From Nannobrachium achirus (lineage: Eukaryota > Chordata > Actinopteri > Myctophiformes > Myctophidae), in contig OY997652.1 of the NCBI GenBank assembly GCA_963921795.1, forward strand, positions 64,478,029 through 64,542,028: a stretch of 64,000 nt of DNA. The letters run 5' to 3'. Positions 1 to 64,000 of this stretch are shown one piece after another. Both the position numbers and the translations under genes were made by a program. The notes beneath the pieces were generated by a model. It was not told the DNA's origin, searched no databases, and saw only the letters and a program-made list of their open reading frames with translations. Each line of letters begins with the position of its first letter. Position 1 is the stretch's first letter.

Positions 1-628
1 CGATGATTTCAAGTCCAGGGAAATCATGAATATTTGTTTTCCACAAAATGTATTGATATTTACAAATGACCAGTATTTTTAGAAACTCGCTGGACTCATT
101 TGAAGAGTCAGGGGGAGTTCAGAATTCTGAACCTCATTAAAATAAACTGGTGTTAAAGGGATATTTGACTTTCAAAAAAGCTTTTGGTAATTTTATCGTC
201 TAATCAAGCTTTTATGAACACCCTGAACAGTTTTAAATTTGCTTGATTCAATATTTAGATATTTGATGTAAATGTTATCCGGCCCTCCAGGCCCAGGGCC
301 TCTCCACATACAACTTCAAACTCCATTTTAACAATGATAGATTCATTAAAAACACCCATTATCTTTTCTGGTGACTCATACTACCCTCCTAATAGTCGGT
401 GGCCCCAGGGCAATAAAAGGACCGTTTGGTTCAGATTCTCGCAAATTCGCCAAATTTGGCACAGATGTTGTCCATAACATACTTAATCATTTTAAGATGG
501 GTGCCAAGATGGGCACCCCATGGTACTGCCACAATTGAGCAATGCAACTGGTGTCCCATTAACTTTACATTACAGGAAAAAAAGCAAAAAAAGAATCTGC
601 TTTAAGTAGCATATAACTGGTCAAACTA

Positions 629-841
629 GGGGGTTTTCATGATTCTGAATCCATTGCAAACATCCGTTTTCCATAAAAAAAAACATTCATTGGGCTAAAA
701 CGGCCAACACGAAAGTGTTAAAAGTGATGACTCAACACTTTTCATCACTAAACCATAGTCTTGTAGGGCAGTTTTTTAGCCCAAGGAATGTTTTTGTGCA
801 AAACGGATGCTTGCAATGGATTCAGAATCATGAAAACCCCC
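629..841. mobile_element. Palindromic MITE nested in the foldback left arm
   Basis: A 213-bp unit starts GGGGGTTTTCATGATTCTGA and ends with the complement, flanked by TA at 627-628 and 842-843. The mirror position in the right arm (about 3488-3500) lacks it and so acts as a natural empty site. A diverged relative of the same palindrome lies at about 8948-9145. A TA duplication is the habit of Tc1/mariner-type elements, but the superfamily is not proven. Confidence 0.75.
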
Positions 842-2039
842 TATAGTAGGGCAGGAGAGAGGGGTCTACCAGCACCCCAATGACATGTTTTCGAAACCTG
901 TTTTTTTTGGACCGTTATGATGTCTAGTTATGATTTCTGCTTGTTGCCGTCGCCAACTAATACCCCATGGGGTTCATTTTTAACCTTTTCTCACATCTAT
1001 TCCCAATCTGAACCATACAATGGTCATAACAGAAAATGCCATAACGCTTGATGTAAACAACCTACAGGGACAAATGAACACACTTTTCTATATGATTTTG
1101 ACACAAGGAATTCATTTCCGGCATCATTTTTAACATTAAAGCACATCTTGACCCTATTTCAGGACAGAAACAGCGAAAAACGACCAGAAATGTTCAAAAC
1201 ACATCTATATTTCTCTTTGTACAAATACATTAACGTGTATTCTTTTTATACCACATGTTTTTTAGGACCCTTATGGTGTCTAGTTATGATTTCTTCTTGT
1301 TGCCGTGGTCAACTAATGTCCCATGGGGTTCATTTTTAACCTTTTTACATCTATCCCCAATCTGGACCATACAATGGACATAACAAAATGCCTTAACTCT
1401 TGAAGTAAACAACCTACAGGGACAAATGAACACATTTTTCTATATGATTTTGACACAAGGAATGTATTTACGTCATCATTTTTAACATTCAAGCACATCT
1501 TGACCCTATTTCAGGGCAGAAACAGCGTAAAACGACCAGAAAATGTTCAAAAACATCTATATTTCTCTTTGTACATAAATATTAAGGTGTATTCTTTTTA
1601 TACCACTTGTTTTTTGAACCCTAATGGTGTCTAGACAATATTGCTTCTTGTTGCCGTGGTCAATCAACGTGGCTTGGGGTTCATTTTAACCCTTTCTTAC
1701 ACCTATCCCCAAAACAAAACATAAGATGGAGATAATAGAAAATACCATAACTCTTGAAGTAAACAACATACAGAGACAAATCAACACATTTTCCCACATA
1801 ATTTGCACCCAAGGAACTCATTAACGTGGTTATTATTAAGATTCAAGCACATTTTGACACTTCTTCAAACTGCAAAAGATTGGCAGAAAATATTCAAATC
1901 ACATCTTTATCTCTATATCTATATTCTCTTTGTACAACATTTCTAAGGTCACACGTCATGTTTCTTAGTACCCTAATGGTGTCTAGTGTCAAGATTTAGT
2001 AGTGTTGCCCAACTCATGTCCCATGTGGTTCATGTTTTT

Positions 2040-2220
2040 TCCCCAGATATGTTTTTGGGCTTTTATGCCTTTATTGACAGGACAGTAGACTGACAGGAAA
2101 CAGGGAGAGAGAGTGACACGCAGCAAATCTGGACGGGCTCGGGATCGAAACAGCGACCCACCGCAGGCTACACAAAGCCTACTGTATGTGGGATGCGCCC
2201 AGACAATTTTGAATCGATGT
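2040..2220. repeat. Interspersed repeat in the foldback spacer
   Basis: This spacer between the two arms has a GGGCTTTTATGCCTTTATTG start, a purine-rich AGGGAGAGAGAGTGACA stretch and a tRNA B-box-like GGGATCGAAACAG. The combination resembles a common teleost interspersed repeat. It is not mirrored in the arms, so it either sits at the foldback centre or inserted there. Confidence 0.5.
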
Positions 2221-4224
2221 CCGTAAGTTATCAAAGAACAATTTCACTGGTCAGTGTCTTCCATCTCATCAAACTCCACCTCATCCTCTTCCGATATCAT
2301 CATCGTTATCAGTTGACCACGGCAACAAGAAGAAATCATAACTAGACACCATAAGGGTCCTAAAAAACATGTGGTATAAAAAGAATACACGTTAATGTAT
2401 TTGTACAAAGAGAAATATAGATGTGTTTTGAACATTTCTGGTCGTTTTACGCTGTTTCTGCCCTGAAATAGGGTCAAGATGTGCTTGAATGTTAAAAATG
2501 ATGACGTAAATAAATTCCTTGTGTCAAAATCATATAGAAAAATGTGTTCATTTGTCCCTGTAGGTTGTTTACTTCAAGAGTTAAGGCATTTTGTTATGTC
2601 CATTGTATGGTCCAGATTGGGGATAGATGTAAAAAGGTTAAAAATGAACCCCATGGGACATTAGTTGACCACGGCAACAAGAAGAAATCATAACTAGACA
2701 CCATAAGGGTCCTAAAAAACATGTGGTATAAAAAGAATACACGTTAATGTATTTGTACAAAGAGAAATATAGATGTGTTTTGAACATTTCTGGTCGTTTT
2801 TCGCTGTTTCTGTCCTGAAATAGGGTCAAGATGTGCTTTAATGTTAAAAATAACCACTTTAATGAATTCCCTGGGTCAAAATCATATAGAAAAGTGTGTT
2901 CATTTGTCCCTGTAGGTTGTTTACATCAAGAGTTATGGCATTTTCTGTTATGACCATTGTATGGTTCAGATTGGGAAGAGTTGTGAGAAAAGGTTAAAAA
3001 TTAACCCCATGGGAAATTAGTTGACCACGGCAACAAGCAGAAATCATAACTAGACATCATAAGGGTCCTAAAAAACCTGTGGTATAAAAATAATACACCT
3101 TAATTTATCTGTACAAAGAGAAGTATAGACGTGTTTTGATCATTTTTGGGTTATTCTTCACCGTTTCTGTCCTGAAATAGGGTCAAGATGTGCTTAAATG
3201 TTAAAAATAACCACTTTAATGAATTCCCTGGGTCAAAATCATATAGAAAAGTGTGTTCATTTGTCCCTGTAGGTTGTTTACATCAAGAGTTATGGCATTT
3301 TCTGTTATGACCATTGTATGGTTCAGATTGGGAAGAGTTGTGAGAAAAGGTTAAAAATGAACCCCATGGGGCATTAGTTGGCGACGGCAACAAGCAGAAA
3401 TCATAACTAGACATCATAACGGTCCAAAAAAAACAGGTTTCGAAAACATGTCATTGGGGTGCTGGTAGACCCCTCTCTCCTGCCCTACTACTAGTTTGAC
3501 CAGTTATATGCTACTTAAAGCAGATTCTTTTTTTGCTTTTTTTTCCCTGTAATGGGACAGCAATTGCATTGCTCAATTATGGCAGTACCATGGGGTGCCC
3601 ATCTTGGCACCCATCTTAAAATGATTAAGTATGTCATGGACAACATCTGTGCCAAATTTGCCGAATTTGCGAGAATCTGAACGAAAATATCCCTGGGACC
3701 CCCGACTATAATACGTGAGCAGGCAGTGTTTTTTTCAATAACTGTTCAGTTATTTTTAATAAAAAAATAAATACAATAAGAAATTATTAAAAATTATTGA
3801 AAAAAAGGTTATTGAAAAAACACAGCCTGTTCACGTATTAGGAGGGTAGTATGAGTCACCAGAAAAGACAGTGGGTGTTTTTAATGAATCTATCATGGTT
3901 AAAATGGAAGTTTGAAGTTACAATGGGTGTGTGTGGGGAGAGGCCCTGGAGGAGTAGGGCCTGGTAACATTTACTTCAAATATCTAAATATTGAATCAAG
4001 CAAATCAAAAACTGTTCAGGGTGTTCATAAAAGCCTGAATAGGCGCTAAAATGACCAAATGTTTTTTTTTCACGTTGGTGGGCTACCATGTCAGACTATG
4101 CGATTATAGTGGTGTTTCTTCATTTGACTGGCCGCACTACAATCAATCATAGTTTGCCATTCTCCTTTCCCTTGTGCAAGAAGTGGTCAGAAATATTGTG
4201 CATCATAGTGCATAATATGAATAT

Positions 4225-4400
4225 CTATAGCATTAGCAGGGACGTGCTGGCCATTGGGAAAAGCGGGACAACTCCCGAACTTTTAAATGATAAATACAAA
4301 ACAAATGGTTTTGGACATACAAGGTTTCCACCTGACAACGACGAAATATAACTCATGTAATTGGCCCACTGGCTTGTCACTTGTCATGATCTGAAATGGC
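4225..4400 (-). repeat. Fragment of a TATCGTC-ended TIR element and its host repeat
   Basis: This is the reverse complement of the segment at about 47640-47915. It contains GGACATACAAGGTTTCCACC followed by TGACAACGACGAAATATAAC, the TIR of the MITE family seen complete at 51703-51965. The adjoining text (AAGCGGGACAACTCCCGAAC) is matched near 47870-47890. The intact copy at 51703 gives the orientation. Confidence 0.6.
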
Positions 4401-4430
4401 AAATCTTTGAGTAGCAGCAGCGCTATAGAG

Positions 4431-6373
4431 CAGTGTTGGGCAATATTACTTGGGAGAGTAATCGTTACTTATTACTTATTACACCTTGGGAAAAGTAATA
4501 ATATTATATTACTTATTACTTGGAATCAAGAGTAATATCTAATATATTAAGTTATATTACTTTTTTTTTTTTTTTTACCCCGCAAAAGAAAATAAATGTA
4601 GGCCTACAACAGAATCTGTTTAGCCAGCACCTTTTAGAACTGAATCAAATTTATTGGAACAATAAGAGTCTCTGGGATGCAATTAAAAATAGGCTATATA
4701 TAATTAATGACAGGCTTTGTAATTAATTAATCGCAAATAATCACATTTTAATCGCACATCAATATTTGACCTGGGAACAGTGATAAACCTTTTTAATGGA
4801 TTTTGCGAATCAATTAATAATTAATATATATAAGCTAAGCAACAACACATTGCTTATTTTTATTACATTTAAACACCCCAGTACTTTAGTATTTTGATCC
4901 TAGGCTCTGTACTTGGACTGCTCTTTCTCCTCTACACTCTACTCCTCAGAATAAATAAATATTAGGGTTTAGTCAGTGGTGATGTAAATAAAAGAAAGGG
5001 GTCCTAGCTATTAGACAAGGATATATGGAGACCCCTGTTGTAACTCTGAGGACCCTAGGGGTCCCGGACCACATGTTGAAGACCCCTGCCTATATTATCC
5101 TCCTCTTAAGCTGTGGCGTAATTTTGTAGTCAGAGTCAGACCCGCCACTTCCGGGTGGGGGCAGCAGTTGTATTGTTAATATGCGCAGTGCTGTGTCCCT
5201 CGCTATTTTCAACAGATCCGAGACAAAAATAACGACTAAAGTATAATTTTTTAACGAGTTTAAAGCATTATGACTCCTTTTAACTCCCAATGGTTCCTTT
5301 CTGAAAAATAAGCGTATAGTAAAAAAGATTCACGGGTTCCAAGATTGTTGTTTTGAATGGTGAAAGATAGGGGCTGGAGACGCCTAGCCCCCAATGTTCT
5401 CCGCCTACAAATTTACGTCAGACTTAAAAGCAGGATCCTTATAATAAATATTTTCTTTTCTGGCTTAAAAGTGTATTTTATAAGTGATGTGGAGGGCTCT
5501 GGGGGGTTCCCACTAAGCAAAGTGCGTAGGCTTTCAACTCCCTAAAACCGTCTCTTTCGGTGAGTGGTGAAACTATGTGTATTTCTTATGTTTACATTTT
5601 ACAACAGGCGAGAGGCTAGCAGTTAGCTGTTAGCACAAGGGCTAGTCTAGTGGAGGGCTGGAGGCTAAGCTAACGGCTAAACAGCAACATCGCATTGCGT
5701 TGCTTGAGGCTTGATGTGCTGTGGTGATATGCAAAGCATAATTTGCGAAGCCGTGCTTTTGTCCACGCTCCCGATTGCTTTTTAAATGTAAATGTCCCAG
5801 CCATCCACTTAGCGTTTTCGAGCTGCTTGGGGATCCGCTATAGATGCGGTGGACGGGCCGCTTTTGGCCGTTTTGGCCTAGTTTTTCGGGCTGCGAGGGG
5901 GTCCGCGGGGGTCCCCAAGGGTGGGGGACCCCTCGGGGACCCCCTGGGAGCCGGCCCCGTCCCTCCAGGTGACTCTGGGGCCGAGCTGTGTCGCGCGCCG
6001 TACACTGTGGACGACAGAATGTTGTGCTGTCTAGCCTGTCTTATGACTGTTGGACCATAGAGTTGTGTTGGACAGGCTGCAGGCAGCAACGCTCTCACCC
6101 CTCTAACATAAGCTACGTCATAACTGTGCGCAAGCTGCGGCAGATCTACAAGCTACACAGCATCTCTGTTGATATGTGTTATAGTTTGTAGGTCTGTTCT
6201 ATTTTTGCATGATGCGGCAACTTCAAGTAACGGGTAACGAGGGCTTTTTTTTGCGGAGTAAAGCGTTACATATTACCAGTTTTGACAGAGTAATACCTTA
6301 TATTATTCGTTACTGGATAAAGTAATAATATTACAGTAATATATTATTAGTAATTCGTTACTGCCCAACACTG
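4431..6373. mobile_element. hAT-type DNA element with 8-bp TSD
   Basis: Inverted termini CAGTGTTGGGCA and TGCCCAACACTG are flanked by a perfect 8-bp duplication CTATAGAG at 4423-4430 and 6374-6381. CAG-start termini and 8-bp TSDs are hallmarks of hAT elements. An empty-site relative is at about 47605-47625 on the other strand. The 1.94 kb interior contains only ORFs of about 100 codons or less and no recognisable transposase, so it is non-autonomous or decayed. A GC-rich patch at 5840-6000 has purine/pyrimidine asymmetry. Confidence 0.85.
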
Positions 6374-6688
6374 CTATAGAGAGAGATCTCTCTCTATAGC
6401 GCGCAATGAGGGCATCTCCAACTCTTTTTCCCATACGCATGGACAGTAACGTTAACTGCCGTCCCAGGTTTGACCACCAGGTGAAGGCTGCTTCAACGTT
6501 CTACCGTGGTTCTGGGGGCTTGGGTGTGAACGCAGCGTGATGAAGGAAACGTGCCGTATTTTACTTTTAATAACTGTTTTGATGGTGAAGAGCAGGTAGG
6601 ACTATGAAGTCACTTTGAACGATTCGCCAGGTGCGGCAAGATGTTGTCTTCTCCCTCCAGGAGTGTTTCTAATTGGTCACTTCTCTCC

Positions 6689-6704
6689 CCCTCTCTCTCT
6701 CTCT

Positions 6705-6752
<48 letters not shown>

Positions 6753-6768
6753 TCTCTCTCTCTCTCTC
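6689..6768 (+). repeat. (CT)n microsatellite forming the splice polypyrimidine tract
   Basis: An almost pure CT run of about 80 bases ends 7 bases before the acceptor of the fibcd1 exon at 6778. It therefore supplies the polypyrimidine tract of that intron. Confidence 0.9.
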
Positions 6769-6777
6769 TGTCTCCAG

Positions 6778-6957
6778 GACTGAAGCAGATCCATGCCCTG
6801 TCCATCCAAGGTAATTATGAGCTCCGCATCGACCTGGAGGACTTTGAGAACAGCACGGCGTACGCCCAGTACGGCACCTTCGGAGTGGGCCTCTTCTCCG
6901 TGGATCCCGATGACGATGGATACCCTCTGACTGTGGGAGACTACACTGGGAACGCCG
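6778..6957 (+). CDS. fibcd1: fibcd1 penultimate coding exon (fibrinogen C domain, middle part)
   Basis: FIBCD1 is a tetrameric type II membrane receptor of gut and airway epithelia whose fibrinogen-related domain binds acetylated ligands such as chitin. This 180-bp exon encodes 60 residues with a split glycine at each end. It begins GLKQIHALSIQ, includes YELRIDLEDFENSTAY and GTFGVGLFSVDP, and ends DYTGNAG. The match to human FIBCD1 as I recall it is close, which separates it from tenascins and angiopoietins. The N-glycosylation sequon NST falls at the position of human N340. The acceptor is CCAG before 6778 (phase 1) and the donor is GCCG|GTACGG at 6957/6958. The downstream reading frame runs into the intron and is not coding. 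The long (CT)n before the acceptor is unusual. Paralogue identity rests on remembered sequence, but the match is strong. Confidence 0.93.
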
Positions 6958-6996
6958 GTACGGGTCCTGTACTAATTGGAAATGTTTTTGTTTCCG

Positions 6997-7579
6997 TTAA
7001 AACCCATTCAGAACGGGTACACAGTATTGTGTATCATTATTTTATGCTTTAACTATTGAAACATAGCAGATATGCAAGCTCACAGCGAGCTTGTAGATCT
7101 GCTATTTTTGAAAAATCATGAAAATTGGAATTGTTATAAGTGTCTTTTGAATCCTTCTAAGGTTTTTTTTTTAAAAACGTATGTTTCTATGTCAGCAATC
7201 TGGCCAGCCATCGTCAAAGAAAAGGTCCTTTTCACTTAACTGGAGCTCAGTTAGTCTGTTCTTGAGAGACTACTATGTCAGTGGTTCTCAAACCTTTTCA
7301 TGTGAAGGACCCCCAAAATGATATGTATTCGGCCACGGACCCCCATCTCAAAATATTTAGTTCCAGGGACCACCCCCAGAAGCAAAATTTGAGTTACCGG
7401 TACAAACGTTCGCTTTAAAAATACATATATTCAAAGATGTACACACATTTTCACGACTTTTTCAAAAATAGCAGATCTACAAGCTCGCAGCGCGGCTCTA
7501 GGTGCCGCGCTGTGAGCTTGTATATCTGCTATTTTTCACTGGTTAAAGCATTCAATAATTCTAGGCCTAAATGGGTTAA
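6997..7579. mobile_element. Twin-hairpin MITE, TTAA-flanked form
   Basis: TTAA occurs at both ends (6997-7000, 7576-7579) next to inverted termini related to TTAACCCATTTAGGCC. Hairpins lie at 7064-7104 and 7469-7531, both with the TAGCAGAT...ATCTGCTA stem. The middle carries a MER5/Charlie-like stretch (GTGGTTCTCAAACC, GGACCCCCATCTCAAAATAT). It begins only 39 bp after the fibcd1 splice donor. Confidence 0.75.
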
Positions 7580-8349
7580 GAGTTTCTGTTTTGTTATTTT
7601 CTTTCCCTAAAAAAAGTTTGTTCTTTTTAAAACATATTTTAGTTTCCGCAATGTGTTTGCACTGTGTCGAACTGTGTCGGCTTGAGAATCCACCAATTAT
7701 CTACATATCTGTTTAAAAGAAGATTTACTTGGGTGCAGTGAGTGCAGGGACGTGCAGAGCATGTTAGAGAGGCAGGGGCTGGAATTTCCAAAAGCTCACA
7801 ACGCGTCGCGCTGCGACGCGTTGTGAGCTTGGAGGTCGGCTATTTTCGGTGTGTGAAACCACACTGAACTAAGCATAACCAAGTCAATACTTGAGATGTT
7901 GTGTAATGGTATGGATTTCTACACAGAGAGGGCAATTCTTTCAACATAAGATGCTGCATTCAAGTTCAGGAGAGTTTGGACAAGGCAATTATCTTGAATG
8001 CTGCCTTCAGGTATGGCATGGAAAGAGGGCATTTGCATTTCTTTCGCCATAGTAAAAACTGCATTCATGGTCTGGAGAGGGCACTTTTTACAGATGGATA
8101 AAATGGCAGGGGCTCAAGCCCCCTTTGATGTCTATGTGTGCACGTGCCTGAGTGAGTGGTTCTCAAAGTGTTTTTTTTAGGGACCCTCAGCGTTCCCTGA
8201 AGGGGGTTCCAAATGGCCCGCCCGTGCAGGTCTGTACAAATGGAGGTCTGTACGAATGGAACCACTGTACAAATGGAACCAAATGGACCCAAGATTTGTA
8301 CACTCTCAGAGTTGAAAATTCAAAAGTTACCTGGTCAAGTGCTATATAG
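7580..8349. other. Repeat-derived spacer with a solitary hairpin
   Basis: No gene is seen. A perfect GC-rich hairpin occupies 7793-7842 (GCTCACAACGCGTCGCG and its complement) and ends GGTCGGCTATTTT, so it is a variant of the window-wide hairpin family. At 8155-8290 there is a decayed repeat with AGTGGTTCTCAAAGTG and imperfect repeats of TACAAATGGA/TACGAATGGA. Confidence 0.5.
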
Positions 8350-9370
8350 TCCATGGGCCATACGAGATGTCGGTATCCGAAAGGTGGCAAAAGTTGCCAT
8401 GGATTTTTGAAAAGCTCTATATCTGTAGATTATATTTTGGTATGATAACCCTTTCTGAGACACAGCTATTGGTGTTATCAGCCGCTAGAGTTAACATTAA
8501 CTTAAAGGACAACTTAGTTTTTTTACAACAAGGGTTCACATTTTAGATTGTAATTAGAGAAAAGAAAAAGTGAGTGTTAAAATGTTTTCATTTGCTTCGT
8601 TCTACTGTTTTATCGTGTTTACCGTGTTAAAATGTAGGGCATGCGTACGCATGGGGGCATGCGTACAAGTGGCTAAATATATGTCTTTTTAGACACAATA
8701 AGTCACATCCAACCATGAAAGGTTGCGTTGTATCTTGGGAATGGGCTTATTCTGTGTAAAATGACATGTTTAGCCACTTGTACGCATGCCCCCAACCACT
8801 GACATAAGAATATCTAAAACAATAGAAAGCAGTAAATTAAATAATTTTAACACTCATCTTTTATATTTTTTAATTACAATCTGAACCCTTGTTGTAAAAA
8901 ACTAAAGTTGTCCTTTAATATACAGGGGAAAACAAGCAAAACAAATGTTCATGATTCTGAATCCATTTCAAGCATCACAAAAAACTTTCCTTGGGCTAAA
9001 AACGGCCCCACAACAATATGGTTTAGTGATGAAAAGTGATGAGTCATCACGTTTCACACTTTTGTGGGGTCCGTTTTAGACCAATGAATGTTTTTCTGTG
9101 CAAAACAGATGCTTGCAATGGATTCAGAATCATGAAAAATCCCTAGTTTGACACCTCATATGCTACTTAAAGCAGATTATTTTTTAGCTTTTTTTCCCCC
9201 CTGTAGATTAAGTTAATGGGACACCAACTCTAGCGGCTGATAACACCAATTTAGCTGTGTCTCAGAAAGAGTTATCATGCCAAAATATAATCTACAGATA
9301 TAGAGCTTTTCAAAAATGCATGGTAACCTTTGCCACCTTTCGGATACCGACATCTCGTATGGCCCATGGA
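8350..9370. repeat. Foldback element, about 1 kb
   Basis: CCATGGGCCATACGAGATGT at 8351 recurs as its reverse complement ending near 9369. Arms of about 150 bp continue through CCACCTTTCGGATACCGACA and AGCCGCTAGAGTT. A second, inner inverted repeat pairs 8510-8690 with 8762-8919 (GCATGCGTACAAGTGGCTAA and complement). The right arm is interrupted at about 8925-9195 by sequence that includes the CATGATTCTGAATCC palindrome also seen at 629-841. Shared internal text (TATGCTACTTAAAGCAGATT) links it to the large foldback at 170-4078. Confidence 0.75.
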
Positions 9371-9653
9371 ATAATCGGAGCGCATGTCACATGCGCTTTT
9401 CAAATAAACAAATAAAACAAATGATTTGATTATTTGAAAAGGATTGCCATCAGCTATAGTCTTATCGGGGTGCATACAGACATATTACAAAACACATTAA
9501 AAAAAGAAAACTACAACATTACATTACATTAATTCACCTTAGTTATCAACATCAATATGAAACAGATTCAATTGACATTACAGTTCATATGAATATAAAA
9601 TAGAGTTAAGTAAAACAGCTGGTCCGGGTCCTGCCCATCCTGTCTTTCTGTTA
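9371..9653. other. No feature recognised
   Basis: AT-rich sequence with a short internal ACATTACATT repetition. No exon, RNA gene or clear repeat end was seen. Confidence 0.4.
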
Positions 9654-9662
9654 CCTGGTGTC

Positions 9663-10267
9663 TAGTCTTGCATAGCCAGACAACTATTCCTCAATCTCCG
9701 AATGCTGTATCCACAACTTTCCAACATCCCATCGTGCATTGTGCAGAAGTTGCACGGAGCTTCCGGTGTCGCAGCCGAGTGTGATCTACAAGCTCACAAC
9801 GGTTGCATATGCGACGCGACGTGAGCTTGTATGTCTGCTGTTAACCGGAAGTGTGGTGCAAAACATTCTCCAGTAAATTCCTGCGGAAAGAGGTGGATAG
9901 AGTCTGGAACGGCAACTCCTGAACGGCGAGTATCGGAAGTAGCCACTGCTGCACTGAACTGTAGTCCCATTGGAAACATAACAGAAGCACACTCGCACAG
10001 ACAGAGTCATTCGAGCGGCATATTCTGGGTGTATAGTTTAGACAACATTTGAAAACATCATGGAAGTATCACCAACAACACCAGAGAAAGACGAAATAAC
10101 ACCCCCAAACATATTGAAAGGAGACATAACGCTTCCAGTAGGACTTGTTATTGCTACTGCACCAAGGTAGCGGTTGCGTCACATCCACTTTATCTCGCAC
10201 TCATCGTTTCTATTTCCGTGCCCCAGACTGCAAATCGCGTAGGCAACAGTCTGGCCACGCGAGACTA
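9663..10267. mobile_element. TIR element with 9-bp TSD
   Basis: Termini TAGTCTTGCATAGCCAGAC and GTCTGGCCACGCGAGACTA are inverted repeats. They are flanked by a perfect 9-bp duplication CCTGGTGTC at 9654-9662 and 10268-10276. Nine-base TSDs are typical of Mutator-like elements, but that is only a suggestion. Inside lie a hairpin of the TCTACAAGC family (9783-9839) and a short ATG frame from 10060 (MEVSPTTPEKDEITPPNIL...) that closes at AAGGTAGCGG, which also resembles a splice donor. That frame may be a remnant first exon of a transposase or chance. Confidence 0.75.
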
Positions 10268-10276
10268 CCTGGTGTC

Positions 10277-11772
10277 CGACCAGGTAAAACAGATGGTTGT
10301 CCTCTGTTGATTTTCAGATACCAGAGATTCTACTTAAGTACAGCACTTGAGTAAATTTACTAACACATACGCACACATGCAAGCACGCACACGCAACGTA
10401 TAGTCGTAAAAATATAAGTACGAAAAGTTGTGGAAGAGAAAAGGGAAGAAACAGAGATGAGGGAAATAATTAGTGAGAGATTAAAAAAGATAATGAAAGA
10501 TTAAAAAGGAAATCCCTCTGAGAATAACATGTATTGCCTCTCCCTGCTTTTTGGGCTTAATTCAAGCTAATATCTCTCCTCAAGAAGAATTTTTGCTTCG
10601 GATAACACAAACCCGAGAACTAATCAGTAGACGGCTCCGCACAACGGCTCTTTGATTGATTGCCAAAATAGCAGAGGAATTCAGACAATCAATCAGTCCC
10701 ATAAGGCATAAATAGGAGATGAGAGAGAAAATTAAAAGGTTCTTTTACAGAACGTCAATCATCATTACCCGAAGCAAGGGGTCATAATGCCTTGTAGTCC
10801 ATTCATCAAAGGTCCGCTGTTTGATCTTGTTATCGTTCCGCTTTTAATATCTCCTCCCTAACGATGCCATTAGGATGTGTATGCGTCCCTTGACACACTG
10901 AAAACTAAAAGATGGACTACATCTTTAAAACACTATCTTCATCTATTCTCAGCTAACTGGACATGAGTTATACAACATACTGTATGTTAGGGTTGCAACG
11001 GTACCAGGTGTTACCGGTGTTAACGGTGGGCGAGCACAACACTGAGTACTTTACCTGCACACCGATAACACCGTTAAATAAAAAGAAAAATGATCCGCTG
11101 CTCCCAAAGGGGTGCTCCGCTCTGCGGCTGCAGTAGAGAGGTGACGTTCGCGAACGATTCTGCTCTTTTGAACGGCTCTTTGAAATGAACGATGGGATTC
11201 GGTTCTCAATCGCCGGAGCTGTTCCTTGAGTGAGAGTGTCGAGAACAGATTCAGAATCAAAGGATCATCCACAGGGGGAGGCACAGCCCATCAGACTGAT
11301 GCCTCGTCCCCACTCGCAGGGCACGTTCCAGGTGGCTAGTTGTGGCTTTATAATGGCACAGCACACAGTAGGCAGAAAAACAACGATGAGCCAAACAAGG
11401 AAACGCAAGGCTATTGTAACACTAACTGTGTTGTTGCTTTTTTACAAAGCTGAATTTTCAATATGGTCGGATGGCAATCCGACCATATTGATTGTTGTTG
11501 TTGTTGTAGCTTGAGGTACCATTGGCTGCTACTGAGTGCTCACAAGACGACAAGACACGCAATGGTGGTTGAAACCGTTAAAACCCTAGTGTATGTCTTC
11601 GCCAGAAATTGCCATTCCAATAGCTCACAGCGCAAGATTGTCTATTTTTCCCCCCCAGAATAGGGATGTTGGGTTTCAAGCGGTTAAAATGTTTCTCATT
11701 GATGTGAGTTTGGCCCTGCGATTAAAACACTGGCTTTACAACGTTCCAGAGTATTGGACACAGTAAATGTGT
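10277..11772. other. No gene recognised
   Basis: The stretch contains an AT-rich part to about 10980, a region with GGTACCAGGTGTTACCGGTG-like repetition near 11000, and TTGAACGGCTCTTTGAAATG near 11165 that resembles a hAT-like repeat interior. At 11600-11690 a short text (CCCCCAGAATAGGGATGTTG) recurs near 38690, so at least that part belongs to a dispersed repeat. Confidence 0.4.
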
Positions 11773-13395
11773 TAATAGAGGCCTTTCTGGGCCCGCCCCT
11801 TTCCCCCCTCCCCCTGAGCGGCAGCCATGATGGAGTCACTGCTGCAGCAGTGTGTGTCTATGTCTATGTCTATGGAGATGGGACTTTTAATGAAATTAGT
11901 CATTACCAGTCCCATCTCCATGATATTTAGATCTAATTCCTTCGCCAGTTCCATCCGCATGATTTGTAGATCTAATTCTATGAGTCCCATCCCCATGATT
12001 TGTAGGTCTAATTCCATCGCCAGTCACATCCTTATGATTTGTAGATCTAATTCTATCTGTTCCATCTCAATTATGTTTAGGTCTAATTCCATCGCCAGTT
12101 CTATCCGCATGATTTGTTGATCTAATTTTATCAGATCCATCCCAATGATTTTTAGATCTAATTTCACCACCAGTTCTATCCTTATGATTTGTAGATCTAA
12201 TTCCATCAGTCCCATCTCAATTATGTGTAGGTCTAATTCCATCGCCAGTTCCATCCACATGATTTGTAGATCTAATTCTATACAGTTCCATCCTCATGAT
12301 TTGTAGATCTAAATCCATCGCCAGTCCCATCCTTATGATTTGTAGATCTAATTCTATCAGTCCCATCCCCATCATCTGTAGGTCTAATTCCATCACCAGT
12401 TCCATCTGCATGATTTGTAGATCTAATTCTATGAATCCCATCCCCATGATTTGTTGGTCTAATTCCATCGCCAGTCCCATCCTTATGATTTGTAGATCTA
12501 ATTCCGTCACCAGTCCCATCCCTATCATTTGTATGTCTAATTCTATTGCTAGTTCCATCCACATGATTTGTAGATCTAATTCATGTGCCGAATCTGAAGC
12601 CGGTGGGACGAACGTTTCTTGAGATAAGTGGATTACATACATACATACTCACAGAGATTTGTCACATTTATTGTAAGCAGATGAATTATGTGGATGGGAC
12701 TGTATCGAATTAGACCTACAAATCATGGGGATGGAATTGGCGATGGAATTAGATCTAAACATAATTGAGATGTGACTGATAGAATTAGATCTACAAATCA
12801 TGCGGATGAAACTGGCGATAGAATTGGACCTACACATCATGGGGATGGGACTGGTGATGGAATTAGATCTACAAATCATGACGATGGAACTATATAGAAT
12901 TAGATCTACAAATCATGCGGATAGAACTGGCGATGGAATTAGACCTAAACATAATTGAGATGGAACAGATAGAATTAGATCTACAAATCATAAGGATGGG
13001 ACTGGCGATGGAATTAGACCTACAAATCATGGAGATGGGACTCATAGAATTAGATTTACAAATCATTTGGATGGAACTGGCGATGGAATTAGACCTAAAC
13101 ATAATTGAGATGGAACAGATAGAATTAGATCTACGAATCATAATGATGGGACTGGCGATGGTATTAGACCTACAAATCATGGGGATGGGACGCATATAAT
13201 TAGATCTACAAATCATGCGGATGGAACTGGCGAAGGAATTAGATCTAAATATCATGGAGATGGGACTGGTAATGACTAATTTCATTAAAAGTCCCATCTC
13301 CATAGACATAGACACACACTGCTGCAGCAGTGACTCCATCATGGCTGCCGCTCAGGGGGAGGGGGGAAAGGGGCGGGCCCAGATAGGCCTCTATT
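11773..13395. repeat. 1.6 kb palindrome of mirrored minisatellites
   Basis: The outer arms start AATAGAGGCCT and end AGGCCTCTATT. They continue through matching CGGCAGCCATGATGGAGTCA and its complement. Each arm then holds a run of 36- and 39-bp units around GATTTGTAGATCTAATTC followed by CATC(GCC)AGTCCCATCC, forward at about 11905-12590 and reverse complemented at about 12690-13275. The unpaired centre is about 12590-12690. Long ORFs here are translations of the units (ICRSNSI..., or MELDLQI... on the other strand) in a sequence open in several frames, and I do not regard them as genes. Confidence 0.85.
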
Positions 13396-13491
13396 GCCAA
13401 GTGTTAATTCATCCATTTTGTTTCTTTGTAACTCAGAGATGGTGCAAACGTGCATCTCTCCACACATCTCTCCAAGGGAGGTGTGTGGAAC

Positions 13492-14030
13492 CAGGGGCGT
13501 CACAAGGGGGGGGGGGGGGGGGGGGGAGTGGGACTGAGTTACTAGGGCCCAAGGTGGAGGGGCCTTAATTATGTTATACTTAAGCTATTGAAAAATAGCA
13601 GATATACAAGCTCACAGCGCTGCAAGCTGCAGCTTGTATATCTGCTATTTTTGAAAGGTTGTGAAAATGTGTGCAAATCTTTGAATATATGTAAATTTTG
13701 CTTCTGGGGGTCCCTGGAACTAAATATTTTGAGATGGGGGTCCGTGGCCAAATACATATCATTTTGGGAGTCCTTGACATGAAAAAATTTGAAGCACCAC
13801 TGACATAGAAATATAGTTTTTTTTTTTCTCCAAAAAAACTTTAGAAGGATCTGAAATATTCAAAGACTTTTTCAAAAAGATTTTTCAAAAAATAGCAGAT
13901 CTACAAGCTCGCAAGCGCGGCACTCGGTGCCGCGCTGTGAGCTTGTCTATCTGCTATTTTTCATTAGTTAAAGCACACAATGTGACTGTATCCTTGTACC
14001 CAGAGCCCAGAATTTGGTGCGACACCCATG
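13492..14030. mobile_element. Twin-hairpin MITE, CAGGGGCGTCAC form, with 8-bp TSD
   Basis: Starts CAGGGGCGTCACAAGG with a poly-G run (13507-13526) and ends GGTGCGACACCCATG. The flanks TGTGGAAC (13484-13491) and TGTGTAAC (14031-14038) match at 7 of 8 bases. Hairpins lie at 13596-13647 and 13893-13956. The CAG-type ends and 8-bp TSD point to hAT transposition. Confidence 0.82.
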
Positions 14031-14391
14031 TGTGTAACTTTGGAACTTTTTAATAAAAGATTCTAGACAGTATAACTTTAAGTAGGATCAAATCAACAAA
14101 TCGTGGATATTAGTCGGGTCCTTCTCAGTGTTATATATTTATTTTCCAAGGGGCGGTTACAAAAAGATTCAAACTCTATCGGTTAGACCTACAACCAATC
14201 AGAGTGGCTCAAAGGTGACACGCCCACCCAACATTTGCATACTGGACCCCTGGTTGGTTCTTCACAGCTTGTTAGGTGTGAAATATTTGAATAACTGAGC
14301 GGGGCCAGACCTAATCTGCCACGGGCAATTTTTCGTTGCAACAGCATATTTGTTTGGCTACGCGAGGCTAGAACAAATATAGCACTAATTA

Positions 14392-14634
14392 TATCGTCAT
14401 TGTCGGGTGGAAACCTTGTATGTTAAACTGTTTGTTTTGTATTTATCATTTTAAAAAATGAGTTAAACTAGTGATAACAACCGATCTACAAGCACCGCGA
14501 GGCGTTGTGTGCTTGTAGATCTGCTGTTTTCACTACTTTTGTGCGACGGCCTTGTGTGATGAAGCAGAGCTTTTCTTTGCGAAAAAATGTATACGGTATA
14601 AGGTGTATAAGGTTTCTGCCCCACAGTGACGATA
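14392..14634. mobile_element. TATCGTC-ended MITE with central hairpin
   Basis: Inverted ends TATCGTCATTGTCGGGTGG and CTGCCCCACAGTGACGATA are present. A central hairpin (about 14475-14525, CGATCTACAAGCACCGCG...) belongs to the same TCTACAAGC stem family as the twin-hairpin elements. Sister copies lie at 46958-47125 (partial), 47646-47789 (deleted interior), 51703-51965 (complete) and 62349-62465 (partial). Confidence 0.75.
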
Positions 14635-14988
14635 TGCAAGGACAACAGACCGTTTATGCCTACGCCTCCCAGTAATGTCATTGTCAGATTAGGACGTGAG
14701 ATGGACATGGCACATTACCTATAAGGTTGAAAAAAAAATGTATTCGGTGGGAAAGCTTGTCAACATCAGATGCCTTTTTTTCCTCGCGGTGTAATTTGCA
14801 TTCGTTTAGCATCTAATTGTGGATGTGACAATGATTTCCCCACTGGGCACACAACCTTTTGAAGAGTCTATAGCCGACGCGTACGCGAAAGCAATCTTTC
14901 CCGCTGATATTTGCGAGAGACCTCAAACTTTCAGCCGAGCCGTGCAGTATGTTCCGGTGGAGCTCGCGACGCGCACTCACCTCCCGAC

Positions 14989-15432
14989 CAGTGTTGATTT
15001 CGTCGACTAAAAACTATGACGAAAAATGATTGTCGACTGCGTTTTTTTTCACTGACGAAAACGAAATAAAAACTGAGCTGTGATGACTAAAACTAAGACT
15101 AAATATATTGACAATTTCGTCAACAAAATAAAAACTAGACTAAAAAGTTAGGGAGGGACTAGTGGAGAAGAGACTCATTTTATATTTGGTTGCTCTCAGG
15201 TGTTGCAGCACACAATCAAGTGTAAAATCAGTCATTCCGATGCCAAAATACATTTCAGTTGACTAAATCAACTGTAGATTTAGTCGCCTAAAATCTTATG
15301 ATATTTAGTCGACTACAATTAGACTAAAACTAATACTTTTCAGGTGACTAAATTATGACTAAAACTAAATGACATTTTATTAAAAGACTATGACTAAAAC
15401 TAAATCAAAACTTCTTGTCAAAAACAGCACTG
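14989..15432. mobile_element. hAT-type MITE with perfect 8-bp TSD
   Basis: Starts CAGTGTTGATTTCGTCGACT and ends CAAAAACAGCACTG. It is flanked by CTCCCGAC at 14981-14988 and 15433-15440. The interior repeats the motif GACTAAAACTAA. A second, reversed copy ends at 23279 and differs by carrying a hairpin insertion. Confidence 0.9.
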
Positions 15433-15463
15433 CTCCCGACTCCCAATCTTCCTATACCATTTG

Positions 15464-15465
<2 letters not shown>

Positions 15466-15545
<80 letters not shown>
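15466..15545 (+). repeat. (CT)n microsatellite
   Basis: A pure CT run of about 80 bases. Its frame gives an artefactual leucine/serine-repeat ORF. Confidence 0.95.
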
Positions 15546-15547
<2 letters not shown>

Positions 15548-15682
15548 TCTGTCCTCTCTTGGTGAAAACGGACTTCCCACTGTGAACAGTGGGGGTGTTG
15601 TGATGAAGGTGAGGGGGAGGAGGTCTGTTGTTGACTAGAAGCCAGATGATGGCTAAAAGCTCATCGGGGCATCAAATATCCC

Positions 15683-16125
15683 TTAAGCCATTTAGATCGG
15701 GTACGCATTGTTGCGTGTTATTATTTTATTATGCTTTAATTATTGAAAAATAGCAGATATACAAGCTCACAGTGCGGCTGCAAGCATGTAAATCTGCAAT
15801 TTTTTAAAAATCGTGAAAATTTGAATTTTGATCCGATTCGATAAGTGTCTTTTGACTCCTTCTAAGGTTTAAAAAAACAAAAAAAAACGTGTTTCTATGT
15901 AATTGGTTCTCAAACTTTTTTCACGGGAAGGACCCCCAAAATGATATGTATTTGGCCAAGGACCCCCATCTCAAAATACTTAGCTCCAGGGACCCCCCAG
16001 AAGCAAAATTTCGATTTACTAACGTTCGCTTACAGCTCACAGCGCGGCACCGAGTGCCGCGCTGCGAGCTTGTAGATCTGCTATTTTTCAATAGTTAAAG
16101 CCTTCAACAGGCCTAAATGCCTTAA
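15683..16125. mobile_element. Twin-hairpin MITE, TTAA-flanked form
   Basis: TTAA occurs at 15683-15686 and 16122-16125, with ends AAGCCATTTAGATCGGG and GGCCTAAATGCC. The left hairpin (15751-15798) is decayed. The right hairpin (16033-16083) has lost its outer left stem but keeps a perfect GC-rich inner stem. Confidence 0.7.
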
Positions 16126-16139
16126 TTGCCCAGGGAGGG

Positions 16140-16765
16140 AGGAGTGGTCATTCTGCGCCTTGTCCTCCGGTCCTGCAGGTATCCCCCGCTCTCTCTATCT
16201 CTCTCTCCTGTCTGCTGTTACCACGGCAACTCCAAGTAGAACAATTTAATAAATAAATAAACTGATAAATAACAGCATCAGCGTGACATGCGACGTCTAA
16301 GCGGTCCGCGTCGTTTTCACCGCCACACATTTTTGGGAGAGGATGAGGAGGAGAGAGAGAGAGGGGGGTGGGGGGGGCAGCTAATGGCCTTGACAGTGTG
16401 ATGAGGTCCGTAGGACACAGAAGGGGGGGAGGGGGGGGGTCTGGAGACGACAGGGGCACTTAGAGAGGCTCGTTGGACGAAGGCACCGGGGCGGGTGTCA
16501 CCTTGGAACAAGGGCCGGGGGGGGAGGGAAGGGGGGGAGGGGGGAGCCGGCAGACTCCCGCGAAGCCCATTAGCGTCCAGCTGCTCCCGGCTAGCTCCAA
16601 AAAAAAAAAGAATGAAGACCTGTCGACTTAAACGCGGATCAGCCCCCCCCCCCCCCCCCCCCCCCCCATGACAAATAGTAATAACTAACAATAACACTAT
16701 AGCTTTCCTGGAGGGAGCGAGAGAGGGAAGGAAGGATGGCAGGATGTGCTGAGTGGGGATAAGCA
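16140..16765. other. Low-complexity purine-rich region, no gene
   Basis: GA/G-rich stretches occur at 16330-16600 and a run of about 23 C at 16645-16667. ORFs on the minus strand are proline/serine-rich translations of this composition and show no domain. Confidence 0.6.
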
Positions 16766-16767
16766 TG

Positions 16768-16850
16768 CAGGGGTGTCACAAGGGGGGAAAGTGGGACTGA
16801 GTTACTAGGGCCCATAGGTGGAGGGGCCTTCATTATTTTACCAGACACCA
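16768..16850. mobile_element. End fragment of a CAGGGG twin-hairpin MITE
   Basis: CAGGGGTGTCACAAGGGG, then GTGGGACTGAGTTACTAGGG and GGTGGAGGGGCC match the right-type end of the family. The matching interior stops near 16845. A decayed hairpin half (CAGCAGATCTTCAAGCTC) follows at 16905. Confidence 0.65.
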
Positions 16851-16998
16851 GATCCGATCCGGGCCCCCGCCCCAAAAAATAACAGTTTGACGTCAGCCAA
16901 AAACAGCAGATCTTCAAGCTCTCGATGCGTCGCTATGCAGAATCAACGAGCGCGTAGTGCTATTCCGAGGTCCCGTTGTTTTGATGTCCCAGTTGTCC

Positions 16999-17395
16999 GA
17001 GGCTAACCTGCCGACGCTGGTGAATGCTAACCTGGTGAATACTAAGCTGCGACGCTGGTGAATGCTAACCTAATACTAAGCTGCCGACGCTGGTGAATGC
17101 TAACCAGGTGAATACTAACCTGCCAACACTGGTGAATGCTAACCTGGTGAATGCTAACCTGCCAACACTGGTGAATGTTAACCTGGTGAATGCTAAGCTT
17201 CCAACACTGGTGAATGTTAACCTGGTGAATGCTAAACTGGTGAATACTAACCTGGTGAATGCTAACCTGGTGAATACTAACCTGGTGAATTCTAAGCTGG
17301 TGAATACTAACCTGGTGAATACTAACCTGGTGAATTCTAAGCTGGTGAATACTAACCTGGTGAATGCTAAGCTGCCGACGCTGGTGAATGTCTAA
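16999..17395 (+). repeat. 15-bp minisatellite (CTGGTGAATGCTAAC)n
   Basis: About 25 tandem units of 15 bp, with alternation GCTAAC/ACTAAC/GCTAAG and occasional GCCGACG or CCAACA substitutions. The frame reads as VNANLVNTNL repeats, which is an artefact. Related units occur at 18800-18820 (reverse) and 60815-60870, both next to telomere-like TTAGGG repeats. Confidence 0.9.
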
Positions 17396-17646
17396 CCCTA
17401 AACCAGACCACTGGGACCTCGAAACAACAGGACCTCGGAAATATCACAATATTGCTGTGTAAATTTTTCACTACAGAGGGGTTTAAATGGTCGCCTCTCA
17501 GGATGCCCACCTGCTCCCGTCCCCCTGTAGTCGTGCACTGTTCCTCCGGTCCACGTCTTCCTTTTACCCTCTTCCTCATTTCCTTTACTCTGGTCCTCAC
17601 CATTTCTCACTACTGTCCCCTCGGCTGCACCATTCCATCTTGCACC
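17396..17646. other. Spacer, no gene recognised
   Basis: C/T-rich sequence between the minisatellite and the next MITE. No exon or RNA gene was seen. Confidence 0.4.
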
Positions 17647-18173
17647 CATGGGTGTCAAACCAATTTCTGGGCCCTGGGTACAAGGATTCACTCACATTTT
17701 GTGCTTTAACTATTGAAAAATAGCAGATCTACAAGCTCACAGCGCGGCACTGCGAGCTTGTAGGTCTGCTATTTTTGATAAATCGTGAACATTTGCGCAA
17801 GTCTTTGAAGGTTTCAAATCCTTCTAAGGTTTTTTTGAAACAACTGTTTCTGTGTCAGTGGTGCTCAAACCATTTCATGTCAAGGACCCCCACAAGGATA
17901 TGTATTTGGCCCACGGACCCCCATCGCAAAATAATTAGTTCCAGGGAGCCCCCAGAAGCAAAATTGGAGTTACAAATGTTCGCTTAAAAAATACATATAT
18001 TCAAAGATTTTTGCACACATTTTCACTACGTTTCAAAAATAGCAGATTTACAAGCTCGCTGTGAGCTTGTATATCTGCTATTTTTTCAATAGTTAAAGTA
18101 TAAAATAATGAAGGCCCCTCCACCTTGGGCCCAATAACTCAGTCCCACTTTTCCCTCCCTTGTGACGCCCCTG
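17647..18173. mobile_element. Twin-hairpin MITE, CAGGGG form, with 8-bp TSD
   Basis: Starts CATGGGTGTCAAACC and ends TTGTGACGCCCCTG. The flanks CTTGCACC (17639-17646) and CTTGCAAC (18174-18181) match at 7 of 8. Hairpins lie at 17721-17771 and 18040-18080. The centre holds the usual CTCAAACC...GGACCCCCATC stretch. Confidence 0.82.
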
Positions 18174-18630
18174 CTTGCAACCCCCGCCCCCCTTACCCTC
18201 ATTTCCACTACCCCCCCCCCCCTCCCTCTGTCTCTCCTCTCCTCTCCTCCATCTCTCATATGTGTCCCCATTCTCCTGGTATATTCTCTCCCAGCGACGC
18301 TTCCCCCCCCAAAGGTTCTTGAAATTGCTTCTTCATTCCCGACGACAGGTTTTTGTTGACGCTGCGGGGTCAAGCGGAGCAATTAATTGGAAGTAATTTA
18401 ATCAAGGTGGCGGGCAAAGCTTTTGCTCGGATCTGATGTTTTTTTTTTTTTTTTTTTTTTTTTTTTGAGGAGGAGGAGGAGGAACAAAGACACAGACGCG
18501 ACGATACCTCCGTCGCTGTGTGTATATGTCAGTTTTTTATTTTTTATTATTCAGTAAGATTGAGACCAGGGGCGCTCGTTTTTGGGCACAAGGTGGAGCA
18601 AGCGGTGCCTTCTTCGGGGAACTAGGAATA
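18174..18630. other. C/T-rich and poly-T spacer
   Basis: Contains C-rich runs and a poly-T of about 28 at 18439-18466 followed by (GAG)n. No gene is recognised. Confidence 0.5.
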
Positions 18631-18639
18631 ATTTGACTG

Positions 18640-18800
18640 AGGTTAGGGTTAGGTTTAGGCATAGTTTTACTGGGGTTAGGATTGGGGTTAGGGTTAGGTT
18701 TAGGCATAGTTTTACTGAGGTTAGGGTTAGGATTAGGGTTAGGTTTAGGCATAGTTTTACTGGAGTTAGGGTTAGGTTAAGGATTAGGTGTAGGCATATA
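18640..18800 (+). repeat. Interstitial telomere-like (GGGTTA) minisatellite
   Basis: GGTTAGGGTTAGG-type runs are separated by a recurring GGCATAGTTTTACTG spacer, three units of about 50 bp. It ends beside CATTCACCAGGTTAGCAT, the 15-bp unit of 16999-17395 in reverse. Confidence 0.85.
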
Positions 18801-18918
18801 GTAGCATTCACCAGGTTAGCATATGCCACATTTTTATATTATGAGCCTAGGACAGTAGGACCTATGCAGTAGAAGCAACTGAAGAGCAGCGTGTAGTGTG
18901 CAGCTAGCGAAGCACGGA

Positions 18919-18921
18919 AGC

Positions 18922-18954
<33 letters not shown>
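18919..18954 (+). repeat. (CAGA)n microsatellite
   Basis: Nine tandem CAGA units. Confidence 0.95.
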
Positions 18955-18961
<7 letters not shown>

Positions 18962-18966
18962 ATGAG

Positions 18967-19325
18967 ACAGGGTTGAGGGCACGGTGGCGCAGTGGTTAGC
19001 GCTTCGTCTCACAGCTATTCCTGGGTTCGATTCCCGCCAGGGGACGCTGTGGGTGCTGGGGGGCGTGTTTCTCCCTCCGCGTCATCAGTGCCCACACCCT
19101 AGGTGGGGTCGGCAATAGGGCCTTTCTGTGTGGAGTTTGCATGTTCTCCCCGTGTCTCCTAGGGTTGATACCCTCACAAAAACATGCAGTAATCCTGGTC
19201 TCTATACTGCCTCCCCCTGGCCAGCTGGGGCGCCTGATGGAGGGGAAAGGAACTGGTTGGAATAACGTGTTCCTTCCACGCGCTACGTCCATCCCGGGAA
19301 ACCCCCCCTGTCAGGTGAAAAGAAA
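18967..19325 (+). mobile_element. tRNA-derived SINE
   Basis: The head GGGCACGGTGGCGCAGTGGT and GGTTCGATTCCCGCC are tRNA-like A and B boxes for RNA polymerase III. The body has TGTGGAGTTTGCATGTTCTC and ACAAAAACATGCAGTA, text typical of teleost SINEs. A second copy lies in reverse at about 49612-49936. The 3' end is approximate. Confidence 0.85.
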
Positions 19326-19409
19326 CAACTTGGACTACTCATGCATAGAAGGAAGCATCAGTCTGTTGTCTCCCCAGGCGCGGCAGAGGGAGAGCAGAGC
19401 CCAGGATTA

Positions 19410-19560
19410 CATAGGCAATGGACGAGTACCGGGAGCTCCGCCCCCACCTTTCCCTCCACGTTACTGCTTTTAAGTCCGACAGCCCTCACTCAGTCATTCA
19501 ACAACACTGTCAGCACAATGGAGGAGAATGTCACACACAGACACACTGCATGTCACGTTT
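19410..19560 (+). repeat. Dispersed repeat with GGCAATGGACGAGTACC
   Basis: GGCAATGGACGAGTACC followed by GAGCTCCGCCCCCACC recurs in reverse at about 22235-22280. The extent beyond this core is uncertain. Confidence 0.5.
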
Positions 19561-19784
19561 TGGACCCAAAGCCTCGAAATCTCTTCCAAATCCGTCAACA
19601 AGACCTGGCATGAAATTAGAAAAATATGTAGGCCTATTATTAAAACAAAGCAGCAGAGAATACAGAAGTTCTCTGCTGGATTCAGAGCCGTTTTACACTG
19701 ACTCGGAAAGATTTAAATATGAATACACTGTATTGTCTAAATGGCTCATGACTATAACACCAACACCTTATTTGTTATGTTAAA

Positions 19785-19845
19785 TAGCTACTGATTATCC
19801 CCCTTGGGATAATAAAGATATCTATCTATCTATCTATCTATCTAT
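19785..19845 (+). mobile_element. LINE 3' tail with (TATC)n
   Basis: ATCCCCCTTGGGATAATAAAG followed by (ATCT)n matches the typical 3' terminus of teleost LINEs. No reverse-transcriptase coding sequence is recognisable upstream, so it is a heavily truncated copy. Confidence 0.6.
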
Positions 19846-20427
19846 TACGTGGCCTGCCTAACATCAGCCATAAGCATACTACCATCATCATTATCAGCAC
19901 AGACTTTATTTGTTTAGATCGATTCATGCCATTATAATGATTAGTGTTATTGACCTGGGCGGAATATGAGTTACTTTCATCAAGTCATATGAACTGAGAA
20001 AATATGTGTAGGCTACTCATTTATACCAACACAAACATTGTATGTGTTTATATGAAGAAGCACCAAGAAATAGGCTACTTCATCTGATATAAAGCAACTT
20101 CTCACTGGACTGGACAGTTGTGTACATGAGGTACGAAAGACAACAACCTAATAAATATACCTACCAGTGAATTTGACGCCTAAACGGCATGTTAATGTAT
20201 TTATTTGATCTGTGATGATGGTGTTTAAACAGCCTATAGCGACGAATGAGGTAGGCAGTATCCTATTCTGTCTATTTCTCTTATTTCACAACAACCAGAA
20301 TAAACTGCTTCAAATGTAGGCTAGGCCTACATGTTTCTTATCATGTCGATTGCTTATAAATGATATCTCTGGCGTTAAAACGTCTCGATTCCGAAGAGTT
20401 TTAGCCGCAGCGAGTCGCAAATACAGC
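19846..20427. other. No feature recognised
   Basis: AT-rich unique-looking sequence without exon, RNA gene or repeat signature that I can support. Confidence 0.4.
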
Positions 20428-20649
20428 CAAGGGTGTCGTCGCACCAAATTCTGGGCCCTGGGTACAAGGATTCACTGCGGGCCCACATGAATGTTCTTCA
20501 TATGGGGATTTCAAAAATAGCAGATATACAAGCTCGCAGCGCGGCACTCTCGAGTTTATTTTTCAATAGCTAAAGTATAAAATAATTAAGGCCCTTCCAC
20601 CTTGGGCCTTAGTAACTCAGTCCCTCTTCCCCCTCTTGTGACGCACCTG
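20428..20649. mobile_element. Short deletion derivative of the CAGGGG MITE
   Basis: Both ends are present (AAGGGTGTCGTCGCACC with CTGGGCCCTGGGTACAAGG, and CTTGTGACGCACCTG), but only one truncated hairpin (20518-20562) and none of the middle. No convincing TSD was found. Confidence 0.7.
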
Positions 20650-21031
20650 CACGCATCCCCTGTTGCATGTCAGAAAAAATACACTTCGCGTTGTTCATTC
20701 ATCATTAGGCTACTTGATCAGTAGCTATTTTACATAACAAATAAGGTGTTGTAGTCATGGGTCAATGGCCTTTTAGCCAACACAGTGTATTCATATTTAA
20801 ATCGGCTTTTTTATATAAAAAACGGCGATCTGTGGTCCAACAGACAGGGGCTTCCTCATTCCTTTATTTCCCAAATATTCCTCTGCTGTTTTGTTCCATA
20901 GTTTTGTTCCATTAGCCGTGTAAGCTACTACACCTTCCTCCAATGCATGCCTTGCCCTGCCGACGGACCAGGAAGAGATTTCGAAGCTCTGGGTCCAACA
21001 CTGAATTAGTATTTAATGTGTAAAATGTGTG
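20650..21031. other. No feature recognised
   Basis: Unique-looking AT-rich sequence. A 25-base text near 20745-20800 resembles the reverse of 19720-19785 (AGTCATGG...TTTAGCC...ACAGTGTATTCATATTTAAA), so a diverged repeat may be present. Confidence 0.35.
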
Positions 21032-22167
21032 TAGGGGGAGAGCGGGGTAAACTGAGACACCGGGTAAACTGAGACGCTCCATTTATCTTGGCAATGGAAC
21101 ACATTTGTGGCCATGTGACCATTATATTTTCAAGCCCCTTGAATTTCCCACTTGTCATGAAAAGAGAGACCTGATAGTGCTGTAGAAAACATGCTTTTTT
21201 CACAAAAATTTGTTTTTTGCATGTAAAAGTAAATTGTCTTGCTGTCAACATAATCAGCTGTTGTGTCAAAGCAAATTGATGCAGGGAGAACATTTTATAT
21301 CATACATGTTGATGAACTACCAACTTATAAATCCATGTGATAGATGCTAGCTGAAGATTACCCTGAATTGATAAAAATATCCCTTTTCCCAAAATGTGGC
21401 TGTGGGGTAAAGTGAGACAATTGCTTCGGGGTAAAGTGAGACTATCCTTAACATGAAAGACAGGGAGAAAGCTGTAAAAACCTAATTAAAGGGTGTACCA
21501 AACTAGTCTCAATTGATTCTTATGTATTTTCCCCTGTAGAATCCATTTTTGATATATATTTCTTTGTATTGTGCATAATTAATGAGATAATTAGCATATT
21601 TGACTAAATATGCGAATTATTTCATTAGTTATGCACAATACAACAATATACTTTGCAGAAATAGATTCTACAAGAAGAATTACATAAGGATCAACTGAGG
21701 AAAGTTTGGTAAACCCTTCTATACATGTTTTATAGGGTTTTTAGTTTTTTCCTTCTGCCCATGTGTCACATTATTTGACACATGGGTGGAAATGACAGGA
21801 CAAAGCCTATTAAAAGAATGTCTGCTATGTACATTTTTGTATTGCGCATATTTAACCCGGGTAACCGGGTTTTTGTGTTTTTATGGTAGTTTTAAAGTGA
21901 AAAAAGTGAGTGGATCACTTTACCCCGTTGATTTCTCTGGTCTGTCTCAGTTTACCCCGGTCCTGGGGTAAACTGAGACACAAGACCACTTTTTTTTAAA
22001 ACAATCATATTTTCTCTGCCTTTTGTCTTGAATATGTTCTGATAACTTCCATTGTTAGGAAACATCCCAAATTACTGGGAAATGTGTATATTTTTACTGA
22101 TATATCTTTTAGTTCGCCTCTAGGGGAGAAAATGTAAAAAGTGTCTCAGTTTACCCCGCTCTCCCCT
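21032..22167. mobile_element. 1.1 kb TIR element with TAGGGGGAGAGCGGGG ends
   Basis: The end GGGAGAGCGGGGTAAACTGA is mirrored at 22144-22167. TA occurs outside both ends. The motif GGGGTAAA(C/G)TGAGAC is repeated inside on both strands (about 21060, 21415, 21430, 21945, 21968). A nested AT-rich palindrome lies at about 21570-21650 (TTGTGCATAATTAATGA and complement). No transposase ORF is present. Confidence 0.8.
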
Positions 22168-22169
22168 AC

Positions 22170-22290
22170 AATCCGCCGTATTTCCCATTGAAGTGAATGA
22201 AGCCAATAGCGGCGCACTGTGATAGTGGCGGAGGCAGCTTTTGGAGGGGGCGGAGCCGGTACTCGTCCATTGGCACTGAGTGAAAATGGT
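22170..22290 (-). repeat. Reverse copy of the GGCAATGGACGAGTACC repeat
   Basis: GGTACTCGTCCATTGG preceded by GGGGGCGGAGCC is the reverse of 19413-19450. A poly-A run (about 22304-22322) follows downstream. Confidence 0.55.
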
Positions 22291-22740
22291 TTGCAAAATC
22301 GTGAAAAAAAAAAAAAAAAAAAGCCTTCTCAACAGTCTTTCGGGAGGGAGGTAAAATGTTTTCCACCGTCGTGTGGATTATCATTTTGTCTGCATCAACT
22401 ACTATACGATTTCAGATCAAAGCCTTTGTTCATGAACGGAAATGAATCAAACTCACATGGGAGTTGCAAAGCAATCGATCAATCATTTCCCTCTGTTGCC
22501 GCCGCTTGTTTTGATATTAGCCTAATTAAATAGAATCCAGTGGCTGCGAGCGACATTGCATGTGAAGCATAATGTTGAATGAGGGTCGTCATAAATCCAA
22601 CAGGATAATGTATGTTTATATTCCGTCTTTTGACAGAGTAAGTGATCAGTGCACCTCACATCAAATGCGTTCCAAATTAAATCCAGTTGATAACTGCCGA
22701 GGGGGACAGTCACTTGGAATAACAGAGTGAGTGCAGCTGC
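22291..22740. other. No feature recognised
   Basis: Apart from the poly-A run near 22304, no exon or repeat end is identified. Confidence 0.35.
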
Positions 22741-22744
22741 TTCA

Positions 22745-22830
22745 GAGACAATATTTAAAGAGGTGGTGCCATAGTTTTGTACTTTTTATGTTTTGTATGT
22801 GTCTACTGTGTTAAAATTACTCTACTCATA
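22745..22830. repeat. Partial MITE end (GGTGCCATAGTTTTGTAC)
   Basis: AAAGAGGTGGTGCCATAGTT matches the left end of the element at 49268-50097. The partner end is missing here. Confidence 0.55.
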
Positions 22831-22969
22831 TAACAGTCCTCATATAACATGTTATATGAGATACATAAAGTGTGGTTCCTGTGGAGATAAGCCATAGAGC
22901 TTTCTAGGATCTCCTTTTAGTTGACCTTGATTTGTGCTGTCATGAAACTGTCATAACCCTAACCCTAAC

Positions 22970-23279
22970 CCTTGATGGCATCATAATGACTGATTTTACA
23001 CTTGGTTGTGTGCTGAAAATAGCAGATCTACAAGCTCACGACGCGTTGTGAACTTTTAGATCGGCTAGTGTCAGCACACAACACCTGAGAGCAACCAAAC
23101 ATAAAATGACTCTCTTCTCCACTAGTCCCGTTTTAGTATATAGTTTTTATTTTGCTGACAAAATTGTCAATATATTTAGTCTAAGTTTTAGTCATGACAG
23201 CTTAGTTTTATATAGTTTTCGTCAGTGAAAAGAACGCAGTCGACAAAAAAAACATTTTTAGTCGACTAAATCAACACTG
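22970..23279 (-). mobile_element. Reverse hAT-type MITE copy carrying a hairpin insertion
   Basis: This is the reverse of the element at 14989-15432. It ends TAGTCGACTAAATCAACACTG at 23279 and contains CAACACCTGAGAGCAACCA matching 15185-15205 in reverse. The hairpin 23020-23067 splits TGTGTGCTG from AACACCTGAG, which are nearly contiguous in the other copy. Its 3' end lies 55 bp before the terminal fibcd1 exon. Confidence 0.8.
23020..23067. repeat. Hairpin-family unit inserted in a hAT copy
   Basis: TAGCAGATCTACAAGCTCAC with a weakly decayed complementary arm (GTTGTGAACTTTTAGATCGGCTA). The host text on the left, GTGTGCTG, reappears inverted on the right as CAGCACAC, so the palindrome extends into the flank. 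Confidence 0.8.
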
Positions 23280-23333
23280 CCCCCTTGCCCCACCTAACCA
23301 CCCATCTCCGTTCCTCTCTGTCGCCCCCTGCAG

Positions 23334-23599
23334 GCGACTCCCTGCTGAAGCACAACGGCATGAAGTTCACCACCAAGGACAAGGACAACGACCACTCGGA
23401 GAACAACTGCGCCGCCTTCTACCACGGCGCCTGGTGGTACCGCAACTGCCACACGTCCAACCTCAACGGCCAGTACCTGCGCGGCCAGCACACGTCCTAC
23501 GCCGACGGCATCGAGTGGTCCTCCTGGACCGGCTGGCAGTACTCCCTCAAGTTCGCCGAGATGAAGATGCGGCCCACCCGCGACCCTGAGAGCAAATGA
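23334..23599 (+). CDS. fibcd1: fibcd1 terminal coding exon (fibrinogen C domain, ligand-binding part)
   Basis: The exon encodes the last 88 residues counting the split glycine: [20 protein letters not shown]... and ends RPTRDPESK with TGA at 23597-23599. As known for human FIBCD1, the calcium site D393/D395 corresponds to the DKDND motif here. The disulphide C401-C414 corresponds to the two cysteines bracketing [12 protein letters not shown]. The acetyl-pocket residues Y405, H415, Y431 and W443 are all present (FYHG, NCH, SYADG, TGW). The acceptor is CCCTGCAG|GCGAC, phase 1, matching the donor at 6957. The last residues DPESK differ from the remembered human end (VREDR). They are encoded by sequence that is repeated twice more in the 3' untranslated region. 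Third positions are very GC-rich compared with the AT-rich surroundings. Confidence 0.94.
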
Positions 23600-23742
23600 G
23601 AGAAGAAACGCCTCGACACTCGTCCCCACCCTGAGAGCAAGACCAGAACTATCTATCCACAAGTTTATAGAAGAACCGCCTCGACACCCCTCGATCCCAC
23701 CCTGAGAGCAAGACGAGAACTATCTATCCACAAGTTTCCCCA
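23583..23742 (+). repeat. Tandem duplication across the fibcd1 stop codon and 3' UTR
   Basis: Two units of about 71 bp run from about 23601 and 23670. Each contains AGAAGAA(A/C)CGCCTCGACAC, then ACCCTGAGAGCAAGAC, then GAACTATCTATCCACAAGTT. The core ACCCTGAGAGCAA also occurs at 23583-23595 in the coding end. Confidence 0.85.
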
Positions 23743-23763
23743 AGGAGTTTACCGGGGGAAGAT

Positions 23764-24302
23764 CATTAGATGCTTTAACTTAAAAAAAATAGCAGATATA
23801 CAAGCTCGCTGCGAGTTTGTAGATCTGCTATTTTTTGGAAAAGGTCGTGAAAATGAGTGCAAATCTTTGAATATGTGTTTTAAAAGCGATTGTTTGTAAC
23901 TCAGATGTTGCTTCTGGGTGGTCCCTGGAACTAGATGTTTTGAGATGGGGGTCCGTGGCCAAATAAATGTCATTTTGGGGATCCTTCATGTCAAAAAGGT
24001 TTGAGAACCACTGACATGGTAGTCTCTCAAGAACAGACTAACTGAGCGCCAGTTAAGTGAAAGGGACCTTTTTCTTTGACGATGGCTAAGCCAGATTGCT
24101 GACACAGAAACAAGTTTTTCAAAAAACCTTAGAAGGATTCAAAAGACACTTACAGAATTTTCACGATTTTTCCAAAATAGCAGATCTACAAGCTCGCAGG
24201 GCGGCACTCGGTGCCACGCTGTGAGCTTGTATATCTGCTATTTTTCAATAGTTACAGCATAAAATGATGATACACAATAATGTGTCCCCCTAAATGGGTT
24301 AA
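23764..24302. mobile_element. Twin-hairpin MITE following fibcd1
   Basis: Hairpins lie at 23790-23830 and 24178-24240. The right end CCCTAAATGGGTTAA is intact and the left end is truncated in the fibcd1 3' region. In the middle part a base change turns the usual AAATACAT into AAATAAAT, giving AATAAA at 23962-23967, a candidate but unproven polyadenylation signal for fibcd1. Confidence 0.7.
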
Positions 24303-24437
24303 TTAATGTGGGCTTCACTTCCTCCACACGGCTGATTCAAATCAACCTTAACGAAGCACCAAGTAATCACCATGCAGAGATTCAGGTGTCACATGGGCTC
24401 ACAGCGGCAACAGCAACCAGTCAGGATGAAACAGCTA

Positions 24438-24783
24438 AAGACCCTTTTCCACTGCAAGGTGGAACCAGAACGTTCAGGAACCTGATAACGATGTTTTTGG
24501 TTCTGGTTTTGTTTCCATTGCGCACGGCCCGGTTCCAGACGAGGTTCCTGGAACCTTTTTTCGGCCCTGCTCCTGAGGTAGAACTAAACTTTAGTTCTGG
24601 GAATCTATGCGCGTGGCCAGCAGCGCTGCTGGTCTTTTTTTTTTGGGACCTTCCTGGTTAGTTCTGGTGATATGGAAACGTAAGCAGAGCTTGGTCCCGG
24701 AACTTCACAGGTTCTTGAAAGTTCTTGGTTCTGGAAAGTTCTGGTTCCAGTTCTGGGTCGGCCCTACAGTGGAAATGGGGCTT
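24438..24783. mobile_element. MITE with AAAGACCCTTTTCCACTG ends
   Basis: Left end AAAGACCCTTTTCCACTGCA and right end TACAGTGGAAATGGGGCTTT are inverted repeats. The interior is rich in GGTTCCAG/CTGGAACC repeats. ORFs inside are not conserved proteins. Confidence 0.65.
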
Positions 24784-26030
24784 TATAAGAGGACCAGGAA
24801 GTGATGCCCACATTTCACGTAAGGGCTCGTGGGACACTGGAAACTTGTGGATAATAAGAACGACACGAGCGGGACGAAAATTATTTAATATATATGTATA
24901 TATATATGTATATTACTAAAACATGGAAGAAACAAAAACACGACTTTTGACGGCTAGGCTGTAGTTCCGTGTCTTGATATTGTTTACTGACTCAAAACAT
25001 ACCTCTTTGATTATTTGACTCTGCTGTTTTTTTCCCGGTTGTGTTTCCTCGCTGTCCTCCCGATGCCTGCGCTGCGATGCTTAGGTGTTCCTCTTCCTCC
25101 CTCGTCGGGTCCTTTGAGGCCATTTGTGTCGTGCCGGTCGTCATTACCTTCCCGCGCGCGCCGCCCATCTTTTAATCTGCGTCGTCCCCTCGGAGAACAA
25201 CATATGGTCGGAGATGCTGTTGGTGTTTGATCTTAGCTTTTCCACACATCGACCTCGATCCCCCATGGCTTCCCATCACAGATCATCCACGAGAGGCCCT
25301 TTTTTAACATCTTCAATTACTTTCTCTTCCGTCTGAATCATCGCACAATTTATCCTTAAGCTGAGTTCACACCAGTTATTTTGCTGCCCTCCTTGTGAGA
25401 AAGGAACAAGGTTCGATGTGTTTACCCATACCAAATTAGTTATGTGTGGGTCCCCAATCTATGACCGCTGCTTTCCCCACCGTGGCTGGGGGCGGAGCCA
25501 ACAAAAAAACGCTTCTTCTACCTCTGCGTGGCGGGACCGAGCGGCAGCCAACCAGAAGCCACCGCCGTGTGACGAGACAGAGCGGCAGCCAACCAGAAGC
25601 GTGCTGTAGTCTGTGGACTATTAGTTGTACACAACCCACAACCACAGGAACCGACTACTGTATGGTGAATAGTCAATATCGATAACAAAGTTTTAAACTA
25701 GCACGTTGCGGGAGCGGAATAAATCAAGACAGACAACTTCTGTACATTGGCATATTTCTCAGCCAAAGTGTGTAAATCATTTACAAACAAGCTCCCAGAG
25801 ACGAGCATTCCAATGTCTGTTACTTCTCCTGCCTGCCTGCGAGCCCCAGCCCGGCACAGCTGCTCGCTTTGATCTCCTCCGAGCAACGGAACACAACTCG
25901 CTAATTCACGAGCATTTAGAATTTCGCGAATGTCACGCACAACGGACATCCGCTCGTGGCGGCTGGTGTGCGTTTGGTGGCTGACGTGAGCCACCAAACT
26001 AAGTCTAATCCTATGATCCGCTCAACTTCT
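24784..26030. other. No gene recognised
   Basis: A short (TA)n occurs at 24886-24914. A 50-bp direct repeat contains AGCGGCAGCCAACCAGAAGC at about 25540 and 25581. ORFs of 60-99 codons on both strands show no domain. Confidence 0.4.
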
Positions 26031-26035
26031 TCGTT

Positions 26036-26268
26036 TTATTTCAAGGACCCCCCCAGTTTGAAATACATTGGACCACAGACCCCCGTTTGATATGTTTTGT
26101 ATGTGACCCCCCCCCCCCCCCCCCCCCCAAACCACACTGCAAAATTGAAATGTTTGAATTTGTTCATTCTCTGAGTTTACAGACCTGTAAGGGCCCATGT
26201 GCTACTTAACTAGTCACTCATTAAGTTGGGGCGGGGACCTCAAGGACCCCCTGAGAAGCAATGGTCTA
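26036..26268. mobile_element. Decayed MER5/Charlie-like hAT fragment
   Basis: CAAGGACCCCCCCAGTTTGA, GGACCACAGACCCCCGTTTG and, near the end, AAGGACCCCCTGAGAAGCAA resemble the GGACCCCC-rich termini of this hAT group. It is interrupted by a poly-C run at 26106-26128. Confidence 0.5.
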
Positions 26269-26391
26269 ATCTAACCGACATGTCTAATCAGTAGGTGGGG
26301 TGGAGGTTAGCTGGGTGACAAGCAGACATACAGTGGCCACCAGATACAAATACGTCCCTCATTACTGTATCACCTGTAAGGGAGGCCTCGT

Positions 26392-26392
<1 letters not shown>

Positions 26393-26458
<66 letters not shown>
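26393..26458 (+). repeat. (GA)n microsatellite
   Basis: About 33 GA units. Confidence 0.95.
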
Positions 26459-26463
<5 letters not shown>

Positions 26464-26810
26464 CCCCTCGGTATTACAGTATGCACACATTTATACTCCC
26501 GGTCTGTCATATTGACATATTGTCCTGCATCAGATCATGTGTCCCTATCCAAATCAGGTTCTCCAATAGCCTCTTCTGTTTTTTTGTCTCTCAATCTCTC
26601 ACATACTATTTAGCATGGGCGGAAATATAGGGTACGCCTGGTAGCTAAGGCACCCAGTTATAGACAGTTCTCCCTAATCTGAGTCGTCTCACTCATCCAC
26701 ATTCCTGCTACTTTGCCGATTTTCACACCTTACTCCCATAGAAATGCAAATGTAGGGCACCCCATTGAATATAGAAAAATCAACGCCCATGCTATTTAGG
26801 TCCCTATTGT

Positions 26811-26940
26811 GATTGTCTCAAGTACCAGGTCTTATGACTTAACTTAATGCTGGAGGCGTGGCCGACACCGTTTGGCTGTTTTGATTGGCCACGCCTCCAG
26901 GTCTTAAGTTAAGTCATACCATCTGGTACTTGAGACAATC
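26811..26940. repeat. 130-bp palindrome
   Basis: Arms of about 50 bp: GATTGTCTCAAGTACCAG, ATGACTTAACTTAA, TGGAGGCGTGGCC and their complements, around a centre of about 20 bp. It probably is a small MITE of unknown class. Confidence 0.8.
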
Positions 26941-27048
26941 AAAACAGGGCCCTGAGTCTCGTATCGCGGGGGAGTGGGAAAAGAATGAAACAAAGTAGCG
27001 AGGAGGGGAAGAGCGAAAATTATGGAGGGGAAGTGCAAAAATTATGGA

Positions 27049-27051
<3 letters not shown>

Positions 27052-27098
<47 letters not shown>

Positions 27099-27099
27099 C

Positions 27100-27156
<57 letters not shown>

Positions 27157-27157
27157 G
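27052..27157 (+). repeat. (GA)n, (GACA)n compound microsatellite
   Basis: GA units pass into ACAGAG and then (CAGA)n. All frames are open, giving artefactual ORFs. Confidence 0.95.
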
Positions 27158-27290
27158 AGGCGAGGAGCGTGTGAGAAGGAGAGTAAAATCTCATTCATCT
27201 GACTGAGGCCCATTAGGGAGCCATATTGGGCACTTTGTCTGATCAGCCTGCCAGCTGAGCGTTGGCCAACTGATGCAGCACTCACAGATG

Positions 27291-27291
<1 letters not shown>

Positions 27292-27371
<80 letters not shown>

Positions 27372-27380
27372 AGTGTGTGT
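27292..27380 (+). repeat. (GT)n microsatellite
   Basis: About 38 uninterrupted GT units from 27293, then GAGAGTGTGTGTG. It is followed by GCGC-rich alternating purine-pyrimidine sequence to about 27435. Confidence 0.95.
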
Positions 27381-27794
27381 GTACACACGCGCGCCTGTTT
27401 GCGTTCTTGTGTGCGCGACGTGCGTGCGCGCACAGGTGTCTCCGCACGAGAGCGTACACACTCGTGCGTGCATATGTGCTCGAGAGAGTCCTCTAAACAC
27501 TATTAATTTCCTCTCGCGAGTTCCGCAAAGGGACTCCAATTGACCAGAATGTGCAACAACACACACAAAACAATGTAGGCCTAGTACCACGGTTGGCACA
27601 GTCCGTCTCTTCTCTCTCATCGCAAAGCTTATGAATTATGTACCAAAAAAAAAAACGAAAGTGTAGAGCAAGGGTCTTCAACAGGGGGTCCGGGACCCCT
27701 AGGGGGTCCTCAGAGTTACTACAGGGGCTCCTCCAAATCTTCCAATCCTTTTTATGTTAACAACTTGAACCCTGGCATCCATATTTGGAGAACT

Positions 27795-28185
27795 TTAGCC
27801 GAAAATAGCAGATCTGATTTTGAAAAAAGTCGTGAAAATGTGTGCAAATCTTTGAATATATGTATTTTTAAAGCGAACGTTTGTCACCCAAATGTTGCTT
27901 CTGGGGGGTCCCTGGAACTAAATATTTTGAGGTGGGGGTCCGTGGTCAAATACATATAATTTTGGGGGTCCTTCACATGAAAAAGGTTTGAGCACTGCAC
28001 TGACATAGAAAAATAGGTTTTTCAAAAAACCATAGAAGGATCCAAAAGACACTTCAGGTCAAAATCGGGTCAAAATTCAAAAGTTCACGATTAAAAAAAA
28101 AATAGCAGATCTACAAGCTCGCAGCGAGCGAGTGAGCTTGTACATCTGCTATTTTTTTCAAATCAATGCTTTTAACATGCATTAC
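27795..28185. mobile_element. Decayed twin-hairpin MITE
   Basis: Only the left hairpin start (TAGCAGATCTGATTTTG) remains near 27806. The middle text (CTGGAACTAAATATTTTGAG, GGGGGTCCGTGGTCAAATAC) is intact and the right hairpin is at 28103-28151. Confidence 0.65.
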
Positions 28186-28304
28186 CTTTAAGCCCCATTC
28201 ATACACCTGTATTATGATCCTGTGCCGATCATGCCTGATTTACAATCTCTTCGTGACATTTTTTTTAAATTTTCATTTCTACTTGTAGATCGTCTATTCT
28301 TGAC

Positions 28305-28545
28305 TAGGGATGGGATGATAAGCGATATTATCGTTTATCGTGGGATCAATAAACCTTTTATTTGCCGAGCTGCATATCCGGTACCACTTAAACCCTCTAT
28401 AATTGGTAAAAAGTAATTATAATATACATACTTGATAAAGTCTTTTTTCACTCTCTATCAAATGTCTCAGCCGATGATATCGTAAATCGCGATTTCTTTG
28501 GTCACAATAATCGTGATATGACATTTTCATATCGTCCCATCCCTA
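28305..28545. mobile_element. 241-bp hAT-type MITE with perfect 8-bp TSD
   Basis: Ends TAGGGATGGGATGATA and TATCGTCCCATCCCTA are flanked by TTCTTGAC at 28297-28304 and 28546-28553. The interior is made of ATCG/CGAT-rich short inverted repeats. Confidence 0.92.
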
Positions 28546-28559
28546 TTCTTGACACAGGG

Positions 28560-29490
28560 ACACCATCGTACGACAAAGTATAGTCTTAGTCATAGTCTTG
28601 ACTCGTCTTTTTTGTAAGATGAGGAACCGACGTGTTTCGTTTTTTCCCCATTTACCCCTATTTCTCCCCTGCTTCGATTGGTTTGAACGTCAGCTTTCTT
28701 ACTCTGCTCCTCGCTGTTTGTTTACAGATTTTCTGTTGTAATGAAGAGTTTGTTCTTCGTGCAATATAGCAGAGAAAACACTCGCTGATTTTATTCTGAA
28801 ATAAGGAACTCTATGAGGTGTCATGGCACCTCATGGCACCTCATAGAGTTGCCATTTTTGTTGGAAGCAAAAATAAAAATAAATTGTTTGTCTGTACAGT
28901 ATCATGGAGAAAAAAAGAAAAACATTTTTGCTTCCAACGTGGAATGGAAAAATAGTGCAATTCTGAATATTTTTTTAATGTACTTTTTTCCCTCTCTTTC
29001 ATGTCAGTTCCATCATTGAGTTTCTTAAGATGTACCGAAAGCTTTAAAAGAAAAAAAAGAAAAAGAGAAAAAAAGAAAGAAAGAACATCTGTAGATTCTA
29101 TTGTACAGTGCGTATGACTTTTAGAGCATGTGAAGCCGTTTTCATACTATGCCAAAAGACGACGTTTGAACTCAAAAAGCACACAGACTTTCTACAAACT
29201 CACCGTTAAAAAAGAAAAAGAAGAAAAAAAAAAGAGAGACTATATTAATATTCAGAAATCGTCGTCCCTTCTTCTCCGAACGAACGGACGGACGGACTCC
29301 GGGGGATGTGGAAACGCCGGCTCCGCTTTGAAGGTGAAGCACACGGAGTGAAAAAAAGAGGAGCACACGTGGACTTGCAGTACCCCGACGCGGCAGCGCG
29401 GAAATATGGTAGCCTCTGAGCTACGACTATGGCACAAAACGTGGGGGAGAGACTTTTACCTTTTAAAGCTCTGGGGGCCATTGTGGGCCG
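28560..29490. other. No gene recognised
   Basis: AT-rich with a direct repeat ATGGCACCTC at 28822-28842 and A-rich runs at 29045-29085 and 29205-29235. No exon-like sequence was seen. Confidence 0.4.
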
Positions 29491-29499
29491 TTCCATTGG

Positions 29500-29681
29500 A
29501 CCTGTGCGTGTGCGTGTGTGTGCGTGTGTGTTTGTGTGTGTGTCTCAGTGGGGGTGGGGGGGGAGCATGTTGGATGGGTTGTAGAGGGGGATTGCCCTCC
29601 CAGAATCTGGGGTTAAACGCGCGTAGAGAGCAAAATACCCCACACAGATGATCAGTCCATGACACACGATGAGCTGTGATG

Positions 29682-29712
<31 letters not shown>

Positions 29713-29716
29713 TTTT
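29500..29716 (+). repeat. (TG)n-rich and poly-T tracts
   Basis: Interrupted (GTGTGC)n occurs at 29502-29542, and a (TG)n followed by about 20 T lies at 29678-29716. Confidence 0.85.
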
Positions 29717-29763
29717 GTCACTCACTTAGTGGGGGTGCCACCAGGGTGCCACCTGGGTCCCAC

Positions 29764-30228
29764 CAGGGGAGTCACAAGGGGGGGGGGGGGGAAAGTGGGA
29801 CCGAGTTACTAGGGCCCGAGGTGGAGGGGCCTTCATTATTTCATACTTTAGCTATTTTTGAAAAGTCTTGAAAAGGTGCGCAAATCTTTGAATATATGTA
29901 GTTTTTTTAAGCGAACATTTGTAACTCAAATTTTGCTTCTGGGTGGTCCCTTGGAACTAAATATTTTGAGATGGGAAACATAGGTTTTTCAAAAAACCTT
30001 AAAAGGATTTTCAAAAAATAGCAGATCTACAAGCTCGCCGCGCTGCACTCGGTGCCGCGCTGTGAGCTTGTAGATCAGCTGTTTTTCAATAGTTAAAGCA
30101 CAAAATAACGTGTAATAATGCGTTCCCAGTCTAAATGGGTTAAACCCCCTCCCCCTATGAAGAACATTCATGGGGGGCCCACAGTGAATCCTTGTACCCA
30201 GGGCCCACAATTTGGTGTGACACCCCTG
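29764..30228. mobile_element. Twin-hairpin MITE, CAGGGG form
   Basis: Starts CAGGGGAGTCACAAGG plus poly-G and ends TTTGGTGTGACACCCCTG. The left hairpin is deleted to CTATTTTTGAAAAG and the right hairpin is at 30019-30081. The right part includes CCCAGTCTAAATGGGTTAAA, the terminus of the TTAA form, embedded in the longer form. Confidence 0.75.
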
Positions 30229-30480
30229 CTGACCGTCACGGTGACCAGTCATTTACTATACAAGCAGGAAGGAGTATCTTAAAGCCCGGTTCATACTTTG
30301 CCGCACGCCAAAAAAATATGGATATGTGTCACAATGGGAATTGTGAGCTTATTTTTTCCGGCACAGAACTTCTTCACGGGTCTTGGAAGGTTTCGGCTTG
30401 CATGAACGTATCCGGGTTACCCTTCCTGCAGTGGAAAAGAGCCAGTAGACTCACAGACACACTTCCAGGTGTTGGTGGAC

Positions 30481-30598
30481 TTAAAGCGACACTATGTACA
30501 CTTATTTTTTTTATGGATAAAACATCATGTCATCCAATCTAATTCACCCCAAAATTATTTTTTTTGTACTCACGCCATGCAGACTTTCAATTAGTTCA

Positions 30599-30667
<69 letters not shown>

Positions 30668-31205
30668 TTTGTTGCATTCTTAAAGGAGTAGTTCACCCCC
30701 AAAATGACCTTTTTTCTATTGGTTGCTCCTGCCATGGAGACTTGTGTTCAATAATGTTTTTAGTTTTTTTGTCGCATTCCTAAGACAAAAACTTGATTAC
30801 AATATATTTACCCCCATTGATTCTGGATCCGGAATCAATGGGGGTAAATTTACTAAGATCTTTTTTTTGCCTTGTGAATGCAATAAATACAAAAAAATAT
30901 TATTGAACTCAAGTCTCCATGGCGTGACTAATCAATAGAATTATGCATTTTGCATCATACGATGCAGCATGATGACTCATATGATGCAAAATGCATCATC
31001 ATTCATGCTGAAATACTAAAATATCTCAAAACACAGATTGAACACAAAAAAATGACTCAGGATTGTGTTGATCTTGTTCCAAACAACAATAAAATAAGAT
31101 CTGGTTGTCCCAGAGGTGAACTGGCCCTTTAAGCAGGCCGGCTCTATTAGCTCAATGGTCAAAATGTCCGGGGTAGAGGAGAAAAGTTACATAGTGCAGC
31201 TTTAA
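30481..31205. mobile_element. Nested TTAA-flanked MITEs
   Basis: The outer element starts TTAAAGCGACACTATGTACA and ends TTACATAGTGCAGCTTTAA. Inside, 30680-31132 starts TTAAAGGAGTAGTTCACC and ends with the diverged complement GGTGAACTGGCCCTTTAA; an inner palindrome of CCCCCATTGATTC lies near 30812-30848. A (TA)n microsatellite fills 30604-30663. Confidence 0.75.
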
Positions 31206-31437
31206 TGCCCACTGCATATCAAAAGCACAGATATGAAACGTTATTACTAACAAATCATGTTACCTTGGCACAACAAAACTTGGCACAAAGAGAACGTGCG
31301 AGAGTGCAGCACAAATTGTAAATGTCGTTACGAGTTGGATTACGTTGTGTGAGGGGGGAAATATACAAGTTGATTAGATATCGGAGCGAGGGAGCAAGAA
31401 GCAACAGGCTTATAGGGGAAGGAAATGTACTCTGTCT

Positions 31438-31456
31438 GTGTGTGCGTGGGTGTGCG

Positions 31457-31486
<30 letters not shown>
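31438..31486 (+). repeat. (TG)n microsatellite
   Basis: A TG/CG alternating run. ORFs over it are artefacts. Confidence 0.9.
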
Positions 31487-31487
<1 letters not shown>

Positions 31488-31734
31488 AAGTATGCGTGTG
31501 CGTGTGCACGTGCACGTGCGTGGTGGGGGGGGAGTGTTCCGAAAAGCTACGTTATTATGTACGATTTGCCTCCCCCCCACCACCGCTATTTGTGTTGACA
31601 ACAGAGAGAGATTTAAATAACGAAATGAACTATTACTTAAATGTGATCGTGAATCCGTTAGAGTGGATCACCTACCGCCACCTTCTGGTATTGTGTTGAA
31701 CTGCCGCGCTCATGAACCTAACCCACTTTAAAAG

Positions 31735-31885
31735 CACAAAGTTGTGCTTACTGTTATTATGTTGAAGCCACATTATCCTTACTTCCTTTATGTGTAATGA
31801 ACTAATATTATTTGCCAAACCTCCCACGCAGATATCCTGTTTACTCCCTCAATGCTTTTAGAATGACTCGACTCTTTTGTTTCTT
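31735..31885 (+). repeat. Direct repeat, left copy of a 2.1 kb-spaced pair
   Basis: ATTATGTTGAAGCCACATTA and ATATTATTTGCCAAACC recur at 33840-33985 in the same orientation and order. The repeat class is unknown. Confidence 0.75.
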
Positions 31886-31889
31886 TCGA

Positions 31890-32450
31890 TGCTGCTCCTG
31901 CTTTCACTTAACCCTGTAAGGCCCGAATACATTTTTACTTGCCCAACAACATTATAATAAGATGGTTTTATAGGAGTCCTAATCAGAGAAAAAAAATATG
32001 TTTCTTTTTTTTTCATGTATTTATTTTATGTATTTAATTTTAATGTTTTTGTAAAGTTTTATAGCCATCCCACCACTAAACACGGCAGCCAAATTGCTGT
32101 TATCAGATGGGTGGGCACACAAGATTTTCAAGTGGGCCGCTAAAACAGAAAAGGTTTGGGAAACGCTGGTTCTATATAGAGCTGGTTTTGTCATTTGTCC
32201 TTTTCCATTTCAGGTTAAACACTACGGTCTAAAAGAAAAAGGAAAAACATGGCACGCTAATCAGCATGTAATCAAGTTAATAATGGTTGTGTGTTAGATT
32301 CAGAGTGTGGCCTGCAGAGCCCTGGCTGTGTGCCCAGTGTGCAAGCATAGACAGTGTTGACACACCCCATCATTAATGTGATTAGCTGCAGGGATGTTGC
32401 TTACAGTGCACTGCAAGTGGCTGTGTCCACACAATAAAATATGTGGACAC
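31890..32450. other. No gene recognised
   Basis: AT-rich; no exon or RNA gene seen. Confidence 0.35.
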
Positions 32451-32453
32451 CTA

Positions 32454-33676
32454 TTAAAGGAATAGTTCACCCCCAAAATGACTTTTTTTTTCTCTATCTA
32501 TTACTTACTCCACGGAGACTTGAGTTCAGTAATATTTTTTTTTCTCGCATTGTTAACTCATACAGTGCCATCCGGCCACAAGGGGTGCTAGAGTGCCAGA
32601 CATTTCTCCATTGACCTTCTTTATAGCTTTCGTCGACCCTCTCCCAACTGGCCTGTGTTTTCACTCCGGTCAATCCTATGGGTGTCCAGAGGAGGAAGCT
32701 AGCTGACACGTAGCCAAAATGCTAACCCATTTAGAAGCCCGATCTAAAGCTATTTCAGCCGCAAAAAACTTTCTCTTTGGGTCTGGGGACACAATCCGGA
32801 GAAAATCCTGTCTAAAGATGTGATTTATTATTGGAGTGGGCGGCGCGATTCGGCCGTTAGCGCGAATACGGCCCGTGGATGGCCGAGTCTAAGTCCCGGC
32901 CAAGGATGGACGTCTAGACCGGGGCTTCGTTGAGGCCTACGATAAAATAATTCATTTTATTAAATATCCCGGACATGTTCGGGATAGGCACCCTGGAATA
33001 CGTCGCGCCGCCTACAATGAACATTTGGTGAACATTGGGGGGGGTCTAAACTTTATTTTAAACCATTTTCAATGGAATAAATCGTCGGAGCATCTAGCGT
33101 CTCTCGTTGGTGAGCGCTGGGCGAGCCGGGACCACCCACGTTGCTCCAAGCAGCTCGGGGTAAGTAAAATAGCAAATAAAAAATTGTTTTTGATCCCGAA
33201 TATCCCAGGCACTAAAAGGGTTAAGATACAAATGTCATCACGTTCGTGCCTGACATGAATATGACCCGGATGGACTTAGCTTCCATTAATGTTAGAAGCA
33301 CATTTTTCGGCCTTTTAGCCGTGAATAAAGGTTGTTCTCTTCCATAAAAGCGTAGATCAGAGAAAAAGAGCTTCAAAGTTTGCATGATGCGTTGGATTCA
33401 ATGGAGAAAATTGGCGGTGCGATACTCTCAACGTCTAACGTAAACAAACCGTGGCCCACAACGGCCCAATGTTACGGTAAGGCCCAACAATGTTAATGTA
33501 AAAACAGTGCCGGTCCCGGACTAGTCCGGGAAAGGCACATCGGATTGCGGAGGCCATTCCCGAAGTAGTCTGGGATAGGCATAACAATGTGACGAAAACT
33601 ATTATTGTACTCAAGTCCCCATGGGATGAGTAATAGATAGACAAAAAGTATTTTGGGGGGTGAACTATTCCTTTAA
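32454..33676. mobile_element. 1.2 kb TTAA-flanked MITE (AGTTCACCCCCAAAATGAC family)
   Basis: Starts TTAAAGGAATAGTTCACCC and ends GGTGAACTATTCCTTTAA. Inner inverted segments include CTCAAGTCCCCATGG-type text. The interior GC-rich part (32835-33020) contains several small CGGCC/GGCCG palindromes. Shorter relatives lie at 30680-31132, 42927-43247 and 48891 onward. No transposase is seen. Confidence 0.8.
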
Positions 33677-33839
33677 GACATACCCCAAATTGGGAAACAT
33701 AAAAATAAAATAAAATAAAACACTGTGGACACAGCCCCTTAGGTCAGCCTTTTGTAGCCTGCCATGTTTCCTTTTTTACCCTGCTGTAATATAATAACCT
33801 GAACTGGGAAAACACAATCCGTTTCACACCCCTTATAGT

Positions 33840-33985
33840 AAAACCCAAAGTTGTACTTACTGTATTATGTTGAAGCCACATTACCCTCCCTTCCTCTAGG
33901 TGTATAAACTCATATTATTTGCCAAACCGTCCCCCCACCCTTCAGAGTCCTGTTAATACTTTCGGAATTACTCTTGTTTTGACTC
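33840..33985 (+). repeat. Direct repeat, right copy
   Basis: Partner of 31735-31885. Identity is clearly partial, with short indels. Confidence 0.75.
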
Positions 33986-34343
33986 CGCTCCAGCTTGTTT
34001 TCCGGGTTTCCAGCAGCTGGCGGATGATAAAGGGGTGAAATCACACGCCCTAATCATTTCCAGTTCTCCCCTCTCATTACAGTGCATCAGCAGCAACGGC
34101 CCTAATCGATCGCCCCAGGTTCCCCGAACCCCTCCATCTTTCGCACAGTGTATCTCCTTAATCGCCTCAGCCTCGGCTACCGTTCCTCTCTGCTCTCCCT
34201 TACGGCTGGGAAACACACGCCGTAACGCACAGAAAAATGAACGGGTTCTTCGGAGTGATGTGCCATGAAAGAACCATCATTTCACACCACCGTTCTTTAA
34301 AGATAAGCTCATTTTCATGGTTCTGTAAAGAACATTTAACAAC
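33986..34343. other. No gene recognised
   Basis: Mixed-composition sequence with two chance ORFs on opposite strands over the same bases. Confidence 0.35.
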
Positions 34344-34715
34344 TTAAGCCATTTAGGCCTAGAACTATTTAATGCTTTAACTATTGAAAAATAGCAGATA
34401 TACAAGTGCGGCACTCGGTGCCACGCTGCGAGCTTGTAGATCGGATATTTTTTGAAAAATCATGATTTGTCTTTGAATATATCTATTTAAAAGTGAACAT
34501 TTGTAACTCAAATATTTGCTTCTGGGTAGTCCCTGGAAAAACATATTTTGAGATGGGGGTTCGTGGCCAAATACCTGTAATTTAGAAAAATGTTTGAGAA
34601 CAGTTTAGGAAGGATTTAGAAGTCGGATCAAATTTCGGGTCAAAGATAATCAAAGACTTGCACACATTTTCACAATTTTTCAAAAATAGCAGATCTACAA
34701 GCTTGCAGCCGAGCA
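34344..34715. mobile_element. Truncated twin-hairpin MITE, TTAA form
   Basis: Left end TTAAGCCATTTAGGCCTAG. The hairpin at 34392-34447 has a shortened left arm. The right hairpin breaks off after TAGCAGATCTACAAGCTTGC near 34707. Confidence 0.7.
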
Positions 34716-35237
34716 TATGTAAACACAGTGATTCCTGGCAAACACATGGACATTCGAGAACCGTTATTCTTCTGTGTACGGATGGACTCCCTCCTTTCTC
34801 CTATACTGACTCCCAGCAGCCTGCCTCTAAAATACCTTTCCCAGTTTCCCCGTCTCTGTTGCCTTGCTTTTTCCCATTCCCACAGTCCCCATTTCTTTGC
34901 CCTTCGATTCCTCAAAGCCTTATTTATACTTCGTCGTATGACGGTTTCGCATGTTCAAAATGAACCGATCTAGCGAGCACACTACACACGGAGCTCGGTA
35001 GAGCAGCTGTTTGCGTACGATGGATTATAAATTGCGCACTCCTCCTGGCGCAGAACTAACTGTTTTCATTTCTTCTCTCGGTGAAGTACTATAGATTGTT
35101 TTGCTGAATCTTGATACTGTGTTTTAATGTTCTTGTCGACATTTAATAAACATTCACATTTTATAAGTGGGAGGTGTGTGTTTGTTTGTTTCATGTGCTC
35201 TTCTACTCTGTCCATGTTTGTATTGGATGATGACGAC
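34716..35237. other. No gene recognised
   Basis: C/T-rich then AT-rich sequence; nothing supportable. Confidence 0.35.
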
Positions 35238-36593
35238 AGTTACTAGGGCCCAAGGTGGAGGAGGGGCCTTAAAGGAGCTATAGTCTAGCCTGACACTCAG
35301 CCTGAATTGACATTTAGTTTCACTCCATTATTCAGTCTTAAATTGCTTCCAACTGCAGCAGTTTCTGGAATGGGCGTTGCCAAAGAGGCAGTCTTCTGCG
35401 ATTGGTTCACCGTCTGACCAACACAACAGTAGCAAAGCAGATGACATAGTGTTGTTATGTGTGGCTGGCTAGTGCTACTTGCTAACCAAAGAAACACCAG
35501 GAATAGGAGCACAACGAATTAGTAATCAAACACAACATAACATGTCTGCTACTGATGTTTCATAGATGTTTCTAGATACTGATTTATTTCATAGCATTTT
35601 ACCGCATTTTACCGCGACACGATGTGTGCGGTCCCGTCCGGCGGCGGCGAATTGCACAGGAGTTCTGGGAAAACCCCACCCACGCTGATCACAAGACGTT
35701 GATTCACTACGCTGATTCGCCGTACGGATTTCCAAACAAGGAAAACCTCTTCAATGAGAGCAACACCAGACTCCCTGAATCGCCAAAACAACATTTTAAA
35801 GGGGTGTGGCTAGCGATTCAGGGTCTGAACCAAGGACGCTAAAATAAAAAATTATGTTGAAAATATTTTATAAAAAAGATTAAGCTTCGTATGTGTTTCA
35901 ATTAAAAAATGACCACAAAAAGCGTAAAATAATGATAAAATAATCATTTTGGCCATTGTCAGACTGACTTTGTTTACATCCCTCTTCTATTCTTTTAAAT
36001 GGGTCGATAAGGGATGTGGCCAAAATGATTATTTCATCATTATTTTATGCTCTTTGTGGTTTCAATAGAAACTCATACATGTATATGAAGCTTAATCTTT
36101 TTTTATAAAATATTTTCTAAACATTATTTTTAAATTTTAGTGTCCGTTTTTCAAGAAAATGTTTAGCTATTGAAGAATAGCACATATACAAGCTCACAGC
36201 GCGGCACTGAGTGCCCGCTGCGAGCTTGTAGATCTGCTATTTTTGAAAAGTTGTGAAAATGTGTGCAAATCTTGGCTTCTGGGTCCCTGGAACTAAATAT
36301 TTTGAGATCGGGGTCCGTGGCCAAATACATATAATTTTGGGGGTCCTCCACATGAAAAGGTTTGAGCACCGCTGACATAGAAACATACGTTTTTCAAAAA
36401 AACATTGAAATATTCAAAGACTTGCACAATGTTCATGTTTTTTTTTGTTTTTTTTAAAGAAGATTTACAAGCTCGCAGCACGGCACTCGGTGCTGCGCTG
36501 TGAGCTTGTATATCTGCTATTTTTCAATTGTTAAAGCACAAAATGTGAGTGAATCCTTGTACCCAGGGGCCAGAATTTGTTGCGACACCCCTG
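35238..36593. mobile_element. Twin-hairpin MITE split by a nested TTAA MITE
   Basis: The left fragment (AGTTACTAGGGCCCAAGG, 35239-35268) and the right part (hairpins 36178-36239 and about 36459-36519, end GTTGCGACACCCCTG) belong to one element. The nested MITE at 35269 to about 36163 starts TTAAAGGAGCTATAGTC. Its sibling is at 43709-43960. Confidence 0.7.
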
Positions 36594-36919
36594 CCCTGCC
36601 CCGTTGAAAGTGAATGTTAATTCCCTGCTGGGATTAACAGTGCCTTCTCCCCCTTCCATCGGCATGGCAAGACATAACACTGTCAACTCACCTCTGTGAA
36701 CAAAAGTTGTTTCTGATGGATCGCTGTCTCGGAAGGAAACAAGACACGGATCTGATGTCGAGGGAGCTGCATCTTCTGTTGTTCTATTCAGAGAACACTG
36801 AGACAAAATAGTGTCACTCAATCCTGTGTCTGAAACTGGCAGGTTGTGAAGCTCATATCATATCGTTGCATGCCGGACAGAAACCTTATCTATATTGTAT
36901 AAGTTTTTCCCCCCTTAAA
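36594..36919. other. No gene recognised
   Basis: A chance minus-strand ORF spans much of it, with no recognisable domain. Confidence 0.35.
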
Positions 36920-36924
36920 CCATG

Positions 36925-37313
36925 TTAGACTCCCTAATCGGGAGATAAGCGATCACCACGTCGCATACACAAGGTGTGTGCAAGTTGTTCAAGTGCAGCT
37001 AAACTTGGCATGTTAGTAAACGTGCCACAATTAGCAATAATGCATTGCACCTGTGCAGCTGACCTGCGGAACCTGGGTATATACCATTCTGTCAAGATGG
37101 GGAGAATACAATTGTGGAGAATATAGTTAGAATTCCTTGTTAAAGTGACCATTTTGTAAGATTTTGCATTTTTTGTTATTTTACTGTAATTTAACAACAT
37201 AATAATATAGACAAAGAGACATTTATGGATTTATATTTAAAAGTAACTTTTATTTTCTCCCCTGGACCCAGGGTATGGCAGCTGCATACCCCTGCCATAC
37301 CCCTTTGACGCCC
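36925..37313 (+). repeat. Dispersed repeat (GTAAACGTGCCACAATTA family), copy 1
   Basis: Shares GTTCAAGTGCAGCTAAACTT, GTGCCACAATTAGCAATAAT and CTGACCTGCGGAACCTGGG with 43440-44131 and 48218-48540. It ends CCAGGGTATGGCAGCTGCAT and GACGCCCCTG, an end shared with the copy at 44131. The GACGCCCCTG terminus resembles the CAGGGGCGTC hAT end. Confidence 0.7.
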
Positions 37314-37624
37314 CTGTTTTTACCCCTAATCGGCGTCACCTGTTTCTCTGATCATTTCAGCCATCTCTCCTCCCAGGGTCAACATATACATCATCACTCA
37401 ACTCTATTATACATGCAGTACACATTCAGATAAAATACACTGCATTTTGGGAGCCACTGTCAAGAATCTGCATTATTTTCCCATGAAATGGCTGTTGTGT
37501 TACCCCGAGTAACCTGCTGGAAGCAATTCTGTTTGCAGTGTATAGCCTAATGCATACAAACTGACGTCAAAGCTGTGTATACAGTACATGCCGATGATAA
37601 GTGTGTCCTTGAGTAGCCTGTGTG

Positions 37625-37656
<32 letters not shown>

Positions 37657-37670
37657 TGCGTGCGTGTGCG

Positions 37671-37857
37671 CAGGGGTGTCGCACCAAATTCTGGGCCTGG
37701 GTACACAGATTCACTGCTGGCCTTCATCTACAAGCTCACTGTGAGCTTGTATATCTGCTATTTTTCGATAGCTAAAGTATAATATAATTAAGGCCCCTCC
37801 ACCTTGGGCCCTAGTAACTCAGTCCCCCCCCACACTCAGTCCCCCCCTTGTGACGCC

Positions 37858-37861
<4 letters not shown>
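37671..37861. mobile_element. 191-bp deletion derivative of the CAGGGG MITE
   Basis: CAGGGGTGTCGCACCAAATT start, one hairpin half-pair (37726-37760) and TTGTGACGCCCCTG end. It sits between (GCGT)n at 37638-37670 and (GT)n at 37862-37931, apparently inserted in a microsatellite, so no unambiguous TSD can be read. Confidence 0.8.
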
Positions 37862-37954
<93 letters not shown>

Positions 37955-37955
37955 A
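37862..37955 (+). repeat. (GT)n(GA)n microsatellite
   Basis: About 35 GT units then about 12 GA units. Confidence 0.95.
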
Positions 37956-38060
37956 CATCTGGTCTGTATTGTCAGCGACCTCACTATTAGCACAGTAATG
38001 TCACCCAGAATGTCACCCTTGATGCCGCAGTTATGCATCAAACATGAGACCTTCAGTAGC

Positions 38061-38240
<180 letters not shown>

Positions 38241-38344
38241 CCATCCATGTACTGTATGCTGGGTGTGTACCTTTGGTTCTCTTCTGGGTGCTGCTTTCAT
38301 TTGAGACCACAGAGACGGCTTATAGGGGTTACAGTTAATTAAAC

Positions 38345-38346
<2 letters not shown>

Positions 38347-38429
<83 letters not shown>

Positions 38430-38432
38430 AGG

Positions 38433-38465
<33 letters not shown>
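38347..38465 (+). repeat. (TG)n(CGTG)n(TAGA)n compound microsatellite
   Basis: TG units, then about 13 CGTG units, then about 8 GATA units. Confidence 0.95.
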
Positions 38466-38625
38466 CAGGGTTTCTCAAAGTGGGTTAGTCCAGAGGTGCC
38501 TCAGATTACTTTGATAATATATGCATCAAAATCACTTCAGTTTAACCACTTAGACTCTCTTGGTAAAACAGACCTGATTTGCACTGTACTTGAGTTATTT
38601 TTTCCTTCTACCTCAACTCTCTTCA

Positions 38626-38662
38626 CAGATCTACAAGCTCTTGTAAGCTTGCAGATCGGCTA
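38626..38662. repeat. Solitary hairpin-family unit
   Basis: CAGATCTACAAGCTC faces its complement GTAAGCTTGCAGATCGGCTA. It is followed by CCCCCAGAATAGGGATGCTG, text that also follows a degraded hairpin remnant near 11620-11665, so it is part of a different host repeat from the twin-hairpin MITE. Confidence 0.65.
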
Positions 38663-39004
38663 TCTTTGGTGAACCTTCCCCCAGAATAGGGATGCTGGGG
38701 GTTCAAGTGGTTAACCCATTTAGGCCTAACCTATAGAATAGGGCTAAATCAGAAATTAGCCTACAAAACAAATATGTTGCTACATACTGTACATGTACTG
38801 TAAGCCCCTCCCAAACAGCAAAATGTGTTCCCGGCCTGAATCGTCAACTATAAAAATCTGTTCTAATGGAAACACATATGTCTCTGTGACATATCATATC
38901 TCAGGTGAAGAGATGCATATTACGCAGTGTAATATACATGAAAGGTGTAATAAAAAAATAAAAAAATCATAGACATGTACCAATTAAAACTGTTCTATGT
39001 CACT

Positions 39005-39625
39005 AATAAGTAAGGGATAATGAATGGCTCCGCGGTGAATGACGACAGATAACTGACCGATGGACTGATAACTCCCCGAGGTGCTAGCCGAGGGGAGTTA
39101 TCAGTCCGAAGGGAAGTTATCTGTCGTCATTCACCAAGGAGCCATTCATTATCCCGCTTATTACCCGGCTACTAAATAAAAGTAATAATTTGACTCAAAA
39201 CTAAAAACAAAACAAAGTATTTCCTTGTTAACAGACGGCTGGATGTGTTCCACAAGTGTTGCGCTGGGCGTCCTCCCAGCGCGACACGGTCGCCTTGGAA
39301 AACAAGGAAGTGCTGATTAGATAGAATCCATTTTCTGATACTACGTCCTCTATTTCTCGCTTAAAATATTTTTAAAAACATTCTTGAGATCAACGTTTAG
39401 TTGTAAATGTCGCTGTGTGGTTGTTTACATGGCTGACATGTTGGCTACAGCACAAGGTTCACGCAGTGCAACTTGACTGCAGCAGGTGCTCTGAGTCTTT
39501 GATTAGGCAGCGGTCTGTTATAGAGCGGAGCGATCTGTTATCGTGTGATAACAGACCTCTGATTTCAGTGCTCGACCAATCAGAATCAAGAATCCAAACA
39601 GGCCGGGTAATAATTCACTATAAGG
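39005..39625. mobile_element. DNA element with central palindrome, copy 1
   Basis: TAAGTAAGGGATAATGAATG and its inverted form CATTCATTATCCCGCTTATT enclose a 150-bp palindrome (GGGGAGTTATCAGTC and complement). TTGACTCAAAACTAAAAACA and ATCAGAATCAAG...GCCGGGTAATAA follow. A second copy is at 52231-52770. Confidence 0.7.
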
Positions 39626-40091
39626 TCTGCTCTGCGAGAAAGTAGTCCCCAGCTACAAGAAAGTAGTTCCCGGCCAGGCTGCAGAAACAACACACCTGTT
39701 ACTTGCAATCAAGTTCTCTAGTCTAGCTTCACAACACTGTGGAAAGAAATAACACTCCTGGGTTTGATATAAACTGATTAAAGGTGTGGCACATAGCACA
39801 GCAATTAAAGGGAAACCAGCCAATCAGAATCAAGGAATGGAAGGAACTAGCCGTTTTAGAATGACGGTTTCTCTACACCTGAGCCACTGCCATAAGGAAG
39901 TTTCCCCCGCATTTTCCCTCAAATCCATTGTGCCTACTGCGGCGTTTGTGCCGTATTTAGAAGCTCTGTCGACCTGGCGGTCGCTAAACGCCATTAGGGC
40001 GTTTTACTTGTTTATGCTTTCTTGTACGCCGGGGTCAGGGCACCACAGCCGAAAAAAAAAGAAAAAAGCCGGGAATCAGGATGTCAGAGGA
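39626..40091. other. No gene recognised
   Basis: A 111-codon ORF (39786-40121) crosses it but runs into the next repeat and has no domain I recognise. Confidence 0.35.
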
Positions 40092-40612
40092 TTAACCCAT
40101 TCAGAACATTACACATTATAGTGTATCATTATTTTATGCTTTAACTATTGAAAATAGCAGATATACAAGCTCACAGCGCGGCACCGAGTGCCGCGCTGCG
40201 AGCTTGTAGATCTGCTATTTTTGAAAAATCGTGAACATTTGAATTTGGACCCGATTCTATAAGTGTCTTTTGAATACTTCTAAGGTTTTTTGAAAAACCT
40301 ATGTTTCTATGTCAACAATCTGGCCAGCCATCGTCAAAGAAAAGGTCCTTTTCACTTAACTGGAGCTCAGTTAGTCTGTTCTTGAGAGACTACTATGTCA
40401 GTGTTCTCAAACCTTTTCATGTGAAGGACCCCCAATATGATGTATTTGGCGACGGACCCCCATCTCAAAATATTTAGTTCCAGGGACCACCCAGAAGCAA
40501 AATCTGAGTTCGCTTTGAAAATACATATATTCAAAGATTTGCACACATTTTCACGACTTTTTCAAAAAATAGCAGATCTACAAGCTCGCAGCGCGGCACT
40601 CGGTGCCTCGTC
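40092..40612. mobile_element. Twin-hairpin MITE, TTAA form, truncated
   Basis: Left end TTAACCCATTCAGAAC. The first hairpin (40155-40217) is a 63-bp, nearly perfect palindrome. The second hairpin stops after its left arm and loop (from 40569), where a short spacer leads to the next element. Confidence 0.75.
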
Positions 40613-40626
40613 CCGGAGGTGCTGCA

Positions 40627-41208
40627 CAGGGGCGTCACAAGGGGGGGGGGGGGGGGGGGGGGGGGGTGACTAGGGCCCAAGGTGGAGGGGCCTTCATTAT
40701 TTTATACTTTAGCTATCGAAAAATAGCAGATATACAAGCATGAGCTTGTAGATCTGCTATTTTCGAAAAGTCGTGAAGATGTGTGCAAATCCTTGAAAAT
40801 GTGTATTTTTTAAGTGAACATTTGTAACTCAAATATTGCTTCTGGGGGTTCCCGGAACTAAATATTTTGAGATGGGGGTCCATGGCCAAATACATATCAT
40901 GTTGGGGGTCCTTGAGCACCACTGACATAGAAACATAGGTTTTTCAAAAAACCTTAGAAGGATTTGAAATATCAAAGATGTGCACAAATGTTCACGATTA
41001 TTTTTAAAATAGCAGATCTATAAGCTCGCAGTGCGGCACTCGGTGCCGCACTGTGAGCTTGTATATCTGCTTTTTTCAATAGTTAAAGCACAAAATAATA
41101 CGTTCCCAGTCTAAATGGGTTAAACCTCCTCCCCCTATGAAGAACATTCGTGGGGGGCCCGCAGTGAATCCTTGTACCCAGGGCCCAGAATGTGGTGCGA
41201 CACCCCTG
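40627..41208. mobile_element. Twin-hairpin MITE, CAGGGG form, perfect 8-bp TSD
   Basis: Starts CAGGGGCGTCACAAGG plus 26 G and ends GGTGCGACACCCCTG. It is flanked by GTGCTGCA at 40619-40626 and 41209-41216. Hairpins lie at 40724-40759 and 41010-41071. The TSD sequence is part of the minisatellite unit that follows. Confidence 0.9.
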
Positions 41209-42499
41209 GTGCTGCAGACAGTCACACTGCACTCACCACATATAGGCTCTAATGCAGCCTGGTGCTGCAGACAGTCACACTGCACTCACCACATATAGGC
41301 TCTAATGCAGCCTGGTGCTGCAGACAGTCACACTGCACTCACCACTTATAGGCTCTAATGCAGCCTGGTGCTGCAGACAGACAGTCACACTGCACTCACC
41401 ACATATAGGCTCTAATGCAGCCTGGTGCTGCAGACAGTCACACTGCACTCACCACATATAGGCTCTAATGCAGCCTGGTGCTGCAGACAGTCACACTGCA
41501 CTCACCACATATAGGCTCTAATGCAGCCTGGTGGTGCAGACAGTCACACTGCACTCACCACATATAGGCTCTAATGCAGCCTGGTGCTGCAGACAGTCAC
41601 ACTGCACTCACCACATATAGGCTCTAATGCAGCCTGGTGCTGCAGACAGTCACACTGCACTCACCACATATAGGCTCTAATGCAGCCTGGTGCTGCAGAC
41701 AGTCACACTGCACGCACCACATATAGGCTCTAATGCAGCCTGGTGCTGCAGACAGTCACACTGCACTCACCACATATAGGCTCTAATGCAGCCTGGTGCT
41801 GCAGACAGTCACACTGCACTCACCACATATAGGCTCTAATGCAGCCTGGTGCTGCAGACAGTCACACTGCACTCACCACATATAGGCTCTAATGCAGCCT
41901 GGTGCTGCAGACAGTCACACTGCACTCACCACATATAGGCTCTAATGCAGCCTGGTGCTGCAGACAGTCACACTGCACTCACCACATATAGGCTCTAATG
42001 CAGCCTGGTGCTGCAGACAGTCACACTGCACGCACCACATATAGGCTCTAATGCAGCCTGGTGCTGCAGACAGTCACACTGCACGCACCACATATAGGCT
42101 CTAATGCAGCCTGGTGCTGCAGACAGTCACACTGCACGCACCACATATAGGCTCTAATGCAGCCTGGTGCTGCAGACAGTCACACTGCACTCACCACATA
42201 TAGGCTCTAATGCAGCCTGGTGCTGCAGACAGTCACACTGCACTCACCACATATAGGCTCTAATGCAGCCTGGTGCTGCAGACAGACAGTCACACTGCAC
42301 TCACCACATATAGGCTCTAATGCAACCTGGTGCTGCAGACAGACAGTCACACTGCACTCACCACATATAGGCTCTAATGCAGCCTGGTGCTGCAGACAGA
42401 CAGTCACACTGCACTCACCACATATAGGCTCTAATGCAGCCTGGTGCTGCAGACAGACAGTCACACTGCACTCACCACATATAGGCTCTAATGCAGCCT
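41208..42499 (+). repeat. 24-unit minisatellite, 53/57 bp
   Basis: Units GGTGCTGCAGACAGTCACAC...CTCTAATGCAGCCT. Nineteen units are 53 bp and five are 57 bp (extra ACAG), at 41367 and in the last four positions. Sequence identity between units is very high; the few variants are TCACC/GCACC, CACTTATA and GGTGGTGCAG. Confidence 0.95.
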
Positions 42500-42785
42500 G
42501 ACAGCGAGTCGCAGATTCGATTTACCGGGCCTGACGACCTTTGCTGAGTGTCACTCCCCTCTCCCCCTGTTTCAGGTCTATCTCAACTGTACTATCCAAA
42601 ATAAAGGTAGAAAAGCCCCCCAAAAAGACCGGACCCACTGAGCACTAGTCTAAAATGTGTCTAAAAGTGAAAGTTTTTTAGACGTCTAAGCTTAGATTAG
42701 ACGTGGATTAGTTGTTATTTCAACAGCTATATAGAAGGGACATCTATTAGACGCTATTTTAACGGCTATAGATGGTACTAGTAAG
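42500..42785. other. No feature recognised
   Basis: Contains imperfect repeats of TAGACG (about 42680-42790). No gene. Confidence 0.4.
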
Positions 42786-42789
42786 ACGC

Positions 42790-43440
42790 CTCAGGGCAAC
42801 AATTCTTGGCTATCTGGCCAGTGATGTATATCGGACCAGTTACCCAATCTCAACAGTGCCTGTTGAGATTGGCAGAACATGCCCATAGATGGGCATTACC
42901 AAATATGGGCATTCCCAGATATGCCCTTAAAGGAGTAGTTCACCCCCAAAATGACTTTTTTTCTATTGATTACTCATGCCATGGAGACTAGAGTTCAATA
43001 ATATTTTTTGGTTTTTGTCGCATTACTAAGACAACAATTTGATAACAATAAATTTACCCCCATTCGTTCCGGATGGTGACCCGTTTCGAAACGGGTCACC
43101 ATCCGGAATCAATGGGGGTAAATTTACTATTTACTATTTTTTGTCTTAGGAATGTGACAAAAACCAAAAAATATTATTGAACTCTACTCTCCATGGCATG
43201 AGTAATCAATAGAAAAAAAGTCATTTTGGGGTGAACTACTCCTTTAATATTGATGACATCGGGACAGGGATCTCCATATATGGGCATAGAACGGACAAGG
43301 ACATAATTAATTTGCAAGTGTAATCTGGGAATGTCCATATATGGGCATATCAGAACATGCCCATATATGGGCATTCCCAGATTACACTTGCAAATTAATA
43401 TGGGCATTCTCAGATATGACCTTAATATTGATGATTATGT
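42790..43440. repeat. CCATATATGG-bearing repeat, cluster 1
   Basis: The exact decamer CCATATATGG occurs at 43274, 43335 and 43361, with context ATGCCC(T/A)TAATATTGATGA shared with cluster 2 at 53995-55330. It is interrupted by the MITE at 42927-43247. Confidence 0.75.
42927..43247. mobile_element. 321-bp palindromic MITE with TTAA TSD
   Basis: Both ends are TTAAAGGAGTAGTTCACCCC in inverted orientation; the whole element is almost a perfect palindrome centred near 43085 (GACCCGTTTCGAAACGGGTC). Related flanks without insertion (ATATG..C.TTAATATTGATGA) occur near 43430, 55016 and 54050, so the target was TTAA. The TTAA habit resembles piggyBac-type transposition. Confidence 0.9.
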
Positions 43441-44131
43441 CATATGTCATGTTGCCATACCTTAGCAACAGGCATGGTACATTTATTTTAAGAAGTGCAT
43501 TCTATTTTCCCCCCCGTTTCTACGGTTTCTTTGGCTGGATATGGCAGCCTGGAATGGTTGTTCAAGTGCATCTAAACTTGGCATAAGTAAACGTGCCACA
43601 ATTAACAATAATGAATTGCATGTGCAGCTGCCCTGCAGAACCTGGGAATATACCATGTTGTCAAGATGCGGAGAATACAAGTGTGGAGAATATAATTATA
43701 ATGCCTTGTTAAAGGAGCTATAGTCAACCTTTTCATTGTAGGGCCGACACTTTGTTTACATCCTAGTCTATTGACTAGAATGTAAACAAAGTATCTGACA
43801 ATGGCCAAAATGATTATTTATCATTATTTTACGCTTTTTGTGGTAATTTTTGAATAGAAACACATATATTTTATGAAGCTTTTTTTTTTTATAAAATATT
43901 TTCGAAACATTATTTTTATTTTAGCATCCGTTTTTCAAGAAAAAGTTGACTATAGCTCCAAAGTTTGCATTTTTAGTTATTTTACTGTAATTTAACAACA
44001 TGACCAGTACATATAGACAAAGAAATATATAGTTACTTTTAAATATATAATATTTAAAAGTAACTTTTATTTTCCCCCCTTGACCCAGGGTATGGCAGCT
44101 GCATACCCCTGCCATTCCCAATTGACGCCCC
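43441..44131 (+). repeat. Dispersed repeat (GTAAACGTGCCACAATTA family), copy 2, with nested MITE
   Basis: Starts GTCATGTTGCCATACCTTAG and ends CCAGGGTATGGCAGCTGCAT...GACGCCCCTG. At 43709-43960 it contains a MITE with ends GGAGCTATAGTCAACC and GTTGACTATAGCTCC that copies 1 and 3 lack at the same point (CTTGTTAAAG). Confidence 0.75.
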
Positions 44132-44219
44132 TGATCTTCTCCACTTAAGTACACACACAGCCTTCAATAACCTCCTGGCTGGATCCAGCACTATCTTGCA
44201 AGAGCACAATTAATGACCT

Positions 44220-45420
44220 TTTCAATGCATGCTAGAAATTGTTTCTTGTCCATGTAGACATTTTTTTTTATCGGCTACAGTGTATTACGTTTTCCTGGTG
44301 GTTCCTGCTGCTGCCACACTTTCCTTGTTCCGCTCCTATCTCTTTACTACTTCAGCATAGGTTTTTTTTTTGTCTCCATCAGCCGAAAGGCTTGGGAGAG
44401 ATTATGTTTTCTCCCCTGTCCGTCCGTCCGTGTGTCCGTGTGTCCGTACGTGCGTCTGTCCGTCCGTCCGTCCGTCCGTCTGTTACCAGCTAATCTACGG
44501 CAGGCGTTGGCCCGGTCGCTGCCAAACTGTGCACACACACACACTCCCTGGATACCAATTCAGAACCTCTGCCCCAAATGTTTCACATGGGCCTGTTATA
44601 CCGCCACCAGGTTTTGTCCAAAAATCACTCAAATCGGTAGACAGTATCTCTACAGTCATGTGATCCATATTTCTGTCCGATTTTCCATATGCCATCTTGA
44701 TTGGCTAAAACTGTCTTCCAAAGTTTGCAGGATTGGTCCGTTTTGAATAAAATGCCTGAAATCATGAACGCAGAGTGCGATTTTGGTGAAATTCAAATCG
44801 GCCTCATGGTGGCGCTATAACAGGCCGATTCGTGTTTTGACCTATAACTTCACTGATCAGTGTACAACATTGTATGTGCACTCCCTAGAAGCCAAGGAAA
44901 AACCTCTGCCCTGCATTTTTCATATCCACCTTTTATAGTGCCACCAGGAGGCCGACTTATGTTTAAAAAAGAAATAATCGTATTATTCCTTGAGATTTTA
45001 TCCAACGATCATGCAAATCATTACACAGTATCTCTATAGTCATGTGATCAAGACGGATCTGTCCGATATTTCATATTCAATCCTAATTGGCTAACATTGG
45101 CTTACAACGTTTTCAGGATTGGTCCATTTTGAACAAAATTACTTAAATCATGAACGCAGCTTGTGATTACAGAGAAATTCTGCATGCACATTCCCACTAG
45201 GTCAAGGAACAAATGCCACTGTTTTCACATTGGCCTGTTATAGCGCCAGCAGCAGGTTGACTTTTGCCAAACTAATTTTTGGAACAAAATGCCTCAAATC
45301 ATGCATGCGTCACATTGCCGTTAAAGGCCAAAGAAGACATGGCACCCTTTTCACATTTAGCGCCACCAGGACCTACCTGACCTGGTGTGGAGACCTGTGC
45401 TCTGAAGAGCACTGCTTCTA
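44220..45420 (+). repeat. GGCGCTATAACAGGCC-type interspersed repeat with (GTCC)n
   Basis: A (CCGT)n microsatellite (44418-44483) is followed by recurring text: GCCTGTTATA(C/G)CGCCA, CAGTATCTCTA(C/T)AGTCATGTGA, TTTTGAA(T/C)AAAAT..CT(G/C)AAATCATG. The units recur two or three times over about 800 bp, suggesting an internally repetitive element. The class is unknown. Confidence 0.55.
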
Positions 45421-46957
45421 GTTTAACATAATCCTGTTCAACTCCCCCTCCTTAAGTCTCTGGCCCACGATACTGTGCTGCCTGTCTCTGCATAATGTTT
45501 TCGACCACAATCTAAACACTTGACTTGTTCTTTACAGCCCTGCATTCATGAATACATTTATATAAATTAAACTATATAATATAATATAAGGTATCTTTTA
45601 GCGAAATAGCACGCATGCGTGTCCCGATGAAGCCGGTTGATTTGACATTATGGCCCAAGTGCGTGCCACCAAAACTGTGGGAGAAATTCCGTTGCAAAAA
45701 AAGGTTATAAAGTCGAAAAAGTGCTATTGAGTAGGTTTTCCAACACTGACTCTAGTCATGAGAAACATTACAGGGAAGCAGCTAGGGTGATGTTAGGGGT
45801 TTGTCAAAAGAAAAATCAAATCTAGTCTAGACATAGGGAATGTCATGAAAGTTACGTGAATAAATGCTAAATGACAACAAGGGGAAGCTGGATTTTGCAT
45901 TCATGAAACAAAAGGAAATGCGCGGCTGTGTTGGTGAGATGCAGTCAAATGGAGCCGAACATTTGAATACAAAAACAATGCCTTGAAGAAGGAATTTATC
46001 TGTCAATATGGTGCAAATAACATTTACTCTTTACAGTTGGCTATTGTGTGATAAACAAATTACCACTTTGCATTTGCCGTTGCACTCTGTATCCAACCTC
46101 CCGGAGAGATTATTTATTACGATAGGTGTTGAGATTTTCAAAGTTATCCTGGAACAAAGTAAAAAAAACTTCACTCAGTTCTTCTACAAAGTATGTTAAC
46201 ATAATTCTACAAAAGTCTCACATCTGTAATGTTCCCATTGACCATGCAGGAGTAGCTCATCTGGGGTTAGCGATAGCAGTACTTCTCAACCAGTGTTGCA
46301 GGGACCAAAGTGGTACTTGAAGGGGTTCCAGGTGGTCCCCAGCTGAATGGTTGTTAGGCTGGCCGAGCCCACACGTTCTATGACCCAGAAGGGCTGGTAT
46401 ACGAGCCGCTGGATCTCAGAGGCCATAGCATTTGTTCACCGGTCTCTGTTTTTTTCAGGAACTGGCCAGATAAGAGCTCTTACTTGCTCCCTTTGAACTT
46501 CAAAGGGTTTGTGAACTGAGGTAAATTATTGGGGGAAAATCGCGCTCTTTCGAACGACCATCATTTCGACCGGAGGATTAGCGACTCACTCCACAAAGGT
46601 TAAGGTTAGGGTGAGGGTTAGAGTCGGGTGTTGAAAAGATGACATGTAGTAACAGCGACACGCTCCCAATGATTGGGCCATAAAAGGGTCAAGAGTTCAT
46701 TAGTGATCTCTCTTATCAATGAAAGCATCAAAGACAACGACCTGTTTGATGCCTGTCACAGAGTGGAGGGGGAGGGGGGGGGAATGTGTTTGTAACATAC
46801 ACAGACTCGCCTGATTGGCTGAACCACAGTTACTGGGGGCTTTACCCAGGCTTTTCTTCTTGAAATGCCTGGATCCCAAGGCTATAGATAGTTGGTGACC
46901 AAATGGACCTATTATTAGATCTTTCACTTTTAACCGAAGTAAAACATGAGGGGAACA
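45421..46957. other. No gene recognised
   Basis: At 45600-45710 the text CCCGATGAAGCCGGTTGATTTGAC with GTGCGTGCC...AAACTGTGGGAG resembles the reverse of 53735-53800, so a diverged repeat is likely. The rest has only short ORFs. Confidence 0.4.
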
Positions 46958-47125
46958 TACAGTATATCGTTGTTGTTGGGTGGAAACCTTGTATGTCCAA
47001 AACCGTTCGTTTTGTATTCATCATTTTAAAAATGATTTAAACTAGTGAAAACAGCCGATCTACAAGCACATGGTGATGGCGAGGCGTTGTGTGCTTGCAG
47101 ATCGGCTGTTTTCACTACTTTGTCC
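46958..47125. mobile_element. Partial TATCGTC MITE with hairpin
   Basis: Left terminus GTATATCGTTGTTGTTGGGTGG. The central hairpin (about 47046-47116) has extended arms GTGAAAACAGCCGATCTAC. The right terminus is missing. Confidence 0.7.
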
Positions 47126-47194
47126 TTGACATGAACATGTTCAACAACCACTGGAAGGTTAACAGCAGTCAGTCCACATTTATATCCCTAATCC

Positions 47195-47957
47195 CAGTGG
47201 TGGAATAAGTACTCAAATGTTATACTTAAGTGAAAGTATCAATAATACATGCAGTATAGAAATACTCTGTTGCAAGTAAAAGTCTGAAATTCTAAATTGA
47301 GTAAAAGTACAAAAGCATTGGCATCAAAATGTACTTAAAGTACCAAAAGTAAAAGTACTCATTATGAATGTCCCAAATGAAAATAGCTGATCTACAAGCT
47401 TACAATGCCTTGTAGATCTGCTATTTTCAAATGGTCAAAATGTTATTGGGTTGAAGTGTAATAAGAATCGCAATCTACAAAGTAACTAGTAACCCAAGTT
47501 TTCATAAGCATGTAGTGAAGTAAAAGTACAATACTTGGATCCAAGATGTAGTGGAGTTGAAGTAAAATCAGCCCGGGAAAAAGAGTTGGAGAGGCCCTCA
47601 TTGCGCGCTATAGCTCTATAGCGCTGCTGCTACTGAGTTATATTTTGTCGTTGTCGGGTGGAAACCTTGTATGTCCAAAACCGTTTGTTTTGTATTTATC
47701 ATTTTGAAAATGATTTAAACTAGTGAAAACAGCCGAATGTACAAATTTGAAACTTGGAGATACAAGGTTTCTGCCCGACAGTGACGATTTACTTTGTTGG
47801 CCGCCGAGCCTCCAAAATGGAACAAAGGCAGACAATTTATTTATTTTATTTTTTTTCTAATGGCCGGCCGTTCGGGAGTTGTCCCGCTTTTCCCAATGGC
47901 CAGCACGTCCCTTACTACAGTACTTAAGTTAATGTACTTAGTGACTTTCCACCACTG
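47195..47957. mobile_element. hAT-type element with 8-bp TSD, containing nested repeats
   Basis: Ends CAGTGGTGGAATAAGTACTC and TGACTTTCCACCACTG. Flanks CCTAATCC (47187-47194) and CCTAACCC (47958-47965) match at 7 of 8. Nested inside are a hairpin (47384-47423) and, from about 47570 to 47930, a separate repeat that includes a shortened TATCGTC MITE (47646-47789). Confidence 0.85.
47384..47423. repeat. Solitary hairpin-family unit in a hAT element
   Basis: TAGCTGATCTACAAGCTTAC and its complement GCCTTGTAGATCTGCTA, bracketed by AATGAAAA and TTTTCAAA. A fourth host background for the hairpin. Confidence 0.8.
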
Positions 47958-48217
47958 CCTAACCCTTCCTCCTCAGTGATTTGATTTGGAGTTCTTAATG
48001 AAAGTTCAGCTGAGAGACTGAAGCATTCCCCACATTACTCACCTTATTAACCCACTGGCTCTACTCCAGTCAGATGAGTTGAGCTCTTTGACCGCACACA
48101 CCTTTAAAATGGACTCCTCTGCTTGTCTCCCTTGTACCTCTCTGTTCAGGGCAGGTCCAGTGTCGTCAGTTCCAAAAAAGCTAAGGTATGGCAACATGAC
48201 TGGTGTCTTGTCATGTT

Positions 48218-48545
48218 GCCATACCTTAGCAACAGCCATGATACATTTATTTTAAGAAGTACATTCTATTTTCCCCCCGTTTCTACGGTTTCTTGGGCTG
48301 GATATGGCAGCCTGGAACGGTTGTTCAAGTGCAGCTAAACTCATGTTAGTAAACGTGCCACAATTAACAATATGAATTGCACCTGTGCAGCTGACCTGCG
48401 GAACCTGGGAATATAACATTTTGTCAAGATGGAGAGAATACAAGTGTGGAGAATAATTATAATACCTTGTTAAAGCGACCATTTTGTAAAATGTTGCATA
48501 ATAACCAGCACAGATAGAAAAGAGACATTCATGGATTTATATCAC
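48218..48545 (+). repeat. Dispersed repeat (GTAAACGTGCCACAATTA family), copy 3
   Basis: Starts CATGTTGCCATACCTTAGCA and runs through GTTTCTACGGTTTC, GCCACAATTAACAATATGAA and CTTGTTAAAGCGACCATTTT. An inverted partner of the CTAAGGTATGGCAACATGAC start lies just upstream at 48181-48200. Confidence 0.7.
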
Positions 48546-48682
48546 CTCCCTGAAAACAGATGATGAATAATAATAATAATAGTTACCTACTCCTCCCGCG
48601 AGGGAAATTCAAATATCACAGCCCAACCCAGCTGCTTTTTTCAGCTTAACCCAGCTGAACCCAGGGCTTCCCACAAGGAGCA

Positions 48683-48790
48683 CGAGGGGGAGGGGAGCAG
48701 TGATAGCTGGAGCGGGGATTCGTACCTGCAACCTCTGAGGCCTCCGGAGTCCTAGGTATGGACACTAACAACTCAGCCATCACTGCTCAC
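48683..48790 (-). repeat. tRNA-derived repeat or tRNA pseudogene
   Basis: On the minus strand GCAGTGATGGCTGAGTTGTT, GGTACGAATCCCCGCTCC and TATCACTGC give an acceptor stem (GCAGTGA/TCACTGC), an A-box-like and a B-box-like segment and a long variable region. The anticodon stem is imperfect and position 37 would be a T, so a functional tRNA is unlikely. Confidence 0.5.
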
Positions 48791-48890
48791 CAATGTTGAA
48801 CCAATGTTGGTTCCGCAAAGAACCTTTCAGAACGAGGTTCTTTGAAGAACCATTTATTTTCAATGGTTCCAGAAAGAATCCTTAAACCAC

Positions 48891-49262
48891 TTAAAGGGAT
48901 AGTTCACTCCCTCCATGGAGACTCAAATTCATGGATATACATTTTTGTCACAATCCTAAGCCAATAATTTGATGACCCGCAGTTTCCTAGGGAGAGACAA
49001 AGAGGCTATTTGTTCCCTATGGAGACACAAAGAGTCTCCTCAAATTATAGGAATGTGGAAAAAAATAAGAAAATCCTATTATACTTTGACAAACTGGGTC
49101 TCTCTCTATACCATTACTTGGTCCACTCCTTTTCTTTTCCTACATAACATCTCTTTGTCGAACTTAGCAGATCTACAAGCACACAGCATGACACTTCATG
49201 TTGTGCTTGTAGATCTGCTATTCCCAGCAAATATTCCCCTGTGAAGACATGCCCAAAATTGG
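48891..49262. mobile_element. Diverged TTAA MITE of the AGTTCAC family, with hairpin
   Basis: Starts TTAAAGGGATAGTTCACTCC. A hairpin-family unit with ACAAGCACACAGC arms occupies 49165-49220. GACATGCCCAAAATTGGGAA after it resembles the flank following 33676. The right end is not clear. Confidence 0.5.
49165..49220. repeat. Solitary hairpin-family unit
   Basis: TAGCAGATCTACAAGCACAC and its complement GTTGTGCTTGTAGATCTGCTA. The inner stem differs completely from the GCGCGGCAC type. Confidence 0.85.
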
Positions 49263-49267
49263 GAAGC

Positions 49268-50097
49268 TTTAAAGAGGCGGTGCCATAGTTTTGTACTTTT
49301 TCAGTTTTTCATGTGTCTAGGAGGTTGACAGTACTTCATTAGACCCCCTGGTGTGGTTGTTATGAGCAATTATGTATTCCCTTTCTATTTGGGTTTTTTC
49401 CTGGAGGCTGCCACCTTGTGGGTCAAAAGTGCCGGTCCAAAAACACAGATACAATTACATCATAAAATCAACCCCTCATCTAATTACAATTCACCCAACA
49501 CTGTGGGTTTGGCTAACTTCAGCTGGGTCACCACCCACCATGACAACCAGGCATACTTTTTTTTGTTTTTTATCCCACGATTTTTGCAACCCATTTTTCT
49601 CACCCGGTGACTACCTAACCTGTAGTCCTGGTTTCCGCTCTCCCCCTGCCGCGCCAGGGGACATTGGGGAGCACCCGGCTGGCTAGGGGGAGGTAGTATA
49701 GAAACCAGGACTACTGCATGTTTTTGTGTGAGGGCCTATGCCCAAGGAGACATGGGGAGAACATGCAAACTCACCACAGAAAGGCCCTATCGCCAACCCC
49801 ACCTAGGGTGTGGGTGCTGATGACGTGGGTGGAGGAACACGCCCCCCAGCGCCCACAGCTTCCCCCGGCGGGAATCGAACCCAGGACCTTCTGGCTGTGA
49901 GGCGAAGTGCTAACCACTGCACCACCGTGCCCCTAACCAGGCATAATTAATGAACTGGTGGGTGTGGCCACATAAAAAATCTAATTTTAACTCTTTCTGT
50001 ACACTTTTTTGGAAAACGTCTTCCTCCTAGTATAATCATAATAGTTGATAATCATGTTTTAGAGGGGGGAAAATCATGGCACCCCATCTTTAATGCT
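49268..50097. mobile_element. TTTAAAGAGGCGGTGCCATAG element with nested SINE
   Basis: The left end AAAGAGGCGGTGCCATAGTT is mirrored by ATCATGGCACCCCATCTTTAA near 50075-50095. The insertion of the SINE at 49612-49936 splits it. A solitary left end is at 22745. Confidence 0.7.
49612..49936 (-). mobile_element. tRNA-derived SINE, reverse copy
   Basis: The minus strand has GGGGCACGGTGGTGCAGTGG and GGTTCGATTCCCGCC (A and B boxes), then TTTGCATGTTCTCCCC and CACAAAAACATGCAGTAGTC, as in the forward copy at 18967. Confidence 0.85.
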
Positions 50098-50202
50098 TAA
50101 CGCAGTTTAATGCTGCCTATTAGGTAAGGATATGGTGCATTTATTCGCCTCTCAAAACAAATGTTACAAGGCGCTGCAGGAAAAATGACTGAGTTGGAGG
50201 TG

Positions 50203-50495
50203 GAGGGGCCCTAGTAACTTTAGCTATTGAAAAATAGCAGATATACAAGCTCACAGCGCGGCACCGAGTGCTGCGCTGCAAGCTTGTAGATCTGCTATTT
50301 TTGAAAAGTCGTGAAAATGTGTGAAAATCTTTTTTACAACATTTGAAACTCAAATTTTGCTTCTGGGGGGTCCCTGGAACTAAATATTGATGGGGGTCCG
50401 TGGCCAAATACATATCATCTTGGGGTTCCTTGACATTTTCAAGATTTTTCAAAAATAGCAGATCTACAAGCTCGCAGCGCGCAGCGCGGCTCTCA
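50203..50495. mobile_element. Truncated twin-hairpin MITE
   Basis: Starts near GGAGGGGCCCTAGTAAC. First hairpin at 50235-50297. The second hairpin breaks off in its inner stem near 50490. The middle is shortened. Confidence 0.7.
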
Positions 50496-50738
50496 CTGAC
50501 TTTGTCACCTTCGGCTGAGCGGTTTTGTTTTGTGCCTTTTGTGTGTCTAACTTGAGTTTTTTTTTTGGCAAAGGTTTGGTTGGTATGGAGAGGAACAGTT
50601 GGTTTTATGGTGATGTGTGCTTTCCTTTCCCCGTCCTCCACAGGAGAGTCGTAATATCAAACTGGAAGTGTCAGGAGGAGAACCCACACAGGGTTTTTAT
50701 TATGCCCTTGTATCATACTCTACACTGCCGCTTGTGCC

Positions 50739-51336
50739 CAGGGGTGTCACATCACCAAATTCTGGGCCCTGGGACTCACTCTGGGGCCCCCCATGAATGG
50801 GAACGCATTATTATGCCTTATTTTGTGCTTTAACCATTGAAAAAATAGCAGATCTACAAGCTCACAGCGCGGCACCGAGTGCCGCGCTGCGAGCTTGTAG
50901 ATCTGCTATTTTTGAAAAATCTTGAAGATTTGTGCACGATTCTGGAAATGTCTTCTAAATCCTTCTACGTTTTTTTTTTTTTTTTTTTTTTTTTTTAACT
51001 ATGTTCCTATGTCAGTTGTGCTCAAACCTTTTCATGTGAAGGACCCCCAAAATGATATGTATTTGGCCACGGACCCCCATCTCAAAATATTTAGTTCCAG
51101 GGACCCCCAGAAGCAAAATTTTAGTTTAGTGTTTTTTGCTTAAAAAAAAATGCACACATTTTCACATCTTTTCAAAAAATAGCAGATCTACAAGCTCGCA
51201 GCGCGGCACTCGGTGCCGCGCTGTGAGCTTGTATATCTGCTATTTTTCAATAGCTAAAGTATAAAATAATAAAGGCCCCCTCCACCTTGGGCCCTAGTAA
51301 CTCAGTCCCACTTTCCCCCCCAGTGTGACGCCCCTG
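50739..51336. mobile_element. Reference full-length twin-hairpin MITE, perfect 8-bp TSD
   Basis: 598 bp, starting CAGGGGTGTCAC and ending GTGTGACGCCCCTG, flanked by CTTGTGCC at 50731-50738 and 51337-51344. The two hairpins at 50846-50908 and 51180-51242 are each 63 bp with about 30-bp stems and at most a few mismatches. The middle carries CTCAAACCTTTTCATGTG and GGACCCCCATCTCAAAAT. No ORF is present. This is the best-preserved copy and a good family reference. Confidence 0.93.
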
Positions 51337-51344
51337 CTTGTGCC

Positions 51345-51702
51345 ACTCCACACACACTGGCACCTTTATTAGCATAATAATCCACAGAGAGATCCAGACA
51401 TGGGTGAGGAAATGCTGAGGCAATTGTCAGTTTATCTTTTTTTTTCTTTTCTCGCCTCTCCCCTCAACCGTCCTTCTGACAGACTCATCATTTTCTTTAT
51501 GAATCAGAATCGTGACGGCAATGACCCGTCTGTTTTATTTATTTTATTTGACTTTTACTGGCTCAATTTACATCCACTGAAGCCACTTCTACGGTTTTGA
51601 GTTTTCAGGTTTCGATTTGTTTTTTACTCGTGTGAAAGGTGTCTTTCCATGGCGAGTAAGGAAGTAATCAAAGCTATAGATTATGCAACAGCTTGTATAG
51701 AA
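51345..51702. other. No gene recognised
   Basis: T-rich sequence with no exon, RNA gene or repeat end. Confidence 0.35.
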
Positions 51703-51965
51703 TATCGTCGTTGTCTAGTGGAAACCTTGTATGTCCAAAACCGTTTGTTTTGTATTTATCATTTTTAAAATGATTTAAACTAGTGAAAACAGCCGATCTA
51801 CAAGCACACAACGCCTCGCACCGCGAGGCGTTGTGTGTTTGTAGATCAGCTGTTTTCACTACTTTTGTGCGACGGCTTTGTTTGATGAAGCAGGGCTTTA
51901 CTTTGCGAAAAAAATTACAAATTTGAAACTTGGAGATATGAGGTTTCTGCCCGATAGTGACGATA
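51703..51965. mobile_element. Complete TATCGTC-ended MITE with central hairpin
   Basis: Inverted ends TATCGTCGTTGTCTAGTGG and CTGCCCGATAGTGACGATA. The central hairpin spans about 51782-51860 with a long stem including GTGAAAACAGC, GATCTACAAGCACACAACGC and complements. Best copy of this family in the window. Confidence 0.85.
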
Positions 51966-52065
51966 TACAAGTGGATAATTGGATCCATTGAAAGCTTGTT
52001 AAAGTTAGAGTTAGATTCACCATTTCACTGTGTTGCTCCCTCTTTCCCATCACTTTTTATACTGT

Positions 52066-52113
52066 CCTGCTACATCTCTTTTTTTGTTGGATATAATACA
52101 TCCAACAAAAAAA
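52066..52113. repeat. Short perfect palindrome
   Basis: CTTTTTTTGTTGGATATAAT faces ACATCCAACAAAAAAAG, an AT-rich cruciform candidate. Confidence 0.7.
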
Positions 52114-52230
52114 GTGAACATAATATTATTATGTTCATGGCGAATTCCAGATCAGCAATGAAACATTTACAACAGTTTATTTTACAGTGCAGTATAGTAG
52201 ATCGTTAACCTTTTATTCTTAAACTTTTTT

Positions 52231-52772
52231 AAGTAAGGGATAACGGATAACGACTGGCTCCTTGGTGGTTCTCCATAAATAACAACCCGACAGCCTGATG
52301 GCTGAAGGGATTGTTATTTATGAAGAACCACCAAGGAGCCAGTCGTTATCCCGCTTATTACCCGGCTACTAAATAAAATTAATAATTTGACTCAAAACTA
52401 AAAACAATACAAAGCATTTCCTTGTTTACAGACAGCTGAAAGTATTCCAAAAGTGTTGCGCAAAACGGTCACCTTGGAAAACAAGGAAGTGCTGATTAGA
52501 TAGAATCCATTTTCTGATACCACGTCATCTATTTCTCGCTTACAATATTTTTAAAAACATTCTTGAGAGCAACGTTTAGTTCTAAATGTCGCTGTGTGTT
52601 TGTTTACATGGCTGACATGTTGGATACAGCACAAGATTCACGCAGTGCAGCCTGACTCAGGTGTTCTGAGCCTTTGATTAGGCAGTGGTCTGTTATCAAG
52701 GAATATCAGACTTCTGATTTCAGCGATTGACCAATCAGAATCAAGCATTCAAACAAGCCGGGTGATAAAACC
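52231..52772. mobile_element. DNA element with central palindrome, copy 2
   Basis: Same order as 39005-39625: TAAGTAAGGGATAACGGATA, a palindrome around GACTGGCTCCTTGGTGGTTC, then GCTTATTACCCGGCTACTAA, TTGACTCAAAACTAAAAACA and CAAGCCGGGTGATAA. The palindrome core differs between copies. Confidence 0.7.
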
Positions 52773-53003
52773 ATATCAAGTTTAAATGGTTTAAACTAAG
52801 CCCTATATACTATGTTGACCACGGACTGTCAGGGGTCTGTGCTTGGTCCTCTCTCTTTTTTTCCCTCTACACCAGCATCTCTTTGCCAAAAATGGACAAC
52901 CTATAAGTGCACAGCGTGTGAGCTGTTAGATGTGCAACATTGTTGTTTTTGTAGGCTAATTTTTGAATAATATTGTTTTTCAGAAAAGTTAGGTCAGGCC
53001 TAT

Positions 53004-53509
53004 TTAAAGCTATATTGTGTAAGTTGCTAAACTAGTGGTCAGTAGCGGTATTGCTTTTTTCGTCCGTTTTTCGCCCGGTGTCGCTGCGGACCACCGGAGC
53101 AGGGCCGCAAACCACCGCGACCGATACGAATCCGTAGAGGGGTAGAACGTTTTTTCTGACCAGGATTTGGGGAGTAAGAGGCAAGAATCCTTCACCACCG
53201 TAAACACTAGTTGCTGAGGGAGGCTACTTCCTGAAGAGATGGCAAGATACGCTGTGATTGGCCGGTAGTGTGTCATGTGTGTGTATGATCCGCGATGTGA
53301 TTGGCCAACGTATACACAACGTATACAGATGATGCAGATGACGTAATTTTGCTGCGAAATCTGGTCCCCGGCCAGGATCATAGAAAACATATTTACAGAA
53401 GGCTTTAGGGGCTGAAATTAAGAGTGGGTGTTCTAAAACTTTAGCGATTTAATAGTTAGGACAACTTTAAGATTTGTTTTATAAAAAAAGTTATATAGTA
53501 TAACTTTAA
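53004..53509. mobile_element. TTAA-flanked MITE (TTAAAGCTATATTGTGTAAG)
   Basis: Ends TTAAAGCTATATTGTGTAAG and GTTATATAGTATAACTTTAA are inverted repeats. A 126-codon minus-strand ORF lies inside, but it has no domain and its frame spans repeat termini, so I do not call it a gene. Confidence 0.65.
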
Positions 53510-53639
53510 CTAAGTACTTTAAGAGAGTCAAACCCAAATAGTATGGATTAGTCCAGATGAGAGTCACAGAAGTATATGGGTAACAGTTTGTTTAGGTCTT
53601 ATGAGATGAAAACCTCTGTAACGGCTCTTCACAACACTG

Positions 53640-53830
53640 CAGACTTGTTAGTGTGCCCTAACAGGGCAGCACACTATAGTACTTGTCTGACTTTATTATA
53701 GTCAAGTGTGACCAAAGGTTTGGAGTGCTACTCCTCCCACAGTTTTCGCGCCACACCTGCGCCATACAGTATGTCAAATTGACCGGCTTCATAGGGACTT
53801 GTGTGCTCTACATTTCTGTAGAGAAATGTT
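53640..53830. repeat. Diverged element with GTGTGCCCTAACAGGGC start
   Basis: TTAGTGTGCCCTAACAGGGCAGCACACTATAG has the same plan (inner stem, then CACTATAGT/CACTATGTT) as the start of the element at 57298. Class unknown. Confidence 0.4.
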
Positions 53831-53994
53831 ATATAGTTTAATTTATATTAATTTATTAGTGAATTCATTTTCCCCATTGACTTATATATCCATTGAGCTA
53901 TCCATCTGGAGTTTGTGCAACCCACAACTCGTTAAAAACATAACTTTTCCCATATATAGAGACGACTGAAATCATATATGTCTGACAACATAGA

Positions 53995-55330
53995 CCACAT
54001 GAGACAGACACAATATGTCCATATATGGGCATACCGAGTTATGGCTTAATATTGAGGACATCATGGATCTCTATATATGGGCATAAAAGGGACAAGGACG
54101 GAATTAGCACCACTCGGATTTCCAATTGCAACTTTCTAGTATGAATTCAATTAGGTTTCTAAGAATAACCACACTGACCAGATTTGAAGACAGGGGTTTT
54201 GCTAGTAGCGACAGAGCCAGAAATGATTACTTCCAGGGGTGTCACACCAAATTCTGGGCCCTGGTACAAGGATTCACTGCGGGCCCCCCATGAATGTTAA
54301 CTATTGACAAATAGTACCAGTAAGACTCCCTAATCGGGAGATAAGCGACCGTTGGTCGCTTATCTCCACAAATAGGCCAAAAGTTTGTTTTACCAATTAT
54401 CAAGACATACGGGCAGTTGACAGTTTGCCATGGTTACTCATTGAAGTTGAATCTCCATATATGGAGACATAAGTTGCTCATACCATAGCAACCATGTTTT
54501 TTACAGGGCCTGGGATTGATGACATCAGAAATCTCCATATATGGGCATGAAAGGGATTTTGTTTCTGGAAATATGTCTGTGGGGTGCCACATTTGGAATA
54601 AAACACTTACATCACACATCTGGATATCCATACAGCCCATCTAGTTTGCCTGTGTCCATTTATGCCCATATATCTGATGACATTGGGACACTGATCTCCA
54701 TATATGGGCATAAAACTTATGTTAATTAGTAAAGCCTGGGGATCTCCATATATGGGCATGAGGGGTACCCTAAAAGGGCATCATCTGGGAATAGCAAATA
54801 TAGTTATCCTAGAAAGTGAAAATCTTACATCAAAGGCCATAACTACCTACCTACCACCATACTGCATTCCTCATTAAACTACCTACCAGTAAGATGCCTA
54901 TAGGGAGAAAAGCAAAGGGCGAGGTTGCACCATTTCTTGGTCTTCTGGCCAGTGATGTATATCGGACCATTTAACCATATATGGAGACATCTGGTACCCA
55001 AAGATATTCACAGATATGGGCTTAATATTGATGACATAAGGGATCTCCATATATGGGCGTAAAAGGGATTTGGTTCCCCTGGCATCACAGGGATCTCCAT
55101 ATATGGGCATAAAATGGATTTGGTTACCCTGGCAACACGGGGATCTCCATATCTCCATATATGGGCATAAAAGGGATTTGGTTCCCCTGGCATCACAGGG
55201 ATCTCCATATATGGGCATAAAAGGGATTTGGTTCCCCTGACATTACAGTGATGTCAGTGGCTGGTTCTACAGAGGGGATCTCCATTTATGGGCATAAAAG
55301 GGAATGTATGTATGATGATGTCAGATATCA
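53995..55330. repeat. CCATATATGG-bearing repeat, cluster 2
   Basis: The exact decamer CCATATATGG occurs at 54019, 54455, 54535, 54698, 54746, 54975, 55047, 55097, 55155 and 55205. At 55037-55250 it is part of a 50-58-bp tandem unit GGGATCTCCATATATGGGCATAAAA...TTTGGTT(C/A)CCCTGGCA. An end fragment of a CAGGGG MITE (54236-54310) and a 46-bp palindrome (GAGATAAGCGACCGTTGGTCGCTTATCTC, split near 54350) lie within. Confidence 0.8.
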
Positions 55331-55555
55331 TAGACGTCATAGGACTTTCACATAACGAATAACTGAGTAAGCATGTAAACCCGTAAAATCTATATTTGGG
55401 CATGGCTGATTTATGACCTCATCATGATGACACGAGCAAACACAGCTGAATTGTATAAATGATCAGTGCAGAAACCAACAGAAGTATTTGACCAAGACTC
55501 TTCGATTTAAACATCAACAAAGGTGTGACGTTTTTTTGATGGTCACAAAGGTTTG

Positions 55556-55601
55556 ACGGACGGACGGACGGACGGACGGACGGACGGACGGACGGACGGC
55601 C
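55556..55601 (+). repeat. (CGGA)n microsatellite
   Basis: Eleven tandem CGGA units. Confidence 0.95.
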
Positions 55602-55654
55602 GGTGGAGGTTTTCATAGTAAACTGCTCCCTGACGGTCGCAAATACTAATATTT

Positions 55655-55965
55655 TTGAATTTTTTTGAAAATGTGTGCAAGTTTCCATGTCAGTGGTGCT
55701 CAAACGTTTTCATGTGAAGGAACCCCACAATTATTTGGCCACGGAACCCCATGTCAAAATGTTTAGTTCCAGGGACCCCCCCCCCCCCCCCAGAAGATTT
55801 GCACACATTTTCACGACTATTCAAAAATAGCAGATCTACAAGCACGCTGCGAGCTTTTAGATCTGCTATTTTTCAATAGCTAAAGTTACTAGGGCCCCTC
55901 CACCTTGGGCCCTAGTAACTCAGTCCCCCCCCCCCCCCCCCCACCCCCCCCTTGTGACGCCCCTG
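55655..55965. mobile_element. Truncated twin-hairpin MITE, CAGGGG form
   Basis: The left hairpin is lost. The middle CTCAAACGTTTTCATGTG and TTTAGTTCCAGGGACC remain, with a right hairpin at 55828-55868, a duplicated CCTCCACCTTGGGCCCTAG, a poly-C run and the end CTTGTGACGCCCCTG. Confidence 0.75.
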
Positions 55966-56234
55966 ATTACTTTTCAGTTCAAGGAAACATTTTATGCCAT
56001 CTAGACAGAGGCTCTCATGAGGTAGCCAAAACTGTGCACCATAAGGATGGTTAAGGAACATATTTCTCACAGACAGAGCATGGAAAGGGGAAGCAATGAA
56101 TAATGAGTATAACATATGCATATGGGTCTCATTATTACTCCATTGATCTTTTGCTGAAGGAACATTATTTTAATGTATCATTAATTCCTTGTTGGCCAGT
56201 GACTGATAACTTAGAATTAACAAAAGTTGTGTTT

Positions 56235-56350
<116 letters not shown>

Positions 56351-56487
56351 TAAATCAGTCAAGCATGTAAATGGAATAGAATGTCATGAAATTCAGAGTC
56401 TATGTTTCACAACTTTTGCTCCTCCTCTTATCTTCTCATTTTCACGCCCTGACGAGCTAAACATTTTGCATTCACCTTGAAATGGTT

Positions 56488-56521
56488 TCATTCATTCATT
56501 CATTCATTCATTCATTCATTC
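56488..56521 (+). repeat. (ATTC)n microsatellite
   Basis: Eight ATTC units. Confidence 0.95.
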
Positions 56522-56524
56522 AAC

Positions 56525-57297
56525 TGTTCATTCATTTGTTTTTGAACTAATCGGTTTGTTTGTTGATTGAATATGACAGGTGTATCCTTACAGGTAGTTC
56601 CGACAAAGCAATCTGATGGGTTGAAATAGCTCTCTACCCGTGCAAATAATGAGCACTACCGCACGGTCTCATAAAGCAAAGATATCAGTGTGCTGGTTGG
56701 TTGCAAAAGAGCTGAAGCTTTCCCTCTCCCCACACTATGCTAGGTGGCTACAGGCTAGCTGTTTTCATATGAAGTTCAGGGACATAGCTAAATGTGGTTG
56801 ACATGTAACTGCTTTTCGTGGTTATTTGTACTTCAGCCCTGCCTACGGGCATGCCAGCAAGGCTGGCATGCAAATAACCATGATAATGCACACCCTCTCA
56901 TGTAATATTGCTTAATGATTAAACATATTTGTTGACTTTGTTGACTTGTCTGTATCGACACTCATTACTCATACGATTACTGTAAAATCGGTTGGGTATG
57001 TAGGTGTCTCCCTTTTTTGAAGACCGTAGCCCTGAAATGTCTGGGATTCTGGGAACGTATATGTATGTATGTCGGTGTCTCATCGTTAACAGCCAATGAG
57101 GGACCAGCATTCCTGGTGATGCCACTGATGTCAGCAGAGTTTGGTATAAAAGAGCGTTCTTGGTAATGTCCTCATTAACATCCAATGAGCAATGAGGCCA
57201 GCAGCACACACCTCTTGGCGTGCTCTGCTTGCGCACAATTAAGTAGGCCTATTTGTGCACAAGGCGCAAGTTGGCACCTCAACAGAGTGCAGTTCTA
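56525..57297. other. No gene recognised
   Basis: Contains a small palindrome (ATGCCAGCAAGGCTGGCAT, 56850-56868). Nothing exon-like. Confidence 0.4.
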
Positions 57298-58342
57298 GTT
57301 GTGGGCTCGCCTGAAAGGCGAGAACACTATGTTATCCTCATTATTTATATAGTGAGTTGACAGTTCAAAGTCGAAAACGCCCGCATATCGTGTTCCGTTA
57401 GCCAATGAGGCACAATTGGTGGAAAAAAAAAGATCTGGGAGTGGTGTTAGCTGGAGTATTGGTTGTGCTTCCCATGACAGTTAGCACGCTGCAGAGTATA
57501 GTCACAAGACAGTTAGCACGCTGCAGAGTATAGTCACATGACAGTTAGCACGCTGCAGAGTATAGTCACAAGACAGTTAGCACGCTGCAGAGTATAGTCA
57601 CATGACAGTTAGCACGCTGCAGAGTATAGTCACATGACAGTTAGCACGCTGCAGAGTATAGTCACAAGCTTCACATGACAGTTAGCACGCTGCAGAGTAT
57701 AGTCACAAGCTTCACATGACAGTTAGCACGCTGCAGAGTATAGTCACAAGCTTCACATGACAGTTAGCACGCTGCAGAGTATAGTCACAAGCTTCACATG
57801 ACAGTTAGCACGCTGCAGAGTATAGTCACAAGCTTCACATGACAGTTAGCACACTGCAGAGTATAGTCACAAGCTTCACATGACAGTTAGCACGCTGCAG
57901 AGTATAGTCACATGACAGTTAGCACACTGCAGAGTATAGTCACATGACAGTTAGCACGCTGCAGAGTATAGTCACATGACAGTTAGCACGCTGCAGAGTA
58001 TAGTCACATGACAGTTAGCACGCTGCAGAGTATAGTCACATGACAGTTAGCACGCTGCAGAGTATAGTCACATGACAGTTAGCACGCTGCAGAGTATAGT
58101 CACATGACAGTTAGCACGCTGCAGAGTATAGTCACATGACAGTTAGCACGCTGCAGAGTATAGTCACATGACAGTTAGCACGCTGCAGAGTATAGTCACA
58201 TGACAGTTAGCACGCTGCAGAGTATAGTCACATGACAGTTAGCACGCTGCAGAGTATAGTCACATGACAGTTAGCACGCTGCAGAGTATAGTCACATGAC
58301 AGTTAGCACGCTGCAGAGTATAGTCACAAGCGAGCCCACACT
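57298..58342. mobile_element. TIR element containing a minisatellite
   Basis: GTGGGCTCGC at 57301-57310 faces GCGAGCCCAC at 58330-58339. The left end continues as a stem-loop (GGGCTCGCCTGAAAGGCGAG). The interior is almost all minisatellite. No TSD is obvious. Confidence 0.6.
57481..58328 (+). repeat. 25-unit minisatellite, 32/41 bp
   Basis: Unit ACAGTTAGCACGCTGCAGAG followed by TATAGTCACATG. A subset near 57660-57880 has an extra AAGCTTCAC giving 41 bp. Units are almost identical; two carry CACAC for CACGC. Confidence 0.95.
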
Positions 58343-58399
58343 GTTTCCTAGGAACAGTATTTCTAAATTAGGATCAGTAATCGAGCATTTTGTTACAGT

Positions 58400-59330
58400 T
58401 TGATTGATTGAAGATTGATTGAAGACTTTATTAGAAGTTTGCATAGGAAAAGGTACAGTTTCATGACGGTACAGTTCACTGGTACAAGGTCTACTAAAAG
58501 GAGATCCATGAAAAGACTAAGCTTATTTCCACTGGAAACCATTGAAGTATCTCATATAACATTGAATGACAGACAAATAGAACACAGTACTATGCAGTAG
58601 ATATGTAAAGAAAAACAAAAAAAAAGACAGTAAGTCTAAAACAAACAGTATATACAAAGAAGGGGCAGGGGAGGGTAGGGTTGGGCTAGGTTCATTTTTT
58701 ACCAGTTGCGAACGGCTGCTGCCTGTAAGTGGTTTTTCAGGGCAATTTTAAAGGATGCTAGTGATCCACACTCCTTTATGGCCTTCGGTAAGGCTTTCCA
58801 CATTTTGTTGGTATAGCAGAAAAAAGAGTTTGACCCTTTGTTGGTTTTGACTCTGGGTTGAAAGTGATCTGTGGCGCTGCCTCTGGTGTTGTAATTATGG
58901 ACATCCTTAATGTTTATAAAGTATTTTGAAAGGTACTTGGGTATCATAGTGGTGTAGTGTATCTTGTACACCAGGCCCATTGCAAGTTGCTGTACTCTGT
59001 CATCTACTCTGAGCCACCCCACTCTTAACTGGTGAGTAGCGGTGAAGTGAGTCTGATAGGGAAGGATAAGCAGGACCCTAATTAGTTTATTTTGGGCTGT
59101 TTGGAGTTTAGTTTTCAGGGCTTGTGGTGCGTCACGATACCATACGTGGACTCCGTAGTCAAAGAGGGGCTGGATTATTGCACCAGCTATGGTCTTCAGT
59201 GTGTTGAAATTGACCATCGGGCCGATCCTCTGTAGGAAACGAGTTCGTTGGTTGATTTTATTTATTACTTTAGTTGTAAAACCCAGAAGTGAGGTGCTGG
59301 GATTGTGAGCCCAAAGCGTAAAGCCTGAAT
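58400..59330 (-). pseudogene. LINE ORF2 fragment (reverse transcriptase C-terminal part) with 3' tail
   Basis: The minus strand from about 59330 reads AHNPSTSLLGFTTKVINKIN, then QRTRFLQRIGPMVNFNTLKT and IIQPLFDYGVHVW, and ends LQAAAVRNW at the stop at 58699. This is the region after the catalytic YXDD box in non-LTR retrotransposons of the CR1/L2/Rex1 group (FDYG.VW motif, then a C-terminal helix-rich domain). The catalytic part and the endonuclease are absent, so it is a 5'-truncated dead copy. Downstream lie about 300 bp of 3' UTR, an AATAAAG-like signal and a short CAATCAATCTT tail near 58400-58430, a usual LINE 3' end. The open frame of 172 codons suggests a fairly recent insertion. The exact clade cannot be settled without a search. 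Confidence 0.8.
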
Positions 59331-59547
59331 GAAGCTTTATAAGCTGCGCGCCACAGAACCATGTGGCATAACAGGTTCCATGTTAGGATCCATTTGGTTC
59401 AATTTGTACACTGTCAGGGTTAAATTAACATTGATTTTACACCATAAATTGGGGTCCCATGAGATAGTAATGCCATTAAATGGGGTCCGTAAACTATAAT
59501 GCATGTCCAACCGGGGGGTCCTTGATGGTTGAGAATCACTGCTAGAG
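59331..59547. mobile_element. Decayed MER5/Charlie-like hAT fragment
   Basis: GGATCCATTTGGTTCAATTT, then GGGGTCCTTGATGGTTGAGA and ATCACTG. The GGTCC...GAGAATCACTG end resembles this hAT group. Confidence 0.45.
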
Positions 59548-60054
59548 TAAGGGTGCCATGATTAATCGTAACCGAATCGATTATTACATTAGTTGCCAAA
59601 TAATGTAGTAATCATAATCGAATCGGGAACTAATCACTGGAATTTGTATTAATATAATTCCGTGCAGGAATATAGGGTCAAGAACAAAAAATATGACTTG
59701 AATATGTATTTTTAAATGACCTATTTGAAAAGAGTACTACTGTAACCCTTTAGCCTGACAAGTGTGTAGCTATTCTTTAATCAAATGTATGCAGTCAGAA
59801 AAAGGTATATATTTTGTTTATTTTTCTTTTATTAGCAACCTAATCAGCAGCTGAGCAAAGTGTAATACATTATGCATTTTTGAATGAATTATTCATCTTT
59901 AATATTTCTTGTTAGTTAAAACAGTGTCTAAAAGAACCTCAAATCTAATTTGTATGGTAGGCTAATAACTAAATAAGTGCCATAATCGATTACTTGTTTA
60001 AATAATTGACCTTTGATTAATCGATTATAAAAATAATCATTAGTTGCAGCCCTA
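59548..60054. mobile_element. hAT-type element with perfect 8-bp TSD
   Basis: Starts TAAGGGTGCCATGATTAATC and ends ATCATTAGTTGCAGCCCTA, flanked by TGCTAGAG at 59540-59547 and 60055-60062. The interior repeats ATTAATCGATTA-like text. No ORF. Confidence 0.9.
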
Positions 60055-60062
60055 TGCTAGAG

Positions 60063-60540
60063 CTGGAAAAATCTTCTCTTAGCTGGCGCATCTTCTCAAA
60101 TGGGTTCCGTGGGCTAATAAGTGTCAATTTGGGCGTCCTTGACGTGAAAAGGTTTGAGAACCACTGATTTACAGTAGATCGCTCTTTAGACAGATGCTAG
60201 GCTTATTGTTTACCTGGTATTCTAGTTTCTTGAGGCACTACACTGTTCTCTCTGCATTCTATTTATGTGATTAATTACCTTGTTTATTGTAAGTCACTCT
60301 AGCAGCTTCTGCTAAATACAACAATTATTATTGTAATGAAGGGGCAAATATGGATCCCTGTGGGGCTTACGCGTATCTCCGCCACGCCATATGATGGGTC
60401 TCCATATTTGGTAGAAACATAGAACATCAATCAACGACGTATAACGTATGTACCCCATATTTGGGCAAGATTTGAGGCCGAACTGACCTCCACTAAACTC
60501 AGCAGGAAGTTGACGGAGCTTTGGAGTTCATATAAATATG
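60063..60540. other. No gene recognised
   Basis: At 60400-60470 CCATATTTGG and CCCATATTTGGGC resemble the CCATATATGG repeat family. The rest is unassigned. Confidence 0.4.
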
Positions 60541-60685
60541 AACAATACATAGTTATATTATATTAATAATCTACTAAGGCTGTTGTTATGGAGGTGTAAC
60601 CATAACACAATGCATGTTCACGATAACAGCTGCAACACCTCCATAGAACAGCCTTAGTAGATTATATTAATATAATAACTATGTG
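60541..60685. repeat. 145-bp palindromic MITE
   Basis: CATAGTTATATTATATTAAT, then TCTACTAAGGCTGTTGTTATG and GAGGTGT are mirrored after a centre near 60612. AT-rich ends, no TSD read. Confidence 0.75.
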
Positions 60686-60769
60686 GTTACACATAGGCAC
60701 TCTGAAACATTGCTATTCCTAAGAACTTCCATTATTCTAAATGGTGGTGTTTCATGCTCTAAGCGGGGG

Positions 60770-60890
60770 GGTTTAGTCCGACCACCTAAACCTAACCCTA
60801 ACCTCAGTAAAACTAACGCTGGTGAAATGCTAACCTGCCGACGCTTGCGAATGCTAACCTGGTGAATGTTTCTAAGTGGGGGTGTTTCTA
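60770..60890 (+). repeat. Telomere-like plus CTGGTGAATGCTAAC fragment
   Basis: CCTAAACCTAACCCTAACCT, then CAGTAAAACTA and GCTGGTGAAATGCTAACCTG. Same pairing of sequence types as 18640-18820 in reverse. Confidence 0.75.
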
Positions 60891-60954
60891 AGTGGAGGTT
60901 TCTCGGATTGGAAACCCGCCCCTGGCTCGGTTGTAGAGAAACCATCATTAGAAC

Positions 60955-61191
60955 ACAGAGGGTTCCCGAAGGGTTCCCAGTTCGAATCCGGGCTCTGCTA
61001 GAGTTAGTGTCGAAGAGTCCTTGAGCAAGACTGAACCCCTAGTTGCTCCCGGTGAGCAGGTTGGTGCCTTGCATTGTTCCCTCCGCCATTGGTGTATGAA
61101 TACTGTATGTGTGTGAATGGGTGAATGTAATGCACAATCTATGTAAAGTGCCTTGGATAATGCGCTATACAAATGCACCATTTACCACGGG
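60955..61191 (+). mobile_element. tRNA-derived SINE with LINE-like 3' tail
   Basis: CAGTTCGAATCCGGGCTCTG is a B box. The body has GAGTCCTTGAGCAAGACTGA and the 3' end has AAAGTGCCTTGGATAATGCG and ATACAAATGCACCATTTACC, a widely shared teleost SINE/LINE tail. It abuts the slc50a1 retrocopy directly. Confidence 0.85.
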
Positions 61192-61880
61192 ACCGGCGGA
61201 CCTGAAGAAGATGAGAGTGACCGGATCCATTTTCTGCCGTTCCTCGCCACCTGCCTCAACAACCTGGGCTGGCTGTACTACGGGACGCTGAAGGGAGACG
61301 GCACCCTGATCCTGGTGAACGCCATCGGGGCTCTGCTGCAGTCCCTGTACATCGCCTCCTACATCTACTACAGCAAGGAACACAGGAGACGTGCGCTGTG
61401 CTCTCAGGTAGCGTGCCCCGCGATGGCGTTGGATGTATTTCGCAGCGCTTTTCACTCTGGGGCCGGGGATCTTGGCTGGACCAGCTGGGGCTGACCTGCA
61501 GTCTGATGACCATCACCGACCTGGCGGCCGTGGTCCGCAGTGGAGACCTGGAGCTCCCCTCCTTCCCCCTGACGGCGGCCACGTTCCTCGCTCCTGTGCG
61601 GCCTCGGGCTCGACGACTACTACATCATGGTTCCGAACGCGCCCGGGGTCGTCACGAGTGCGGCTTGGTTCTTCCTGTTCTGGGTCTTCTCGCCCGGTCG
61701 GTCGGAGCGCGCCGTCCTTCAAAGCGCATGCGAATCTGAGCGGTTTCCATGCATGGGGGCCTCCTCCTGCCGGAGAGGACGGGAGGAGCAGCGATTGTTG
61801 TTCAAGTCTCAATGTCAGTTCTGTTTTTATTTTTACTTTTTTGCTATATATTATGTAAAGATAAAGAAAGAAAATTGCAG
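61192..61880 (+). pseudogene. slc50a1: Processed pseudogene of slc50a1 (SWEET sugar transporter)
   Basis: SLC50A1 is the animal member of the SWEET family: seven membrane helices, sugar efflux at Golgi and plasma membrane. Pieces of the protein follow each other without introns but in changing frames: ADLKKMRVTGSI, then HFLPFLATCLNNLGWLYYGT..LKGDGTLILVNAIGALLQSL..YIASYIYYSKEHRR, then LGLTCSLMTITDLAAVVRSGD..SFPLTAATFLA, then LCGLGLDDYYIMVPNAPGVV..FFLFW. The first helix is missing (5' truncation). The MYLSPL motif after SLMTI has been deleted, and frames shift after VTGSI, after the KEHRR region and after TFLA. A tail (AAAGATAAAGAAAGAAAATT) near 61855-61875 may be the degraded poly(A). The intact gene should be elsewhere in the genome. 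Retrocopy status is inferred from the absence of introns. Confidence 0.85.
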
Positions 61881-62344
61881 TTTACCAGATAGAGGTAAAG
61901 GCATACATGTAACCACCCTCCCATGACATTAGGCATTGCTGATGGACTTTCTGACAGTGTATGTTCGGGGACTTGTGAACTGGCCATGGGCCATTTGCTG
62001 GAGGAAATGTTTTATCCCTGCTTCTCTCAGATTGAATTAGTCTAAATACATACATTTATGATGTTATTATGATATATGTTAAAAAAAGGAATGTTAACCA
62101 AATTAGCCCTGGCGTCCCTGCTTTGGGCAAATGTGTCCACATTTGTGAAAATATGTTGTTATTGCGTTGCGGGTTGCTTCCTTGTCTGCTGAGTGGGGGG
62201 GCTGGGGTTCGTCTCCCGTAGGAGACCAACAGGCCTCACTCAGTCTGCTAAGCGTTACAATGTTTCTCAACCTTTTATCTGCATGGGCACACTTTTCATG
62301 TCCCAGAATCCATTGGCACGCCAACATAATACAGGGGTGTAAAT
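61881..62344. other. No gene recognised
   Basis: At 62255-62335 CAATGTTTCTCAACCTTTTA, GGGCACACTTTTCATGTCCC and ATCCATTGGCACGCC suggest an old hAT (MER5-like) fragment. The rest is unassigned. Confidence 0.4.
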
Positions 62345-62348
62345 ATCG

Positions 62349-62470
62349 TCACTGTCGGGAAGAAACCTTGTATCTCTTAAGTTTCAAATTTGTATGTTTC
62401 TTCGCAAAGTAAAGCCCTGCTTCATCATACAAGGCTGTCACACAACAGTAGTGAAAACAGCAGGTCCCCA
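62349..62470 (-). mobile_element. Partial TATCGTC MITE
   Basis: Reverse terminus (ATATCGTCACTGTCGGGAAG, AAACCTTGTATCTC), then AAAGTAAAGCCCTGCTTCAT and AGTAGTGAAAACAGCAGG. It ends in the degraded central hairpin, 45 bp before the tmem258-like ORF stop. Confidence 0.75.
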
Positions 62471-62517
62471 GGCACAGAACATCCATGTTCTTTTCACCGG
62501 TGGAACATCGAACAGGT

Positions 62518-62751
62518 CTACACGTAGATGCCAACCCAGAGCATCAGGAACAGCACACCGGAGCCCATGAAGACTGAAGCCACGAGGGAGATCAGAAGCT
62601 CTTTGTGGACAAGCCTGCTGTACTCCGTCTTCTCGTAGACAAAGAACCACGCGGTGAAGAACATCCCAAACGCCAGGAGGAGCACGGTGAGGTGAGGGTA
62701 CACGGCAGGATTTACCGGGCCCGTATGACTGGTCATCCCCTCAAAGTCCAT
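62518..62751 (-). CDS. tmem258: Intronless tmem258-like ORF (retrocopy with intact frame)
   Basis: TMEM258 is a small two-helix subunit of the endoplasmic-reticulum oligosaccharyltransferase complex needed for N-glycosylation. This ORF of 77 codons starts [20 protein letters not shown], continues [20 protein letters not shown] (first membrane segment, residues about 21-39), and ends [28 protein letters not shown] (second segment, residues about 51-75). Human TMEM258 as I recall it has 79 residues and the same [33 protein letters not shown] and LLWVGIYV motifs. The difference is a loss of two residues in the loop between helices (EVTSTKYTRD becomes EKTEYSRL). The vertebrate gene has introns and this copy has none, so a retrocopy is inferred. 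No promoter or poly(A) tail is evident. It may be a decaying copy that has not yet acquired a stop, or an expressed retrogene. Confidence 0.8.
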
Positions 62752-62759
62752 CCCGCAAC

Positions 62760-63476
62760 TTGGTGGTTATGGAGATTCTTGAATGATCACGTTGGTTTAT
62801 ATTGGTTTTCACCCATGCGCAGGATTAACCCCTATATTGGTGATGTCAGTGTATACGTCATCTCTTCTCCATATTTGGACCTAAGAACTTGGCTCATTTT
62901 GGCTCTTAGTAAGGGAAAGTTTGCAGAGTGCTGGACCAATCTGGGAACTAAATCATTGCCAATAACTTTCTTCACAAATGTGTTCATAAAGGTGTCTACT
63001 ATCACCTCTGAACTTTGTCAATCACAACTCCCTTGGGAAACATTGTGGGAGCCAATCAAAGTGGGGGGTATTCTGAGGGCCTGGGATTAAAGGGGGAAAA
63101 ATAAAGAATTGCCAATATGAGCGTATATGAGGTGTGTAATTAGGGTATCTTGGGGCTGCTGAATCCATTCCAACCATTAGTTTTCAGTTAAAATGACCCC
63201 TTGGCCATAAAATAGGCCACACCTACTTGTGTGTGTCCACTAGACATAATATTGTTGGCAATACAAAAAAAAGGTTGGAGTAGAGTTTGAATTCATGAAA
63301 ACTATTCAAGATCAGGCGGGTAAGCACACATCATGACACACAGGATAACATAACATGATACAATATCTCTAAGGGTATTTTTTCCTTTATAGTATAGTGT
63401 ATAGTAACTTAATGGGACCCAAACCTTCATCCCCTATAAAAGAAATTGCTCAATGCTGACAGGCGGTCAGCAAGAG

Positions 63477-63480
<4 letters not shown>
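62760..63480. other. No gene recognised
   Basis: AT-rich sequence with TCTCCATATTTGGACC near 62868, a CCATATATGG-like text. The plus-strand ORF at 62605-63090 is antisense to tmem258 for part of its length and has no domain. Confidence 0.4.
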
Positions 63481-63482
<2 letters not shown>

Positions 63483-63508
<26 letters not shown>

Positions 63509-63509
63509 G
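63483..63509 (+). repeat. (AT)n microsatellite
   Basis: About 13 TA units. Confidence 0.9.
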
Positions 63510-64000
63510 TGTCTCAATCTGGCAGAGAGCCAGTCATCTCGGGAATTGTCATTATTCCCTACAGCCTATATGACGTTTTTTTTTTCTCTCTAAAAAGATA
63601 ATGCCACAACAGCATCTCATAATATCTAGGCTACATTTCACTTAAACGCCAGAGCTTAACTCTGCATATAAATAAGACTTTTTTAAATTAATGTGAGAGA
63701 TCGAGCCATAATTCTGTTGGTCCTCCCAGAATACAGCTAACATGCTAGTTTTCACCACCCTGTGTTAGCCATTTGTAGCCAAATGCGGTAATATCGGCGC
63801 TCCATTACCTAGCGTTGCAAATCACAGTATTTATCCCGTTAATGTAGTGCCACGTATGTTCCAAATGAACCACGTTACGTTGTTATAATGATTTAATCTA
63901 TTATTTATGTATTTATTATTCAGCCGTTGACTGTTCTTCTTCTCGACTTTTGGGGGAAAAATGATCAGTTTCCTGCCTGGACCGGATGGCGAGGAGTGTC
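63510..64000. other. No gene recognised; open frame at window edge
   Basis: Mostly AT-rich. In the last 40 bases an ATG at 63961 opens MISFLPGPDGEEC and runs off the window. It could be the first coding exon of the next gene or chance; the stretch is too short to decide. Confidence 0.2.

Follow-up and report, generated by a model that had tools for sequence, protein, structure and literature searches.

Short palindromes in the Nannobrachium achirus genome as the probable conserved centre of a diversified clan of TTAA-inserting MITEs

Short palindromes recur through the 64,000-base window analysed here (contig OY997652.1 of Nannobrachium achirus). Each is probably the conserved middle of a palindromic MITE, and these MITEs would form an old clan that inserts at TTAA and has diversified greatly. 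We put the probability of this reading at about 0.72. The clan is, on the best reading, partly carried within hAT-type composites with 8-base duplications. Its unusual feature is that the middle of the element is conserved and the ends are variable.

Results

Abundance of the hairpin

The 16-base stem has 68 matches in the window with up to three mismatches, compared with a mean of 0.51 and a largest count of 4 in 100 shuffles. Genome-wide (1.66 Gb) there are 516,029 matches with up to one mismatch (258,253 + 257,776), and the reversed-pattern control gave 1 + 2 under the same rule. Paired hairpins number about 190 per Mb in 20 arbitrary 10-kb stretches (200 kb in total, 183 kb readable; GC 42.6%), which extrapolates to about 0.3 million hairpins in the genome. 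The window holds more stems than arbitrary stretches do (45 in 64 kb versus 50 in all 20 stretches, up to one mismatch).

We counted 40 sites in the window, 29 paired hairpins (up to four mismatches per arm) and 11 unpaired stems, which bears out an earlier note's figure of about 38; a slightly different pairing rule gave 30 paired hairpins. Each of the 14 places given there as examples contains some such hairpin, and several needed correction: that at 38626 begins at 38623, the core of 51782-51860 is 51790-51852, and 9783-9839 is a weak example. When single-strand DNA folding of six hairpins was compared with shuffles, z was -9.0 to -14.7 for those at 50846, 51790, 7469 and 47384, -6.8 for that at 7793 and only -1.7 for that at 9783, where 11 of 200 shuffles were equally stable. 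Scans of the window against Rfam (gathering threshold) and for tRNAs gave no match.

Family A and its TTAA ends

The hairpins at 7064 and 7469 mark opposite ends of a single family A element of 581 bases. The copies of this family in the window are as follows (no strand is assigned).

6999..7579: TTAA-type element, 581 bases, left side TTAAAACCCATTCAG, right side CCTAAATGGGTTAA; hairpins 7064-7104 and 7469-7531, one near each end, arm types 1,0 and 0,1
13596..13956: hairpins 13596-13647 and 13893-13956, arm types 4,0 and 0,12
15683..16125: element with TTAA-like ends TTAAGCCATTTAG .. CTAAATGCCTTAA; hairpin 15751-15799 and a one-sided hairpin ending at 16083
17721..18080: hairpins 17721-17771 and 18040-18080
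23790..24240: hairpins 23790-23830 and 24178-24240
36178..36519: hairpins 36178-36239 and 36457-36519
40627..41208: internal segment within hAT-type ends CAGGGGYGTC, 8-base duplication GTGCTGCA; hairpins 40724-40759 and 41010-41072
50739..51336: internal segment within hAT-type ends CAGGGGYGTCACA, 8-base duplication CTTGTGCC; hairpins 50846-50908 and 51180-51242

TTAA stands immediately before the family A end CCCATT[TC]AG in 14 of 27 sampled copies, and many copies lacking an exact TTAA differ from it by one or two changes. Genome-wide, 1,316 copies of family A end with TTAA, and 2,110 copies carry the end pattern without TTAA, extended two bases at the other end; by hand count, 37 of 70 places of the latter pattern on contig C1 recur in the TTAA search. 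At one locus (L001) an A element of 600 bases is complete and has TTAA at either end. The end sequences ascribed to the clan are CCCATT[TC]AG and CCACTTGAACC.

Other host families and the kinship of their arms

The other hairpin-bearing families in the window are listed below, with the strand given where it is assigned.

7793..7842: 7793-family hairpin that has lost the 5' outer arm
9711..9896: element of 186 bases whose hairpin, 9779-9839, is degraded
14391..14640: family B copy, extent from BLAST; hairpin 14478-14526
15130..15290, minus strand: family H copy without hairpin
23020..23067: family H hairpin
38542..38714: family D' TTAA unit, 173 bases, TTAACCACTT..AAGTGGTTAA; shortened central hairpin 38623-38662
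47226..47567: family I copy, extent from BLAST; hairpin 47384-47423 with shortened centre
49165..49220: single hairpin with a distant D-like match
51701..51964: family B element with ends like TATCGTC, a BLAST match of approximate extent; central hairpin 51790-51852, in which C.G replaces T.A at the stem base

The D/D' unit, TTAACCACTTGAACCC..GGTTCAAGTGGTTAA, measures 173-209 bases in four copies aligned end to end. Like family A, it has short terminal inverted repeats with TTAA at both ends, and TTAA-flanked inverted ends were found around 6 of 122 hairpins (5 D, 1 D') compared with 4 of 564 controls. Twelve hand-chosen arms, 11 from 100 listed TTAACC-pattern places (a selection that favours TTAA ends) and one from family A, were compared with each other, and in 15 of the 66 pairs the match was better than in any of 400 mononucleotide shuffles. 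The links join I, A, F, G, M and a C-like arm and, apart from these, D, D' and E; the similarity of D to A1 was equalled by 1 of 400 shuffles, and one of the 12 arms compared, K, had no link. To judge from their sequences, several host arms that BLAST leaves unjoined are homologous out to the TTAA boundary.

The outcome that the earlier note had set against its own proposal, a single ancestral element obscured by decay or nesting, thus largely holds for A, D, D', E, I and probably C; for B, H, J and the 7793 family, a scan of TTAACC-type tips gave no recurrent TTAACC boundary. The search for an unfilled D site gave one match with two mismatches, which is a different sequence. The left flank of one hairpin (L026:7153) matches only one place in the genome, so that at least one copy lies outside any known repeat.

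hAT-type composites

The hAT elements have hAT-type ends with 8-base duplications. Such ends and duplications surround 16 of 122 hairpins, in 13 separate elements, compared with 6 of 334 mismatched controls. The duplications are exact, with hAT-like inverted ends around the hairpin, in hAT-ended A, D and J; the duplication has one mismatch at the hAT-type ends of family I and nine matching bases in family C (L025). Duplications of 5, 6 and 9 bases were also above controls, partly as the same elements shifted, and lengths of 2, 3, 4 and 7 bases gave many matches and many control matches too. Several hairpin-bearing elements thus resemble non-autonomous hAT elements in having 8-base duplications next to ends of the CAGxGG or TAGGGCTG type, but the hairpin here also sits in TTAA-ended elements. 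Such a hairpin is not known as a feature of hAT elements.

The hairpin as a separate mobile unit

The diversity of host backgrounds, from which a separate mobile palindrome had been proposed, is real: 78 flank types occur among 122 hairpins, 28 host settings have no common flank types, and the hairpin is found within several pairs of hAT-type ends that have 8-base duplications. Together with B, H and J, where no TTAACC boundary recurs, this would suit a hairpin of about 61 to 91 bases that repeatedly entered unrelated transposons and was multiplied along with them. We regard such a unit as unlikely, since inner stems follow their hosts, short copies of A and H mostly keep pieces of the hairpin and its edge carries no consistent duplication. 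Inner-stem identity is 0.897 within hosts and 0.709 between them (a difference reached in 0 of 1000 shuffles), so that the predicted independence of inner stem from host fails. Among 100 short-centre host A copies listed out of 163, about 95 show hairpin pieces by eye and about 5 show no stem piece; of 34 short-centre H copies, about 28 show pieces and 6 none visible. The A and H copies showing no stem piece could be read as empty. Shortened A and H hairpins are cut at many different points, and the inner stems do vary as had been claimed, but family-specific full stems and deletion-shortened stems had been merged.

No consistent direct repeat was found at the palindrome edge. Edge-duplication totals lie within about 1.4 sd of the null, and there are weak single-position signals of 3 bases at distance 9 (3 of 28) and of 4 bases at distance 17 (2 of 28). 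Hairpin-proximal shoulders as the tips of a mini-element were rejected likewise, there being no consistent target duplication. We met no homologous site that lacks the hairpin and into which it had been cleanly inserted by itself; empty sites (L001:2926-2810 and L011:1738-1869) exist only for the element of 186 bases at 9711, which is larger than the hairpin. The probable homology of several host arms to one TTAA arm also speaks against a separate unit.

Conservation of the centre

Across families, the palindrome has changed less than the sequence around it, which supports part of the earlier reading. The block GATCTACAAGCTCACAACG shows strong conservation across 14 full-length representatives (two come from family A), and the arms are variable. 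Within family A (40 of 40 copies, mostly picked for full length), divergence is 3.0% in the hairpin, 3.8% in the inner arm and 4.7% in the outer arm, values given without a significance test, and the hairpin decays much like its flanks. What is conserved is therefore the version carried by each founder. Changes in the A hairpins are predominantly one-sided, and the paired double changes comprise one that is compensatory and one that is not (a misassigned D copy, L076, excluded).

Pairing of the shoulders is kept between families and decays within family A; with one copy per host it reaches about position 13-15. That every host is a long palindrome was rejected, pairing being below control in the first test and stopping at that position in the second; the first control was poor because inverted A copies have homologous arms. 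Family A shows no sign that arms go on repairing one another once an element has inserted, and this idea was also rejected.

The hairpin might instead be a template-switching hot spot, around which arms and ends are swapped while the centre stays fixed. One A inner arm occurs with three types of outer arm (1, 4 and 12), the A centre occurs with TTAA ends and with hAT-type ends, two single copies (L006 and L070) bear by eye the arms of two families, and the shoulders pair with host-specific letters. Such swapping is nonetheless improbable, since the most frequent families retain one fixed arm pair and paired double changes are not in excess within A.

It is possible, and we hold it tentatively, that the hairpin is a putative cis signal, recognised by the transposition machinery as a protein-binding site or a DNA structure and selected in every founder. 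The conserved GATCTACAAGCTCACAACG block between variable arms would fit, as would pairing that is kept between families; within A, changes are mostly one-sided. Copies with a deleted centre exist and may tell against it. This reading can be compatible with a TTAA MITE clan. That unrelated transposons of TTAA, hAT and B types converged on carrying the core as a portable amplification signal is very doubtful. If true, elements acquiring it would gain copy number, the extruded hairpin being recognised during replication or transposition.

Search for a transposase

A search for piggyBac-type genes gave 116 scored PF13843 matches among 952 candidates. For two of them, no TTAA-paired ends were found in the 601-base stretch on each side. 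The hairpin lies near two piggyBac-type gene families; one case is a D'-like intronic copy (by eye) and the other half a hairpin, and since hairpins are common everywhere, a functional part in these genes was dropped. The terminal motif adjoining TTAA in piggyBac-derived MITEs is CC[C/T]T according to PMC2872659, whereas the clan tips are CCCA (A) and CCAC (D, I). An 18-base stem search of viral contigs gave 4 matches; no mirrored second arm was seen in the stretches inspected, and we therefore ascribe them to chance.

Discussion

We propose that the ancestral element of the TTAA MITE clan would have had a 61-base hairpin at its centre, an arm of about 45 bases on each side (starting CCACTTTAGCCC.. 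on one side and mirrored on the other) and TTAA at both outer ends. Ordinary cut-and-paste transposition would have spread it, the transposase being borrowed, and its arms and tips may have diverged into many apparent host families, a step that has support in A, D, D', E and I and is likely in C. Some copies were probably nested in hAT-type composites and amplified with the hairpin inside; the hAT-type ends and 8-base duplications around composites are observed directly. Shorter inner stems would be deletions of the centre, as seen in A and H. Most likely, the centre persists longer than the ends because it may help an element to found a successful lineage, for instance through folding or the binding of a factor.

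Angel elements of teleosts are hairpin-forming fish MITEs, and the clan resembles them in this form. PMC2872659 cites them (Izsvak 1999) among MITEs that it groups as having one origin. The Acropora CMITEs described in PMC2872659 are about 100 bp long, with about 1,600 copies in A. millepora; tandem arrays of them are reported, as is a new element that arose when one inserted. They share with the clan the TTAA duplication and families with differing terminal repeats whose one internal region is conserved above the ends; here, too, families resemble each other more in the internal region than in their terminal repeats. Unlike the homogeneous CMITEs, D/D' units measure 173-209 bases and A elements 581-600 bases, and coral tips are CC[C/T]T versus CCCA and CCAC. 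A term search of the paper's main text gave no mention of hairpin or palindrome, and the likeness concerns the layout of the elements. The Kolobok elements and T2-MITE of Xenopus (PMC6004289) also target TTAA, but their terminal sequence is RR and clan tips begin CC. The mitochondrial repetitive hairpin-forming elements of PMC2800124 are likewise scattered in many places, but those are organellar and the clan hairpins lie inside nuclear transposons with recognisable ends. Literature searches whose coverage leaves out most subscription journals gave no description of the hairpin in fish, which is weak evidence that it is undescribed.

The clan would be a very large example of MITE families that are conserved at the centre instead of the ends. 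Why an internal region should be conserved, as it is in the coral CMITEs, could be tested here on many natural variants, some of them with graded deletions of the centre. The clan is also a warning that a common internal hairpin can make one diversified clan resemble many hosts invaded by a mobile hairpin.

Abundance and host families of the hairpin

The outer stem common to the palindromes, TAGCAGATCTACAAGC, matches the window 68 times at three mismatches or fewer, compared with 0.51 expected, and these stems form 29 or 30 paired hairpins (under two slightly different rules) plus 11 unpaired stems. With at most one mismatch allowed, the stem has 258,253 matches forward and 257,776 in reverse across the genome, and the reversed control pattern has 1 and 2. 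In twenty arbitrary 10-kb stretches, with 183,211 readable bases between them, 35 paired hairpins were counted. This density, ∼190 per Mb, extrapolates to roughly 0.3 million in the 1.66 Gb genome. When folded as single-stranded DNA, five of six hairpins were far better than their shuffles (z −6.8 to −14.7), and that at 9783 was little better (z −1.7).

The 122 hairpins compared here come from four sources: the window itself, 8 loci recovered with the stem, the 20 arbitrary stretches, and 60 loci on contig C1. The C1 loci were found by a non-A stem pattern in the first 3 Mb of this one contig and are biased to intact stems. The flanks of the 122 hairpins fall into 78 types, of which the frequent ones occur mostly in fixed pairs, and families are named by these types. 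Singleton types lie on one side in 25 hairpins and on both sides in 14.

Flank pairs, number of hairpins and family (a few rarer pairs also occur)
0-1; 17; A
2-3; 13; D
0-4; 10; A
0-12; 6; A
8-9; 6; B
10-11; 6; J
13-14; 5; I
7-16; 4; H
5-6; 3; C, which also takes in relatives of these types

By eye, the arms of two hairpins resemble different families: C-type and E-type at locus L070, D-left and D'-left (D' being a cousin of D) at L006.

The centre is inherited with its host

The earlier note suggested a separate mobile or recombining palindrome, and predicted for a mobile unit that inner stems would be independent of the host. Our results show that inner stems go with the host in which they lie (45 full-length hairpins from the 74 with an assigned host, from 122 in total; agreement reached in 0 of 1000 shuffles of the labels), and the centre is inherited together with its host. 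Deletions of the centre also occur. Family A has 163 copies with 0–30 bases between its two flanks and 5,153 with 36–66; judged by eye in 100 listed copies of the 163, ∼95 short copies retain hairpin pieces, with many different cut points, and ∼5 have none. All 34 short H copies were listed, and by eye 28 have stem pieces and 6 none. One H copy in the window lacks the hairpin and one shoulder:

15130-15290, H copy without hairpin

We looked for a consistent direct repeat immediately outside the palindrome and found none, and empty sites were seen only for a 186-base element (9711-9896; loci L001, L011), which is larger than the hairpin. One observation on the side of a free-standing palindrome is the hairpin with paired shoulders at L026:7153-7214, whose 156-base left flank matches the genome once, so that it is a solitary copy outside any known repeat. 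Against the host-linked inner stems, the retained pieces and the missing edge repeat, we consider a free-standing palindrome improbable, and the hairpins are best read as the centres of a diversified clan of palindromic TTAA MITEs.

TTAA ends and a probable common arm

In D and D' the hairpin lies within a unit TTAACCACTTGAACCC .. GGTTCAAGTGGTTAA of 173 to 209 bases (four copies aligned end to end). TTAA-flanked inverted ends surround 6 of the 122 hairpins (5 D, 1 D') versus 4 of 564 controls. The end of stand-alone family A is TTAA followed by CCCATT[TC]AG, and TTAA exactly precedes 14 of 27 sampled ends. Genome-wide, 1,316 A ends carry TTAA versus 2,110 for the pattern without it, an inexact ratio because the latter pattern extends two bases further at the opposite end; on C1, 37 of 70 places of the TTAA-less pattern recur with the TTAA pattern (hand count). 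An entire 600-base A element at L001 has TTAA on both ends, and the window holds another:

6999-7579, 581-base A element, left side TTAAAA, holding the two hairpins that the earlier note lists first

TTAACC lying between 5 and 35 bases beyond the stem has 2,086 and 2,053 genome matches; the control is uninformative on its chance occurrence, and an inner motif, TTAACCAGTGAAAAAT, not an end, accounts for 23 of the listed places. Among the listed places, the A, C, D, D', E and I arms can be aligned to one arm, approximately TTAACCACTTTARCCCTATTTTATAC..TTGGCTATTTGAAAAT. We compared 12 arms (11 hand-picked from these places and one A arm) with the anchors excluded, and 15 of 66 pairs outscored all 400 shuffles, linking I, A, F, G, M and a C-like arm, and separately D, D' and E. 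The D-to-A1 score was matched by 1 of 400 shuffles, and arm K had no link among the 12. Since the arms of several families are homologous, a good part of the apparent host diversity is divergence of one ancestral element. No recurrent TTAACC boundary was found for B, H, J and the 7793 family within 170 bases of each side.

hAT-type ends

Exact 8-base duplications with inverted ends enclose 4 of 76 hairpins, in two window elements of two hairpins each, and three rounds of mismatched controls gave 0. A looser scan found 16 of 122 hairpins in 13 separate elements (L052 doubtful) versus 6 of 334 controls. The following elements carry such ends, which, together with 8-base duplications, we take to be hAT-type features; both TTAA-ended and hAT-ended forms exist.

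50739-51336, exact duplication CTTGTGCC, CAGGGGYGTC ends
40627-41208, exact duplication GTGCTGCA, CAGGGGYGTC ends
D copies L041, L042 and L092, exact duplications, CAGGGGTCTTCA-like ends
J copy L088, exact duplication, TAGGGCTGTCAC
C copy L025, nine matching bases, CAGTGGTTCTCA ends
L035, duplication CGCTAGAC, CAGGGGTTTTCAAA ends, read by eye

Pairing and decay

In 28 hosts sharing no flank type, bases outside the stem pair above reshuffled hosts, with an excess at positions 1, 6, 7, 9, 10, 11 and 13 (p <0.05 each); past position 15, only 20 and 36 pass, of 25 positions. Fourteen ungapped representatives, of which two are A copies, strongly conserve the block GATCTACAAGCTCACAACG but have several pair types at positions −5 to −10. 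Within family A (45 sequences) there are 73 one-sided and 6 double changes; four of the six, all compensatory, come from L076, a misassigned D copy whose one-sided changes are also within the 73. Family A has decayed after insertion: mismatch rates are 3.0% in the hairpin, 3.8% in the inner arm and 4.7% in the outer arm (40 listed copies, picked by hand, chiefly full-length ones), so that the hairpin rate is close to, and nominally slightly below, those of the arms. As pairing holds between hosts, and changes within A are mostly one-sided with near-equal decay, pairing looks, from these alignments, like a property of family founders, not one repaired in each copy.

Tandem arrays

Two arrays derive from the 5' arm of the hairpin: about a dozen units of ∼45 bases (TAGCAGATCTACAAGCTCACATCATGTCAGTGTGTGCACATAATC) at L141 (C1:3708100-3708650) and six 25-base units at L005:599-739. 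The window holds four others:

11906-12582 and 12707-13269, 39/75-base arrays, unit including TTGTAGATCTAATTC
41205-42500, clean array of a 53-base unit, 24 copies, 98% matches
57473-58328, clean array of a 32-base unit, 25 copies, 96% matches

The 39/75-base unit and the palindrome stem have TTGTAGATCT in common, and these arrays possibly derive from the stem.

Relatives and a possible mechanism

The closest description is that of the CMITEs of Acropora corals, which have TTAA duplications and fall into six families according to their terminal repeats; their internal region is better conserved than the ends, tandem arrays occur, and a new element was formed through insertion of one (PMC2872659). 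The clan resembles them in TTAA, in its conserved centre and in having tandem arrays of units derived from the centre, those of L141 and L005 being reminiscent of the coral arrays. Its terminal motif and size are different, and it goes beyond them in being palindromic at the centre, in reaching a far higher copy number and in having hAT-ended forms. It is therefore described here as a CMITE-like clan of TTAA MITEs, not filed as CMITE. The terminal motifs of piggyBac and Kolobok were not found in it, so it is filed under neither.

Genes for piggyBac-type transposases of the PF13843 family are present in the genome: 952 candidates gave 116 scored matches, and many of the genes have long open frames. 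Sixteen matches lie within ∼0.5 Mb at C2:71346413-71843994, all on the + strand. No MITE-end match was found in short stretches beside two of these genes, and a search for an unfilled D site found none. We suggest that the clan could move by a borrowed transposase, that the TTAA unit may have become nested in hAT-type elements, and that the hairpin may benefit the founders of families.
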